From positions 558,001 through 622,000 of the forward strand of contig JAQMWT010000314.1 of NCBI GenBank assembly GCA_029834535.1: a DNA stretch of 64,000 bases, given 5' to 3'. A model generated the notes under the pieces. The model saw nothing but the letters and a program-made list of their open reading frames with translations. It searched no databases and was not told the origin of the DNA. Below are positions 1-64,000 of the stretch, piece by piece. The first letter of the stretch is position 1. Each line of letters opens with the position of its first letter. Made by a program: the position numbers and the translations under genes. The DNA is from Chrysophaeum taylorii. Its lineage: Eukaryota; Sar; Pelagophyceae; Pelagomonadales; Pelagomonadaceae.

Positions 1-14
1 TATGTCTTCAGCCA

Positions 15-398
15 GTGCACGACCGACATCTCGCTATTCTGAGCATGCTCGAGTGGAACCAGACGAACCTGACCACTGTGTTCAATGATCGATCTGAGCC
101 AAAGCTCAGCGCTGTCACAAGCCGCATAGACAAAGATGCGAGTATTCCCATGCACTACGTAGCAGCTAATTTACCTGCTCTCCCTTGTCTCACCTACAAC
201 ATCTCTCGCGACAAGCAACTTGAACTACGCTCCCTCGCATTTCCGCTCAAGCGATACCACGAAAACAGGGATCTACTGGCATATTACAACTATCTCCTCA
301 AGAGAGTTTTACCAGATCGCCCGTGGATTAGCCCTTTGGTTCTTAATCTTCGGAAACAGAACAAGTTTGTCCAGCAAAACACACCGCCATTAACATGA
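15..398 (+). CDS. Element A: region downstream of the protease
   Basis: This open stretch of 127 codons contains LPALPCLTYNISRDKQLELR and an RSLAFPLKRYHENRDLL block. It matches the end of the protease-region reading frame of element B (LPRLPIYSLQQAKARRIELR then RSLQFRLSAFNEQREML). It is therefore the tail of the protease-containing part of A, lying directly before the methyltransferase-like region as in B. The protease active site itself is outside the window. No host function is proposed. Confidence 0.6.
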   Translation: MHDRHLAILSMLEWNQTNLTTVFNDRSEPKLSAVTSRIDKDASIPMHYVAANLPALPCLTYNISRDKQLELRSLAFPLKRYHENRDLLAYYNYLLKRVLPDRPWISPLVLNLRKQNKFVQQNTPPLT

Positions 399-413
399 TT
401 ACTCTCTCGCCCA

Positions 414-2560
414 GTGTTTCTCTCACAAGAGACCAATCTTCGCAAACCCTCTGTCATGTTGCTCTGTTCTGGTTTGTCAACCCCAGCGTCCCTGTCTCAA
501 GCCACTAATGACCTAGGCTTAAATATCAATGTAAAAGTTGTTGTTGAGTCTGATGATACGCTTGTGCGCATGTTACGCCACCGTTTCCCTACAGTATTAT
601 TATTTGAATCTTTACCCGCCTTTATCAACCACCTTCACCAACTCTCACCAGAGGAAAGGCGCAAATTTTATTGCGATATTATTGAGATAGCTCCTCCTTG
701 CACTAACAGGAATCTACTAAAGCAGCATAATACCGAAGACTTACACAGCCTGCTCGACGACTCTCTGTTCGACAGCATGCTGTCTGTCATCAAACTTCTC
801 CAACCCTTGGTACTACTGGCTGAGATGACACCACCCCACAAGTACTGTCATCAAGACCACATAACTGTGCCCAATCTCATCCATGCCACACTCGATTACC
901 GTGTCGATGTTGTTGACAGGTTCCCGACCTACCTCTGTGGCGACTACCAATCTAGGGAAAGATGGATCTGCATCGCACGCAGGTATTCTACTGGACCAAT
1001 CAACTTACTGTCATGGCCTATCCACCATCCACGCCCCTTCCTTAGGATCGTGGATGGCATACAAGCCATTCCTAAGCGACTTTGGCTACCCAAACACATC
1101 GCCAAAGATTGAATCCGGGTGTTCCCCGATCCTCCATATGTCCCCGTTCCTAAATCGTTTGCACCTTACTCTCGCACAGGTTCTGTTCAGCTTACTATGG
1201 CTGACCTTGAAACACTCAATATGCTATTTTTGCGCCTTCACTCACAACAGGCTCACGAGCAACGCACTCACTTTGTTCAATCCGAGTGTACTTATCATCA
1301 GCTGTGTTTCAAACGCTCCTCCATAGATCCACTGCCTCATGCAACTAACCCACTTCACTTCAAGGCTTTTACAATCCTCTATAACGTGTTTGCCAGATTG
1401 CACACTAACTCACCCGCTCCTGTGTCCTATTACATAACCGTTTTCGAAACTGACCAACCGTCACATAGGTTACTACTTACAACCTCATCAACATCACATA
1501 ATACCTACTTCCTAACCGGCGGCCACCATTCTGACGGCAACCTCACCATAGAGAACGCCGCCACCAAATATCACACTTCCATTGGCGCGTTTGGAAGCAC
1601 GCATACATTTACTGCCTCCAACGTTCCCCACGACAGAGAGAGATCTTTATATTTGGAGCCGTTTATGGGTTACTTGTGGATAATCCAAGCCCTTCCTCAA
1701 GTTGGCTCCGCTGCCGCCTATGGCACCGCCATACAAAGGCTCTTGTCCAGATGCTCTCATGTGATGCCTGGCTGCCTTACCTACAAGGCCACCGACAACT
1801 CTTTCGACTACAAGGATTCTCATTTTGCTCTGGAAGATCACCACCTATCTCATAGTCGCTATATAGGGTATCTTCATGGCCTGATCGCCGACTGCGGTTG
1901 CGATGGAGGACGGTGCCTCATGAATCCTGAGCCTTGCGAGGGCATCCGCCCTCCCGGCGTAGGTTGGCACCTATTCGCCTCCCGGGCGGGCCGGTTGGCA
2001 GCCGGAACGTTCGCAGTGGGACGGGGTATGGCCGGGGGGCGCAGACGGAAGGTTATCGACGAGTTGGTTGTCAGTCACATCGCGGTCTCCTCGTCGCATG
2101 GCAACAAGCTTGATGGTCACTCTCCGCCGACCGACCTTTCGGCGCTCCTCGTCTACAGGCCCGTGATTCCGGACTGGCTCCTGTCGGTCTGGCCTGGCTC
2201 CCATGCTCGGGAGAGGTCTGAAGTTAGTTAAGTTAGTTCATGGAAGTGACCGCGAACTTGGCTCTAAAATCCACTCCATGCTTGCTCCATTGCCCACCGT
2301 CCGAGGGTGTGCCAACATTATTTTACTCGACCCTCGCAACGGGAAATTACGCTACCCCACTCGACCGGAGTTGATTCGTGCTAACAACCACACCAAACAA
2401 CAGGAATCTTTCCTCTTGTCTCTTCGCCCCGACCTTTGCTGCGACATGCTCAGCAATGCTCTGCCTGCCGGTACATACAGCACACTGTACAAGCACCTTT
2501 CGCTCCTCGTTGCCGATATTAAATCTCTTATGTTGGACCCTACCTTCCAACATACTGCTG
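414..2560 (+). CDS. Element A: C5 cytosine methyltransferase-like region
   Basis: The translation follows the order of C5-methyltransferase motifs. LLCSGLST near 459 resembles the SAM-binding motif I. VVVESDD resembles motif II. DIIEIAPPCTNRN carries the catalytic Pro-Cys of motif IV (Cys codon near 699). LVLLAEMTPP near 822 corresponds to the ENV-type motif VI, and GDYQSRERWICIARR near 948 to the QxRxR motif VIII. After a long variable target-recognition-like stretch come TRPELIRANN near 2359 (motif IX) and NALPAG near 2458 (motif X). Element B has the same order with diverged sequence, which argues for long use by this lineage. The region is interrupted by a short retroposon at 1880-2236 and is treated as a fossil. 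Capture of cytosine methyltransferases by LTR elements has been described in some algae and dinoflagellates. Activity and target are unknown. Confidence 0.8.
1880..2236 (+). mobile_element. Short retroposon (SINE or LINE 3' end) with TTAG tail, copy 1
   Basis: A 357-bp GC-rich insert is flanked by 7-bp direct repeats TTCATGG at 1873-1879 and 2237-2243. It ends in GTTAGTTAAGTTAG, a short TTAG-type tail. The segment from 1916 is nearly identical to 16473-16798, but this copy has 36 more bases at its 5' end. Target-site duplications, a simple-repeat tail and 5' truncation of the other copy are marks of LINE-type retroposition. I see no clear tRNA-like promoter box, so it could be a SINE or a short LINE 3' fragment. 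A reading frame of about 100 codons inside it (starting MNPEPCEGIRPP) is present in both copies but I do not recognise it. Confidence 0.75.
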
Positions 2561-2599
2561 CCGTGACGAAGAAATCCTATGTATCCAACTTCATGACCT

Positions 2600-5500
2600 T
2601 TGATCAGATCTCCACCACGTGCAGCACAGATACCCTTGTCTTTGGCACAAGCCTTTATGACGTCTATCTCCAGCAACTGCTTGACCGAAATGTCGTTAAA
2701 CTATATATCCTCGTCCTACGAAGATACTGTCGCTACTCGTGATGATGAGGATGCACCTCCAAGTGACCCTGCTGTGCACCAGGATGACGACGCACCGCCT
2801 CCTCCTGCCTTGGACACCGAACTCAAGTTCGATGTTCGGCGCAAACGTCATATCCCCGCTCATCCCATTCCTCGCAAGTCCTTCGCACATGGATCTGCCG
2901 AATACCTCAACGCCAAAGAACGTGCCAATCGCTTCCACCGGGTGCACCACTGCCCCGACAACGTCGCTGCCAAGGCCCCCAACGTACTGGCTCGCCCTGG
3001 CTTCTCTGCCTCAGACTTACCGTATCGCGACTTATGCACCGACTGCATCGCACACAACAAGCGCCACCCGCACGAGCACTTCAATCCGACCAAGCCCTCT
3101 TTTGAGCAAACTCACAAAGCCGGCGAAGTCTGGGCGTGCGACGGCGGCTATGTGACCATCCCATCCGAATGGGGAGGCTTCACACATATTATTGTGTTCA
3201 AGGAGCTTATCTCGAAGTTTCTCTTGGTGTACTTTACACGAACCACCAACGCCACGGAGTTCACTCAAGCTCTGGACGTTCTGTATGACTTTTGTCGTAC
3301 ACAACTCAACGTGCACCTGCGCACCCTCTACTCAGATGCTTTCAAGCCCTATTTTAGCCAGTACATTACCGCCCCGTACCGCGCCGATAAGGGCATTCAG
3401 CTCATCGCTTTCCCGCCGTACATGCACCACTTTAACTTTGAAGTTGAGTCAGCCATCGGCTTCATCGCCTCCGCCTCCTCAACTCGCCTTCGCTCTCTCC
3501 TTAATGCTCATTATCGTGGCTCCAAGATCGTGGAACCAGCCATCATGTTTCCCTGGGCGGTGATACACACCATCCAAAGCTACAACCTTCTCCCGAACGC
3601 CACGCTCGAGCGCATTCACCATGCTATCCTGAGTCCGCAACAGCTACTCTGCAATCAACTGAGCACTCCCCAGCATGACATGCTCAAGATCTTCGGCGCT
3701 GAATGCTACCTTCTATTGGAACCCCACGAGCACCATAAGTGGGAACCGTGCCGCCGCAAGTACTTATATCTATGTTGCGCCAACGCGCAAAACCCGCTCG
3801 TCTCCCTACGTGTTGACCATATTGCCGACGTCGTCCTCAACCCTGAAAACGGACAAATCCGTGTTTCGTCCAAGCTGCAATTCCTCTACATGCTCCAGCA
3901 TCATACTCCTGATCCTGAACTTGCTCCTCCGCCTCACGCTCCTTCTGCGCCTTTCTCGCTCACACCCCACGCTGCTATCCAAGACCATTTCATTCAGAGG
4001 GGGACACGGACACCTCATCCTCAGAGGGGGCACTCTCCACCTCCCTCAGCTCCTTCTTCGTCCCCTGCTCCTGCTTCTCCTCCCCCTTCCGACGCTCCCG
4101 TCGACGATTCTGGCTCTATGCCACCGCCGACCTTGCTTCCTTCTTACAAAGACCTTTTCGCACAAGATGACCTCATTCTTGTCCCAGGTTCCAAACAACC
4201 TAACACCCGCAAGGCAACCTCCATGAAAAATATCCAAGCCCGGCTGCACGCGTCTACTATTGGTGCTTACAAAGCCGCTGGTGGCAAACTCGCCGATTTC
4301 CGCTGGGATCTTCGCCACCACTTTCTTACATTCAAGTCTCCCGCTCTCTCCGCCCTTCATATCAATGGTGGCATCCTCTGGTCTGGTATCTGCTCAGAGG
4401 GGGAACATGCGTTGTTAGCTCGTCTTCTTCTCCCGTTGCGCACTGACTTACTTGCCCGTTACCCGCACGTAAATGGTTACTTCGCCCACGCTAAGTGCGC
4501 ATCCAGCATCCCAGCCGCAGCCTTTCTAACTGCTGATGGCTCACCTACGTGCCCCATTCCTCAGCCTCTTTTAGCTGCGTTCGCTGAGCACGCTGCTGCC
4601 TTTGGCATCTCTTCCTTACAGTATGCACTTACGTATCTGGCGCCGACCAGCTTTATCGATCACAACTCCTCCGAGTTTGGCGCTAATTCTGCATCTCTGT
4701 CTGACTTGGAGGAATACCTTCTGGTCTCTACAGAGTATATCACGCAGGTCTTACATGCCGACCCTACTATCCATATTCAACTGGAATCTGCTTCTTCTAC
4801 TCCTCCTACTGACGCTGTTTCCGCTTATCCCGAAGTCGCGCACACTGCCTCGACCGCAACGTCGTTAAACTATAATTCACCAGCCACTGTTGGTCCTGAC
4901 GAATATAAGGTCCAAGAAGCGGACGTTTCCATCGACGAATATAAACTTAGGTGCCTCCACGGTATGTCGCCTGAAAACAGGCACGCCTACCTCAAGGCCA
5001 TCGCCAAGGAACTCCACGACATTATCCGCTTTGGCTGCTTCAAAGTTTTTTTACCCGACGGTGTCTCTCGCCCTATTGACAGCAGGATGGTGCTGAAGAT
5101 TAAAACAGACTCTGCAGGCAAATACATTAAGCACAAGGCTCGCCTCGTGCTACGTAGCTTCCTAGCATCCCTTGGCGCCGATTTCTTTGGCACCTTCAGC
5201 CCAATGGCCACAATGACTGCAATCCGGGTACTACTGGCTATTGCTGCATACAAGCAATTGCCTGTCTACCACGCAGACGTCCCGAACGCCTTCGTTCAGT
5301 CTGACATTGATGCCAACGTCTATGTTCAGTTACCAGACGGCATCAAGCTTATCGACCCCGATGACGCTAAGTACAAGGGCCGACGCCTACCGAAACTGCT
5401 GAAGTCACTTTATGGACTTCGTCAATCACCATCTCTTTGGAACAAAGAGATAGACGGCTTCTTCCGTAGCCTTGGCTACAGGCGCCTGCATTCGGACTCT

Positions 5501-6637
5501 TGCCTATATGCTCGAGTATCCGCACATGCTAAGTTCGTCGTATGCAGTCTGTCTGTAGACGACATTGTTATTGTGTCCAATGATGACACTCTTCGTACTG
5601 AGTTACAGGATGCCCTTCACAAACGGTATGCTGTAGAGCAGTTTGAACCTGTCCATACCCTCCTAGGCATGCGTTTGTGTCGCACATCTGATGGATCCAT
5701 TTCTCTGGATGTGCAAGCCAAGCTTGATGAACTCTTCGCTGATCACCCTGTCTTGCAGCAACTGACTCCGCTTAAATACCCTATGTCATCGTCCTTCAAG
5801 TATAAAGATGGCACTCCCAGCTCTGAAACAGAGTTGTACATCAACTCACACTTTGCCACCCTCCTTGGCAGGCTGGTGTTCATGCAAGTGGCCTGCAGAC
5901 CTGACTTCTCGCAAGCCTTGGGCAGATGTTCACGTGGTATGCATGCACCCACGTATGTTCACGTTCAAATGCTAGAAAACCTGCTCCGCTACTTGAGGAA
6001 GCCGGGAAACCGCTCACTTCGCCTCTGGTTCCATCCTAAAGGTAATGCTATTGAAGCTCACCTTCGCACTGTCTCCGCTAATCGAATTGATCTTTCCACT
6101 GTGGTTGACTACCAACCGCAGGATGTATCCACTGGACAGTTTGATCCCTTAGTTGCCATGGTTGACGCTGACAACGCCCCTTCCTTAGCACAGGAAGATA
6201 GGAAATCTACCACCGGGATTGTCTTCTATCTTTTCAACTGCCTTATAGGTTGGAAAAGCAAGCTTCAACCGATTGTCTCCTGCTCAACTCACGAAGCTGA
6301 GTTGATTGCCCTCAGTATTTGTGCTGATGAAGCTGTTTGGCTACGCAAGCTGCTGTTGGAACTCTCCTTTGTCGTCAACCCCACCTTCTACGTCAACAAT
6401 GTTAATGGTGAGAACACCGCTGATCCTGTTGATTTCGATGACAATGACAACCCAATTGCTGAAGATATGCGCTTCATCAGAAGCCTACCTCTCCTGTCTG
6501 ACAATGCCGCTGCTGTTCACACCTCTAATAACCCAGATGGATCCTCTCGATCCAAGGCACTGTCGACCAGATGGTTTAAGATCCGTGAGTACATCACGCT
6601 ACAGAAAATTCGAGTCCATATGTTCCCGGCAAGCTAA
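2600..6637 (+). CDS. Element A: Copia integrase-reverse transcriptase-RNase H polyprotein
   Basis: This long open stretch of 1345 codons has Copia order. The integrase begins with an HHCC-type zinc site (HRVHH then DLCTDC), followed by a catalytic core with WACDGGYV, LYSDAFKPY and FEVESAIGF as the D, D and E blocks. After a Pro-rich linker comes the reverse transcriptase, with KARLVLRSF, VPNAFVQ, KSLYGLRQSP and SVDDIVIVSN, and then RNase H with VDADNAPS and STHEAELIAL. Element B carries the homologous region with clearly diverged sequence. The stretch looks open throughout. Two copies of a 23-bp junction motif lie at 2681-2703 and 4850-4872, at the two ends of the integrase part. It is part of fossil element A. 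Confidence 0.9.
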   Translation: MIRSPPRAAQIPLSLAQAFMTSISSNCLTEMSLNYISSSYEDTVATRDDEDAPPSDPAVHQDDDAPPPPALDTELKFDVRRKRHIPAHPIPRKSFAHGSAEYLNAKERANRFHRVHHCPDNVAAKAPNVLARPGFSASDLPYRDLCTDCIAHNKRHPHEHFNPTKPSFEQTHKAGEVWACDGGYVTIPSEWGGFTHIIVFKELISKFLLVYFTRTTNATEFTQALDVLYDFCRTQLNVHLRTLYSDAFKPYFSQYITAPYRADKGIQLIAFPPYMHHFNFEVESAIGFIASASSTRLRSLLNAHYRGSKIVEPAIMFPWAVIHTIQSYNLLPNATLERIHHAILSPQQLLCNQLSTPQHDMLKIFGAECYLLLEPHEHHKWEPCRRKYLYLCCANAQNPLVSLRVDHIADVVLNPENGQIRVSSKLQFLYMLQHHTPDPELAPPPHAPSAPFSLTPHAAIQDHFIQRGTRTPHPQRGHSPPPSAPSSSPAPASPPPSDAPVDDSGSMPPPTLLPSYKDLFAQDDLILVPGSKQPNTRKATSMKNIQARLHASTIGAYKAAGGKLADFRWDLRHHFLTFKSPALSALHINGGILWSGICSEGEHALLARLLLPLRTDLLARYPHVNGYFAHAKCASSIPAAAFLTADGSPTCPIPQPLLAAFAEHAAAFGISSLQYALTYLAPTSFIDHNSSEFGANSASLSDLEEYLLVSTEYITQVLHADPTIHIQLESASSTPPTDAVSAYPEVAHTASTATSLNYNSPATVGPDEYKVQEADVSIDEYKLRCLHGMSPENRHAYLKAIAKELHDIIRFGCFKVFLPDGVSRPIDSRMVLKIKTDSAGKYIKHKARLVLRSFLASLGADFFGTFSPMATMTAIRVLLAIAAYKQLPVYHADVPNAFVQSDIDANVYVQLPDGIKLIDPDDAKYKGRRLPKLLKSLYGLRQSPSLWNKEIDGFFRSLGYRRLHSDSCLYARVSAHAKFVVCSLSVDDIVIVSNDDTLRTELQDALHKRYAVEQFEPVHTLLGMRLCRTSDGSISLDVQAKLDELFADHPVLQQLTPLKYPMSSSFKYKDGTPSSETELYINSHFATLLGRLVFMQVACRPDFSQALGRCSRGMHAPTYVHVQMLENLLRYLRKPGNRSLRLWFHPKGNAIEAHLRTVSANRIDLSTVVDYQPQDVSTGQFDPLVAMVDADNAPSLAQEDRKSTTGIVFYLFNCLIGWKSKLQPIVSCSTHEAELIALSICADEAVWLRKLLLELSFVVNPTFYVNNVNGENTADPVDFDDNDNPIAEDMRFIRSLPLLSDNAAAVHTSNNPDGSSRSKALSTRWFKIREYITLQKIRVHMFPAS
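2681..2703 (+). repeat. Junction motif, copy 1 (methyltransferase-integrase boundary)
   Basis: The core GTCGTTAAACTA (here TGTCGTTAAACTA) is preceded by GACCG. The same 23-bp block occurs at 4850, 6757 and 22598. In the pol frame it reads LTEMSLNY. It sits between the methyltransferase-like region and the integrase. Confidence 0.75.
4850..4872 (+). repeat. Junction motif, copy 2 (integrase-RT boundary)
   Basis: The same 23-bp block lies between the Pro-rich integrase tail and the reverse transcriptase and reads STATSLNY in the pol frame. Confidence 0.75.
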
Positions 6638-6737
6638 ACGTGGCTGATGGTTTTACAAAGCCACTTGCTGCTGAGTTCTCCACTTTTCGTTCTCTACTCG
6701 GTATGCATCATGCTTCTGACAGCAAGCCTTTACAGGA

Positions 6738-7413
6738 TTGAAGATGCCTAACCCTAGTGACCGCAACGTCGTTAAACTAGCCCTGGCTCTACCTTCTTTT
6801 GCCACAAATTTTTTGTACGCGTTTGAGTGTCGCTCATGTCTTTTTCTTGGTACTCCCGTGGCCGCGGCATCTCCCCAGTCGTTCGAAGGACAGTCCCACG
6901 CTCGCTCTCCACGGCCGAACCTTCTCCCAGGTTGTCGCAAAAGCGACAACCCATGACCGCTGTTACTGCTACCTCACAGGCTGCTGCTGTTGCACCGACA
7001 CCAGCCGAACATACCTTACCTCAATCGCTAACGCTCCAGGACGGCCTCAGCATGGATTATGCTCTGTACGAACGGGGAATCTCTCTCCTTGAGAACTTCC
7101 GTGTCCCTGTTACCCCATTTTTCTCTTCTTTTATGCGAGTGGAACTCATCACTGCCCTAAACTCTATCTATGAGTCTACTGACTTTTCATTGTTTGTGGA
7201 ACTGACCACATTCATATCCATGCGCTTACCCATTACTATACCTTGGGAAGCTGCTCCTGCTATTGCTTCTATTGGCTGCTACAGAGGCCCCAAACGTGAA
7301 CGTTTCATTTTGTCGTCTTTTTGTACGCAATGCCTCAATGATCTTGGACAACCGACTTTCCTTGTCTAGACCACGTACAGTTCCAAGGCGCAAACACCTC
7401 GTAAACTCCCCAC
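6738..7413 (+). CDS. Element A: region X, left part
   Basis: Downstream of pol is an extra coding region that standard Copia elements lack. It contains SWYSRGRGISPVV, Pro/Ser-rich sequence and then a mostly helical stretch (DYALYERGISLLENFRVP and onward). It resembles region X of element B (SVLNRGRGGVSSLSSP and onward). It ends at the insertion point of element B, and similar sequence resumes at 21963. I do not recognise a known domain. It is a fossil part and no function is proposed. Confidence 0.55.
6757..6779 (+). repeat. Junction motif, copy 3 (RNase H-region X boundary)
   Basis: The block follows the RNase H end by about 120 bp and precedes region X. Element B has a shorter match, GTTAAACTA on its coding strand (12044-12052), at the equivalent boundary. 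Confidence 0.75.
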
Positions 7414-7824
7414 TGGGGAGATTTGACCCTCTCCGGGTACATGGTAGAGACTGCGTGCAGTCTTAGGCGTGTACAGACCATTCCGCTTGTCACATGCTAC
7501 TACACAAGGTAGGGATTTAAGCCCTAACTCCTTAGGAACATTAAGTCCCATAGAAGCGTTTACACTGACAACGAGGAACGAAGCCTCTGTTAATTAAACA
7601 GAAAACCCCGTACCTGACGGTACGCACCTGGAGGCCTACTCCATGTTGTAAGAGAGCTTCAGACTGTATTCTTCATAGTCATGAATAGTAATTGCGGAAG
7701 GGGTAAGGAAGGAAAGAGGGAAAGCCGTATTGCGGAGAGAAAACCCTCTGGTGGAGAAAGGTGTGAAAGGAGTGAGATGTTCCAGTGTCGTACACATAAT
7801 AAATAGTGTAGCTCTCTGGACCCC
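7414..7824 (-). repeat. 3' LTR of element B
   Basis: This direct repeat matches 21556-21962 with roughly a dozen scattered differences, one denser patch near 7505-7530 and an extra AAT-type step near 7800. On the - strand a GAGGGGG tract lies immediately upstream, consistent with plus-strand priming beside a 3' LTR. Confidence 0.85.
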
Positions 7825-7939
7825 CTCAACGTGTGAAAGAATGGTTTATGCATTTCAGACGTTCTTGAGGCGGAACTTGTGCAGTGTACATGAGAACAGC
7901 GAACAATTGAACAAACAACAACAAAACATGACAGATTTA

Positions 7940-8695
7940 CTATGATGTCGAGCGCGTCGTGATATTACGTAAAGAAGCGGCATCCACAACATCAGATGTG
8001 TGGTCCAATTCATCCTCGCTATTATCTTCCAGTTCCTTTAACTCTGGAGAGGACGAATTATGATCTTCGGAGGATTGGTCGTTAGCAGTATTATTTGTAG
8101 TAATAGCATCACTCAAGGTGACCAAGGGTGCCATAACAGACGAGAGGAAGGACATAGCTGCATCCGGTGTTAAAGCGTGCAGATCCAATGCAGGGATAAC
8201 ATGATCCTGTGCATCAGACATAGCGGCATGTAAGTTATGAGCTGCATCGTCGATTAGAGTTTGCTGTGCCTCATCATACGTATTTGGAGGGAACTGTCCA
8301 ATAGACGAAATGAGCGAGCGTGAGATTATGTGGACAAAGACAGCTAAGGTTGGTATTAAGCTATCCTGATGCATCTGAAGGCTTGATAGTATGTTATCTA
8401 AGAGCGCAACGTGTTTAATATTCTCGGTTACTTGAGTGTTTAGGGTGTCGTAAGCTTCTCGCATCTGGGTTAAGTTCTTTAGCGCAACCGATAGCTGTTG
8501 ATCTCGTGCCATCAATTGCTGCTCGCTGTTAGTGAGACGTGAGGATAAAGACTGAATCTCTCCTTTTAATTGGCGTAAAGATTCAGTCATGTTGTCGTTA
8601 GCTTTATCCGGCGAGGGTTCAGCGGATGGATTTTCGACTGGTGCTGGTGTTACACATTCAGATAATGTATTACAAGTGCAGGCCAGTAAGTTCAC
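7940..8695 (-). CDS. Element B: region Y, coiled-coil protein
   Basis: This open stretch of 251 codons has a strongly heptad-like central part (SLRQLKGEIQSLSSRLTNSE and following, about residues 38-100). A helical C-terminal half ends in an acidic Ser-rich tail (SSPELKELEDNSEDELD). Element A has the same kind of protein at 22598-23362, also the last coding part before the 3' LTR. The coiled coil suggests self-association or a structural role, but no known family is recognised. It is a fossil part. Confidence 0.6.
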   Translation of the reverse strand: MNLLACTCNTLSECVTPAPVENPSAEPSPDKANDNMTESLRQLKGEIQSLSSRLTNSEQQLMARDQQLSVALKNLTQMREAYDTLNTQVTENIKHVALLDNILSSLQMHQDSLIPTLAVFVHIISRSLISSIGQFPPNTYDEAQQTLIDDAAHNLHAAMSDAQDHVIPALDLHALTPDAAMSFLSSVMAPLVTLSDAITTNNTANDQSSEDHNSSSPELKELEDNSEDELDHTSDVVDAASLRNITTRSTS

Positions 8696-8954
8696 CTAGT
8701 CCCAATCTCTAACCCCAGTAAGTTTACCTAATCCCAGTAAGTTTCATATAAGTTCACCTGGTCAGTAAGTTCACCTAGCTCACACCCACTCCTTCGAGCT
8801 CGTCGCTCTCGCCTCCGCCAATCTAAGCTGCTTTGATCCGCACGCGCCGCCAACCTTTGAGTTTACTCTAAAAACTTTACTCTGAAAACCCCAGTATGTT
8901 CACCTGGTCCCAGTAAGTTCACTTATAGTGCGCGTGTAGACGCCGGGAGGGGGC

Positions 8955-9300
8955 TTATCGGTATTGCGCAGCACGTGTGGGGTAGGGTGGAGTCGTCGAC
9001 CCAGATGAGTTTACCCTCGGGGATGCCGATCGACAGAGAGCCACGTAGAGCTGGACGTGGCAGAAGACGGGCTTGGGAAAGAGGACGCCGACCTCGCGGG
9101 GCGTCTGGCCCTGGCTCTTGTTGATCGTTTGGCGTAGGTGGGCCTTAAGCGATACAGGTTGGAGGAGCCTCGGTGACAACGACACGATCGATCATGTATC
9201 TGGTACCGTTGCAGTGGCCGTGCGACGGGTCGAGGTCGCGAAGACTTTAAGCTCGCGATCAAAGTCAGCATCCCGTTGGTTGTCAGGGAGTTGAAAACTC
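8955..9300 (-). pseudogene. PIF1/Helitron-type helicase C-terminal fragment, left arm
   Basis: The - strand reads RQTINKSQGQTPREVGVLFP and then KPVFCHVQLYVALCRSASP. This matches the conserved end of PIF1-like Helitron helicases (xxTINKSQGQT...RPVFSHGQLYVALSR). Only this C-terminal end is readable. Upstream the frame is lost, so it is a decayed fragment. It is the inverted copy of the fragment at 9749-10347. Confidence 0.75.
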
Positions 9301-9675
9301 TACTGTAAAGAGCGAGGCGTCGTCTTCCGACCCAGCCTAGTCAGCCGAAAAGAACTCCGACGCCTCGTCTCCGGGAAAAAAAGGCCGCGGTCATGCGCGC
9401 GTTGTCAGCATCGACAACATCGTTTCGACGGGGCGTGAGAATGGCGCGCTGAAAGAGCCGCCGCGGGTCGTGGAAATAGTCTGCGAGGTCGCCGTAGACG
9501 GCTTGGAGGATCACTGTCTGGCTCTCGCGCCTACGTGATCCTTACTCTCGCGCCTACCTGATCCTTACCCTAAATCGAGGGACAAACACTGCTCCCCACA
9601 CGCACCCCCCCCTCTTAACAGTCCTAACTACTAATCGACAGATGTTTGTCTGTCTGTCTGTTTGTTTGTCTGTCT

Positions 9676-9735
9676 GTTTGTCCCTCGATTTAGGGTAAGG
9701 ATCAGGTTGGCGCGAGAGTAAGGATCAGGTAGGCG
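9676..9735 (+). repeat. Inner end of the right arm beside a TTTGTCTG-rich spacer
   Basis: The spacer 9627-9680 holds CTACTAATCGACAGATG followed by several TGTCTG/TTTGTCTG steps. An inverted copy of that block lies outside the right arm at about 10655-10705. The right arm is thus bracketed by its own short inverted pair, and no equivalent lies outside the left arm. Confidence 0.6.
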
Positions 9736-9748
9736 CGAGAGCCAGACA

Positions 9749-10347
9749 GTGATCCTCCAAACCGTCTACGGCGACCTCGCAGACTATTTCCACGACCCGC
9801 GGCGGCTCTTTCAGCGCGCCATTCTCACGCCCCGTCGAAACGATGTTGTCGATGCTGACAACGCGCGCATGACCGCGGCCTATTTTTCCCGGAGACGAGG
9901 CGTCGGAATTCTTTTCGGGAGACTAGGCTGGGTCGGAAGACGACGCCTCGCTCTTTACAGTAGAGTTTTCAACTCCCTGACAACCAACGGCATGCTGACT
10001 TTGATCGCGAGCTTAATGTCTTCGCAACCTCGACCCGTCGCACGGCCACTGCAACGGTACCAGATACATGATCGATCGTGTCGTTGTCACCGAGGCTCCT
10101 CCAACCTGTATCGCTTAAGGCCCGCCTACGCCAAACGATCAACAAGAGCCAGGGCGCAGACGCCCCGCGAGGTCGGCGTCCTCTTGCCCACAAGCCCGTC
10201 TTCTGTCACGTCCAGCTCTACGTGGCTCTCTGTCGATCGGCAACCCCGAGGATATGCTCTTCTGAGTCGACGACTCCACCCTACCCCACACGTGCTGCGC
10301 AATATCGACCGATAAGCCCCCTCCCGGCGTCTACACGCGCACTGTAG
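9749..10347 (+). pseudogene. PIF1/Helitron-type helicase fragment, right arm
   Basis: The + strand first reads QRAILTPRRNDVVDADNARM and later YSRVFNSLTTNGML, which match the RAILxPxNxxVDxIN and FLNSLTPSGLP blocks of PIF1/Helitron helicases. After a shift to another frame it reads RQTINKSQGADAPRG and KPVFCHVQLYVALCRSATP, the family's C-terminal block. The two blocks are out of frame with each other, so this is a pseudogene piece covering the last part of the helicase domain. The left arm holds the mirror copy. Confidence 0.75.
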
Positions 10348-10697
10348 GTGAACTTACTGGGACCAGGTGAACTTACTGGGGTTTGAGATTGGGACTAGGT
10401 GAACTGAGTGACCAGGTGAAACTGGGACCAGGTGAACATACTGGGGTTTTTAGAGTAAAGGGCTTTTGCGTGCGGATCAAAGCAGCTTAGATTGGCGGAG
10501 GCGAGAGCTACGAGCTCAAAGGAGTTGGTGTGAGTTAGGTGAACTTGCTGACCAGGTGAACTTATACGAAACTTACTGGGACCAGACCTGAACTTACTGG
10601 GGTTAGAGATTGGGACTAGGTGAACTTACTGGCCTGCACTTGTCGACATTTAAAGACAAACAGACAAACAGACAGACAAACATCTGTCGATTAGTAG

Positions 10698-11966
10698 TTA
10701 TAAGATAAGATCTGAAAATGCATCAATTATAGCAGAGGGATAGTCAACCTGGACTAGCACGTTTTTAAAAGAGGATTGGTGCTCAGGTGAAAGTTGACGA
10801 AAGTAATTGAGCATTGGCGGTACGGTCTCGGAGGAAGTGGCATTAAGTTGGTGAGAGACATCATTAACGAAGCTTTCAATGAGCACATTAAGTAGCTCAT
10901 CAGGATTGGTCACTACACATGTTTTATCTTCAACGGACTGTAACAATGACCAAGCAACTACAAGAATCTCAAGATTTACACTCGAAATATAAGGCAGCTG
11001 TAACAAGAGAGGAGCATTGGCGTCAGGGTTGACGATGATTTTAGAAGCATCGACGTTAAAGCTCGCCATACATTGCATGAGCGCCTCTTTGAGCAATTTA
11101 TTGATAGCAATGGACTTTCCAAGGCGGAGAATGATAGCTCTCATGTGTGCAGCTGGGTCATTATAGCATGAAAGATGAAACGGTTGTCGACTGTTGCGAA
11201 TTAACGCTGTCCCGTGCAGTGACAGGTTACACATGACACGAATCAACAGAAAGAAGGGACGCGGTACGTCAAAACAATGCGAAGCGTGTTGTTCTGACGC
11301 GAGATGGTCTTCGATGATTTTAAGAATCTTGTCCGTTTTCAGCTCATCTTCAGTACATATTGCGAGTACAAGGGGTGTACCTGGCGCAATGGTTTTATTA
11401 TAACATCGGGTACAAGCCACATGTACTTTGATAACCCCTTTAATGGGTGGGTAGCGATGAAAGCGAATACCTTCATTGGGTGGTATGTTGGGCGCGTTCC
11501 GGATGCGCTTGGTCTTTACACATAGCAGAGAGCTCAAGAATTGGAGGTTGTCCACACAATTTGTTTTTTGTGCCTCCGTAAGCAGGTGTTGGATGGACTG
11601 ATGCCAACATTGAGGATCTTTAGGTGGTGGTAGTAAGAAATTGGGTGGCTGGGTGCCAAGTGAAAGAACATCTCCAAACATCATCGCCATAGCATCAAAT
11701 TTACAGTGCTTGAGCAAGAAGTATTCGGACTTTGCAGCATGCGATTTAGTTTGTTGTTGGACAGTTGCCTTAGGTGTCACGGGCGTGGACTGATTTCCTT
11801 GAGCAACCGACAGGTACGTTTGATGCTTCTGATTAGGAGAACTAGTTGGAGCAACGCCTGGATGTAATGCATTAAAAGGGGAGGATAATGATGACACACC
11901 ACCGCGGCCACGGTTCAGTACAGAATAACGTCGGCTCGCAGCATCCTTATTCTTGGTAGGGTTCAT
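10698..11966 (-). CDS. Element B: region X
   Basis: This open stretch of 422 codons lies downstream of pol. It starts MNPTKNKDAASRRYSVLNRG, continues with a Ser/Pro-rich low-complexity part, then a long helical region. Two CxxC-like positions occur around residues 185-190 (HVACTRCYNK). FHLSCYNDPAAHMRAIILRL matches the right part of A's region X (FQFPCDARSAGHIRATLIRI), which shows the region is shared by both elements. No known family is recognised. It is a fossil part of element B. Confidence 0.6.
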   Translation of the reverse strand: MNPTKNKDAASRRYSVLNRGRGGVSSLSSPFNALHPGVAPTSSPNQKHQTYLSVAQGNQSTPVTPKATVQQQTKSHAAKSEYFLLKHCKFDAMAMMFGDVLSLGTQPPNFLLPPPKDPQCWHQSIQHLLTEAQKTNCVDNLQFLSSLLCVKTKRIRNAPNIPPNEGIRFHRYPPIKGVIKVHVACTRCYNKTIAPGTPLVLAICTEDELKTDKILKIIEDHLASEQHASHCFDVPRPFFLLIRVMCNLSLHGTALIRNSRQPFHLSCYNDPAAHMRAIILRLGKSIAINKLLKEALMQCMASFNVDASKIIVNPDANAPLLLQLPYISSVNLEILVVAWSLLQSVEDKTCVVTNPDELLNVLIESFVNDVSHQLNATSSETVPPMLNYFRQLSPEHQSSFKNVLVQVDYPSAIIDAFSDLIL

Positions 11967-12219
11967 GTCATAGAGATCCCCGCATTGCGTATTTCATTTC
12001 ATTTCACATTTTAGCGAGACACGGTACTGTTGTATATAAGGGTTAGTTTAACATTTTTTCGCATGTAGTGAAGGGTAAGGGTCAACCATCTTGCTGAGCT
12101 ATGGGTTGTTGTAAGCCAAGTAACGTGCGGAATCTGCTAAAGAGCGGAGCTCCGAAGGGGTTAGTGAATCCGTCAGCGATGTTTTTGAGTACCGGAAACA
12201 TGATGTAGACGTATACGTT

Positions 12220-15200
12220 TTAACTGTACGTAATCGCGAGTACGGAACCAGCGTGTGCTGATAGCTTTAGCCTTAGTCGCACTGTCGGGATATTTGATAG
12301 ATGGATAGCAGAAGCAGAATCCCCAAGAATAGGGCTGTTACGTATGAGCGACGTGTCTGATGGGAGAGGGTTGTCATGAACATCATAATCTAATAGCAAG
12401 TCTTTCCCTGGAGGTTGGCGAAGATAGTAGTATGGGTTTATAGCGAATACCATTTCCGTTAACAATTTGCGTAACCAGACCACATCATCGGCACACATAT
12501 TAAGGGCGACAAGTTCACTCTCATGAGTAGAAGTAGCTGTGATAAGCTGTAATTTAGACTTCCAAGTGATGATAGAACCGAACAAAAAGATGGCGTAACC
12601 AGTTGTAAACTTGCGGTCTTGTTCATAAGAGGGTGCGTTATCGGCATCAACGAACGCGACCAATGGATCAAAGTTACCTGAATGGACTTGTTCTTTAGTG
12701 TAATCCAACATGGTTGACATATCAGTGCGATTGCCGATGAGAAGTCTAAGATGGTCCATTAGAGCGGAAGAGCCAGAGTAGTACCATAGTCGAAGATTGC
12801 GATTTTCGGGCTTGCGCAAGTAGCGGAGAGTTCCCGTTAGTACTCGAACATGCAGAAATGCTGGATTATGCATTCCTCGGGAACAACGACTAAGGCTTTG
12901 GGATAGGTCAGGGCGACAGGCCAACCGCACAAAAGTGAGCTTGCCAAGTAAGGTGGAGAAGGTGTGAAGATAAAACTTGTCCATATCAGAAGATGACTCT
13001 CCAGTTTTATAAGTGGTTGATGGTGACATCGGTGTAGAAGTAGGACGTAATTGCATCAAAATGGGATACTCTTCGAACAATGCATCAAGTTTAGCTTGAC
13101 AGTCAAGTGATATAGAGCCGTCAGTAGTGCGCGTTATGCGCATGCCTAAGAGAGTATGAACTTCTTCAAAGGTGTCGACTGAGTAGTCCTTTTTCAGGGC
13201 TTGCTGGAATTCACGACGTAGAGTTTCCGAAGTGCAAGTGACAACAACGTCATCCACTGAGAGCGTGCAAATTAAAAACGTAGCATCAGCTTGGACTTTA
13301 GCGTAAATGCAGGTATCTGTTCGAAAGCGTGTATAGCCTAATGAATCAAAGAAGCCATTTATGGTTTGATTCCAAAGGGCAGGACTCTGTCGTTATCCAC
13401 AAAGGGATTTAAGTAGTTTTGGGAGACGACGTCCTTGATATTTTGTATCTTCAGGATCGAGTAGGTAAATGCCTTGTGGCAATTTGACATAGACATGAGA
13501 GTCTATGGGAGCTTGAACGAAAGCGTTAGGTACATCAACGTGGTAGACTGGAAGTCGTAGATGAGCTGCGAGCGCCAGAACACAACGGATGCCAGTAAGC
13601 TGTGCCATAGGACTGAGTGTGTTAAAGAAATCTGTGCCCAGAGAGGCTAAGAATCCTCGTAGAACCAGGCGTGCCTTGTGCTTTAGATATTCACCTGCAG
13701 CATTGGTTTTTATACGTAGGACGAGGCAGGTGTCAATAGGTTTTGAGTTGACCATTGGCAACGCGAGTTTAAAGCAGCCAAACTTAACAATATCAAAAAT
13801 CTCTTTGGAGATAGCGGAGATATAGGCTTTACGATCAGCGTCTGAGAGACCTTTGAGGTAGTTCGACTCATATTCATCAATCTTGATATCTTTGTCTTGA
13901 ATTTTATATTCGTCCGGGCCAACAGTGCTGGGGTCTTGAGCCGTAGTAAGATGAATGATTGCGTAAGAGGCGACATTATCGTTAGTGTGAGCGTAATCGG
14001 GGTCTTCGACAAGTTGAACAACTAGTAGAACAGCATCTCCAAAGTGGGCCTCAATGTAATGCGATTGCACGGTGATGTACTCTTCGATGGCGGAGAGGTG
14101 AGGCTCGGAGGCACCATAAGGAGCGTCATTATGATCCAAAATGGAATGGGGTGTGAGCAAAGCATAAGCATATTGAGCGGGAGGAACTCGAAAAGCTTGA
14201 GCGTGTTCGGAAATGAGATGAACGAGAGCACGAGGAAGGTGAAAGTCTGCAAGGCTGACGTCGTCGCAGAAATGAACATGAGTGGCATCAGGCGATGGAT
14301 GGCTACGGCTCCTATGACACATAACGGAAGAAGATTGTGAAAGCGCTTGGTGAACATGGTGATGAAGGGATGGTGTAAGTTCCCCCTCTGGATGTATAGC
14401 CGTCCAGTGGATGCCATGGGCAAGATGAAGGGCGTGGAGGGTGGGATCGCAGAAAGTTATGTACTGCTTGGAGAGGTCATACTTGAAGTCGGCAAGCGTA
14501 CCACCAACTTGTTTATAAGCGGCAACAGTTGGCGAGGCAATACGAGTGAGAACGTCCTTGAGATGAGTCTTGCGACGAGGTTGAGGGTGATGAGGTCCAC
14601 GGGTGAGACGTAGGACATCCTGGGAATAGAGAGACCGATAAGAAGGCAAAAGGGGGAAAGTGTTGGAGGACACTTCAGACGTAGGAGGTGTGGAAACGGC
14701 GGGTGCAGACGCAGCTGGAGCACATGCGGGAGCGGGAGAGGGAGCATGGAGATGAGAAGAAGGAGTCCCCCTCTCGTGGTCAGTGTCGGTAGGCATAGCA
14801 TTCCCCCTCTGCGCCGCATCATTGGGGGTGCTGTGAACAGAGAAGGGAATGTCGGGTGAAGGTGCGGGAGGTGGATGTTGTTCATAATCAGGAGGTTTAG
14901 AAATAAGATGAGGGAAGGTAAGTTTAGAGGAGACACGGACTTGGCCGTTTTCAGGATTAGGGACAACATCGGCTAAATGATTAACATGGGGTTTTATTAA
15001 TGGGTTTATAACATTAGCACCACATAAGCAGACGTAAGGACGACAGCGAAGCTCATATTTATGAAATTCGTTAGGTTCCAAATGCAGGTAACAAACAGAG
15101 GCATAAGGTTTGAGGTAGGCCTGTTGGGGAACATTACATTAATCCAACAAAACATGTTGGGGGCTTAGGACTTTATTATAAATACGTTCGAGAGAAATGT

Positions 15201-16258
15201 TAGGAAGGAGAGTATACGATTGGACAGCATGTATAACAGCCCACGGGTAGTGTGGTGCCGGATCTGTTAGGGGGTGACCTTTATAGGGTACATTAAGCAT
15301 ATGCCGGAGTCGTGTAGACGCGGCAGTGGCTATGTGACCAACAGCGGCTTCTACTTCATGATTAAAGACATGTAAGTAAGGGGGGAACGCGGACATATTA
15401 ATACCGTGTTCAACACGAAAGGGAGTTGTAACATGCTGAGATAAATAGGGTTTAAAAGAATCACAATAAATTTGTTTTAGAGCAAAAGATGCGAACAAAT
15501 TCGAGGGCATTACAAAATTCGCTAGAATTGGTACTACGACAAAAGTGCACTAACAAAAATTTAGAAATGAGACATTCAAAGACAATGATATGGCGAAAGG
15601 ATCCCCATTCCGAAAGGACAGATACGTAACCGCCATCGCATGCCCAGGCTTCACCAGGTTGGAAATTTTTTTTCGAATGATGGTTGCTTGGTAAGATGAT
15701 GTGGATGAGGAAAACGTTTTTATGTATTATACAGTCCACACAGAACTTACGGTAGGGTACATCAGATGGGTGATGTCCTGGACTGGCAATAACAGAAACA
15801 GCTTTTATAGCTTGAGAATCACTAGAGTGATGGATGTTGTGAACGCTGGTAGCACGTTGCTGAGCAACTCGAAATGCGAGGGTGCCCCTGGCATGAACTT
15901 TTCTATCAAGGGATGCATGCTTCTCATGGTGCTGTCTTGGAGTTATAAGAGGAATGTGTCTCTCTTTAGTAGGAGATGATATATCTGCGGATGAAGTGTT
16001 AGAGAGGAAGACGTGAGCTACTGAATCGAGATGAAAAGGTGGAAGTTCGTGGTTAGAAGCAAGATTATCACAACATAAAAGACTTTTATTAGAAATGTAT
16101 AACATTGTAATGGAACTCTGGTGTAATATTAAGGATGTATCTGTAGGGAATATATTTGTGCAAAAGGTCGATCTGTAGTTTTTGGTTAGAGAAGCATGAT
16201 CAGGGTCAAAGTATGGTGATAACGTTAATTTACGCAAGTCATGGACAATATGACACAA
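12220..16258 (-). CDS. Element B: integrase-reverse transcriptase-RNase H region
   Basis: Read on the - strand, this region has the same order as pol of element A. The integrase blocks include WACDGGYVSVLSEWG and FNHEVEAAVGHI. The reverse transcriptase has VDVPNAFVQAPIDSHVYVKL and KSLCG. The RT-RNase H end has MDDVVVTCTSETLRREF, FVDADNAPSYEQDRK and STHESELVALN. Identity to A is moderate, so A and B are related but long separated. The region is broken in several places and is a fossil. Confidence 0.85.
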
Positions 16259-16276
16259 ATTTTTTTAAATGACATG

Positions 16277-18270
16277 ATAGGTTCCGGCCGGAATAGCATT
16301 AGCGATTATGTCACAGCATAGGTCCGGGGACAAAGACAAAAGAAAATTGATTTGGTACGCTGTGAAATTATTGGCGCGTGCCAATTCACGAGTTGAGTAA
16401 TGTCGAATGCGATCGAGTCGTGGATCGTACAGGATCATGTTAGCAAACCCGCGAATAGTAGGAGTGGGGGTGCCTCATGAATCCTGAGCCTTGCGAGGGC
16501 ATCCGCCCTCCCGGCGTAGGTTGGCACCTATTCGCCTCCCGGGCGGGCCGGTTGGCAGCCGGAACGTTCGCAGTGGGACGGGGTATGATGGCCGGGGGGC
16601 GAAGACGGAAGGTTATCGACGAGTTGATTGTCAGTCACATCGCGGTCTCCTCGTCGCATGGCGACAAGCTTGATGGTCACTCTCCGCCGACCGACCTTTC
16701 GGCGCTCCTCGTCCACAGGCCCGTGATTCCGGACTGGCTCCTGTCGGTCCGGCCTGGCTCCCATGCTCGGGAGAGGTCTGAAGTTAGTTAGTTAGTTAGG
16801 GGTGTATATAGAATGAACTTTGGCACCCATCTTCCTATCACTGGATGTGATGAAGCCAAGGTATCTGCTTTGAGACAGATGCATGTCACTTAAAGCAAAA
16901 ATTTTATCGATAAATTCGAGACGATTTTCCTGAGGGTAGAAAATGAAAGAATCGTGAAGCACAGGTGAAGTATAGGAAACCAGTGTTTGTACTAGACGAC
17001 GCGTGTCTTGATTTTCATTATTATGATTGTAGGCTTTACATAACCAAAGAAAACCGGTAACAGAAGTAAGAAAAGTGGTCTTATCGATTCCGGTGTCATG
17101 TGTTTGGAAGATGTAGGTTTCACCAGATGCATTTATATGTGCCTGGTATTTAGAAGAGGAGTTAGAAACTATAATGTCTCCACCTGTGTGTCTTCCACCA
17201 GTGATGTAAATGATGGAGGAAGTGGATGCTTTATTTAAGAATAACCTGTGAGATGGTTGGTTAGATTCGATAGTTGTAATACGAAAGGACACAGGTAGTG
17301 TGGTGGATTTTGGGAACAAGCGTCCCATTATGTTATAGAGGAGCACAAAGCTTTGAGTTCAATAGGAAATCTCATACAAGCAAGGGGCTTTCTTGAATTA
17401 GTCAAGAATCCTAAGCGGAAGTTAGAAATGCCCTCCATTTCATCTTGACTTGGATGTTCGACCGTTTTGCTAGATTGCAGACGAAGAAACAGCGTGGTTA
17501 AAGTTTCGAGCTCAGTCACTGTTAAGCGAACGGATCCTGTGCGACTGAAGGTGTTGTAAATTTTAGGTGTGGACACGAATGGCATGTCAGAGAAGACCTG
17601 CGTCCAAGGTTCGTCGACTATTAACTTGCGACTGATGGAGTTAGCATGATCTGCAATGTCCAGAAAGGAAGTGACTCGTTTGTTAGGCCAGGAAAGCAAA
17701 TCTAGATGGCCGGTGTTATATTTGCGCGCAACGAGGATCCATCTTTCTCTGGCTTGATAATCTCCACACAGATAGCATGGAAATCGGCCACATATATCCA
17801 CTGTATACTGCATCGTAGAGAAGATAAGATTAGCAACTCGAATGTGATCTTCATACGATGCGGAGTGTGGTGGCGTCATTTCCATGAAAAGAACAAGGGG
17901 CTTTAAAAGCTCAAGTACACTTAGAGCACTTGGAAACAAGGAGTCGTCCATATCACGCTCGAAAGTTGAAATGGATCTCCCGTTGATTATGTTGCGGTTG
18001 GTGCATGGAGATGTCAGTTCCACTATATCAGTATAATATCGTGCACGTTCAGTGTCCGATGCTCGATGTAGATATGTAAGAAACTTGGGTAGTGATGGGA
18101 AAACATCGATGGAATCACCAAAACGTCTTCGTAGCATGTGCGTGAGATTTTCGTCGCTCTCAACAAGAACTTTAACGTTGATGTTGATTTGCAAGTCATT
18201 AGAAACGCAAGCCAAGAAGGCAGGAGTGGACATCCCGGAGCAAAGTAGAGTTACAGTAGGTGTTCGTGAA
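16277..18270 (-). CDS. Element B: C5 cytosine methyltransferase-like region
   Basis: The - strand shows the same motif order as element A. LLCSGMSTPAFL is motif I-like and VLVESDE motif II-like. DIVELTSPCTNRN carries the Pro-Cys of motif IV (Cys near 18005). LFMEMTPP is motif VI-like and GDYQARERWILVARK motif VIII-like. Beyond a long variable part come STRELARANN (about 16385) and ANAIPAG (about 16285), matching motifs IX and X. These later motifs fit the family consensus (TRExARxQ, GNAVPP) better than those of A. It lies between the protease and integrase regions. A short retroposon at 16473-16798 interrupts it, and it is a broken fossil. Confidence 0.8.
16473..16798 (+). mobile_element. Short retroposon with TTAG tail, copy 2 (5'-truncated)
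   Basis: The 326-bp insert is flanked by 6-bp direct repeats GGGGTG at 16467-16472 and 16799-16804 and ends in TTAGTTAGTTAGTTA. It matches 1916-2236 with few differences but lacks the first 36 bases of copy 1, as expected for 5' truncation during retroposition. Relative to element B's genes it is antisense, whereas copy 1 is sense in element A. Confidence 0.75.
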
Positions 18271-18339
18271 CTTGGAGACGTAGTTACTGTGTGAAGTAAA
18301 CGTGTAGTAACCTTGCGTCATACGGTACGTGGGAAATGC

Positions 18340-19554
18340 TTACGTATGTAAGGCAACTGCGAATGCATTGACTCCAAGATGGTTTTGGGCCATGGGACGT
18401 AAATTACACGTTCCATGAGGGTGGAATATATATAGCTTTAGCATTTCGCGTTGTTCGTTAAAAGCACTTAGTCTGAACTGTAGTGAGCGAAGTTCTATTC
18501 TACGAGCTTTCGCTTGTTGTAGCGAATAAATTGGGAGACGAGGTAATGAATTGTTTAATCTAAACAAAGTAATCTTGACATTATCGCCAATTTTACTCTG
18601 GATAGATGATTGTCCTTTAAATTCAACCCCATAAAGATGTATACCAAGTTTATCTTCTCCCCATTGGGTCATGCTGATGATGTGCAGATCGGTATCGTTA
18701 TGGTCGTTTTGCTTGGGTAGGAAAAGCGCGACATCTAGCTTTACATATCCCACGTTCGGATGTTTTGGGAGAGCGGGAATGACGATTCTTATTATCATGG
18801 CATGTGTGATACTTTGAGTATCCGTGGCAGTCTGGATAGCGGGTGACAAGGACCCGGGTAGCTTAACGATGTGTATTGGATCAGCGTAACGTTCAAAGTT
18901 AATTACATGTTGAGAGGCACACGTGTCAGCATATCCTGGCGTAGTCATTAGCGGTAAATTGTACTCGTTGTACAGTTTAAGCATTGTTGCATAACAGGCA
19001 TGTGTCGAGCTTTGACCAAACACGTACTCTGTCATGAAACTTTGCGTTTGTTCGGAAGGCACAACGACGAGTATAAAGCCATTATTTAATTTCGGTAGCA
19101 ACACAGGGGGATCTGTACCATCCTCATTATCTTCGTTAGGTTGATTATTGGGGAGCTCGGAGTGCGAAGAAGTTTCCCGAGCTTGACGACGAACGATAGC
19201 ATTCTGGGCTTTAGCATTTATGTGCTGCAGTAGCGGCCGAGGAATGTTATCGATTTCATCATCTTTGATAGATAGAAAAGTATGAAACATTTTTTCTGTT
19301 TCAGCAGTCCCCCTCTGCTCCACATCACTGGGGGACGCTGCAGGAACAGAAGTTTCAGCTTGATACTTTTCTTCTATAACATGAGAGTCTTTATCGGCTT
19401 CTAGGAGGTTCGATATGGTGTTGGACATGGTATCAACTCGAGATAAGTATAGATGAACTTGAGTAGCTTCGTCAGGATCTAGAGACTGTGTCGAAGCTTG
19501 AGAAGCGGTTGTCCAAAGGGTACTCAGTAAGCTTTTCATTTCCCCCTGTACCAT
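18340..19554 (-). CDS. Element B: aspartic protease region
   Basis: The - strand reads GYADTCASQHVINF at about 18900-18942, which fits the retroelement protease active-site block (D-S/T-x-A-S-x-H) of Copia elements. It is followed by a beta-rich stretch and the LPRLPIYSLQQAK segment shared with element A. It lies between the Gag-like region and the methyltransferase-like region and is a fossil part. Confidence 0.65.
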   Translation of the reverse strand: MVQGEMKSLLSTLWTTASQASTQSLDPDEATQVHLYLSRVDTMSNTISNLLEADKDSHVIEEKYQAETSVPAASPSDVEQRGTAETEKMFHTFLSIKDDEIDNIPRPLLQHINAKAQNAIVRRQARETSSHSELPNNQPNEDNEDGTDPPVLLPKLNNGFILVVVPSEQTQSFMTEYVFGQSSTHACYATMLKLYNEYNLPLMTTPGYADTCASQHVINFERYADPIHIVKLPGSLSPAIQTATDTQSITHAMIIRIVIPALPKHPNVGYVKLDVALFLPKQNDHNDTDLHIISMTQWGEDKLGIHLYGVEFKGQSSIQSKIGDNVKITLFRLNNSLPRLPIYSLQQAKARRIELRSLQFRLSAFNEQREMLKLYIFHPHGTCNLRPMAQNHLGVNAFAVALHT

Positions 19555-21059
19555 TTAGAGTCGGTAGAGGGGTTCGGATTCGCTTCCTGTAGTTTACCAA
19601 ACAGGTGGCGAAGACGATCAACTTGATAAGTAGCCCGGTCCATAAGGGACATATTAGAACGTGAATTGCGATAAGAGGAGTGTGAGTAGACAGGACGATC
19701 GAAACTGGTCCCTTTGACGTTATAATTTGAAGGTGGACGATAGTACGACGTGTCACGAGGTGAAATTGTCGATGCTTTGTCTTTTGCATTACGAAGCTTA
19801 CGAGCGTTAAAACCAGACTGTCCAGCCACAGTAGCTAACAATGAGTAAGCATTGTTTAGAGGGTCATGGGATTGATGAATAGTATCCATCAATAATACCT
19901 TAGGTGGCTTGGTAGCGGTAGTACCAGGGATATATGGAATCCATGATGCGGGGTTATCCAAGCGTCGGTTAGAAGAAAATTTTGCCTCATTGTATATCTT
20001 TAACAAGAACTCTAATAACGGGCGAACATCGTTAGGATCAACTAGCTTTAACACTTCAGGATCATGAGTCGAGTTGTTCCCCGAGCGTGTCTCGTAGAGT
20101 TTACACCACTCCAATAAAGACTGAGAACAGCGCTCGTGATCAGAGGGATTAGCATATAGACGATGGATCTCCTCGTGAGCTTTAAGTGTGATTGTGGAAT
20201 CATTAAATTGGACTGATACTTCGTCATTATTTAATTGCTTTGCCTGAGTTTGGAAAGCAGGGAGTTGTTCGACAAATACATGAGCATACCAATTAACATT
20301 TAAGGACATTCGATTAAAATGAGATTTAAGCTGAGCGACATCAGTACATGACACTGTCTCATAGTAATGGTAAGCTAGAAGCATTACTGCATGTAGTTTG
20401 TTAGGATGTGCGGTAAACGCATAAATCTTCTTTAATTGTGGCCACATGGCGAGGGCAGGGCGTTCTTGTGATTCTAGATTGAAGAACGTGTACAGGAAAC
20501 CGGCGTAAGTTTCACTATGTTTAATCCAATCGGCATTAGAGAGACCTGTAAAAGACATGTTAGTTAGAGATGAGTCATACACAATTGATTTAGGGAATCG
20601 GGTATCTAATAAAGTGAGGACACGCTTAACATCCTCATTTAATTCGGGTCGAACAAGGTTGTATGACTCTTGGTAGTAAAGTCGTTCGAGATTATCTCGA
20701 ACATCGACTGATAGTTGATGGGAAGAATTAACGTGCCAAGTTTAGAGATGATCAGGCAAGGCATCTTCATTAGGTAAATGAAAGTCGTTTATTTTTTCAG
20801 CTTTCCATTGAGCGAAAATATCAACTTCCTGTTCGAGAAGTTGGTTATACTCCGGAGCATTCCGGGTGTAAGCGTCATACGAATCGAAGCAGAACAACGC
20901 GTCCACGTATGGGCTTGTCATATTTCTGCGAAGCATCTCAATTTGCAAGCTTACTTTCGTTGAGTTGTCTTGGAAGCGCAATCCATTGTTGAGTTTATCA
21001 ACAAGGATTTGTTCCTGCTTATAAATATCCGTAGTGGATATTGGTTTTAGTTTTGACAT
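19536..21059 (-). CDS. Element B: Gag-like region
   Basis: The first coding region after the 5' LTR leader, on the - strand, starts MSKLKPISTTDIYKQEQ. It continues as a mainly helical protein (LSNADWIKHSETYAGFLYTF, LKAHEEIHRLYANPSDHERC) and ends with an Arg/Ser/Tyr-rich tail. Position and character fit Gag, but I do not see a CCHC zinc knuckle. It is broken and treated as a fossil. Confidence 0.55.
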
Positions 21060-21555
21060 AGTCGTGACCTATTGAAAATAGGTTATAGGAGTGATAAAAC
21101 AATTTGACATGTTCGAATGAAGGGCTTCTAACATGGAGAGGGATATGTACAGTTCGCTATTTTAAGCGTGAGCATATATACAAGACCAAACAAATCATTA
21201 TGTCATTTAAGCATGACGATTTGAGACTGAAGAATGGATTAATTCTCGAGCAGACAGTCTTTTGTTGGGGAATAGACGAAAAAGAAAAACCCGTACAAGT
21301 TTCCGGGGCTTGTTTAGGAAATATTTTAATTTTATTGGTTTTATTGGCTATGCGATTGCATATGACCAGTGGCCGACCCAACTCGGTCACAAACCAAACT
21401 AACTGGTGGTCAAATACCGTCACACAACAGATATGTACAGTAGACCACCGCCAAACACATTGTCGCATTGTACTCGTAATCAGGCGTAAACTGATCACTC
21501 CATTATACGCACAACACAGTTGGGCTGACACACCTACGCACCTGGGCCCATAACC
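21060..21555 (-). other. Element B: untranslated leader between 5' LTR and gag
   Basis: About 500 bp without a supported gene lie between the LTR and the first methionine of the Gag-like region. The sequence next to the LTR on the - strand, GGTTATGGGCCCAGG, is where a primer-binding site would be expected. I cannot match it to a particular tRNA. Confidence 0.5.
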
Positions 21556-21962
21556 TGGAGAGATTTGACCCTCTCCGGGTACATGGTAGAGACTGCGTGC
21601 AGTCTTAGGCGTGTACAGACCATTCCGCTTGTCACATGCTACTGCACAGGGCTTGAATCCCTACCCTAACTCCGTAAGAACATTAAGTCCCATAGAAGCG
21701 TTTACACTGACAACGAGGAACGAAGCCTCTGTTAATTAAACAGAAAACCCCGTACCTGACGGTACGCACCTGGAGGCCTACTCCATGTTGGGAGAGAGCT
21801 TCAGACTGTATTCTTCATAGTCATGAATAGTAAATGCGGAAGGGGTAAAGAAGGAAAGAGGGAAAGCCGCATTACGGAGAGAAAACCCTCTGGTGGAGAT
21901 AGGTGTGAAAGGAGTGAGATGTTCCAGTGTCGTACACATAATAGTGTAGCTCTCTGGACCCA
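21556..21962 (-). repeat. 5' LTR of element B
   Basis: This is the direct-repeat partner of 7414-7824. Sequence resembling element A's region X begins immediately to its right. Confidence 0.85.
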
Positions 21963-22597
21963 ATGAAGTGCTGAGTCACCTCAACACGGACGACCATAAG
22001 AAGAATGGTCACATACCCATCTCTGCTATTACTATGGGAATGTGCTTTGCTTGTCACAATACTGATCAGGTGCCTACACAACCTACCGTATGTGCTCGCA
22101 ATGATACTTCCTTCCAATTCCCTTGTGATGCGCGCTCAGCTGGTCATATACGCGCTACCCTCATACGCATCTATCATTTGCCAAGGGAGTTATATACTCT
22201 TTTGACAAGCATACTAACACAACACCCGTCACTTGTTAACTTAGTCTTATCTGTATCCGCTCAGTCCTCAACAGATCCTACTACACAATGGCCATTCGCA
22301 CTGGATCTTCGGCTTATAACACAGATGCACCTTGAGCATCTTAACTTTCGTGTGACTCTTGTTCGAGCACAGAGTCGCTAAGCTCAGGCTATGTTCAAGC
22401 CCTCCAAATTCCAACCGGTGGTTACCACTGTTGCCCAATGGTGGGTAAAACATCTTCACGACTACGTATCATCTTCAGATGATACAAAACCGCCGTCACT
22501 CCTGGACGTAATGTTAGGCCCCACCTATATTTAGGCAGAACACCAAGACTTTCTGCGCTTTTTAAACGCGAAACACCCCCTACTTGCACAGCATGTC
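21963..22597 (+). CDS. Element A: region X, right part
   Basis: Beyond element B, A-type sequence resumes. FQFPCDARSAGHIRATLIRI and LEHLNFRVTL correspond to FHLSCYNDPAAHMRAIILRL and LEILVVAW in region X of element B. It is followed by a short stretch leading to the junction motif at 22598. It is a fossil part. Confidence 0.55.
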
Positions 22598-22620
22598 TTG
22601 ACCGAAACGTCGTTAAACTA
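22598..22620 (+). repeat. Junction motif, copy 4 (region X-region Y boundary)
   Basis: The 23-bp block reads LTETSLNY at the very start of region Y, giving almost the same peptide as copies 1 and 2. Confidence 0.75.
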
Positions 22621-23362
22621 CTCACTCTCCACATCAGACCCTACTCTGGAGATGTCTTCGCCATCGACACACCCTGCTCCTTCTGCCTCGCTTGATGATG
22701 TCGATGCCTTGCGTCAACAAGTCGAGCAACTCCAGGAAACTCTTCGACTACATATCCGCAAGGTCAACACCCTCAGTGCTGAGAATCTATCTCTGCGCAC
22801 AGATCGGCAGGCTGCCGTTGCTTCAATCACCTCCCTGGAGAACCGGCTCTTTCCTCCTACAGCCAATGCACACGCGTTACTTATAACACTGTACAAGATC
22901 ACAGAGCTGCTGTCTCGCTTAACTCTTACCGCTCATGACCAATATGCCGCCAACCACTCCTCCCCGGACGATCACCTCCATCATCTGCAGGACAAGCTGC
23001 TCTCGTGTATTCAAAGCATTCCGCTCGCATGTGAATCGGAAGACTCTTCTATCTTCTCGGATCCGTTCGCTGAGTCCAACTTCTTGAAAAACCAACTGGA
23101 CACCCTACAACTTGACTCGCTGGTGCCATCCATACTGAATGTTTTACTTGCACTCACGTTTCGTATGGTACCACACCATTCTGCTATTGGTGTTCACCAC
23201 CTGACAGCAGAAGCTGACGACGACGATACCGATACTCTCGAACCAGTAACGATGTCCACCACCTCAGAGAGCCTTAACACACTGTCTATCGTACCTGTGT
23301 TTCGTAATGCTCTGTTCAAAAGCGTCAAGTCGACTCTCAGCTCCACCAAGTCCAAGCCCTAA
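22598..23362 (+). CDS. Element A: region Y, coiled-coil protein
   Basis: The 254-codon open stretch has a coiled coil (DALRQQVEQLQETLRLHIRK, then SLRTDRQAAVASITSLENRL; about residues 34-90). A helical C-terminal half and an acidic segment (EADDDDTDTLEPV) follow. It is the counterpart of 7940-8695 in element B. A possible first ATG lies at 22652 (MSSPSTHPAPSAS). No known family is recognised. It is a fossil part. Confidence 0.6.
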   Translation: MTETSLNYSLSTSDPTLEMSSPSTHPAPSASLDDVDALRQQVEQLQETLRLHIRKVNTLSAENLSLRTDRQAAVASITSLENRLFPPTANAHALLITLYKITELLSRLTLTAHDQYAANHSSPDDHLHHLQDKLLSCIQSIPLACESEDSSIFSDPFAESNFLKNQLDTLQLDSLVPSILNVLLALTFRMVPHHSAIGVHHLTAEADDDDTDTLEPVTMSTTSESLNTLSIVPVFRNALFKSVKSTLSSTKSKP

Positions 23363-23515
23363 GCCCTAAGACACCCTGCTATACTCTTGATGCTTCGTAT
23401 GTGACCTCTGCGACCATCAAGACTGTATTCTCCTTTTTTCTTTCTTTCCTTCATCATCATCTTTCTCAAGAGATGTTCTATAGTCGCACCTTGCGCTTAA
23501 GACATCTCGAGGGGG
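23363..23515 (+). other. Element A: untranslated stretch ending in a polypurine tract
   Basis: The 150-bp stretch after region Y is T/C-rich and has no supported gene. It ends in CTCGAGGGGG, which fits the plus-strand primer tract of an LTR element, directly before TGCAGAG. Confidence 0.6.
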
Positions 23516-23761
23516 TGCAGAGAAATCTGCTGCCTCTTACCCTTATCCGTCCGTTGAGAACGTGATCTCTTCCTTACCCTTTCTTCTTCCTTTCTACACA
23601 GTCAATTAGTCCTCTGATTTGTGCTCAAGCTTATCATCATGGTCTAGCGCGTCCCCAGGTATGTAGCACTATACACCTGACCTTTCTCGCGTAGCTCTAG
23701 ATGCCGCCTGTCGTGTTCTGAGGATATAGGGAACATACCTTTCATTCCCGGAATTAAATAC

Positions 23762-23932
23762 TAGAGATAGAAAAATCCATTTAGGGTTAGGAACCCCACC
23801 ACACCCCCTTCACACTAAATCGCTGTGTCGCACACCGTGCTGCTCTTTGTGTCGTTAGAGGACAGGACGAAAGGCAGCACTACCACTGCCATCATTCTCT
23901 ACCAGAGGCACAGTGATTTTTACTGTTCTCTA
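23762..23932 (+). repeat. 5' LTR of element C
   Basis: The 171-bp LTR runs from TAGAGATAG to TGTTCTCTA and contains TTTAGGGTTAGG near its start. It is preceded by target duplication AATAC. Confidence 0.9.
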
Positions 23933-24153
23933 GGTAAGGACCCAGTCCGGTACTGGTAGAGAAACGTCCTCCGAAAGACATCGATCTCGATCGACGTCTC
24001 GGACAAAGGATCAGGATTTCCAGAAAAGAGCAATCTCCTGAAGTTCCTGAAAGTTTTAAGACCGTAGTCAAGTTTCATCGCTTGCTACTGGTGAAAAAGT
24101 GTGAAAAAGTGTGAAAGGCAACCAACAACGCGCAAAACGCAACCCCGAAAACG

Positions 24154-26094
24154 ATGGCGACTCAAGACCCACAAGTCCCGAGTCTGGAAGTAGCGACGCA
24201 ATTCGCTACACAACAAGCTTTCTGGCAACCGCTCAACCAGCTCCTAGATGATATCTTAGATCGACATGCCGCTGATAATGCTGCCTTGCAAACAAAAATC
24301 GCTGCTGGTTACGCTGATATCAGAGCCAAACTCACTGCCGCAAATGATCAAGACGAGCAACTCGATCAAGAAGTGCAACTCGATCAAGACGAGCAACTTG
24401 AACAAGCTCCCCAACCAGCTGTTCATACGGCAACTCCCCTCAAGCACAAGCAAACTTCTCACGAAGTCGCGACCCAAGACCCGATCATCTCGATGGTCAC
24501 CCCCCCTCATGCCGACAACTCCACCGGATGTCAAACACCCCACGGCAAAGTCTCAGACCCAACTGCCTTCCCTCCGGACCCAGGCATAGCCAAGGTTACT
24601 CCACAACCTGGCACACCCCACATTCACGAGGACACTCCACCTTGTTCGAATATCGCACCAGCAATATTGAACACTCCACCACCACCACCACTAAACATTA
24701 CTCCCTTCACTCCACCAACCCCACCGGAGCCTCCACCTCCTTCACTGGAGCCTAACTCCCCACTATCGGCGACTCCCGCTACACCACCTATACAACTTGT
24801 AGTTCCCCAACATCCTCGTCAACCCTCTCGCCGCACCACTCATCTTCTTGATGATCATGCCATATACGGCCATGACGGCCCCGGCACCTTCATCCCTGAC
24901 CAAGCCCCCACCGCGGCTCAAGCTCATGCCGCCCCACTGTCGGATTCCCTTGTCCGATATCCATCATCTTCCGCAAGTCACTCTCCTCAGGACTTTCCTC
25001 TCCATCCACAAGACCATGCCACCTACGGCCACGACGGCCCCGGCACTTCCATTTCTACCACAGCTCCTTCCGCGGCTCAAGTTCCTGCCGCCCAACCATC
25101 GGACCCTCCTGACAGACCTTCATCACCTTTCGAAAGTCGCTGTTCCTACGATTTGCCCCTCCACCCGCGTGACTATGCATTCCACGACTACGACCATTCC
25201 TCCGTCCCCACTCGAGTCCCCACTCAAGCAACCACCCACCTCCTTTCTCCAAGTTCCAATGCACCTCCGTCTGAGCTCCAACGCGAGTTGGCCACAACTA
25301 CGGGTGCATTCCGCTCCCAAACCGTTGAATTGGCAGCAACCAAAGCCATGCTCATTCGCAAGGATGACGCTTTGTCCTCCACAGCCAACAAACTCACCAC
25401 CACCGACGCCGCCCTGGCTTTCGCCACTGCCCAGCTCGCCATCCAAGCCGACGAACTGGTCTCCACCCAAGCCGAACACCATCTCACCCACACCCAGCTC
25501 AAGGCACTCGAAACTGCCCACGCTGACATCCGCAGCTCCCACCTTGAAACCAACGCCGTCCTCCAAACCATTCTCACCTCATTGGATGCCACCCACCCAC
25601 TCAAGATGCTGCATCGCATCTTTCACCTCCTTTCCCCATCCACAACCAACCATCATCCCCTTCCGAACCAACCTCCAATGCCTCTCCCCCGATTCTCCCC
25701 GAGTATCATCCCCACCTCCACGGATGCCCCGGACCTGGTTCTCCTGGTTCACCACCCACTCCGTCTCTCTATTCTCCACATCCCGCCATCTCTGGCCCCT
25801 CCTCCTCTACCCACTCACTCTTCGCCTCTTTGGCACCCCCTGAACCACTTTGCACCCGCTCGCCTTATCAGCTACCTGGTTCATTCCAACTCGACCACAT
25901 CCCCGCGTCCGAGTTGCGAGGGCGTACATTCAACACCGGCGACCGTACCCCTACCACCAGCGAAGATCACCACGTGCAAAGTCCCACCAAGAATCAAGAC
26001 CACCCACATCAAGAGTCGACAAGTTCCGAACTATCAAAAGACAGCTCTTTGCCAGATGGTCATGCTCACCATCATGCTGCCAAGACATGCATAA
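24154..26094 (+). CDS. Element C: Pro-rich protein with acidic repeat and coiled coil
   Basis: The first ATG after the leader opens a stretch of 646 codons. Residues about 60-88 are an acidic Gln/Asp/Glu-Leu repeat (DQDEQLDQEVQLDQDEQLEQ). Residues 100-230 are Pro/Thr-rich. Residues about 230-350 hold three imperfect copies of a segment with YGHDGPGT. Residues about 375-480 form a likely coiled coil (ELQRELATTTGAFRS, then alanine-rich heptads). The coiled coil recalls region Y of elements A and B, but I cannot establish homology by eye. Position after the 5' LTR would suit a Gag-like role, which is inference only. Confidence 0.5.
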   Translation: MATQDPQVPSLEVATQFATQQAFWQPLNQLLDDILDRHAADNAALQTKIAAGYADIRAKLTAANDQDEQLDQEVQLDQDEQLEQAPQPAVHTATPLKHKQTSHEVATQDPIISMVTPPHADNSTGCQTPHGKVSDPTAFPPDPGIAKVTPQPGTPHIHEDTPPCSNIAPAILNTPPPPPLNITPFTPPTPPEPPPPSLEPNSPLSATPATPPIQLVVPQHPRQPSRRTTHLLDDHAIYGHDGPGTFIPDQAPTAAQAHAAPLSDSLVRYPSSSASHSPQDFPLHPQDHATYGHDGPGTSISTTAPSAAQVPAAQPSDPPDRPSSPFESRCSYDLPLHPRDYAFHDYDHSSVPTRVPTQATTHLLSPSSNAPPSELQRELATTTGAFRSQTVELAATKAMLIRKDDALSSTANKLTTTDAALAFATAQLAIQADELVSTQAEHHLTHTQLKALETAHADIRSSHLETNAVLQTILTSLDATHPLKMLHRIFHLLSPSTTNHHPLPNQPPMPLPRFSPSIIPTSTDAPDLVLLVHHPLRLSILHIPPSLAPPPLPTHSSPLWHPLNHFAPARLISYLVHSNSTTSPRPSCEGVHSTPATVPLPPAKITTCKVPPRIKTTHIKSRQVPNYQKTALCQMVMLTIMLPRHA

Positions 26095-29000
26095 GGGCTT
26101 CTTCTCTCTTCAGGCACAACAGCCCAGGAAGCAGTCTTGTCGAAGGAACACCAAGCCACCTCGATCCCACTTTCGACAAGTCGAAGAACAAGACACCTCG
26201 AGATGTTCCCGAGTATTATGCCTACATCGACTATGGCAACCACACCCAAGAACCTAAGGCTCCGCCGTATTCCATGCACCGGGCACAAGAGCCGCAGGCC
26301 ACTGACAACATCCCTTCCGATTCAGTCCCCTGGTATGATGCATACAGCGAAGTAGCAAGACCCACTTCACTAGTCTCGAAGATGGTCTCCTCGACCATTA
26401 CAGATCAGCCGCCTGATCCAAGCACCACCAATGACCCCGCAATGCTGTATCCACCAGGAGAAGACACGCTGTCAACGGTCCCATGGTCAACATACTCGCA
26501 GGCACTCACCGCACCTGCAGGTATCAGCTCAGATTCACAAGGCATTCCCGGCTTATTCGATATGTCTCGATCAGCAGCTCCCGATCACTTCGAAGCTGGT
26601 TCCGCCTCGCCGCCTCCCCTCCTCGAAGACAGGCGCGCACTGCCGCTCACCGGCGCTTGCTGCTGCACCCACCATCCACCTTCTCGGTTGGATGCACTGG
26701 ATGACACTGCTCAGCAGGTTGCATGGACCCATCTGCGACAACCGTGTAACGATTTGATGGATGTCTTCGCACGAGCACCAGTCGCAGCACCTGATCACCC
26801 GCTCCCTAACTTTCGGTCAGAGGACGCAATCCTTTCGGCTGCCGATCCTTATGTCTCACCGCGACCAAGCCTCTGGAAAGCTTTCCCCATGGCTGCAGTA
26901 ACAGACACAGACTTCGAGAGTTCTGAAAGACCCGATCAGCCGCAAACTATGCACAATACCATTGCGACCACTTCGGTCCTGTGTGTCCCCTTGCATAGCT
27001 TTCTTCTGGACGCCACACGCTTGCGCTGCCTCCGGAAAATCGACGTTGCGCTCTCAGGAAACATTCTCCGCGCACTATGCACAGACTCGCTTCAACTGAA
27101 CCACTTCTGTAAGCATTTTCGCATCACTGGAATGCACGACAAACGTTCCACGCCAGCTGCCGGCTCCACCACAAACATGCACCCAAGTCACGTACGTTGC
27201 CTCCCTCAAAAGCGTCTTATCGCTCAGCACGTCACTCCTCATTTGAGGACGCATGTCACATGCCCGCACCTTCGAATGCTCTACACGCCAAAGGGCAACC
27301 CTGGTCACTCCGGCACTCACCGCTCTGGTCCCAGCATCTCCGCTATTGAGGATGCACCCAGCAGGACTGACCCTTACATCGCCCTTGGTTCTACTGCACT
27401 CTCCTTCGGCGACCCCTTTTTTCGAATTCCCGCACTGGACCCCAAGCATTTCAGGCCGGATACTCTCCACCACGGGATCTCAGCTCACGCGCCCATCTGC
27501 CCTACCTTGCAGACAGGTCAGCCGCGAGCCACACTCCTTTTGGCACTGACTTCGGACCACCCGCATCACGCGCTTTCGCTCTTGGAGCATGACACGCTTT
27601 TGATGCTCTCCGCGTCACCGCCTCTAACACCACGACACTCGTCATTTCCACCGACGCTCCGCGCCGCAACGTATCTCACGACCTTCAGATCACCAACCTA
27701 AGTCGCTCGCGCCCGCACCACGTCGCGCACGCCTTACGAGGGCGTATTTCAATTGGTGACCTCACAGGTCTTTCGATGCATTTTCCGACGTCCGACTTTG
27801 AACTTACGAGTTACTTCATGGCAATCCCCAATGCCAAGACGTCTGAAGCTGCGCTTTCATGTCTCTGGAACTCCAAAGCAACAGAAATTGCCAGACAAGA
27901 GAGCACTCAGCTCTCAACAGCTGCTCAACAGCTACTTAAAGTTAGCAACGAGTACTATCTCGCAGTCTTTATTGGACGACAAGACGAAAGATAAGACCAC
28001 AACGGCCAGCTACACCAGCCAGCTCATTGATGTAGCAGACGAGACAACGCAAACCAACTGCACAACACGGTTCCAGACTATGCAGACGATGCTCAGGTCC
28101 AACGCTCAATTACTCGACCACGCAAACGTTCTGTCACCTGACCTTGCACTGCTACTGGCTCCTGTCTCATTCATAGCTGATGCACCCCATCCGATGGAGC
28201 AATCCTTAAGATATGTCCCGCTCGCAGAAGCACCACCAAAGGACACAAAGGTACATCATGAAGACACAGGTAAGCGCACCACGATCATGCGCACAAGCTC
28301 ATTGCGCCTATCCGATCACGATGAGACGAAGCTACAGCATTGCTTGACCCCTTCGCCTCTGGAAGACAAAGGCCGCCTCTCAGCCCCCAGGCACCTGACC
28401 CTTCCCTGTCGCTGCAATCCGTATTAGCACAGACGATCTCGCCTCCCTGCACGACTGCAGATCAGGCACAAGCCAATGTCAGCACTCTGGAGAGTTATGC
28501 GCACCCGCTGGAATCTTACCAGCACGGCTACCTCAGCCAGTCAGGTCACTGCACCACCTCGGTCTCCCCTGCCACCAGGTCGGCGTATCGCTCACTCGCG
28601 ACCACCTCAAGTCATCTAATGGACGACTATGATCTCAAGCATGAAATCATCGCAACGCTTGAGTCATACCCAAGAAGGAATCCTACTTTGGAGTCACCTC
28701 AACCACTCCCACAGGAACTTTGGCCACCAGACGCCACCCATGCGCTCTTGGTTTCTCCCTTGGTTTCCTCCAAAGCATTTGACTGCAGCAGAGACAAAAT
28801 GAAACCTCCCCGTGCGACTATAACCGCATTCTCGTTTGGGACACAAGCATTTACTTCACGTCATTTGTTCACGCCCATAGTACCGCGACACACGGCAGCC
28901 AAGATAGAAGTGGACTGCGTTCCACCCTCATCTCTGAGCGCCACCCCCGACATGTTGCTCCCGGCACTACTAGCCAGTCCCATCACGTCTGATTCAGCTC

Positions 29001-31368
29001 CCATCGCTTTGTATGACGTCATATGTCATATTCCGATTAAAGCCCAGACACCGCACAGGCTACAATGCACTCGCGACGGCACGCTCACCGCCCCTCTCGG
29101 TTTAGACTGCGAACATTGCGCCATACCCCCGGTACACTCACAGTCAACCGAGACGCACGCTCGCTTGTCGCACAGTACGATGCCCAAACACCTTTCGATT
29201 CATGATACGCAGAACACTGTCGTCTCAGCCACCGCTGAAGCGCCTCCTCCGACCGCCGCCCGGCTCCGCGCTCGTTTCGCAATCATGGTCTCTCGGTCTC
29301 ACCGGCAATTCGAAGATTTCACCCAGTTCGAATTACGAGGGCACATTAGTATTCCACCGACGATAAGATTCGTTTCGATTCGTATCAGTCATGCCTCCTA
29401 TGGCTACTCTGGCTACATCGGAACTCAATTCAAGGCACGTACCGAAGCCCCTCTTTCTAAGGACCTCTGTCACACGCCAAGACCTGATGAGTATTCGTCG
29501 TTCCTCCCGCCTTCAACGCGACTCCCGACGACTAAATCCCCGACGATTTGTGATGACACCAAGCTCCGTCATCAATGCAATTCAAGAGCCTCCTCCGTCA
29601 ATATCTCGCAGGTCAGACCTCTCAAGTTTCAGCATTCCACCCTCGCTCGAGTTTATCCAGCATGCTGCAACATGCAAACGAAGTTCAGTCACGCCAACGC
29701 CGCACTTCGCAGTTATCGCTCGTCTCGCGCAATAAATGCCCGCCACCAAATGATAGCCGCACGCAGAGTCCTTTACTCACCTCTCTTCACGTCGCTCCCA
29801 GCACTATGCTTGACGTTGAAGCTCTGCGCCACTATGGTTCGGTTACGACGCAACTTCACGCGAAATCCTCCTCGTCCAATTCTGATCATGTTTCGCATCT
29901 GTCGACATTGTTATCGGTATCATGCTTCGGACACAGCTCAGACAGCACTAGCGTATTACGCTCTTATGACGCACTCGGTTCGCTTCTCTCCGTTCGCACT
30001 GCAGGTTCCATCTTGCAGAACTCTGAGCCCAACAGCCGCCATTGCGATTCGCACCCAGTCAACGCTTTCCGTCGCACCCGCGAGGATAACCCCCAATCTC
30101 CACAGGTTGGACACGCGCTCTGCTCTAAGCATTCCACCGCATCTCACTGCCGCACACCGCTAGCCCCACCCAGTTGTGTTACGAATCAAGGGAAGTTAAC
30201 TGCCATGACTATTTACTTCTTCATTCCCACACACTCGCCGCTAGCCACAGTCTCACATGACTCATTGCCGGACAGTTCTCGCATTATGGACAGGACCTCA
30301 CACCATGTTCATTCTTCGGATATCCCCCGTCCACAGCTTAATCCTCTCTTGCAACATACGCTCCTTACACGTTGTAAACTGTACAGCTCTCGCATATCGA
30401 CAACACCCTTCTGTCGAATGTCTCCCCGTTCAGTCACTGCACGATTCACCAGGGATGCACCACGCTCCCTCGCGCTTGTACATCAAGGGAAGTTTGATTC
30501 TGGTGAAAACGCTTCGTTTGATTCTGACGTCAACGACTCCGGACATGAAATGAATGGATCAGTCGATTGTCACATTTCAGGAACACTTTGCAACATAGAA
30601 CACGAAAGATGCGACTTTGACCATACCTTCGAAGTCAACTCTCCCCCTGGCACGGACACTATCTTCAAGCAGTCCATCGCCTTCAGGCATTCTCTTCTGT
30701 TGCCCAACTCTTCTGCATTTTCTGCACAGGGTACCGACTCGTCAGCACAGGACACACGCCTGTATCCACCATCATACGCGATACACTCGCAAACCTCAGT
30801 CTCCGCCCAATCATCTTTTGATGATACTCACTGGCGACTTACCCGAGACTACGAACCCAAAGCTACAGCAAATTTAGAGTTTTCATATTTATGGCCAACC
30901 CCAGACAACTTAATAAAGATATCACCCCACATCATTTTAGACGCCCATAGCCTAGCTTCAGCTGTCCCACGCTACACTCAGGACGACAGTTTTGACACAT
31001 ATGTGACAGGCAATTCTGGTTCCCTCATCTTCCAGAAACAGCTCCGCCTTACTCGCTCTCATTACGACGATTACCTTACCATGTCGAAACCGATTTGGTT
31101 AAATGGTCATATCTCTTCATGGGATCACGCTAGCACTCCGTCATATCGTCAAATCTCTACTAGCCCACCCTTAGCCACAATAGCATCTCATCCCTACGGC
31201 CACTCTCATTATTCGCCTTTGGATCAACCATTGGTCTGCTGCACAATTCCCGACTGCCTGACCCATGATCCCTCCCGTTATTATTCGTTAGACCCCCCGC
31301 TCTACTCAGATGCTTCCCCAGCCACTTCGGATTTATCCACCGGCACATACCGCCCCCTATATCATTAG
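25830..31368 (+). CDS. Element C: long overlapping open stretches of unknown product
   Basis: About 5.5 kb of Pro/Ser/Thr/His-rich open sequence follows on the + strand in long overlapping stretches. Composition is similar throughout, with many short Asp/Thr/Ser-Pro motifs and no recognisable enzyme domain. Scattered His and Cys do not form a clear zinc site. It could encode unusual disordered proteins or be non-coding sequence poor in stop codons. Because it belongs to an LTR element I describe it only as a fossil part. Confidence 0.35.
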
Positions 31369-31675
31369 CCACCGAGCAAGATGACGATCTGATCTCTCGC
31401 ACACCATTCGCCATACTTCATCGTTAGCCTACTTAGCATCTCCCTCCACTTTTCTTCTTACTCACGATCGATGCTTTTCCTTTCTTTGATCATCCTCTCT
31501 TTCTCCTTTCTCACTTCACACACCACCTGCGTTTCATTTTCCTCTATCTCTTTCTTGCACTTCGCACACTTTCCTTCAGCGCCTCCTCACGACTCGACAT
31601 CCATTTGTCCTTGGCCAGACATTTGTTTTGTTTGTTCCAGATTTCGCTCATCCCCGAGTTCAATCTGCGAGGGCG

Positions 31676-31856
31676 TAGAGATAGAAAATTCCATTTAGGG
31701 TTAGGAACCCCACCACACCCCCTTCACACCTACAACCACTAAACCGCTGTGTCGCACACCGTGCTGCTCTTTGTGTCGTTAGAGGACAGGACGAAAGGCA
31801 GCACTACCACTGCCATCATTCTCTACCAGAGGCGCAGTGATTTTTACTGTTCTCTA
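31676..31856 (+). repeat. 3' LTR of element C
   Basis: The 181-bp LTR matches 23762-23932 except for an insertion of about a dozen bases near 31730 and a few substitutions. It is followed by target duplication AATAC. Confidence 0.9.
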
Positions 31857-31930
31857 AATACTTCCAGACGTTCATGATGAGACGGGATGGTCTCCCAGGT
31901 GACTTACCACTGCATGCTAAATGCTCTGCA

Positions 31931-32592
31931 GTTACTCGAGATGATCATGGTCGATAATAGACTGCAGATCCTTTCACACAATGTGCTGCGCGTTGTTGGA
32001 CGAGGAGCGCAGGCCTATCTGTCGCAGTCGGACGCATGGCGGAGCGTTCCTGTGGCTCGCGACCGATGGACATGGTGGTTTGCATGAAAAGCCGACGGTA
32101 TATATCATGATCAGGCCTTTGTTCGCGCATGTCGGAGGCGCGTGTCGATTTCGTCGCTCATTTTCCCACGCAGATGGGCCGTTTAATTCGGCTTTGGTGA
32201 ATATACGATGCCCCCCTCTGTCGTTTCGTCGTGTTGGAGTTTGATCGATATGCTGTTCTAGGCGCGCTCTCAACAACAACAACAAAAACAAAAACAACAT
32301 CAACTAAAACAACGACAATAGGAAGAGCAGACGAAACAACACCGTGGGTCTTTCTTCGAGCTTCGTCTTCACGAAGTTGAGGAGAACAGTCACCCTCCAT
32401 AGTACATCGCGCGCGCGCGAAAAAACCCGCCGCCCCGTGCATGCGCGCGACCGACAGCCCTATCTGTATAGAGTCCCCCACGGCCCGACGACGAGACCAA
32501 TCCACGAGTAGAGGTTACGCTCGTCGAGAAAGCCTTAAGGACTTTCGGTTTTGGAGTCGTGGCGCATATTCGTTCCACCATAATTTTCACTT
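31931..32592. other. Intergenic stretch at the edge of the element nest
   Basis: No gene is supported here. Base composition turns GC-rich from about 31980. There is an AAC/AAAAAC-rich patch at 32268-32320 and a short GC alternation at 32408-32418. The right end probably holds the 3' untranslated region of PDCD5. Confidence 0.5.
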
Positions 32593-32949
32593 TCACATAA
32601 GATCGTCGTCGTTGTCGTCGTCGTCGTCGTCGTCGATGTAATTTCGCCGTTGGATGCGAACCTTTGGTTGGGCCTGCTGGGTTTGAGACTCGAGGAGATG
32701 GATGAGCTGGTCTTCGGTGAGTTGGCTCTGGAGCTGGCCGCCCAAAGCCATTTGGACGAGTTTTGCTTCGATGGCTTCGGCCTTTTCGCGGCGGACGAGT
32801 TTCACTCGTCCGAGGCGTTCGTGGGCCGCGGGGGTCAAGATCTGCTTGAGGATCGACTGCTTTTGCGCCTCGCGCTGGGCGCGCTCGGCTTGCTGCTGGG
32901 GGTCGGCTGTGAACCCTTCGGGCACCGGTGCAGCTGCCGCGTCGGCCAT
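32593..32949 (-). CDS. PDCD5: PDCD5/TFAR19-family protein
   Basis: The 118-residue product matches PDCD5 (programmed cell death 5, DNA-binding TFAR19 family) in length and full layout. A short variable N-terminus with a Gln/Ala/Glu-rich helix (residues 18-31) leads to the core: ILKQILTPAAHERLGRVKLV (33-52), REKAEAIEAKLVQMA (54-68) and LTEDQLIHLLES (77-88). The conserved basic end KVRIQRR follows (96-102). The C-terminus is a run of aspartates (106-116), where homologues have only a few acidic residues. The start at 32949 gives the usual family length; the upstream in-frame extension would overlap the aminotransferase gene. Animal PDCD5 acts in the nucleus and cytosol in apoptosis and chaperonin/TIP60 regulation; archaea also carry the family. 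The function in this organism is inferred only. No intron is needed. Confidence 0.95.
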   Translation of the reverse strand: MADAAAAPVPEGFTADPQQQAERAQREAQKQSILKQILTPAAHERLGRVKLVRREKAEAIEAKLVQMALGGQLQSQLTEDQLIHLLESQTQQAQPKVRIQRRNYIDDDDDDDNDDDLM

Positions 32950-32968
32950 AGTAGTACTACTACTACTG

Positions 32969-34291
32969 CTACAAGGACTGTTCCGTTGAGTTTCGTGACG
33001 CCTCGAGGGCACCGAGGGCATCCTCGACGATCGAAAGGGCCGCGTCGACCTCAAGGGAGGTCGCGACGAGGGGGGGGACGAAGCGGACCACGGCGGGTCC
33101 CGCAGGGACGAGGAGGAGGCCGTTGGTGGCGCAGAGGGCGACGAGGTCCGAGGCGGATGGGGTGTGAAGTTCCATTCCGACCAGGAGGCCGCGGCCCCGG
33201 ACGTCGGCGACGAGGTGGGGCTTGGCGTCCATAATTTTCCGGAGGCCGGTTAGGAGCTGGTCCCCGCGGTCTCTGGTGTTGTCGATGAGGCCGTCGTCGT
33301 CGATAGCCTTGGCGACGGCGAGGCCGGCCGAACAGGCGAGGGGGTTGCCGCCATAGGTGGTGGCGTGGTCGCCGGGCTGGAAGACGTCGCATTTGGGCGA
33401 ACAGAGCATCGCCCCGAGGGGCACGCCGCCCCCGAGGGCCTTCGCGCAGGTGACGACGTCGGCCGTATAATCCCCAGATAATACGTGGTCGTGGCCCCAC
33501 ATTTTCCCGGTACGGCCGACGCCGGCCTGGACCTCGTCGAGCATCAAGAGCGCGCCCTCGTCGTCGCAGAGGCGGCGGAGGGCGGCAAAAAAGTCGGGGG
33601 TGCCCGGCTTGACGCCGCCCTCGCCCTGGACGGGTTCGACGAGGACGGCGGCAACCTTCCCCTTGTGTCTCTCGAAGGCAGCGGTCGCGTCGGCAACGTC
33701 GTTGTAGGCGAAGTGGTCGAACAAATCAATTTTCCAGCAGCCGTTGGGTCCGTGGTACTTTGGCTGGGCCGTCGCGGATATCGTCGCGATCGTCCGGCCG
33801 TGAAAAGAGCCGAGCGCCGTCAACACGACCGGGGCCTCGATCTTCCTCTCGAGGGTCGCGTGCTTGAGCGCGAGCTTGAGGGCCGCCTCGTTCGCCTCGC
33901 CCCCCGAGTTGCAAAAGAAAACCCGCGATGCGCCGCGCGTTCGTTTCACTAGCCATTCGGCGAGCTCGCCCTGTTCGGGAATGTAGTAGAGGTTGCTCAC
34001 GTGGTGCACCCGCCGCATCTGGTTGCTCACGGCGTCGACGAGCCGCTGGTCGCCGTGCCCGAGGCAGCACGTCGCGATCCCGGCCACGAAGTCGAGGTAC
34101 GCCTTGTCCGCGTCGTCGTCGTACAACACGCACCCCTTTCCTCGGCTGATCGTCACGGGGTACCGTCCGTAGGTCGACTGGACAACCTTGTCGAACTGGA
34201 CGCGTTTCTGCTCGGAGCTCGGCACCACCTGGAGCGCTGCCGCCAGTTCCGTCGCGAGAAGGAGCGTGATCACCATCATCATCATCATCAT
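32969..34291 (-). CDS. argD: Acetylornithine aminotransferase (class III PLP enzyme), probably organelle-targeted
   Basis: The 440-residue product is a class-III PLP aminotransferase of the acetylornithine/ornithine type. This type makes N-acetylornithine from N-acetylglutamate semialdehyde in arginine synthesis (EC 2.6.1.11). Visible landmarks are CNSGGEANEAALKLA (127-141), FHGRT (163-167), LMLDEVQAGVGRTGKMWGHD with the PLP-contacting Asp252 (249-268), the PLP Lys284 in TCAKALGGGVPLGAM, TTYGGNPLACS, and VRGRGLLVGMEL near the end. Residues 1-20 (six Met, then VITLLLATELAAAL) resemble a signal peptide. With the following basic stretch this could be a bipartite presequence for a complex plastid, or a mitochondrial signal. 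The family core starts near residue 33. The start is the first of six ATGs; any of the six is possible. A further upstream in-frame stretch is rejected because it runs antisense into the neighbouring gene. No introns are needed. Confidence 0.93.
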   Translation of the reverse strand: MMMMMMVITLLLATELAAALQVVPSSEQKRVQFDKVVQSTYGRYPVTISRGKGCVLYDDDADKAYLDFVAGIATCCLGHGDQRLVDAVSNQMRRVHHVSNLYYIPEQGELAEWLVKRTRGASRVFFCNSGGEANEAALKLALKHATLERKIEAPVVLTALGSFHGRTIATISATAQPKYHGPNGCWKIDLFDHFAYNDVADATAAFERHKGKVAAVLVEPVQGEGGVKPGTPDFFAALRRLCDDEGALLMLDEVQAGVGRTGKMWGHDHVLSGDYTADVVTCAKALGGGVPLGAMLCSPKCDVFQPGDHATTYGGNPLACSAGLAVAKAIDDDGLIDNTRDRGDQLLTGLRKIMDAKPHLVADVRGRGLLVGMELHTPSASDLVALCATNGLLLVPAGPAVVRFVPPLVATSLEVDAALSIVEDALGALEASRNSTEQSL

Positions 34292-34389
34292 CGCTCGTGA
34301 GTGACCGTGACCCGTTGAGAGAGAATGAAAGAGAGAAAGAAGAAGAAAACTCGTCCGTTGTGTTCGTAACGCCTGATTGAAAATTCGAA
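34292..34389. promoter_or_regulatory. 98-bp divergent intergenic region (shared promoter zone)
   Basis: Only 98 bp separate the start codons of the aminotransferase (- strand) and the giant gene (+ strand). It contains a purine-rich GA/GAA tract at about 34317-34354 and an in-frame TGA at 34378, 12 bp before the giant gene's ATG. I see no clear TATA box. The 5' untranslated regions and promoters of both genes must be very short or overlap. Confidence 0.6.
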
Positions 34390-34800
34390 ATGCGGTGGCG
34401 TTCGGCCGCCGTGGTGGTGGTGGTCGGCGCCCGGGCCCACCAGGCCCACCAGGCCCAAGATGAGTGCGGCCAGTACACGCCCGAGGAGGGCGTGTCGTAC
34501 TACGAGGCCGTCGAGATGTGCGGTCCTTGTGCGGCGCAGCCAGGGTGCGGATTCTGCTTGTCGAGCTTGCGGTGCGAAGCAAGCGGCGGCGCGTGCCCCC
34601 GGTGGCTCGGCGAGGCCTCGGAGTGCCCCTCGGTGCCCCACTGCAGCGCGGCCACGGGCTGCGGGGAGTGCGTGGAGCTGGAGGAGTGCGCGTGGTGCGC
34701 TTCGCGCCGCGAGTGCGTGACCGTCGCGGACGTCTTCGCTGCCGACTGCGAGGGCTCCGTATTCGAGCCGCCGTGCCCCGCCTCGGACATTCCGGAGACC
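34390..34800 (+). other. Giant protein: signal peptide and PSI-like cysteine-rich head
   Basis: Residues 1-16 are MRWRSAAVVVVVGARA, with a basic start and a hydrophobic core typical of a secretory signal. Cleavage near residue 16-22 is plausible. Sixteen cysteines then lie between residues 26 and 129 in two similar modules. The first spans CGPCAAQPGCGFCLSSLRC (44-62) and further Cys; the second spans CGECVELEECAWCASRREC (91-109). The C-x2-C and C-x-W-C spacing recalls PSI (plexin-semaphorin-integrin) cysteine knots found in extracellular proteins. The head implies disulfide formation in the secretory pathway. The PSI call is by pattern only. Confidence 0.65.
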
Positions 34801-37800
34801 CGGTTCGTCGGGAACCTCGCGATCGAGCCCGACCCCGTGCTGGGCGGCGGCGGCGGGTTTCGAGCGAGCGGCGGCGCTTTTGAATTCGTCGTCGACGAGG
34901 TCGAGATTTCGATGATTTCGGCGGGGGATATAGCGATGCGTGGCGGCACGGGGGGATCGGTGGAGTTTCAAGCCGGGGACGGCACGAACCCGCACGGCGG
35001 AATCGGCGGCGGGGTGCGGTTTCGAGGTGGCGACGGCAGCGGGGTCGCCGCTGCCGGCGGCTTCGTCGGCGACGGCGGCGGCATCGAGATCGTGGCGGGC
35101 GGCGCCTTGGAAGGAACCGGCGGAACCGTTTCGTTGTGTGGGGGGTCTTCCCAGACCGGCGCAGGCGGCGACCTGCTGTTTCGGGCCGGCGCGCCTCGGG
35201 GGAACGTGGTGATGGAGACGGCGACGGGCGGCGGCGAACGCTCGGGCGACGTCGCCATCGCCACGGGGGGATCATCATCATCTTCATCTTCTTCTTCCGG
35301 GGACATCTTCATCACGACCGGGGACTCGGCAAATGGCGAGGCGGGCGACATCGTGTTGGCCGTCGGCGAGAGCGGGTCCGGAAATGGCGGCGACGTCGTG
35401 TTGAGCGCGGGCACGTCGTCCGAGCCCGGGGCCGCTGGGGGCCAGGTCCAGCTCAACACGGGCGAGAGCGCAGGGACGAGCGGAGACCTCGCGCTCCAGT
35501 CTGCCGACTCGGACTCGAGCAGCGGCGCCGTGGCCGTGGGCACGGGGACCTCGGCGACGGGCGGGTCGGGCGACCTAAGAATAGAAACGAGCGACGCCGG
35601 CGACGCGGCAGGAAACGTCATTCTCGACGCCGGGAGCTCCTCGAACGCCGACGGCGGCGACATCGAGATCGTGGCGGGATCATCGCTCGTGGACGGCGGC
35701 TACGTGCTGTTGAGAGGTGGCTCGAACCTCGCCGAGGACGGCGAGGCGGGGAACGCGACGCTCTCCGGCGGCGCGGCGAGGGGCACCGGCGCCGGCGGCG
35801 CCGTGGTTCTCACGGGTGGCACGGCCACCGACGGCACCGGGGGTGACGTCGAGGTGGTGTCGGGCTACGGACTCGCGACGAGTAGCGGCGACTTGCGGAT
35901 CGCGACGGCCGACGTCTCGGCCGGCTCGAGCGGGCACGTCACGGTGCGCACGGGCACCTCGTCGCGCGGGTCGACCGGCGGGATTTTTTTGTCTACGGGG
36001 ACGGCGAGGAGCGGCGCCGGCGGCGAGATCACGGTGGAGGCCGGGATGGGGTCCTGCGGCGGGGGCGCTTTGCGGGTGCGCGCGGGAGACGCGGAGAGCG
36101 CGAGGGGTCGCGGCGGCGACGCGACGATCGAGACGGGCGCGGGGCCCGAGAGGTCGGGGGACCTCTACGTACGCACGGCCGACCTCGAGGCCGACGGCAC
36201 GAGCGGCCGGGTGGACATTGCGACGGGCGACGCGATCGAGGGCGGCGCTTCGAGCGGCTCGATCGGGCTCGAGACGGGCAAATCCGCGTCCGGCGACGGC
36301 GGCGGGGTGCGGCTCGCGGCGGGAGCCGCCACGTCGGGCGACGGGGGCGGGGTCGCGATGGCGGCCGGCGACGCCTCGGGCGCGCATTCGGCCGGCGGCA
36401 CGATCTCGCTTCGGGCCGGCTCGGGCACGGAGCGCGTCGGCGGATCGGGCGGGGCCGCGACGCTGATTGCCGGCGACGCGCACGACGGCGGCGCCGGCGG
36501 CAACGCGAGCGTCGTCGCGGGCTCGGCGAGGCGCGCGAGCGGGGGCTCGCTCGAGCTTTTGGCGGGGTCGAGTTGGGACGGCGCGGGCGGCGCGGCGAGG
36601 GTATCTACGGGGACGGGGGCCGCCGGATCTGGCGGCGTCGAGATAGTCACGTCCAACGTCGGCGACGCCGGCTCGAGCGGCGCCGTCCGGCTCTCGACCG
36701 GCACGACGGGCCAGGGCCAGGCGGGGAGCATCGCGCTCTGCACGGGCGACTCGACCTTTGGTCGTTCGGGGGCTCTCCTCTTGTCGGTCGGCCGGAGCTC
36801 GAGCGGCGACGGCGCCGGGCTCGCGTGCGTCGCGGGCACGACCGACTCGCCCGCGGCCGCGGGGGGCTCGGTGACGCTCGCGGCCGGCGAGGGCGCGAGC
36901 ACCGACGCCCGGAACGGCGGCAACGGCGGTGCCGTTAACATTCGGGGCGGCACGGCCCTCGGGACCTCGGCGTTCGACCACGCCGGGGGTGTCACGATGC
37001 GCGGCGGCGAGGCCGCCAACGGGCGCGGCGGAAGCGTCGCCGTCGAGTCGGGCGCGAGCCAGAAGGGCACGAGCGGCTCGGTGGTGATCGGGACCCCCGA
37101 CTCGGGGGGCGACGGCGCGAGCGGCGCGATCTCGATTTTCACGGGGGACGCGTCGGCGGGCGAGTCGGGCGCCGTAGTCTGCAGCACGGGCCAGGCGGTC
37201 GACGGCGCCGGCGGCGGCATCCGGATGGTGGCGGGCGAGGGCGACTTGGACGACGGAGGCGACGTCGAGGTTACGGCTGGATCGACGAGCGCCGTGCTCC
37301 GAAAAGGGGGTACGGTGACGCTGGCGGCGGGCGACGGCACCTCGTCCAACGCGAACGACGGCGGCGACGGCGGCGACGTCGTGATGACGGGGGGCGCGGC
37401 CCGCGGCACCAACATGAACGACAACGGCGGCGACGCGTGCGTCTACGGCGGTCGGAGCCTCGCGGGCTACGGCGGCTGCGTTCGAATCGCGTCGGGCCTG
37501 AGCGTCCAGACGTCGTCGGGCGGCGTCCTCGTCGCCACGGGCAACTCGGGCACCGACGGCGTCTCGGGATCAATGACGCTCTCGACGGGCACCTCGAACT
37601 GCGGGCGCTCGGGAGCGATTACCGTCGTCACGGGCGACGCGACGAGCGGCCGCGGTGGCTACGTCAAGCTGCGCGTCGGCACGGGAAATTCGGGCGAGGG
37701 CGGCCAGCTCGAGCTGGCGGCCGGCGCTACGACCGACGAGGCGACGGGGGGATACGTCCGGGTCAGGACGGGCTACTCGTCGGAGACGTCGAGCGGGCCC

Positions 37801-40800
37801 GTGCTCGTCGCGACGCCCAACGCCGGCGCTCTTGGCGTCAGCGGGGAGATCGAGGTCGCGACGGGGACGACGAGCCTCGGGAATTCGGGGAGCATTCTGA
37901 TAGAGACGGGCCTCGCGGCCGACGGTCGAGGCGGAGACGTCATCGCGCGCGTCGGCACGGGGCATAGCGAGGACGGCGGCGACGTCTACATTAACGCCGG
38001 CGAGACGACCGACGCCGAGGCCGCCGGCGGCGACGTGGTCATCCAGGCCGGCGAAGGCTCGTCGACGTACCAGTTCGACGGCGGCGACGGTGGCGTCGTC
38101 CAGATCTACGGCGGCGCCGCGCAGGGCGGCCTCGAGGCCGACGACGGCGGGAACGTCGAAATGGCCGGGGGCTACGCCAAGTCGGGTCGCGGCGGCGCGA
38201 TAATCGTGCGCACGGGCTACGGCGAGGCCACGTCCTCGGGCATCGTCGACGTCTCGACGGCCAACGGCGGCACGAGCGGCGCGAGCGGGAGCATCGACTT
38301 CTCGACCGGCACGTCGAGTTCGGGAAATTCGGGGTACGTCAACGTCGAGACGGGCAAAGCCTCGGGCGGCCGCGCGGGGTACATCCACGCGCTCGTCGGC
38401 ACGGGCAATTCGGGCACGGGCGGCGATTTCGTGGTTGTTTCGGGTCAGACGGACGCCGCGGCGACGGGCGGCTTGATCTCGATCACGACGGGGTACTCGT
38501 CGACGACGACCTCGGGCACGTTCTCGCTCGACACGGCCAACGCCGGCAACTCGGGGGTCAGCGGCGCGATCCACTTTGCGACCGGCACGACGAGCTCGGG
38601 CAACAGCGGCCTCGTCTCGATGGCGACGGGCGACGCCAACGCGGGGAGCGGCGGTAACGCCGAGTTTCTGGTTGGCGTGGGCAACAGCGGCGACGGCGGC
38701 GACGTCGTAATCGCCGCCGGCGAGGCACAGGCCAAGCAGGCGACCGGCGGGCTCGTCCTCATCTCGGGCGGCCACGGCTCGTCTCAAAGCAAGTCGGACG
38801 GCGGCGACGGCGGCGACGTCCTCGTGTACGGCGGCGAGGCGAGCGGCTTGCAGGCGACCGACGACGTCGGCGGCAACGTCGAGATCGTCGGCGGCTACGC
38901 CGCGGGCGCGAGCGGCGGCTCGTGCTCGTTTCAGTCGGGGTACGGCGCGTCGACGAGCAGCGGCGCGATGACCGTCTGCACGGCCAACGCCGGCTCGCCC
39001 TACGGCGTCAGCGGCTCGCTCTCGCTCCTCACGGGGTCGACGACGCTCGGCAACTCGGGATATCTGTACCTCGCGACCGGCACCGCCTCGAACGGACGCG
39101 GCGGCAACGCGACCGTGCTGGTCGGGACGGGGACGAGCGGAGACGGCGGCAACGTCTACGTCGTCGCCGGCGAGACAACCGAGGAGGCGAGAACTGGCGG
39201 GAATATCCAGATCAACGCCGGCCGCGGCGCCTACGACAAGACGGGCGTCGACGGCGGCGACGGCGGCGACGTCCAGATTTACGGCGGCGAGGCGAGGGGC
39301 GGGTGCGAGACCACCGACACCGGCGGCGACCTTTGGTTCGCGGGCGGCGTCGCGGCCGCGGGCACGGGCGGCAACGTCGACCTGCGGTCGGGCTACGGCG
39401 CAGCGACCTCGAGCGGCTATCTCGCGGCGCGCACCGCCAACGCGGGCGCCTCGGGCGTGAGTGGCTCTATCTCTCTGGCGACGGGAACGGCGTCGAGCGG
39501 CAACTCGGGTGCCTTGACTTTCGAGACGGGCGACGCTACGGACGGCCAGTCTGGCGGCATAACTCTGGATGTGGGCGACGCCGGCGCTGGCGCGGGTGGC
39601 GACGTCTACGTTTCGGCCGGGTCGACGTCGGGGTCGAGCGGCCTCACGGGAGGCAGCATCTACGCGAGCAGCGGTTCTAGCGAGTATACGACGAGCGGCG
39701 CGATTTCCCTTTACACCGCCAACTCGGGTCCCGACGGCGCGAGCGGCGCGATATTGTTGTCGACCGGTCTCGCCTCGACCGGCAACTCGGGCGCGATTTT
39801 TCTCGAGACGGGCACCGTGGCGTCCGGCGGCAAGGGCGGGGCAATCAGCCAGCTCGTCGGAACGGGCGTCTCGGGAGCCGGCGGCGCTATCATCATCGCC
39901 GCCGGAAACTCGTCCGACTCGAGCAACGCGGGCGGCCGCGTCGTCGTGCGCGCCGGCTCCTCTTTGAATTCGGACGGCGGCGAGGGCGGCTCGATCATCC
40001 TCGAGGCGGGCGAGGCATACGGCGGCGACGAAACCGAAGACCTCGGCGGGGGGATAACAGTCCGCGGCGGCGCGTCCGCGAGCGCCACGGGCGGCCGCGT
40101 CGACGTCGTCACCGGCATTGGCGACGCGACCTCGAGCGGCCACATGACGCTTCGGACGATGAATGCCGGCGACGCCGGGGTAAGCGGCGAGATCGAGTTG
40201 ACTACGGGCAGCACGACGGCCGGAAACTCGGGCCATATCTTGCTCGAGACGGGCGCGGCGACGACGGAGGGCGCCGCGGGCTCCATTTCGGTCGCGTCGG
40301 GCTCGGGCGACTCGGGCACGGGCGGCGCGCTGACGTTTCGGGCAGGCGGCACCTCGGGGGGCGGCGAGACCGGTGGCAGCGTCCTGATCAGGAGCGGCTA
40401 CTCGGAAGCCACGTCTAGCGGCAACGTGGCCATCCTGACGCCCAACGCGGGCGACGAGGGCGTCTCGGGATCCCTCGCGTTTCGGACGGGGTCGACGTCG
40501 CTGGGAAACTCGGGCAGCCTCAACCTCACAACCGGCGACGCCGAGAGCGGCGCGGGCGGTGCGATCAACATTTCGGTTGGCTCGGGGGGCTCGGCGATAG
40601 GCGGTTCGGTCCGCGTATCGGCCGGAGACGCGACGGCCGGCGACTACGGCGGTTCGGTCTACGTGTCGAGCGGCGAAGGCGTCGACACGTCGAGCGGCAA
40701 CGTCACGATCCAAACCGTCAACGCCGGGCAAGATGGGGTCAGCGGCTCGATATCTTTGACCACCGGCACGTCGGCTGCCGGCTCGAGCGGCATCTCGGTG

Positions 40801-43800
40801 CGCGTCGGCGCCTCGACGGCCTCGTCTTCGGGCAACATCCTCGTGAGCGTCGGCGGCTCGGGCAGCGGGTCCGGCGGGGTCGTGAACGTGTCGGCGGGCG
40901 ACGCCGAGGGCGAATCGTCTTTAGCTGGTGCTGTCAATATAACCGCCGGCAGCGGCGGCACCGGCGGCGACATAATTTTGACGGCCGGAGGATCTTTGGA
41001 CTCGGCGTCCGACGGCGGGTCTGTCCTCGTGACGGCCGGCGGCGCGTCGCAAAACGCGGGCGGTGGCGTCATCGTCACGTCGGGTCAGAGCACCGAGGGC
41101 GACACGGGCAGCGTGGTGGTGGCGACCGCCGACGCGGAGGCTGACGACGCCGCGAGCGGAACCGTCGCGCTGTGCTCGGGAACCTCGGCCTCCGGCAACA
41201 CGGGGGATTTGGTATTAAAGACGGGAACGTCGTTTGCCGACGGGAAGAGCGGACACATCGAGCTGATTGTGGGGACGAGCTCTGACGGCAACGGAGGCGA
41301 CATCTACGTCTACGCCGGCGCAACCACCGACTCGGCAATGGGCGGCGCGATCGAGCTGGTTTCGGGCAGCTCGGCCGCCGCGACGACGGGCTGCGTATTG
41401 GTCGCGACCTGCGACGCCGACGCGTCGTCGGGGTGCATCTCGATCGCGACCGGCACGAGCAACTCGGGCGGCGCAAGCGGGAGCCTCGCGATCGCGACCG
41501 GAAACTCGACCTCGTCGGCCGCGGGCGACGTATCGCTCGCCGTCGGCTCTGGCGCCGCGGGAGTTGGCGGCGCGATAACACTTCTCGCCGGCTCGATGAC
41601 GGACGCCGACGCGACGGGGGGATCGATACGCGTGATGGCAGGGGCCGCGACCTCGGGCGGCGGTGGCGCGGTCACCGTGAGTGGAGGGGCCGCGATCTCC
41701 GATCGCGGCGGAGACGTGAGGGTGCGCGGAGGATATTCGACGGCCTCCTTTGGCGGGAGCATCCGGCTCGAGAGCGGCGAAAGCGGCGGCGGCGGCGGCG
41801 CCGACGCTAGCAGCGGAAACGTGACGCTCTACACGGCCAACGCGGCGGGATCCTCCTCCTCCTCCTCCGGCTCGTTGGTGCTGTCGACGGGCTCGGCGAT
41901 CTCCGGGAACTCGGGAGAGATTCTGCTGTCGACGGGCACGGCGACGTCGGGCGCCGCGGGGTCGATCTCTATCCGCGCGGGAGGCGGCGACTCGGGCCAG
42001 GGGGGAAACGTGGATATCTACGCGGGCGAATCCTGGAGCGAAGAAAAAACTGGAGGCTCGGTGTCGCTTTCGACGGGCTACGGAAACTCGGCGTCGAGCG
42101 GGAACGTAACGCTCGCGACGTGCGATGCCTCAAACGGCGGCGCGTCGGGCGCGATCAACATCACGACAGGAAATGCCCGCGGTGGCGACTCGGGGTCGAT
42201 CACGCTCGCCACCGGGTCCTCGTCCGCGGGTTCGGCCGGTACCGTCGTCGTGGAGCTCGGGTCGTCGGGCGGCGCGTCGGGCGGCGCCGACCTGAGCTAC
42301 GCCGCGGGCGCGTCGACCTCGTCGACGGGCGGCTTCCTTTACGTGATGAGCGGCTATTCGGTCGCGACGACCAGCGGCAACGTCGTGCTGCGCACGGTCA
42401 ATTCGGGCGCCGGCGCGAGCGGCGACCTCCTTTTGTACACGGGAACGGCCTCCGAGGGCGCGTCCGGGGCCATAAACCTAACTACGGGTACGGCGTTCTC
42501 GTCGCGGTCGGGCTCGATAGTCTTGGCTGTCGGGTCGGGCGACGAGGGCGGCAGCGTCATCATCGAAGCCGGGGCCTCGACGTCCGAAGAACAGACCGGA
42601 GGGTGCGTGTCGATCGCGGGCGGCGCGAGCACCCAAAACGTCGGCGGACTCGTCTCGATTGCCGCGGGCGCCGGGGCCGCCGCAACGGGCGGGTCGATTT
42701 CTTTGACGTCGGGCAGCACGAGCGAGCAACAAAGCGGCGCGATCAACATCTCGACGGCTTGGAATGTTGGCGGCGGCGACACGGGCGCTCTCTCGGTGAC
42801 GACGGGCACGGCAAAATCGGGGAACTCGGGCGCGATTTTTCTCCGCACGGGTGCGGCGTTGTCATCGTCGGGCGGCGTCGGCGGCGCGATCGTTCTTAAA
42901 GTCGGCGACAGCACGTCGGGCGCGGGCGGCAACTTGAGGATGCACGCGGGTGCCTCGGAGACGTCGACGGGCGGCGACGTCTGCGTCGCGAGCGGCGCCG
43001 GAACGACGACGAGCGGGACGATTTTGTTGCGCACGGCCAACGCCGGTACCAAAAGCGGCGACCTCGCGATCTCGACGGGCGACGGCGCGTCGACGGGGGC
43101 AGTAAAAATTGCGACGGGAGATAGCACGGCGGCGACGAGCGGGTCGATTTACGTCCAGGCGGGCACCTCGGCGGGCTCGGGCGTCGGCGGGTCTCTCTAC
43201 CTGCACGCCGGGACGAGCACGCAACGCGGCGGAAACGTATCAATAACGAGCGGGGTCAGCACGGCGGCGACGTCCGGCGCCGTCGAGCTCGCGACGGGAA
43301 CGTCCGCGACGGGCTCGGGCTCGGGGTCGATCCTCGTCGCGTCGGGCGCCTCGACGGTCGGCGACGCGGGCGCGATCGTCGTCGCGACTGGAACGTCGTC
43401 GTCCGGCGAGACGGGGGGTCTCGCGCTGACCACCGGGTTTGCGACCTCGACGCCGGGAGATATCCTGATAACCGCGGGCTCGTCGACCGCCTCGACGGGC
43501 GGGTCGATTCTGGTGTCGGCGGGCACTTCTCTAGCGAGCGGCGGCGGCGCCATCAACCTGTGCTCGGGAAACGGCTCCGCGACGGGAGGTGATATTTCGA
43601 TGGTCGCCGCCGCCGGTCTCGTCTTGTCGTCGGGTGCCGGCGATGATTCGGCGGGCAACGCGTCGATCGCGACGGGCGACGCGGACGGAAACTCGGGCTG
43701 CATCTCGCTGCGGACGGGCACTTCGGCGTTCGGGAGTTCGGGCGGGGTGACGATCGAGACGGGGGATGGTGTTGTCTCGCTTGGCGTCGAGATCACGGTA

Positions 43801-46800
43801 GGTACGGGGTCGAGCGGCGGCGTCGGCAGCGCGATCACCCTGAAAGCGGGGACGCTCGCGCTCGCCGACGACCTGGATTCGACGGCAGCCGCGGGAGGTG
43901 CCGTCGAAATCGCGTCGGGCTCGAGTCCGCGCGGCGCGAGCGGCCGAATCTCGCTCGCGACGCCCGACGGGCCGAGCGTCTCCTCTTCAGCGAGAATCGG
44001 AAGCGGCAACATCACGCTAGAAACGGGGTCTGCGCCGGCGGGATCGGCGGGCGGCATCACGCTGGCGGTGGGCGCGGGCTACTCGGGTCCCGGCGGCAAC
44101 GTCGTCTTGACGGCCGGCGCGGCCGGAACCGCCGACTACGACGGCGGCGCGATATCGCTCCAGGCGGGCAGCTCGGCACGCTACGGCGGGACTTTGTCGC
44201 TCGCGAGCGGGGCCGGCGAGCTGGGGCCCGGCCTCATCTCGATATCTACGCCAGACGCGGCGGCGAAAGGCGGCGACATCTTGGTGTCGACGGGAACGTC
44301 GAACGTCCGCTCGGGGTCGATCGCGCTCGAAACCGGGAGCTCGAGTCAAGGTTCGGCGGGCGCCATAGTCCTCGCGGTCGGCACCTCGCACTCGGGCGCC
44401 GGCACCGACCTCAACATTTCGGCCGGCGCCTCGACGCTCGCGACCGGCGGCGCTCTCCGGCTCTCGGGCGGCGCGTCGACCGCCGCGAGTTCTGGCAACG
44501 CGACGATCTCGACGCCCGACGGGATCGCGTCGGGGTCTCTCGTCCTCGCGACCGGGACGGCGAGCGGGGGTTCGAGCGGCAGCATCGTGATATCGACCGG
44601 CGCCGCCGCGAATAACGCGGGCTCGATCAACATCACGGCCGGCGCGGGGACCTCGGGGGATGGCGCGAGCTTGCGGGTAACGGCCGGTCCGACCTGTTCC
44701 GCTACCCAAGCCGGCGGTGCCCTCGAACTTTCGGCGGGGGGCGCGGGCGGCATCGGCGGGTCGGTCGAGATTATGGGGGGAGACGGCGCGACGGCCGGGG
44801 CGGTCAGGATTGAGACTGGCGCCGCGACGTCGGCGTCGAGCGGCGCTCTCGAAATGCGGACGGGGATGGCGGCGAGCGCGGGGACTACGGGGGCGACGAT
44901 CTTGATTTCGACTGGCAACGCGACGGCGGGCGCCTCGGGCGCGGTGTGCCTTTCGACCGGCACGGCATCGGCGGGCAACACGGGCTCAATATCCCTGAGC
45001 GTCGGGGCCGCGACCTCGACCGCCGGCAACGTGACGCTCGCGGCCGGGAGCTCGACGACGGCGGCTAATGGTGGCAGCGTGTCGATCCTGGGTGGTGGTG
45101 GTGGCGGCTCCGTCTCGCTCGCGACGGCCGAGGCAAGCAGCGGCGGAGCCTCCTCGGGCGCGATCGCGCTGGCGACGGGCGCGAGTTCGACGGCCGACTC
45201 GGGCGCAATAACGCTGTCGACCGGGACGACCGACAGCGGCACCGCGGGAAGCATCACCCTCTCGGCCGGCACCGCCTCGACGAGCGTCGGCGGCGCCGTC
45301 CGGCTCGCGGCGGGAAACTCGTCTTCTTCTTCTTCTTCTTCTTCGAGCGGAGGAGGGAGCATTTCGGTGCTCGCGGGCTCGGTAACGGTCTCGACGGGCG
45401 ACGGCACGTCGAGCGGCGGGGTGACGGTCGAAACGGGCGCGGCAACATCCGGCGCGTCGGGGGATATCGTCCTTCAAACGGGCGCGGCGACGACGACATC
45501 CGGCGATTGTCGCATCGGAGTGGGATCCACGACGTCGGGTTCGATTGGCGACCTCGTGCTCCACGCCGGGCAGTCGACGGCGTCGGGGGGAGACATCGAG
45601 ATCTCGGCCGACGGCAGCTCGGGTAGAGTGCTCCTGGGAAGGACGGACGACGCGCACGTCCAGCTCAACGGCAGCGACGTCGACGTCGTCGCCGGCGCGG
45701 GCGGCGACGTGCGTCTCGCATCGAGCGGCGGGACTATCGGGTTTGGGATCTCGGAGAGCCCGTACGACGGGAGCAACGACGTCGAGTACGACGTGAGGCT
45801 CGCGTCGAACGGCACGGCGACGCAGTTCATCGCGAGCGTGCCGGTGCAGGTGACGGCGCAGTACTACTCGTCGGACGAGCGCATAAAGCGGGACGTCGAG
45901 GAGGTCGACGTGGAGGACCTGCTTTCGCGGATCCAAAAAGTCCGCATGAAATCGTACAAGTACACCGACGCGTGGCGCAAGGTCCGCAAGGTGCCCGACG
46001 TGCGCGTGCGCGGGGTCCTCGCGCAGGAACTCGAGGAGGTCTTTCCCGAGCACGTCACGGTGCTGCCAAAGTACGAGCTTCGCGACAAGCACTTTGGGAT
46101 GGAGGACTTTTACCAGGTCGACAAGCAGGCCCTCGTCCTCGATACGGTCGGCGCTCTCCAGGCGCTTCACGCGCGCTACTCTGTCGTTTTGCCGGAGGAC
46201 GACGATCCCGGGCGGTCGGCGTCGCTCCGGGTCACGACGGAAGACGCGGGCGAGTCGGGCGCGATTTCGGTGAGGACGGGGGCGGCGACGCGCGCGTCGT
46301 CGGGCGGCGTCGACGTCGCGACGGGCTCCGCGCCGCTCGGCGCTTCGGGCAGCATATTCCTCCGCACCTCGGGGGACGCCCGGGAAGCGGGCAACGTGAC
46401 GCTCGCGGCGGGCGAGAGCGCGCGTTCGCGGGGCGGTTCGGTCCGGCTGGCCGCGGCCAACGGCCAGACGGGCGGCGACGTCTCGCTGTCGGGCGAGCGC
46501 ATCTCGTGCGCGACGGGGGCCTCGTCGTCGCGAGGCGGCGGCAACGCGGCCGCGTTCGAGGTGGGCGAAGCTCTCGAGGGCGACGGCGGGGCCGTAAGTT
46601 TTTCGGCGGGCGCCGGGGCGGTTCGCGGCGGCTCGGTGAGGCTCGCCGCGGGGGACGGCGCCGATGTCGGCGGCGGCGTGGATCTCCTCTCTGGCTCGGG
46701 GAATCGTGGCGGCGGCGGCGACGTTTCGATTCGCGCGGGCAAGGGCGAAAAGGAGGGCGGCGAGCTCCGGCTGTGCGCGGGCGAGGGCGCGCTTTCGTCG

Positions 46801-49800
46801 GGCGCGGTTTTCGTCTCCAGCGCCGACTCGGCGGCCGCGAGCGGTCTCTTGCGCCTCGCGAGCGGCCGGAGCCTCGAGGGGTCTTCGGGCGACGTCCTCG
46901 TCGAGACGGGCGCCGCCTACGTCGACTCCGGCTCCGTAGAACTCAAGGCGGGCGCGAGCCGCGCGGGGTCCGCGGGGTGTTTGGAGCTGGCTGCCGGAGC
47001 CGGCGGCGCGACGGGCGGCGGGCTCAGCTTGGACGCGGGAGCCGGCGGATCGACGGGCGGCGCCGTCGCCATTTCGAGCGGCGCCGGCGCCTCGGCGAGC
47101 GGGGACGTCGTGGTGATGGCGGCCGGCGCGGGCGCGGGCGCGGGCGGCTCGGTCGTCCTCGCGGCCGGCGCGGGCGCTCGCCGGGCCGGCGACGTCGCGC
47201 TCAGCGCCGGATCGTCGGCCGAGGCCGACGGCGGGGCCGTCGTCGTCTCGAGCGGCGGCGGGGCTTCGAGCGGCGCCGTGTCGATCGCGTCGGCGGCCGC
47301 GGACGCGTCGGGCGACGTGCTCGTGTCGACGGGCGACGCTCTTGGCGTCGTCGGAAAGGCCGGCGACCTTCGGTTCGAAACGGGGGATGGCGAAAGGGCG
47401 GGCGGCATGGTTTTAGTGGCCGGCGACGGCCGCGAAGAGGCCGGGAGCCTCGAAATGCGCGCGGGATGCTCCACTCTCGGCGTCGCCGGGCGCGTCACCG
47501 TTGGCGCCGGCGACGGGGGCGCGACTGGCGGCGGCAGCATTGTGATGGACGCGGGCGACGGCGGCGAGCGCGGCGGCGACGCGACGCTGCGGAGCGGCGG
47601 CGGCGAGCGCGGCGGCGACGTCGTCGTGGCTTCCGCGCCCGGGATGACGTCGTCGGGCGACCTCGAGGTGCGCACGGGCGACGCCGCCGAGGCCTCGGGC
47701 GCGATACGGGTGGGCTCGGGCGACGCCGATTCCTCGTCGGGCGACGTCGAGGTGTTGGTCGGCGGCGGCGGCGACCTCGCGCTCGAGGCCGGCGAATCCA
47801 CGGACGAATCGGGCGGCGCGGCGACCCTGGCCGCCGGCGCGGGTTCCCGCGGCGGCGATGTGCGCGTGAGCGCCGGCGCCGGCGCAACATCGAAAGGCGG
47901 CGACGCGACGTTTGCTGCGGGGGAAGGCGCCGCGGAGGGCGGCACCGTGCGCTTGCAGGCCGGCCGCGGCGGCGACAGAGGCGGCGGAGTAGAGCTGCGC
48001 GCGGGCGCCGGCGGCGACGAGGCTTTTTCTTCTTCGGGCGGCGACGTCGACGTCTGCGCGGACGGCCGCGTCGCGGTCCAGGGTGGCCGCGTCTTCGTCG
48101 AGGCCGCCGGCGATATGGTGGTCGAAACGGCCGACGCCGAGGAGGAGGGAGGGGCGATCAGCGTTTCGGCCGGCGCCGGAGCGACGGGCGGCGGCGCGGT
48201 CGACGTTCGCGCGGGCGGCGGAGAGGTCGCCGGCCGCGCGCGTCTCGCGGGCGGCGACGGAGGGGCCGTCGGCGGCGCGATCGAGCTGTTCGCCGGGCGA
48301 GGCGACGAGGTTGGGGGCGCGATCGACGCGCGCACCGGCGCCGGCGGAGAAGTCTCGGGCGACCTCGTTCTCGCGAGCGCTTCGGCCGGCGATCGCAGCA
48401 GCAGCGGAGACGTCGAGATAAGCTCGGGCGACGCGGGCGAGCGGAGCGGCGGCATCGAGATCCGCTCGGGCGACGCGGGCGTCGATCCGGGCGCCGTGCA
48501 CGTGGAAAGCCGCGGCGCCCTCGTTGCGACGGCCGGCGACGGCGAGGATTCGGGCGGAAACCTCGACGTCGCGGCGGGCGACGGCGCGAATACGGGCGGT
48601 CGCGTGGCCGTGCTCGGCGGCGCGGGCGAGACGTCGGGCGGGGGCGTCGACCTCTTCGCCGGCGCGGGCGGCGGTTCGGTGCGCGTGGAGGCGGGCAATG
48701 GTGGTAGTGGTGGCGACGTCAACGTCGAGGCAGGCAGCGGAAAAGACGGCGGCGGCGGCGCGCTTCGCGTCGAGGCGGGAAACGGTGGTCGCGGCGGCGG
48801 CGGCGCGGTCGACGTACGCACGGGCGCCGGCGACGCCTCGAGCGGAAGTTTCGGGATGAGGACGGGCGACGCCGGCGCGAGCGGCGGGATCGACATACGG
48901 ACGGGCGACGGCGGCGAAAAGGCGGGCGGCGTGGGCGTGCGCGCCGGCGCGGGAGGCGCCGCCGGGGGCGACCTCGAGCTCGCGGCGGGCGACGCGCCTC
49001 GAGGCGTTGGCGGCGACGTCCGGCTGCGCGCGGGCTCGGGCGAGGCGGGCGGCGACCTTCTCGTCGAAGCCTGCGGCGCCTTGATGGCGCTAAGCGGCGA
49101 CGACGGCGATGTCCGCGTGGCGAGCGGCGACGGTGCCAATTCGGGCGACGTGCGGATCGCGACGGGCGAGGCCGCAAAAACGTCGGGCGATATCCAACTC
49201 GCGACCGGCGAGAGCGAAGAAAAATTCGGCGGCGGCGGCGGCGTCGAGGTGCGCGCCGGCGGCGGTGGTCTCGTCGCGCGCGCGGGCGACGGCGACGAAT
49301 CGGGCGGCGCGGTCGAACTGGCAGCCGGCGCGGGCGAGGCCGGCGGAAACCTCGCGCTCGCCGCGGGGAGCGGCGAGGTTGCCGGCGGCGACGTCGAGAT
49401 CGGCGCCGGCGACGGCGCCGCGGACGCGGGTTCGGTGGCCATCGCGGCGGGGAGCGGGGGAATCGGGGGCGAGCTTTTTCTCGCCTCGGGCTCCGGCGAG
49501 CTCGCGGGGAACGTAAACGTCGAATCCTTCGGAACCGTCGACGCGCGCGCCGGGCCGGGGGGCTTCCGAGTCGCTACCGGCCAAGGCCGCGACGCCGCCG
49601 GCGCGATCGAGCTCGCGACGGGCGACGCGCGAAAGGGCGCGGCCGGCGGCCTGCGGCTGCGCACCGGGGACTCGGCGGAGGCCTCGGGCGGCACCATCGA
49701 CCTCAGCGCCGGCTCGGGCGACGCGTCGGGCGGTTCGGTGCTTTTGTCTGCCGGGGCCGGCGAAGACAAAGGCGGCGGCGTCGAGATCCGCGCGGGCGGC

Positions 49801-52800
49801 TCGGATCAGGGCGTCGGCGGCGACCTGCTGGCGGAGGGGGCTGCCGTTTCGGTAACAACGACGACCGCGGCGGCGGCGGCGTCGTCGGGCGACGTCGTAG
49901 TCGCGTCGGGCGACAGCGTCGAGTCGCCTTCGGGCGACATCGTGGTCGCGAGCGGAAACGCCGAGGACGAGTCGGGCGAACTCGCGGTGCTGGCCGGCAG
50001 CGCCACGTCTGGCATAGGCGGCGACGTCCTGGCGGCCGCCGGCGACGGCGCGATTGGCGGCGGCCGGGTCGACCTCGAGGCGGGTTCCGGCGACGCCGGC
50101 GGCGGCGTCGCGGTTCGGGCCGGCGTCGGGCGCGAAACCGGCGGAAGCGTCGTCGTGGCCGCCGGGGACGCCGACCAAGAGGCGGGCGGCGGCATCGAGA
50201 TGCGCGCGGGCGGCGGCGCGATCGGCGGCGACCTCGCGCTCGCGGCGGGTCGCGGCTCGGCCGTCGGCGGATCGCTGCGGCTTGGAGCCGGCAGCGACGC
50301 CGAGCTCAAAACTGGCGACGGCGAAAAGAGGAGCGGGAGCGTCGCAATCTCGACGGGCCGCGGAGAAAAGAGCGGGGATCTCGTCCTCGAGACGGGCGAC
50401 GCGCTACGCGCGGGAGGCGTGCGGCTGGCTGTTGGCGACGCCGCCGAAGGGCCGGGGGGCAGCGTCGAGGTGCTCGCGGGCGAGGGCGGCGGCAGAGTTT
50501 CGATCGCCGCGGGCGCCGGCTCGGCCGGCGGCGAGATCGAGCTCTCGGCGGGCGACGGTCGGCGCGAGGCTGGCGGAAACGTGCGGGTCGCGGGCGGCGC
50601 CTCGCTCCAAGCCGAGACTGGCGCCGTGAATCTCGAGAGCGCCGCCGGCGGCGGCGCGTCGGGCGGCGTACGCGTGGCGAGCGGCGAGGCCGTCTCCGAC
50701 GTTTCGGGCTCCTTGGATATCGCGAGCGGCGACGGCGTCGAGGCGGGCGACGTTGCCGTGCGCGTCGGCGCGGCGCGCGAAACGGCGGGCGAACTCAACC
50801 TCGCCGCCGGCGACGGCGAAACGCTCGGCGGCTCGGCGACGCTGCGCGCCGGCGCCGGAGCGCGCGGCGGCGGGCTGCGGCTCGCGGCGGGCGACGGCGT
50901 GGACCTCGGCGGTGACGCGTCGATGACAGTGGGCGGCGGCGACGGGGTTGGGGGGAGCCTGAGCCTCGAAGCGGGCAGTGCCGCGCTCGAGGGCGGCGAC
51001 GTTCGCGTCCGCGCCGGCGACGGCGGTCGCGGCGGCGACCTCGACCTGAGCGCCGGCAGCTCGCGGGCGGCGGGCGGCGACGTGCGCGTCGCGTCGGGCG
51101 CCGGAGACGAGGGCGGCGGCGGCGACCTCTCGATCGTGGGCGCCGGCGACGTCTCGATCGCGACCGGCGCGGCGGCCGGCGCGGCGGGCTCGATCAGCCT
51201 CGCGGCCGGCGAGAGCCAGCAAGCACCGGGCGCGGGCGTGGACATCAAGGCCGGAAACGGCGGAAAGACGGGCGGCGAGGTCCGGCTCGCGGCCGGCGAC
51301 GGGCACCGCGACGGCGGCGTAGTCGAGGTGCGCGCCGGGGATGACGGCGGATCGCTGCTGGCCGAGGCGAGCGGCGGCGTCGCCGTGCGCGGCGGCGACG
51401 TCGAGATCGAGAGCGGAGGCTCCGAGGAGGAAAGGAGCGGCTCGGTCGCGGTGCGGTCGGGGGACGCCGATTTTGCCGGCGGCGTCGCGGTCGCGGCCGG
51501 CGACGGCGACGCGCGAGGCGGCGCCCTGCGCTTGGCGGCCGGCGACGGAGAGACGGCCGGCGACGTCGACGTGACCGCGGGAGCCGGGGGGCTGTCGGGC
51601 GGCGACGTCGCGGTTCGCGCCGGTGCCGGCGACTCCTCCGAGGGGGGCAGCGTCGAGCTCTCGGCGGGCGCATCCGAGACGGATCGAGGCGGCGGCGCGA
51701 CGGTGCGCGCCGGCGACGGCCGAGAACGAGGCGGCGCTCTGTCGTTGGGCGCCGGCAACGGCGGCGCGGTGTGCGTCGCGTCGCACGGCGGCGACGTGCG
51801 CGTGGCGACCGGCGACGCCTCGGGGGGCGGCGGCGGCGACAGCGGGAGGCTCGAGCTGTCGACGGGTTCGGGCGAGACCACCGGCGACGTCGAGATCGAG
51901 AGCGGCGGCAGCGACGTGCGGGTTGCCGTCGGCGCCAGCGACAAAGACGCGGGCGGCAGTCTCGAGCTGCTCGCCGGAAATGGTGGCGTCGAGGGCGGTC
52001 GCGTCTCGGCGCGCGCGGGCGACGGGTCAGAAATCGGCGGCAGCTTCGTGGTGGAGGCGGGCTCGGGGCGCGGCGGCGGCAATCTCGAGCTCTTGGCCGG
52101 CGCTGGCGGCGGCGCCGTGAGCGTGGCGAGCGGCGAAGGGGCCGCCGCCGCCGCCTCGGGCGACATCTCGCTCGTCACGGGCGCTGCCGACGAGTCGTCG
52201 GGCGCCATTGCGATCGCGACGGGCGATGCTCGCGACAGCGGCGACGTCGAGGTGGTAGCCGGCGCGGGCGAGCTCGAGGGTGGAGGTTTGTCGGTTGGGG
52301 CGGGCGCCGGCGCGACCGGCGGCGCGGCGACAGTTTCGGCCGGAGATTCGGCCGGAGAAAATTCCGAAGGCGGCGGCGGCCGAATCACACTTTCGGCCGG
52401 CGACGGCCTCTCGGAAGGCGGCGACGTGGAGGTTCGTGCCGGCGCTGGAGACGTCGCCGGAGGGATCGCGGTCGAGGCCGGCAGCGGCGGCGAGGCCGGC
52501 GGATCTCTGTCGGTGCGCGCCGGCGACGGGAAGGACGGCGGCTGCCTCGAACTCTCGGCCGGAAGAAGCGGCGGCGGCGGCGGCGGCGGCGGCTTTGTCG
52601 CGCTCCGCGGCGGCGACGGGTCGAGTCGCGGCGGCGGCGTCCAAGTGGCGACGGGGGCCGGCTCGGCGAGCGGCGATCTATCGCTCTCGACGGGCGAGGC
52701 CGCGGCGCCCGGGAGCATTTCGCTCCGGGGAGGCGCGGTCCGAGTGCTCGGCGGCTCGGCGCGGGTCGCCGTCTCCGGCGAGGTTAACATCTGCGGCGAC

Positions 52801-55800
52801 GGCCCCGTGGTCGCCTCTGGCGCCGGCGTCGACGTTGTTTCGGGGAACGCGCGCGACACGGGCGACGTGCGGCTCGCGACGGGCGACGCCGAGGAAGAGT
52901 CGGGCGCCGTCGAGATTTCTTCGGGCGACGCGAGCCGGGCGGGGGCCGTGCGCGTCTCGGGCGGCGGCAATGGCGGCGGCGAAGGCGGCGATCTGATGGC
53001 GACGGCCGGCGACGGGCAGGAGAGGGGCGGAGCCGTCGTGGTGGCGTCGGGCGCGGGCGAGGCCGCGGGACAAGTCGTGGTCCGCGGCGGCACCGGCGGC
53101 GCGGAAGGGGGTGAAGTCGATCTGCGGGCCGGCGACGGCGACGAAGAGGGGGGAAGCGTGCGCCTCGCGGCGGGCGCGGGCCGCCGCGGGGGCGACCTCG
53201 CGCTCGGCGCGGGCGCGAGCGAGGTGTCTACGGGGGGCGCCGCGCGCGTCGAATCTGGCAACGGCGGCGAGCTCGTCGTCGAGACTGCGAGCGGCCCCGC
53301 GAGCGGCGCGCTTACGGTGCGGACCGGAGACGCCGAGACCCAGAGCGGCTGCGTCGCGCTCGCGAGCGGAAGTGCCGCGGGCGCGGGCGACGTGTGCGCG
53401 CGCGTCGGCGCGAGCGCGCTGGGTAATGGCGGACTCCTGCGGCTCGAGGCCGGCGACGCCGTCCGAGGCACGGGCGGGTCCGCGAGCATCGCGGCGGGCG
53501 ACGGCGCGAACGGCGGCGACGTGTGCCTCGAGGCCGGCGAGGGTTCGTCTGGGTCGGGCGGCGACGCGACGCTCATGAGCGGGCCGCGCGGCGCCGTGAC
53601 TATCGCCACGCCCGATGCGGCGGCGGCGGCGACGGGCGACGTTGTGGTCGCGACGGGCGCCGCCACCGCGGGTGACTCGGGCGACGTCGCGCTCGCGACG
53701 GGCGACGCCAAGGACCGCGCGGGAAGCATCGAGCTGTGCGTGGGCGGCTCGGGCGGCCACCAAGGTGCTGCCGGGGGTCGGATCCTCGTGAGCGGTGGCT
53801 CCTCGGAAACGGGCGCGGGCGGCCCGATCCAATTGAGGTCGGGTGCCGGCGACGACGGCGGTGCCTTGGAGCTCGAGGCGGGCGCCGGCGAGCGGGCGGG
53901 CGGCGATCTCGAGGTGGTGGCCGGAAGTTCGAGTTTGGGGAACGGCGGCGACCTCGAGCTGCGGAGTGGCGACGGCGACGCCGGCGGCGCCATTTCGCTG
54001 CTCGGCGGCGCGGGCGGCAGCCGCGGCGGCGACGTCGGGATCGCGAGCGGCGGGGCGCTCGCCGGGGAGAGCGGCCGCGTCGCGGTCTCGACGGCCGGCG
54101 GTTCTGGTACGTCCGGAGACATCCGCGTGGTGACGGGCGACGCCGATGCGGCGAGCGGCGACATCGAGCTCGCGACGGGGAACGCGACCGAGGCGAGCGG
54201 GGATGTTAGGGTGCTCGTCGGCGAGAGTGCCGCGGCTGGCGGCCGATTGGAGCTGCGCGCAGGCGACGGCGAGACGACGGGGGGCGCCGTCGTCGCGCGC
54301 GCGGGCGACGGCCGCACCGGTGGCCGCGTGGAGATCGCCGCGGGCAACGGCGGCGGCAGCGGCGGCGGCAGCGGCGGCGGCGCTCTCGACCTGACGAGCG
54401 GCAGCGGCGGTAACGCGACGCTGCGGAGCGGTGCCGCCGCGTCTTCGTCTGGTTCCCTGTCGTTGGAGACGGGCGCGGCAGAAACGTTTTCGGGCTCGGC
54501 GCGACTGGCGACGGGCGATGCCGAGGACGAGAGTGGCGGCGTCGAGGTGGCCGCCGGCGCTGGAGGCGGCAACCTGTCGGTGGCTGCGGGGGACGGTAGC
54601 GAGGCGGGCTGCGTTCTGGTGGCCGCCGGCGCGGGCGCCACGGGCGGCGGGCTCGCGCTGCGCGCCGGGGCTGGCGGCGGCGGCCCCGTTATCGTAGAGG
54701 CGGGCGACTCGGAGGAGGACGCGGGCGGCCGCATGGACATACGAGCCGGCGGCGGTGGCACGCGCGGTGGCGCTGTATCTTTTGCTGCTGGCTCCGGCCA
54801 CGATCACGGCGGGAGCGTGGAGCTCGCGGCCGGCGCGGGCCGCGGCGAGGGCGGCGCCGTTGGCCTACGATCGGGCGGCGGGGCCGCCGAAAGCGGCGAG
54901 ATCCGGATTGCGACGGGCGAAGCGGAGGGCGATACGGGCGCGCTGCGGCTCGCGACGGGCGACGCGCTTTGCGGCGGCGGTGGAAGGGCTGGCAACCTGA
55001 GGCTCGAGACGGGCGAGAGCAACGATGGCGGCGCGGGAATCGAAATTTTGGCGGGCTCGTCGCGGCGCGGCGCCGGCGGCCTTGTCGAGCTGCGAAGCGG
55101 CGGAGGCTCGTGCGGAGGCGCGGTGGCTGTCGAGGGTGGCGAGGTCGAGCTGCGGGCAGGCGCCAACGTGAGCGTCGCGACCAGCGCCGCGCGCGTCTCG
55201 GGCAGCATCGAGGTCGCCACGGGCGATGCCGACGACGCGTCGGGCGCCGTGGGGATCGCGACGGGCGACGCGGCCAGAAGCGGCAGCGTCAGCGTCGAGG
55301 CCGGCGCCGGAGGCGGCGCCGTCTACGTGCGGGCGGGCGATGGTTTCTCGACGGGTGGGACCGTCGTGCTCGCCGCGGGCGCGGGTGAGCTCGAAGGAGG
55401 AGGCTGCGTCGCCGTGCGAGGCGGTAAGGGGGGCGGAGCGATAGACGTCCTCGCCGGCGACGGCGGGGGGGCCGTCAAGTTGCGGGCCGGCGATGGACAT
55501 CACCGCGGCGGCGACCTCGCGCTCGCGGCCGGTGACGGCGAAGAAGGCGGCAACCTGCGGCTCCAGGCCGGCCCGGGCGGAAACGCCGTCTTGGAGACGG
55601 GCGCGGCAGCGACCGGCTCGAGCGGTGGTGCGCGAGTTGCTACGGGCGACGCCGAGACGAGTGGCAGCCTCGTGCTTTCTACGGGCGACGCGGCACGAGC
55701 AGGCGATATCGACGTGCGCGCTGGTCGCGGTGCGATCGAGGGCGGTGGCCTCGTCCTTGGCGCCGGCGATGGTGTCGAGGGCGGGCGCGTGCTCGTCGAG

Positions 55801-58800
55801 GCGGGCGGCGGAGGTGTCGACGGTGGCTCGGTGGAGCTCGCCGCTGGTGCGGGGAGCGCGAGAGGCGGCTCCGTCGCTCTCGTGGGGGACGGCGTGTCGA
55901 TTGCGAGCGTTGCAAGCCCGGCGGTTGGCGACATCGTCGTTTCGACGGGCTCTGCCGCCACGGGCGACAGCGGCGCCATCGCGTTGGCGACGGGCACGGC
56001 GACCGGGCGCGCCGGCGGCGTCACCGTTGCCGTCGGCACGGGCGCGGAGATGGGCGGCGGCGGCCTCGCGCTCGGCGCCGGCAACGCGGTCGCGGGTGCC
56101 GGCGGCGACGCCGCAATGGCAGCCGGCAGCGGCTCCAGCGGCGGCGCTTTGTTTTTCGCGGCCGGCAACGGTACCGTCGGCAAGGGCGGCGACGCGACGA
56201 TCCTGGCGGGCGCCGGCGAAACCGCCGGTGGCAGCGTCGCGCTGATGGCCGGCGCGGGCGCGAGCGGCGGCGACGTCAAGATAGCGGCTGGCGGCGGTGG
56301 TGGCGCGTTGGACCTTGTCGCGGGCGCGGGAGCTCGCGCGGGCGGAAGCGTCGCGCTGCGGTCGGGCGCCGGCCCCGAGGGCGGCGATGTCCATGTGGCA
56401 GCCGCCAGCGCCGTGTCTATTGCTACCGGCGACGCGCGGCACGAAGCGGGAAACATCGAGCTGGCCGCGGGATGCAGCGGCCTTGACGGCGCGGGGGTGC
56501 GCGTGCTCGCCGGCGCGGCCGAGCACGGCGCGGGCGGCCAAGTCCGCCTGGCCGCGGGTGCTGGCGGCGGCGGCGGCGACCTCGAGCTATGCGCTGGGTC
56601 CGGCGGGGAAGAGGGCGGCGGCGTGGCTGTCGCGAGTGGCGCCGGCGGATGCGAGAGCGGCGGCATCGCCATCGCTAGTGCTCCGGGACCTTCGGCGACG
56701 GGCGCCGTGCTGGTCGCGAGCGGAGACGGTGCCGCGGCCGGGAGCGTGGTGGTACGCTCGGGCGAGGCCGAGGATCAGGCCGGTGGCGTGCGCGTCGCGG
56801 CCGGCGACGCCGTCCTCCAAGGGGGTATGTTGGAGCTAGAGGCAGGCGATGGCGGCGAGCACGGCGGTAGCGTCGACGTCGTCGCCGGTCGCGGCGACGC
56901 CGGCGGCGCCGTACGACTCGCGGCCGGCGGTGGCGAGGACGGCGGCGGCGGCATCGAGCTGCGTAGCGGCGCCGCGGTCCATCACGGCTCCGGCGGCGCC
57001 GTGAGGCTCGAGGCGGGCGATGGCGAGCGAGGCGGCGACCTCGCGCTCGCGGCCGGGGACAACGGTGGAGCCGTCAGCGTGCTGGCCGGAGACAACGGTG
57101 GTGCCGTGACGTTGGCGACCGGCGTCGGCCGAAAGACTGGCGCGCTCCAACTAGCGACAGGGAATGCGAGCCACGGAGCGAGCGGCGACCTCGAGCTCAG
57201 CACGGGGGCGGGCTGCGCGAGCGGCTCAGCAGCTATCCGCGCGGGCAAGGGCCGCGAAGACGCCGGCCGCCTGGAGATTCGCGCGGGCGACGCCCGCGCT
57301 GGCGCGGGCGGCGGGTGCGTCGCGCGGGCCGGCGACGGCGCATTATCCGGCGGGGACGCGCGCATCGAGGCCGGCGCGGGCGATTCGGGCGGCGCGCTTT
57401 TGCTCAGGTCCGGCGCCTCCTCCTCCGAGCAGAGCGGCGGTGTCGGTATCTCGAGCGGCGACGGCGGCGAGTCGTCGGGCGACGTGTCGCTCGCGACGGG
57501 CGAGGCCGGCACCTCGGGCCGGCTCGAGCTCGCGACAGGAGATGCCGCCGCCGCGGAGAGCGGCGGCATCGAGGTGCGCGCCGGCCTGGGCCTGGGCTTA
57601 GGTGGCGGCGGCGGCGTCGAGGTTGTCGCGGGAGACGGCGCCAGTTCTTCGGGCGGCCGCGTCGAGGTAGCCGCCGGCGCCGGCGAGAGAGTTGGCGGTG
57701 CCACGTCCCTCGCGGCCGGCGGGGGCGAGCTCGAGGGCGGCGCCGTCTCGTTGATGGCCGGCGAGAGTTTAGAAGAAGACGGAGGCGCGTTCGCGGTGGC
57801 CGCGGGCGCCGGTTTTAGAAAGGGCGGCGCACTGTCGCTGGCGGCCGGCGCGGGCGAGGATGGCGGGAGCGCGAGGCTCGAGGCCGGCGGCGGCGAGGTC
57901 GGCGGGCGATGCGCACTGCTCTCTGGCGCCGGCGTGACCTCGGGAGACGTCGTCGTCGCGAGCGGCGAGGGCGCGAGCAGTTCGGGTATCGTCGCGCTCT
58001 CGACCGGCGACGCCGAGGGAAAAGCCGGCGACCTCGAGCTGCGAACGGGCGACGGCGAGCGCGCCTCGGCGATCGAGGCGCGCGCCGGCCGCGGCGATAC
58101 GGGCGGCGACGTACGGCTCGCGGGCGGCCAAGGTGGCTCTCGAGGTGGCCGCGTTGATCTCGTCGCCGGCGACGGTGGCCGCGGCGGCGACGTGCGGCTC
58201 GAGAGTGGTGCCGGGAGCGAGACGGGCGGGGCGTGCGAAATCGCGAGCGGGAGTGCGGGGAGCGTCTCGGGCGACGTGCGCCTCGCGACCGGCGACGGCG
58301 CGACTTCGGGTTCTATCGAGGTGTGTTCGGGCGACGCCGAGACCACCGTCGGCGCGTTGACGCTCGCGGCCGGCAAGGGCGGTGGAACGGGGGGCAAGTT
58401 GTGCGCCGCAGCCGGCGACGGCCGCGAGACGGGCGGTGCCGTCGAGCTCGCGGCCGGTGGCGGCGGCACCAAGGGCGGCTCGCTTGGCATCGCCGCGGGC
58501 CGGGGAGGCGGCGACATCGACGTGGTCGCCGGCGATGCCGACGCTGGCCCCGGCGGGGCGGTCGCGGTGCGCGCCGGCGGCGGCGACCGCGGCGGCGCGG
58601 TATCTCTGCGCGCGGGCGACGGCGACGGTCTCGGCGGCGCGCTACGGCTCGTGGCGGGGAGCGGCGACGACTCGGGCGACGTCGAGCTTTTTTCGCCCGC
58701 GGCTCCGAATAGCACGGGCGCCGTGAGGATTTCGACGGGCTCGGCCGCGGCGACGTCGGGAAGCCTAACTCTCGCGACGGGCGACGCGGCGACGGCGGGC

Positions 58801-61800
58801 GCGATATCGGTCGCCGCCGGCGCTGGTACGGAAACCGCCGGCGCCCTCGCGCTCGCGGCCGGTGCCGGGTGCGAGGAGGGCGGGGCCATCGCGTTCGAGG
58901 CCGGCAAAGGTGCCGTCGGCGGGGACGTGCTCGCGGCGGCCGGGGACGGCGCCTCGGAAGGCGGCCGCCTCGCGCTCCGTTCGGGGGGTGGCGACGCGAG
59001 GTCGGGCGTCGTCGAGCTGGGGAGCGCGGCCGCGGGCGAGTCCTCGGGCGACGTCCGACTGTGTACGGGCGACGCCAAACATCGCGCTGGCGGGGTCGTT
59101 GTTGGCACGGGCGACGCCGTCGAACACGGCGGCGGTATCCGCGTGCGCGGCGGGCAGGGAGGAAGCGGCGGCGGCAGCGACGTGGTCTTGGAGGCCGGCG
59201 ACGGCCACTTCGAGGGCGGCTCGGTCGCCGCGCGCGCGGGAAGCGGCGACCGAGCCGGAGGCGACGTCGCGCTTGCCGCGGGCGACGGGCGCCTCGAGCG
59301 CGGCGGCGACGTGGCCGTGCGGGCCGGCGACGGCTCGACGCGGGGCGGCGGCGTCGCGTGCGTCGCGGGAAACTCGAGCCGTGGGGGGTCGGTTTTGTTG
59401 AAGGCGGCCGCGGGTTGTTCGAGCGGAGGGGACGTGCGACTCGTCGCCGGCGAGGGTCCCGACAGCGAGATCGCGGTCGCGTCGGGGGACGCGTCATTTT
59501 TGGTTCGGTCGCGGTCCATCGAGGCCCGCGCGCGCGCGCACCGGACCGAGGCGCGCGTCGTCGACATGGACGCGACCGAGGGCCCCGTGGGGTCGCGGAT
59601 CAAGTTCTCCGTGTCGGGGCGGCCGGGACCCGATTTGAGAATCGAGTCGACCGATTCGGAAAGTGGCGCGTCGGTCATCGCGACGGCGCCGCTGCGCGTG
59701 ACCAAAGTCGAGTACTCTTCGGACCGCCGCATCAAGCGCGACATCGCTCCGCTCAACGAGTCGGAACTCAGCGACTTGTACGACCGTTTCACCAAGGTCA
59801 GGCTCGCATCCTACCGGTATACCGACGCCTGGCTCGACGTTCGCGGTACCGAAGACGTCCGCGTGCGCGGGGTCATCGCGCAGGAGCTCGAGGACCTTTT
59901 TCCCGACCGCGTCGAGGTTTTAAAAAACTACACGCACCCCGCCCACAACTTTAGCATGACCGACTTTTACCAGGTCGACAAGCAGGGCCTCACGCTCGAC
60001 CTGATCGGCGCGCTCCAGGCACATCACCGCCGTTTCACCATCCTGCCCGACGACGCCAACGGCGTCTCGGGCGGCGTCCGCGTCTCGACGAACGACTCGG
60101 CGACAAAGGCGACCGGGGACGTCGTCGTCAAGACGGGCGATAGCGCAGCGCAGACCTCGGGCGCCATCGAGATCGCGACGGGGGCGGCGGGCACAGACTC
60201 GGGCGCCATCACGTTGAGGGCCGGTCAAGCGGGGTGCTCGGGAGGTGCTATTTGCCTCGCCGCCGGCAACGCGACGACCGGCGGCGCGGTCTGCGTGGCG
60301 GCGGGGTCCGGGACGACGTCGTCGGGAGGCCGCGTTTCGCTCGCGGCCGGAGACGGTGGTGGCTCCGCCGCCGACAAGGGTGGCGACCTGGTTTTGAGCG
60401 CCGGCCGCGGCGATGTTATCGGCGGCAATATCACGATTGCGTCGGGCGCGAGCGCGTCTCGAGCGGGCGATATCTTGATCTCGGCCGCCGCCGCCGCTGG
60501 TTCCGAGAGCGCGAGGGGTGGCGACGTCGTGGTCTCGGCTGGCGACGGCGACGTTGCCGGCTCCGTGTGTGTTGCTGCTGGCGCAGGGGACGACGAGGGC
60601 GAGATCTTCCTCGAGGCTCGGACGGGCTCCGTTTGCGTTGCCACCGGCGACGGCGACGTCGCGTCTGGCTCGATCAGCCTCGCCGTGGGCGACGCCGAGA
60701 CCGAGGCCGGCTCGATCGACGCGAGCGTGGGCAGCAGTGCGATGGGCGACGGCGGCGCCATTTCGCTGCGAGCAGGGGAGGGCGCCGAGGTCGGGGGGGG
60801 CTTGCTCGTGAGCGCCGGCGACGGCGCGACGGGTGGGGACGTGTGTTTAGCCGGCGGCCGCGGCAACACCGACGCGGGCGGTGGCCTCGCGTTGAGCGCG
60901 GGCGAGGGTGCCGTCCACGGCGGCAACGCCTCGCTCCACACCGCCGATGGCAGCGTCCGGAGCGGCGTCATCAACGTGTCGACTGGTTACGGCACGGTGG
61001 CGTCGGGCGAACTCCGTCTGGCGACGGGCCATGCTGGCAGCAGCCGGGCCGGCGACATCGTCGTCGCCGGCGGCGCCGGCTTCGGCCTTGGGGCGTACGT
61101 CAGCTTGCGCGCCGGAAGCAGCGAAATGGAGCGGGGCGGCAACGTGTCGATCTCGGCGGGGAACGGCACCGTGGGCGGTGGAATCATTATTGCGGCTGGG
61201 CTGGGTCGGAGTGACGCGGGCGGCGGAATCTCGCTCGCCGTCGGCAACGGCACGTCTGGCAAGGGCGGCGACTTTCGAGTGAGCGGCGGCGCCACCAACA
61301 ACGGCCCCGGCGGCGCGATCGTCGTCGCAGGAGGAAACTCGAGCGCGGCCGAGGGCGGCTGCGTCGCGCTGCGCGCCGGGAACGGCACCACCTATGGCGG
61401 CGATCTTCGACTCTCGAGCGGCAGTGGTGGGAACGCGCGCAGCGGTAACGTGAGGCTCTCGACGCCAAACTCTGATGGCGGCGAAGACAGCGGCCGCAGC
61501 GGCACTATCATCCTTAGCACCGGCGACGCCGCCGCCGCTGCCGCGGAGGGGTCTTCTTCTTCGGGCAATCTATCTCTCAGGACTGGCAACGCGCAGCATC
61601 GCGCGGGCTCGATCATCCTCGAGGTTGGCGCGAGCAGCTCTGGCGGCAGCGGCTCGATCAACCTCGGGGCGGGGGCGTCTATGGCGGAGGCATACGGTGG
61701 CGGGGACATCACGCTGACTGGCGGCGACGGACCGTCGGGGGGCTGCCTCGACCTACGCAGTGGAGACGGCCTCGCTGGAAGGGGCGGCGACGTTATCATC

Positions 61801-64000
61801 TCCAGTGGTGGCGGCCTCGGTTCGGGCGACGTCAACGTAACGACAGCCGACGCCGATACGAGCAACACGGGTTCGTTGCGGCTATGCACGGGTCGCAGCG
61901 CGTCCGGCGCGAGCGGCAACATCTCGCTCGAGACGGGCGCGGCGGCACTGCAGAGTGGCAGTCTGTCTCTGAGCGCCGGGAGCACCGGCACCGGTTCGGG
62001 TGGCCACATACGCCTCAATGCAGGCGATGCGCTCGCGAGTGGTGGCGTTGGCGGCGTTGTCGAGTTACGCGGCGGCGGTGGCGCGACGCGCGGCGGGAAC
62101 ATCTCGCTCGCGACGGCCGACGGAGGCGACATCCGCGCGACGGTCGGTGCTTCGACACTCGGGGACGGCGGCGCACTCGTATTGAGCGCTGGCAACACGG
62201 AGCTAGGCTCGGTGGGCGGACGGGCAGAAATCATCGCGGGGGCAGGCAGCGAGCGCGGCGGGATGGTGTCGATCCGAGCGGGGTCCTCCGCACTCGAAGG
62301 TGGCGACGTCGTGCTCACGGGTGGTGAGGGCGACGGCAGCGGGGCCATTCGGCTCGACACGGCGACGGGTACGTGCTCGGGCGCCCTGCTGCTGCGAACG
62401 GGCAACGCGACCGACGCGAGTGGCGAGATAAGCCTCGCCACGGGAGATGCTGACGAGGGACCGCCCGGACAAATCGCGCTGATGGTTGGCCGCGGCGGCA
62501 GCAGCGGTGGCGACCTCACAGCCCAAGCTGGCGCGAGTGTCGACGGCCAAGGCGGCAGCGTGTTGGTGGTCGCGGGCTCAGGAAAGACGGCCGGCGGTGC
62601 CTGCGTCGTGACCGCCGGCAACGCGACCGACGGCGCGGGTGGCAGCGTCGCCATCGCGAGTGGCAACTCGGGCGATGGAAGCAGCGGCGCGATCGAGCTG
62701 TCGACTCCCGGGCTCCTCGACGGTGACGACGAGACGAGCGATGGAATCGGCGGCGGCATTCGGCTCGCGACGGGCGACGTCGGCGGCAACCAGGCCATTT
62801 CGGGCAGCATCGTCGCACTCACGGGATCGTCGGCCGATGGCGCGACTGGCGACTTGTGCTTAGCCACGGGCGACGCGACCACTACGACAGGAGGCATTCG
62901 CGTCGCCGCAGGCAATTCTACCGAGAGCTCTGGTGGTGGCTGCGAGCTCGCTGCCGGCGACGGCGCCAAAGGAGGGGCTGTTCGGCTTGCTGGGGGCGCC
63001 GGCTCCGACTACGCCGGCGGTAGCGTGCGCATCGTCTCTGGGAGCTCATCGAGTGGCGCCGCAGGATCGATTTCGGTCGCCGCGGGTCGCGGTGGCAGCG
63101 CTGGCGGCTCGACAACCATCGCTGGCGGCGACGGCCAGCAGGGCGGCGCCGTCGAGATAACCGCGGGCAGCGGCACTGACTTTGGCGGAGGCCTCAAGTT
63201 GTCGAGTGGTGGCGGCCAGCGCGGCGGCGGAGAGGTCGACATCTGCACCGCCGAGAGCAGCGCCGACGATGGGCGCTCGGGTGACCTTACGATGCGCACG
63301 GGCGACGCGGCCGACGGAGAGCGCAGCGGTACGGTGCGCATAAACAGCGGCTGGTCCGCGAGTGGCTCGACGGGTGATGTCGCCGTGACCGTCGGCGACG
63401 GCGGCACATCGGGAGGCCGACTCCTGGTTGCAGCCGGGTCGAGCGGCACGCAGGACGGAGGCAACGTCTCGATACGCGGCGGCGACGGCGCGAGCGCGGG
63501 AAACGTAACCGTGTCGGCCGGATCGGCTGCGCAGGGCGGCACTGGCGGTCCGTTGCTTGTGTCGAGCGGCGAGAGCCGCGGCGACGACGGCGTGACAACC
63601 GGCTGCGTCGAGATCAGGACGCCAGCGGCCGCGACTCAGTCGGGCGATATCGTCGTCGCCACCGGCGCCGCTGCCGAGGCAGACTCGGGATCGGTCACTG
63701 TGGCGACCGGCACCGCGACCGAAGGCGCCGGAGGCAACCTCACGCTGCGCGTCGGCGAGGGTCGCGATGGACCCGGCGGGGCCGTGAACCTGAGCGCCGG
63801 GTCCACTTTCAGCGACGGCTTGGGGGGTGCGTGCTCGCTGTCGGCTGGCGATGCCGGTCGCGATGGTGGGGACATTCGCGTTTGTGGCGGCGACGGTGAA
63901 AACGCTGGTGGGAACGTCACGATTGCGGGGGGCGAGGCAACCGACGGCGTGGGTGGTGGCCTGCGGCTCGCGGCAGGAAGTGGCGGCGCAGAGGGTGGCG
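34390..64000 (+). CDS. Giant secreted beta-solenoid protein with PSI-like head and internal Peptidase S74 domains (3' end outside window)
   Basis: One frame is open from the ATG at 34390 to the window end, at least 9870 codons. An in-frame TGA at 34378 fixes the 5' limit. Order: signal peptide (about residues 1-22); cysteine-rich PSI-like head (26-129); solenoid I (about 165-3820); S74 domain 1 (3825-3930); solenoid II (about 3945-8360); S74 domain 2 (8442-8549); solenoid III (to at least 9870). Solenoid units are about 14-16 residues with consensus GG/SG-D/A/S-V-x-V-x-T/A-G-x-A/G, so several hundred rungs are present. S74 domains in phage tail spikes and in eukaryotic MYRF trimerise, help fibre folding and cut themselves off. 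Here they are internal. I infer a secreted cell-surface or extracellular fibre polyprotein; a viral origin of the S74/fibre modules is possible. No intron is required. Third codon positions are overwhelmingly G or C. Confidence 0.9.
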   Translation, partial: MRWRSAAVVVVVGARAHQAHQAQDECGQYTPEEGVSYYEAVEMCGPCAAQPGCGFCLSSLRCEASGGACPRWLGEASECPSVPHCSAATGCGECVELEECAWCASRRECVTVADVFAADCEGSVFEPPCPASDIPETRFVGNLAIEPDPVLGGGGGFRASGGAFEFVVDEVEISMISAGDIAMRGGTGGSVEFQAGDGTNPHGGIGGGVRFRGGDGSGVAAAGGFVGDGGGIEIVAGGALEGTGGTVSLCGGSSQTGAGGDLLFRAGAPRGNVVMETATGGGERSGDVAIATGGSSSSSSSSSGDIFITTGDSANGEAGDIVLAVGESGSGNGGDVVLSAGTSSEPGAAGGQVQLNTGESAGTSGDLALQSADSDSSSGAVAVGTGTSATGGSGDLRIETSDAGDAAGNVILDAGSSSNADGGDIEIVAGSSLVDGGYVLLRGGSNLAEDGEAGNATLSGGAARGTGAGGAVVLTGGTATDGTGGDVEVVSGYGLATSSGDLRIATADVSAGSSGHVTVRTGTSSRGSTGGIFLSTGTARSGAGGEITVEAGMGSCGGGALRVRAGDAESARGRGGDATIETGAGPERSGDLYVRTADLEADGTSGRVDIATGDAIEGGASSGSIGLETGKSASGDGGGVRLAAGAATSGDGGGVAMAAGDASGAHSAGGTISLRAGSGTERVGGSGGAATLIAGDAHDGGAGGNASVVAGSARRASGGSLELLAGSSWDGAGGAARVSTGTGAAGSGGVEIVTSNVGDAGSSGAVRLSTGTTGQGQAGSIALCTGDSTFGRSGALLLSVGRSSSGDGAGLACVAGTTDSPAAAGGSVTLAAGEGASTDARNGGNGGAVNIRGGTALGTSAFDHAGGVTMRGGEAANGRGGSVAVESGASQKGTSGSVVIGTPDSGGDGASGAISIFTGDASAGESGAVVCSTGQAVDGAGGGIRMVAGEGDLDDGGDVEVTAGSTSAVLRKGGTVTLAAGDGTSSNANDGGDGGDVVMTGGAARGTNMNDNGGDACVYGGRSLAGYGGCVRIASGLSVQTSSGGVLVATGNSGTDGVSGSMTLSTGTSNCGRSGAITVVTGDATSGRGGYVKLRVGTGNSGEGGQLELAAGATTDEATGGYVRVRTGYSSETSSGPVLVATPNAGALGVSGEIEVATGTTSLGNSGSILIETGLAADGRGGDVIARVGTGHSEDGGDVYINAGETTDAEAAGGDVVIQAGEGSSTYQFDGGDGGVVQIYGGAAQGGLEADDGGNVEMAGGYAKSGRGGAIIVRTGYGEATSSGIVDVSTANGGTSGASGSIDFSTGTSSSGNSGYVNVETGKASGGRAGYIHALVGTGNSGTGGDFVVVSGQTDAAATGGLISITTGYSSTTTSGTFSLDTANAGNSGVSGAIHFATGTTSSGNSGLVSMATGDANAGSGGNAEFLVGVGNSGDGGDVVIAAGEAQAKQATGGLVLISGGHGSSQSKSDGGDGGDVLVYGGEASGLQATDDVGGNVEIVGGYAAGASGGSCSFQSGYGASTSSGAMTVCTANAGSPYGVSGSLSLLTGSTTLGNSGYLYLATGTASNGRGGNATVLVGTGTSGDGGNVYVVAGETTEEARTGGNIQINAGRGAYDKTGVDGGDGGDVQIYGGEARGGCETTDTGGDLWFAGGVAAAGTGGNVDLRSGYGAATSSGYLAARTANAGASGVSGSISLATGTASSGNSGALTFETGDATDGQSGGITLDVGDAGAGAGGDVYVSAGSTSGSSGLTGGSIYASSGSSEYTTSGAISLYTANSGPDGASGAILLSTGLASTGNSGAIFLETGTVASGGKGGAISQLVGTGVSGAGGAIIIAAGNSSDSSNAGGRVVVRAGSSLNSDGGEGGSIILEAGEAYGGDETEDLGGGITVRGGASASATGGRVDVVTGIGDATSSGHMTLRTMNAGDAGVSGEIELTTGSTTAGNSGHILLETGAATTEGAAGSISVASGSGDSGTGGALTFRAGGTSGGGETGGSVLIRSGYSEATSSGNVAILTPNAGDEGVSGSLAFRTGSTSLGNSGSLNLTTGDAESGAGGAINISVGSGGSAIGGSVRVSAGDATAGDYGGSVYVSSGEGVDTSSGNVTIQTVNAGQDGVSGSISLTTGTSAAGSSGISVRVGASTASSSGNILVSVGGSGSGSGGVVNVSAGDAEGESSLAGAVNITAGSGGTGGDIILTAGGSLDSASDGGSVLVTAGGASQNAGGGVIVTSGQSTEGDTGSVVVATADAEADDAASGTVALCSGTSASGNTGDLVLKTGTSFADGKSGHIELIVGTSSDGNGGDIYVYAGATTDSAMGGAIELVSGSSAAATTGCVLVATCDADASSGCISIATGTSNSGGASGSLAIATGNSTSSAAGDVSLAVGSGAAGVGGAITLLAGSMTDADATGGSIRVMAGAATSGGGGAVTVSGGAAISDRGGDVRVRGGYSTASFGGSIRLESGESGGGGGADASSGNVTLYTANAAGSSSSSSGSLVLSTGSAISGNSGEILLSTGTATSGAAGSISIRAGGGDSGQGGNVDIYAGESWSEEKTGGSVSLSTGYGNSASSGNVTLATCDASNGGASGAINITTGNARGGDSGSITLATGSSSAGSAGTVVVELGSSGGASGGADLSYAAGASTSSTGGFLYVMSGYSVATTSGNVVLRTVNSGAGASGDLLLYTGTASEGASGAINLTTGTAFSSRSGSIVLAVGSGDEGGSVIIEAGASTSEEQTGGCVSIAGGASTQNVGGLVSIAAGAGAAATGGSISLTSGSTSEQQSGAINISTAWNVGGGDTGALSVTTGTAKSGNSGAIFLRTGAALSSSGGVGGAIVLKVGDSTSGAGGNLRMHAGASETSTGGDVCVASGAGTTTSGTILLRTANAGTKSGDLAISTGDGASTGAVKIATGDSTAATSGSIYVQAGTSAGSGVGGSLYLHAGTSTQRGGNVSITSGVSTAATSGAVELATGTSATGSGSGSILVASGASTVGDAGAIVVATGTSSSGETGGLALTTGFATSTPGDILITAGSSTASTGGSILVSAGTSLASGGGAINLCSGNGSATGGDISMVAAAGLVLSSGAGDDSAGNASIATGDADGNSGCISLRTGTSAFGSSGGVTIETGDGVVSLGVEITVGTGSSGGVGSAITLKAGTLALADDLDSTAAAGGAVEIASGSSPRGASGRISLATPDGPSVSSSARIGSGNITLETGSAPAGSAGGITLAVGAGYSGPGGNVVLTAGAAGTADYDGGAISLQAGSSARYGGTLSLASGAGELGPGLISISTPDAAAKGGDILVSTGTSNVRSGSIALETGSSSQGSAGAIVLAVGTSHSGAGTDLNISAGASTLATGGALRLSGGASTAASSGNATISTPDGIASGSLVLATGTASGGSSGSIVISTGAAANNAGSINITAGAGTSGDGASLRVTAGPTCSATQAGGALELSAGGAGGIGGSVEIMGGDGATAGAVRIETGAATSASSGALEMRTGMAASAGTTGATILISTGNATAGASGAVCLSTGTASAGNTGSISLSVGAATSTAGNVTLAAGSSTTAANGGSVSILGGGGGGSVSLATAEASSGGASSGAIALATGASSTADSGAITLSTGTTDSGTAGSITLSAGTASTSVGGAVRLAAGNSSSSSSSSSSGGGSISVLAGSVTVSTGDGTSSGGVTVETGAATSGASGDIVLQTGAATTTSGDCRIGVGSTTSGSIGDLVLHAGQSTASGGDIEISADGSSGRVLLGRTDDAHVQLNGSDVDVVAGAGGDVRLASSGGTIGFGISESPYDGSNDVEYDVRLASNGTATQFIASVPVQVTAQYYSSDERIKRDVEEVDVEDLLSRIQKVRMKSYKYTDAWRKVRKVPDVRVRGVLAQELEEVFPEHVTVLPKYELRDKHFGMEDFYQVDKQALVLDTVGALQALHARYSVVLPEDDDPGRSASLRVTTEDAGESGAISVRTGAATRASSGGVDVATGSAPLGASGSIFLRTSGDAREAGNVTLAAGESARSRGGSVRLAAANGQTGGDVSLSGERISCATGASSSRGGGNAAAFEVGEALEGDGGAVSFSAGAGAVRGGSVRLAAGDGADVGGGVDLLSGSGNRGGGGDVSIRAGKGEKEGGELRLCAGEGALSSGAVFVSSADSAAASGLLRLASGRSLEGSSGDVLVETGAAYVDSGSVELKAGASRAGSAGCLELAAGAGGATGGGLSLDAGAGGSTGGAVAISSGAGASASGDVVVMAAGAGAGAGGSVVLAAGAGARRAGDVALSAGSSAEADGGAVVVSSGGGASSGAVSIASAAADASGDVLVSTGDALGVVGKAGDLRFETGDGERAGGMVLVAGDGREEAGSLEMRAGCSTLGVAGRVTVGAGDGGATGGGSIVMDAGDGGERGGDATLRSGGGERGGDVVVASAPGMTSSGDLEVRTGDAAEASGAIRVGSGDADSSSGDVEVLVGGGGDLALEAGESTDESGGAATLAAGAGSRGGDVRVSAGAGATSKGGDATFAAGEGAAEGGTVRLQAGRGGDRGGGVELRAGAGGDEAFSSSGGDVDVCADGRVAVQGGRVFVEAAGDMVVETADAEEEGGAISVSAGAGATGGGAVDVRAGGGEVAGRARLAGGDGGAVGGAIELFAGRGDEVGGAIDARTGAGGEVSGDLVLASASAGDRSSSGDVEISSGDAGERSGGIEIRSGDAGVDPGAVHVESRGALVATAGDGEDSGGNLDVAAGDGANTGGRVAVLGGAGETSGGGVDLFAGAGGGSVRVEAGNGGSGGDVNVEAGSGKDGGGGALRVEAGNGGRGGGGAVDVRTGAGDASSGSFGMRTGDAGASGGIDIRTGDGGEKAGGVGVRAGAGGAAGGDLELAAGDAPRGVGGDVRLRAGSGEAGGDLLVEACGALMALSGDDGDVRVASGDGANSGDVRIATGEAAKTSGDIQLATGESEEKFGGGGGVEVRAGGGGLVARAGDGDESGGAVELAAGAGEAGGNLALAAGSGEVAGGDVEIGAGDGAADAGSVAIAAGSGGIGGELFLASGSGELAGNVNVESFGTVDARAGPGGFRVATGQGRDAAGAIELATGDARKGAAGGLRLRTGDSAEASGGTIDLSAGSGDASGGSVLLSAGAGEDKGGGVEIRAGGSDQGVGGDLLAEGAAVSVTTTTAAAAASSGDVVVASGDSVESPSGDIVVASGNAEDESGELAVLAGSATSGIGGDVLAAAGDGAIGGGRVDLEAGSGDAGGGVAVRAGVGRETGGSVVVAAGDADQEAGGGIEMRAGGGAIGGDLALAAGRGSAVGGSLRLGAGSDAELKTGDGEKRSGSVAISTGRGEKSGDLVLETGDALRAGGVRLAVGDAAEGPGGSVEVLAGEGGGRVSIAAGAGSAGGEIELSAGDGRREAGGNVRVAGGASLQAETGAVNLESAAGGGASGGVRVASGEAVSDVSGSLDIASGDGVEAGDVAVRVGAARETAGELNLAAGDGETLGGSATLRAGAGARGGGLRLAAGDGVDLGGDASMTVGGGDGVGGSLSLEAGSAALEGGDVRVRAGDGGRGGDLDLSAGSSRAAGGDVRVASGAGDEGGGGDLSIVGAGDVSIATGAAAGAAGSISLAAGESQQAPGAGVDIKAGNGGKTGGEVRLAAGDGHRDGGVVEVRAGDDGGSLLAEASGGVAVRGGDVEIESGGSEEERSGSVAVRSGDADFAGGVAVAAGDGDARGGALRLAAGDGETAGDVDVTAGAGGLSGGDVAVRAGAGDSSEGGSVELSAGASETDRGGGATVRAGDGRERGGALSLGAGNGGAVCVASHGGDVRVATGDASGGGGGDSGRLELSTGSGETTGDVEIESGGSDVRVAVGASDKDAGGSLELLAGNGGVEGGRVSARAGDGSEIGGSFVVEAGSGRGGGNLELLAGAGGGAVSVASGEGAAAAASGDISLVTGAADESSGAIAIATGDARDSGDVEVVAGAGELEGGGLSVGAGAGATGGAATVSAGDSAGENSEGGGGRITLSAGDGLSEGGDVEVRAGAGDVAGGIAVEAGSGGEAGGSLSVRAGDGKDGGCLELSAGRSGGGGGGGGFVALRGGDGSSRGGGVQVATGAGSASGDLSLSTGEAAAPGSISLRGGAVRVLGGSARVAVSGEVNICGDGPVVASGAGVDVVSGNARDTGDVRLATGDAEEESGAVEISSGDASRAGAVRVSGGGNGGGEGGDLMATAGDGQERGGAVVVASGAGEAAGQVVVRGGTGGAEGGEVDLRAGDGDEEGGSVRLAAGAGRRGGDLALGAGASEVSTGGAARVESGNGGELVVETASGPASGALTVRTGDAETQSGCVALASGSAAGAGDVCARVGASALGNGGLLRLEAGDAVRGTGGSASIAAGDGANGGDVCLEAGEGSSGSGGDATLMSGPRGAVTIATPDAAAAATGDVVVATGAATAGDSGDVALATGDAKDRAGSIELCVGGSGGHQGAAGGRILVSGGSSETGAGGPIQLRSGAGDDGGALELEAGAGERAGGDLEVVAGSSSLGNGGDLELRSGDGDAGGAISLLGGAGGSRGGDVGIASGGALAGESGRVAVSTAGGSGTSGDIRVVTGDADAASGDIELATGNATEASGDVRVLVGESAAAGGRLELRAGDGETTGGAVVARAGDGRTGGRVEIAAGNGGGSGGGSGGGALDLTSGSGGNATLRSGAAASSSGSLSLETGAAETFSGSARLATGDAEDESGGVEVAAGAGGGNLSVAAGDGSEAGCVLVAAGAGATGGGLALRAGAGGGGPVIVEAGDSEEDAGGRMDIRAGGGGTRGGAVSFAAGSGHDHGGSVELAAGAGRGEGGAVGLRSGGGAAESGEIRIATGEAEGDTGALRLATGDALCGGGGRAGNLRLETGESNDGGAGIEILAGSSRRGAGGLVELRSGGGSCGGAVAVEGGEVELRAGANVSVATSAARVSGSIEVATGDADDASGAVGIATGDAARSGSVSVEAGAGGGAVYVRAGDGFSTGGTVVLAAGAGELEGGGCVAVRGGKGGGAIDVLAGDGGGAVKLRAGDGHHRGGDLALAAGDGEEGGNLRLQAGPGGNAVLETGAAATGSSGGARVATGDAETSGSLVLSTGDAARAGDIDVRAGRGAIEGGGLVLGAGDGVEGGRVLVEAGGGGVDGGSVELAAGAGSARGGSVALVGDGVSIASVASPAVGDIVVSTGSAATGDSGAIALATGTATGRAGGVTVAVGTGAEMGGGGLALGAGNAVAGAGGDAAMAAGSGSSGGALFFAAGNGTVGKGGDATILAGAGETAGGSVALMAGAGASGGDVKIAAGGGGGALDLVAGAGARAGGSVALRSGAGPEGGDVHVAAASAVSIATGDARHEAGNIELAAGCSGLDGAGVRVLAGAAEHGAGGQVRLAAGAGGGGGDLELCAGSGGEEGGGVAVASGAGGCESGGIAIASAPGPSATGAVLVASGDGAAAGSVVVRSGEAEDQAGGVRVAAGDAVLQGGMLELEAGDGGEHGGSVDVVAGRGDAGGAVRLAAGGGEDGGGGIELRSGAAVHHGSGGAVRLEAGDGERGGDLALAAGDNGGAVSVLAGDNGGAVTLATGVGRKTGALQLATGNASHGASGDLELSTGAGCASGSAAIRAGKGREDAGRLEIRAGDARAGAGGGCVARAGDGALSGGDARIEAGAGDSGGALLLRSGASSSEQSGGVGISSGDGGESSGDVSLATGEAGTSGRLELATGDAAAAESGGIEVRAGLGLGLGGGGGVEVVAGDGASSSGGRVEVAAGAGERVGGATSLAAGGGELEGGAVSLMAGESLEEDGGAFAVAAGAGFRKGGALSLAAGAGEDGGSARLEAGGGEVGGRCALLSGAGVTSGDVVVASGEGASSSGIVALSTGDAEGKAGDLELRTGDGERASAIEARAGRGDTGGDVRLAGGQGGSRGGRVDLVAGDGGRGGDVRLESGAGSETGGACEIASGSAGSVSGDVRLATGDGATSGSIEVCSGDAETTVGALTLAAGKGGGTGGKLCAAAGDGRETGGAVELAAGGGGTKGGSLGIAAGRGGGDIDVVAGDADAGPGGAVAVRAGGGDRGGAVSLRAGDGDGLGGALRLVAGSGDDSGDVELFSPAAPNSTGAVRISTGSAAATSGSLTLATGDAATAGAISVAAGAGTETAGALALAAGAGCEEGGAIAFEAGKGAVGGDVLAAAGDGASEGGRLALRSGGGDARSGVVELGSAAAGESSGDVRLCTGDAKHRAGGVVVGTGDAVEHGGGIRVRGGQGGSGGGSDVVLEAGDGHFEGGSVAARAGSGDRAGGDVALAAGDGRLERGGDVAVRAGDGSTRGGGVACVAGNSSRGGSVLLKAAAGCSSGGDVRLVAGEGPDSEIAVASGDASFLVRSRSIEARARAHRTEARVVDMDATEGPVGSRIKFSVSGRPGPDLRIESTDSESGASVIATAPLRVTKVEYSSDRRIKRDIAPLNESELSDLYDRFTKVRLASYRYTDAWLDVRGTEDVRVRGVIAQELEDLFPDRVEVLKNYTHPAHNFSMTDFYQVDKQGLTLDLIGALQAHHRRFTILPDDANGVSGGVRVSTNDSATKATGDVVVKTGDSAAQTSGAIEIATGAAGTDSGAITLRAGQAGCSGGAICLAAGNATTGGAVCVAAGSGTTSSGGRVSLAAGDGGGSAADKGGDLVLSAGRGDVIGGNITIASGASASRAGDILISAAAAAGSESARGGDVVVSAGDGDVAGSVCVAAGAGDDEGEIFLEARTGSVCVATGDGDVASGSISLAVGDAETEAGSIDASVGSSAMGDGGAISLRAGEGAEVGGGLLVSAGDGATGGDVCLAGGRGNTDAGGGLALSAGEGAVHGGNASLHTADGSVRSGVINVSTGYGTVASGELRLATGHAGSSRAGDIVVAGGAGFGLGAYVSLRAGSSEMERGGNVSISAGNGTVGGGIIIAAGLGRSDAGGGISLAVGNGTSGKGGDFRVSGGATNNGPGGAIVVAGGNSSAAEGGCVALRAGNGTTYGGDLRLSSGSGGNARSGNVRLSTPNSDGGEDSGRSGTIILSTGDAAAAAAEGSSSSGNLSLRTGNAQHRAGSIILEVGASSSGGSGSINLGAGASMAEAYGGGDITLTGGDGPSGGCLDLRSGDGLAGRGGDVIISSGGGLGSGDVNVTTADADTSNTGSLRLCTGRSASGASGNISLETGAAALQSGSLSLSAGSTGTGSGGHIRLNAGDALASGGVGGVVELRGGGGATRGGNISLATADGGDIRATVGASTLGDGGALVLSAGNTELGSVGGRAEIIAGAGSERGGMVSIRAGSSALEGGDVVLTGGEGDGSGAIRLDTATGTCSGALLLRTGNATDASGEISLATGDADEGPPGQIALMVGRGGSSGGDLTAQAGASVDGQGGSVLVVAGSGKTAGGACVVTAGNATDGAGGSVAIASGNSGDGSSGAIELSTPGLLDGDDETSDGIGGGIRLATGDVGGNQAISGSIVALTGSSADGATGDLCLATGDATTTTGGIRVAAGNSTESSGGGCELAAGDGAKGGAVRLAGGAGSDYAGGSVRIVSGSSSSGAAGSISVAAGRGGSAGGSTTIAGGDGQQGGAVEITAGSGTDFGGGLKLSSGGGQRGGGEVDICTAESSADDGRSGDLTMRTGDAADGERSGTVRINSGWSASGSTGDVAVTVGDGGTSGGRLLVAAGSSGTQDGGNVSIRGGDGASAGNVTVSAGSAAQGGTGGPLLVSSGESRGDDGVTTGCVEIRTPAAATQSGDIVVATGAAAEADSGSVTVATGTATEGAGGNLTLRVGEGRDGPGGAVNLSAGSTFSDGLGGACSLSAGDAGRDGGDIRVCGGDGENAGGNVTIAGGEATDGVGGGLRLAAGSGGAEGG
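34880..45861 (+). repeat. Giant protein: solenoid region I (Ser/Thr/Gly-rich)
   Basis: About 3650 residues of 14-16-residue units, for example SGDLRIATADVSAG, SGHVTVRTGTSSRGS, TGGIFLSTGTARSGA. Alternating hydrophobic residues between Gly-Asp and Thr-Gly turns fit a right-handed beta-helix. Runs of serine from repeated TCN codons occur near 35268-35300, 41851-41868 and 45320-45346. The last 90 or so residues before the S74 domain (from about 45580) lose the simple repeat and read like a fibre tip (RVLLGRTDDAHVQLNGSDVD, GTIGFGISESPYDGSNDVEY). Confidence 0.8.
37813..43110 (+). repeat. Higher-order tandem repeat inside solenoid I
   Basis: A block of the type T-A/P-N-A-G...GVSGSI-x-L-x-TGT...GNSG recurs with its first codon at 37813, 38257, 38533, 38980, 39433, 39715, 40156, 40438, 40714, 41125, 41407, 41833, 42118, 42394, 42754 and 43033. 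Spacings fall mostly into two classes, 276-285 bp (about 6 rungs) and 411-453 bp (about 10 rungs), and all are multiples of three. Many blocks are preceded by ATSSG or TTSG. Confidence 0.75.
45862..46179 (+). other. Giant protein: Peptidase S74 (intramolecular chaperone) domain 1
   Basis: Residues 3825-3930 read YYSSDERIKRDVEEVD, then SYKYTDAW, DVRVRGVLAQELEEVFP, FYQVDKQALVLDTVGALQAL. This matches the S74 family, with its SDxRxKxD start, GxIAQEL/VxxxFP block and helical end. Ser3828 and Lys3833 have the five-residue spacing of the catalytic Ser-Lys pair known from endosialidase tail spikes and MYRF. In characterised members cleavage occurs just before this serine. The domain is followed without a stop by YSVVLPEDD and more solenoid. 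Confidence 0.93.
46180..59480 (+). repeat. Giant protein: solenoid region II (Ala/Arg/Glu-rich)
   Basis: About 4430 residues of the same rung pattern but with different side chains. AGDG, AGAG and RAGAG turns replace most TGTS turns, and Arg, Glu and Ala are far more frequent (for example GGDVRVRAGDGGRGGDLDLS). The T-A-N-A-G higher-order block of region I is not evident. Long antisense open frames here are a by-product of the GC-rich repeat. Confidence 0.8.
59713..60036 (+). other. Giant protein: Peptidase S74 (intramolecular chaperone) domain 2
   Basis: Residues 8442-8549 read YSSDRRIKRDIAPLNE, then SYRYTDAW, DVRVRGVIAQELEDLFP, FYQVDKQGLTLDLIGALQAH. Ser8444 and Lys8449 keep the catalytic pair and spacing. 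The domain is clearly paralogous to domain 1 and is also followed by similar linker and solenoid (FTILPDDANGVSGGVRVST). The 4616-residue distance between the two serines would be the length of the middle fragment if both sites cut. Confidence 0.93.
60037..64000 (+). repeat. Giant protein: solenoid region III (continues beyond window)
   Basis: At least 1321 residues of rungs after S74 domain 2, intermediate in composition between regions I and II (for example TGDVVVKTGDSAAQT, SGAIEIATGAAGTD). The frame is still open at the last base. By the pattern of modules I and II, a third S74 domain may follow outside the window. Confidence 0.8.

Follow-up and report, generated by a model that had tools for sequence, protein, structure and literature searches.

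The window analysed here, a 64,000-nt stretch of contig C314 in an assembly of the alga Chrysophaeum taylorii (70.8 Mb, 697 contigs), holds the first part of what is probably, as one element of the overall explanation that we favour, an intact nuclear gene of the alga with two exons, encoding a secreted fibre protein of 35,000 residues. On the same balance of evidence, the product would be a surface or extracellular fibre, probably trimeric, that cuts itself at two internal Peptidase_S74 domains into three parts.

The giant gene, its surroundings and its paralogue

As the initial annotation had claimed, a single plus-strand frame runs from the ATG at position 34390 to the end of the window (34390..64000), comprising 9,870 codons with no stop and no X, the nearest in-frame stop upstream ending at 34380. 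Extension to the right, which had been proposed as the way to find the stop codon, led to a TGA at contig position 696904 and gave 34,838 codons with neither a stop nor an N, 3.5 times the length first seen. In the five alternative frames of this DNA (approximately 34,837 codons each) there are 1134, 958, 628, 232 and 1413 stops; composition alone therefore does not account for the complete absence of stops in the giant frame, although long antisense frames of up to 1,665 codons do occur. The frame had also been described as uninterrupted, which holds for these 34,838 codons but not beyond them, where a predicted 59-nt GT-AG intron (contig 696865–696923) joins exon 1, which continues to C314:696864, to the last exon. 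The final codons ahead of the TGA at 696904 depart from the repeat, and removal of the predicted intron takes them out and regenerates the rung GGSVTLKPG, in register. Exon 2 finishes in a non-repetitive domain (the knob) and stops at a TGA at 697449–697451. One clear relative of this C-terminal knob (54% identity) was found in the genome, where it ends the array on contig C531; a partial short copy lies close downstream on C314. The reading that best fits the giant frame is a gene of two exons that ends outside the window, past one predicted short intron, with a predicted spliced product of 35,000 aa (3.159 MDa, pI 5.73).

The encoded chain is laid out in the order signal peptide, PSI-like cysteine head, 15-aa rungs, S74, rungs, S74, rungs, 91-aa array and knob. 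The signal peptide noticed earlier is, as read from the sequence, probable (aa 1–22, MRWRSAAVVVVVGARAHQAHQA; 34390..34455), and the leader of the paralogue described below is hydrophobic too. A cysteine-rich head with two PSI-like motifs follows (aa 24–121; 34459..34752); it recurs in the paralogue (C341:210390–210623; 43% over aa 41–112), while its assignment to the PSI/plexin repeats falls short by profile, Pfam PSI scoring 18.8 bits at aa 84–113 against a cut-off of 23.1. The remainder of the window part consists of an acidic rung block of approximately 15 aa per rung (aa 150–3740; 34837..45609), the Pfam core of a first Peptidase_S74/MYRF-like ICA domain (45871..46059; module to approximately aa 3945), a second rung block that is acidic and Gly/Ala-rich with rungs of 13–15 aa (aa 3946–8379; 46225..59526), the core of a second such domain (59719..59913; module to approximately aa 8560), and the start of a third rung block (aa 8561 on; 60070..64000) which turns into the 91-aa array outside the window, all on the plus strand.

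Upstream and divergent from the giant lies a class-III aminotransferase gene (32969–34300, minus strand; PF00202, 341.8 bits), the start of which is, by eye, approximately 100 bp from the giant's ATG, and the two genes likely share a promoter region. Additionally, the window carries repeated pieces, 120 and 54 nt long, that share 98% identity and lie approximately 7.9 kb apart (23762–31856), by their look LTRs of a retrotransposon, and Copia-type RVT_2 frames at 2600–6637 (plus) and 13393–15081 (minus). The genome as a whole yielded 84 light-harvesting matches, which mark it as that of an alga.

Array matches were found on contigs C314, C341 and C531 only, among the matches listed. The paralogue on C341 has a leader, the same cysteine head, an ETRxVGN motif, rungs, two embedded S74s and an array. 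Since the last 10 kb of C341 match C531 at approximately 99% (with single-base indels) and the contig end is poor, the two contigs probably carry parts of a single split gene, although they may hold two near-identical copies. Joined with an overlap at C531:12.3 kb, the paralogue would span approximately 93 kb, an alternative placing 4.4 kb away also being possible. The C341 end additionally carries an inverted array fold-back (C341:297163–301152) with many short deletions relative to C531, which is probably an assembly error. Several breaks interrupt the frame of the paralogue: four of its eight junctions have a GT-AG candidate (at a loose score, with none proven), and frameshifts are among the remainder, the contig-end breaks being indels relative to C531.

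Rungs, the 91-residue array and selection

Hundreds of rungs had been noted at the outset; the frame as a whole contains 1,898 strict strand matches (approximately 5.4 per 100 aa over 34,838 aa), against 159–173 in five shuffles, and their spacing is exactly 15 in 1,097 of 1,897 cases. From approximately aa 11,136 to 34,800, six rungs form a 91-aa unit, with a motif spacing of exactly 91 in 178 of 215 cases and higher-order repeats of 728, 819 and 1,456 aa. Within the unit most turn glycines do not vary, V/I/L occupy every other strand position and the residues between them vary freely, a pattern that fits a solenoid or triple beta-helix whose core is buried. Known ice-binding solenoids are likewise built of repeated beta rungs, and the 15-aa rungs and their repetition resemble them; it is scarcely credible, though, that the giant is a repeat ice-binding or ice-adhesion protein with flat ice-binding threonine rows, given that in the 91-aa unit the residues facing outward vary and show no regular T-x-T row. 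Structural modelling (AF2) of aa 1276–1458 in the first rung block gave a best pLDDT of 80.5 and pTM of 0.68, the other four models ranging from 72.5 to 43.5; the five models disagree, and DSSP gave nothing for the best one. A fold search of this model in the PDB returned no match. Against viral structures five matches were obtained, of which only the best had E <0.001, with a poor TM-score of 0.32, the second having 0.59 and E 1.1e-3.

The charge changes along the chain, from acidic in the rung blocks as far as aa 11,130 to basic from there to aa 34,800 (K+R 874, D+E 448; contig approximately 625.8–696.8 kb). The rung blocks before this point hold 25, 9 and 34 N-glycosylation sequons, and aa 11,130–34,800 (approximately 23,670 residues) holds 0. 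The switch in charge and glycosylation at approximately aa 11,130 is sharp, and Asp is almost absent after it. Furthermore, the two halves of the gene differ in composition, third-position GC falling from approximately 0.86 in the window part to approximately 0.53 in the array (beyond 628 kb).

The manner in which the repeats have diverged was assessed in 110 ungapped pairs of 364 codons each, drawn from aa 9,000 on at six chosen lags and at more than 65% amino acid identity. Across identity classes, dN/dS between repeats was 0.10–0.26 (aa 9,000–34,800), with synonymous difference reaching 0.735 where non-synonymous difference was 0.243; when the identical pairs were read in the +1 and +2 frames, pN exceeded pS and the pattern was lost. 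The later repeats, from aa 9,000 on, are under purifying selection, and as their divergence is mainly synonymous, most of the giant has been selected as a protein and not maintained as an open satellite. In the window part, 14 gapless pairs of 90 codons gave pS 0.502 and pN 0.391, a weak signal in repeats that are too diverged for the pair test; codon-position composition and the paralogue otherwise support this part. The open frame and selection on its protein are, taken together, well supported.

It is accordingly very unlikely that the array stems from misassembly or is an open satellite, the true gene being much shorter. Repeat arrays do misassemble, as the fold-back and indel errors at the end of C341 illustrate, and the weak selection in the window-part repeats would fit such a reading. 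The dN/dS values speak against it, as do the intron and knob found in register at the far end, the presence in the array of a single tandem stretch of at least 300 nt at 95% identity or more, and the recurrence of the same layout at a second locus. The array's copy number may nevertheless be off, because one 12.2-kb stretch is self-identical at 96.3% with a 4,368-nt shift. The arrays of both giants, on C314 and C531, have a higher-order repeat of approximately 4,368–4,370 nt, equal to 16 of the 91-aa units, suggestive of either amplification in parallel or inheritance of the unit.

Embedded S74 domains, MYRF and other relatives

The two S74 domains noted at the outset are confirmed by the Pfam profile (PF13884), at 53.4 and 43.2 bits against a cut-off of 22, and nothing else in the frame (bar a few codons at fetch borders) rises above the Pfam cut-offs. 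A search of the whole genome for S74, in which all nine first-look candidates were scored, placed two within the giant frame. Both carry a Ser-Lys dyad, in SDERIK (Ser3828, codon 45871–45873; Lys3833) and in SDRRIK (Ser8444, codon 59719–59721; Lys8449), and the SDxRxK motif occurs at these two sites only within the 35,000 aa. Self-processing, as had been suggested for this protein, is plausible in that the dyad is kept in both domains; the cutting itself would follow by likeness to other S74 proteins. The modules are followed by 31,055 and 26,440 aa, respectively. A fold model of S74 (pLDDT 44.8) was too poor for use.

All S74 pairs within and between the two giants are 41–57% identical (pS 0.49–0.89, pN 0.29–0.41), values that point to an old duplication separating giant and paralogue. 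The two S74s of the C314 giant are nearer each other (57%) than to those of the paralogue, and module conversion or a later duplication is thus possible. The S-D-x-R-x-K dyad is present in all four embedded S74s of the giants despite only 41–49% identity between the S74s of one giant and those of the other, and also in the metagenome protein P0001. This retention argues against a rival in which the embedded domains have ceased to cut and only clamp the trimer in register, the product staying one 35,000-residue chain. In favour of such clamps, S74 is terminal in all 21 loci recovered when viral contigs were scanned with the S74 alignment (ordinary C-terminal S74s, many of them near-copies), and here more rungs follow directly; we regard them as unlikely, if far from negligible, and retain self-cutting as the preferred reading.

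When a profile of three embedded S74s was compared with the PDB, the MYRF ICA domain (7dc3) was the best match (E 1.4e-13), far ahead of phage fibres (0.00031 and 0.0031), and MYRF also came first for each of the four embedded S74s searched singly (E 1.4e-7, 1.8e-4, 1.9e-5 and 6.5e-6). Conversely, the C-terminal S74 of an ordinary fibre on C587 (one of four) matched a phage fibre first (E 0.0036, MYRF 0.49). In a tree, five embedded S74s grouped with MYRF at 83/92, separate from algal C-terminal S74s; with 18 rows, eight of the 21 viral loci, C323 excluded, long branches and a program warning, this grouping is suggestive only. By these comparisons, the giant's S74s appear more like eukaryotic MYRF than phage spikes. 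The likeness extends to the mid-chain position, the dyad at +5 and an aligned C-terminal block (ENF..VNK / EDFYQVDK), and the relevant passages of PMC8326128 describe a beta-helical stalk upstream of the MYRF ICA, cutting that needs S587/K592 (equivalent to S911/K916 of endoNF) and cutting only as a trimer. MYRF differs in being a membrane transcription factor, whereas the giant has two S74s in a rung-built chain with a leader-like start. No Pfam match to a DNA-binding domain as in MYRF was found across the giant frame, and hydropathy identified no MYRF-like transmembrane helix, the top eight 19-aa stretches all being rungs (best mean 1.83). A genome search with MRF_C2 gave no match, with the positive control silent as well. 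As MYRF works on the cytosolic side, cutting within the secretory route is proposed by analogy with secreted S74 fibres.

Such fibres are known from Bdellovibrio, where, according to the descriptions drawn on from PMC10769870, mosaic adhesive trimeric (MAT) fibres combine a signal peptide, a beta-helical fibre and an S74 with SDxxxK, and Bd3182 cuts itself at S782. A conserved beta-rich domain of approximately 130 aa behind the signal peptide is a further mark of MAT fibres. The giant resembles them, by description, in its probable signal peptide and predicted S74 beta-fibre; in the descriptions of that paper, S74 is terminal in 13 of 21 MAT proteins and the chains are of approximately 1,000 aa (Bd2133 ends at 1,031). 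Phage fibres and spikes (endosialidase, PHROG 1980) likewise have an S74 chaperone-protease following a beta fibre; the giant departs from the phage type in that its S74s are internal and in its rung density, the viral S74 loci having 0–0.6 rungs per 100 aa. A repeat-built, S74-containing giant protein with a leader-like start, in an alga, is supported, but the wholly new class suggested by the initial annotation is not, since secreted S74 trimeric fibres exist in Bdellovibrio and phages and the rungs are shared. The giant is a far larger variant of the S74 trimeric fibres, with S74 internal instead of terminal. Titin, the PKZILLA synthases and the Omnitrophota giants are alike in size class, with other domain types.

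Among proteins more widely, a 401-aa S74 piece found two relatives (best 7,982 candidates scored) and four array units found 22 (best 7,991 candidates scored), 19 of which were examined; a search with the 9,870-aa piece gave none for region 3700–3960. P0001 consists of a short rung-poor stretch, S74 and then many rungs. Of the array relatives, P0005 has rungs and an EGF head, P0003, P0008 and P0010 have C-terminal knobs, P0018 has a terminal S74, and P0013, P0016, P0017, P0019 and P0023 are rung proteins that look bacterial- or phage-like. Rung-plus-knob relatives are listed from the source 'merc', an ocean eukaryote metatranscriptome catalogue. The rung thus appears common to eukaryote-like, bacterial-like and phage-like proteins. 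Within the genome, C587, C443 and C323 (S74 near 137.0, 242.9 and 44.0 kb) encode ordinary long fibres with terminal S74 and a different degenerate repeat, TAAVTGTSTLAVAGIT; those on C587 and C323 have, by eye, EGF-like heads. Literature listings on algal S74, stramenopile S74, giant algal genes and mastigonemes showed no account of this protein, and the searched text of a huge-protein study (PMC11573180) mentions no Aureococcus, Emiliania or peptidases.

These relatives bear on whether the giant derives from a virus, as a fibre gene that the alga captured or that lies inside an endogenous giant virus; we hold this to be very unlikely. S74 with flanking rungs does match phage tail-fibre families (PHROG 1980 against the first S74 with flanks, E 2.4e-23; the viral fold matches above), and GC is 72–76% in the first 9,000 codons as opposed to 42–56% over the window's first 32 kb. 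From aa 12,001, though, GC is 58.5–60.1%, close to the 59.4% measured in the flank downstream, which argues against a foreign block downstream. The kinship of the embedded S74s with MYRF, in both tree and first matches, also opposes a viral origin, as do the neighbouring aminotransferase gene and retrotransposons and the predicted splicing of the giant. At the sensitivity used, the array alignment found no relative in viral contigs, neither the S74 nor the array alignment found one in GTDB genomes (few pattern words were used, so that only close relatives would be seen), and no giant with embedded S74s was found in either collection; a tblastn search of phage records with a 500-aa S74 piece gave no match.

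Proposed assembly and meaning

For the favoured self-cutting fibre, we infer splicing, secretion, trimerisation, cutting and a surface role, and 'fibre' and 'surface' are used as labels in that sense. The leader would direct secretion, the rungs would stack into long beta-solenoid or triple-beta-helix shafts, and the cysteine head and C-terminal knob would constitute two functional ends. Each embedded S74 would gather three chains, bring the shaft upstream of it into register and then cut the chain right before its serine (Ser3828 and Ser8444). The products would be a head with acidic rungs (1–3827), a middle rod (3828–8443) and a long rod of approximately 26,500 aa carrying the knob (8444–35000), which may form a fibre, coat or adhesin, either extracellular or on the cell surface.

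A more speculative extension, which we consider distinctly doubtful, is that of a length ruler, in which the S74s would act as cut-and-cap joints that yield three trimeric rods of fixed length, each new S74 capping the next rod. The giant has approximately 2,270 rungs (rung-bearing length divided by approximately 15.2 aa), and with one rung per layer and a rise of approximately 0.48 nm per rung, the rod length is by arithmetic approximately 1.1 micrometres. If true, algal hairs, scales or extrusome filaments of micrometre size could take their length from a rod of this kind.

If real as read, the giant is, to our knowledge, among the largest predicted eukaryotic proteins. It would have almost the whole protein in one exon and selection acting across tens of kilobases of repeats, and one may ask by what means a chain of this size is translated and secreted, and if the number of repeats fixes a physical length. 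The occurrence of S74 self-cutting domains twice in mid-chain, in an apparent structural protein, would link phage fibres, bacterial adhesive fibres and MYRF.
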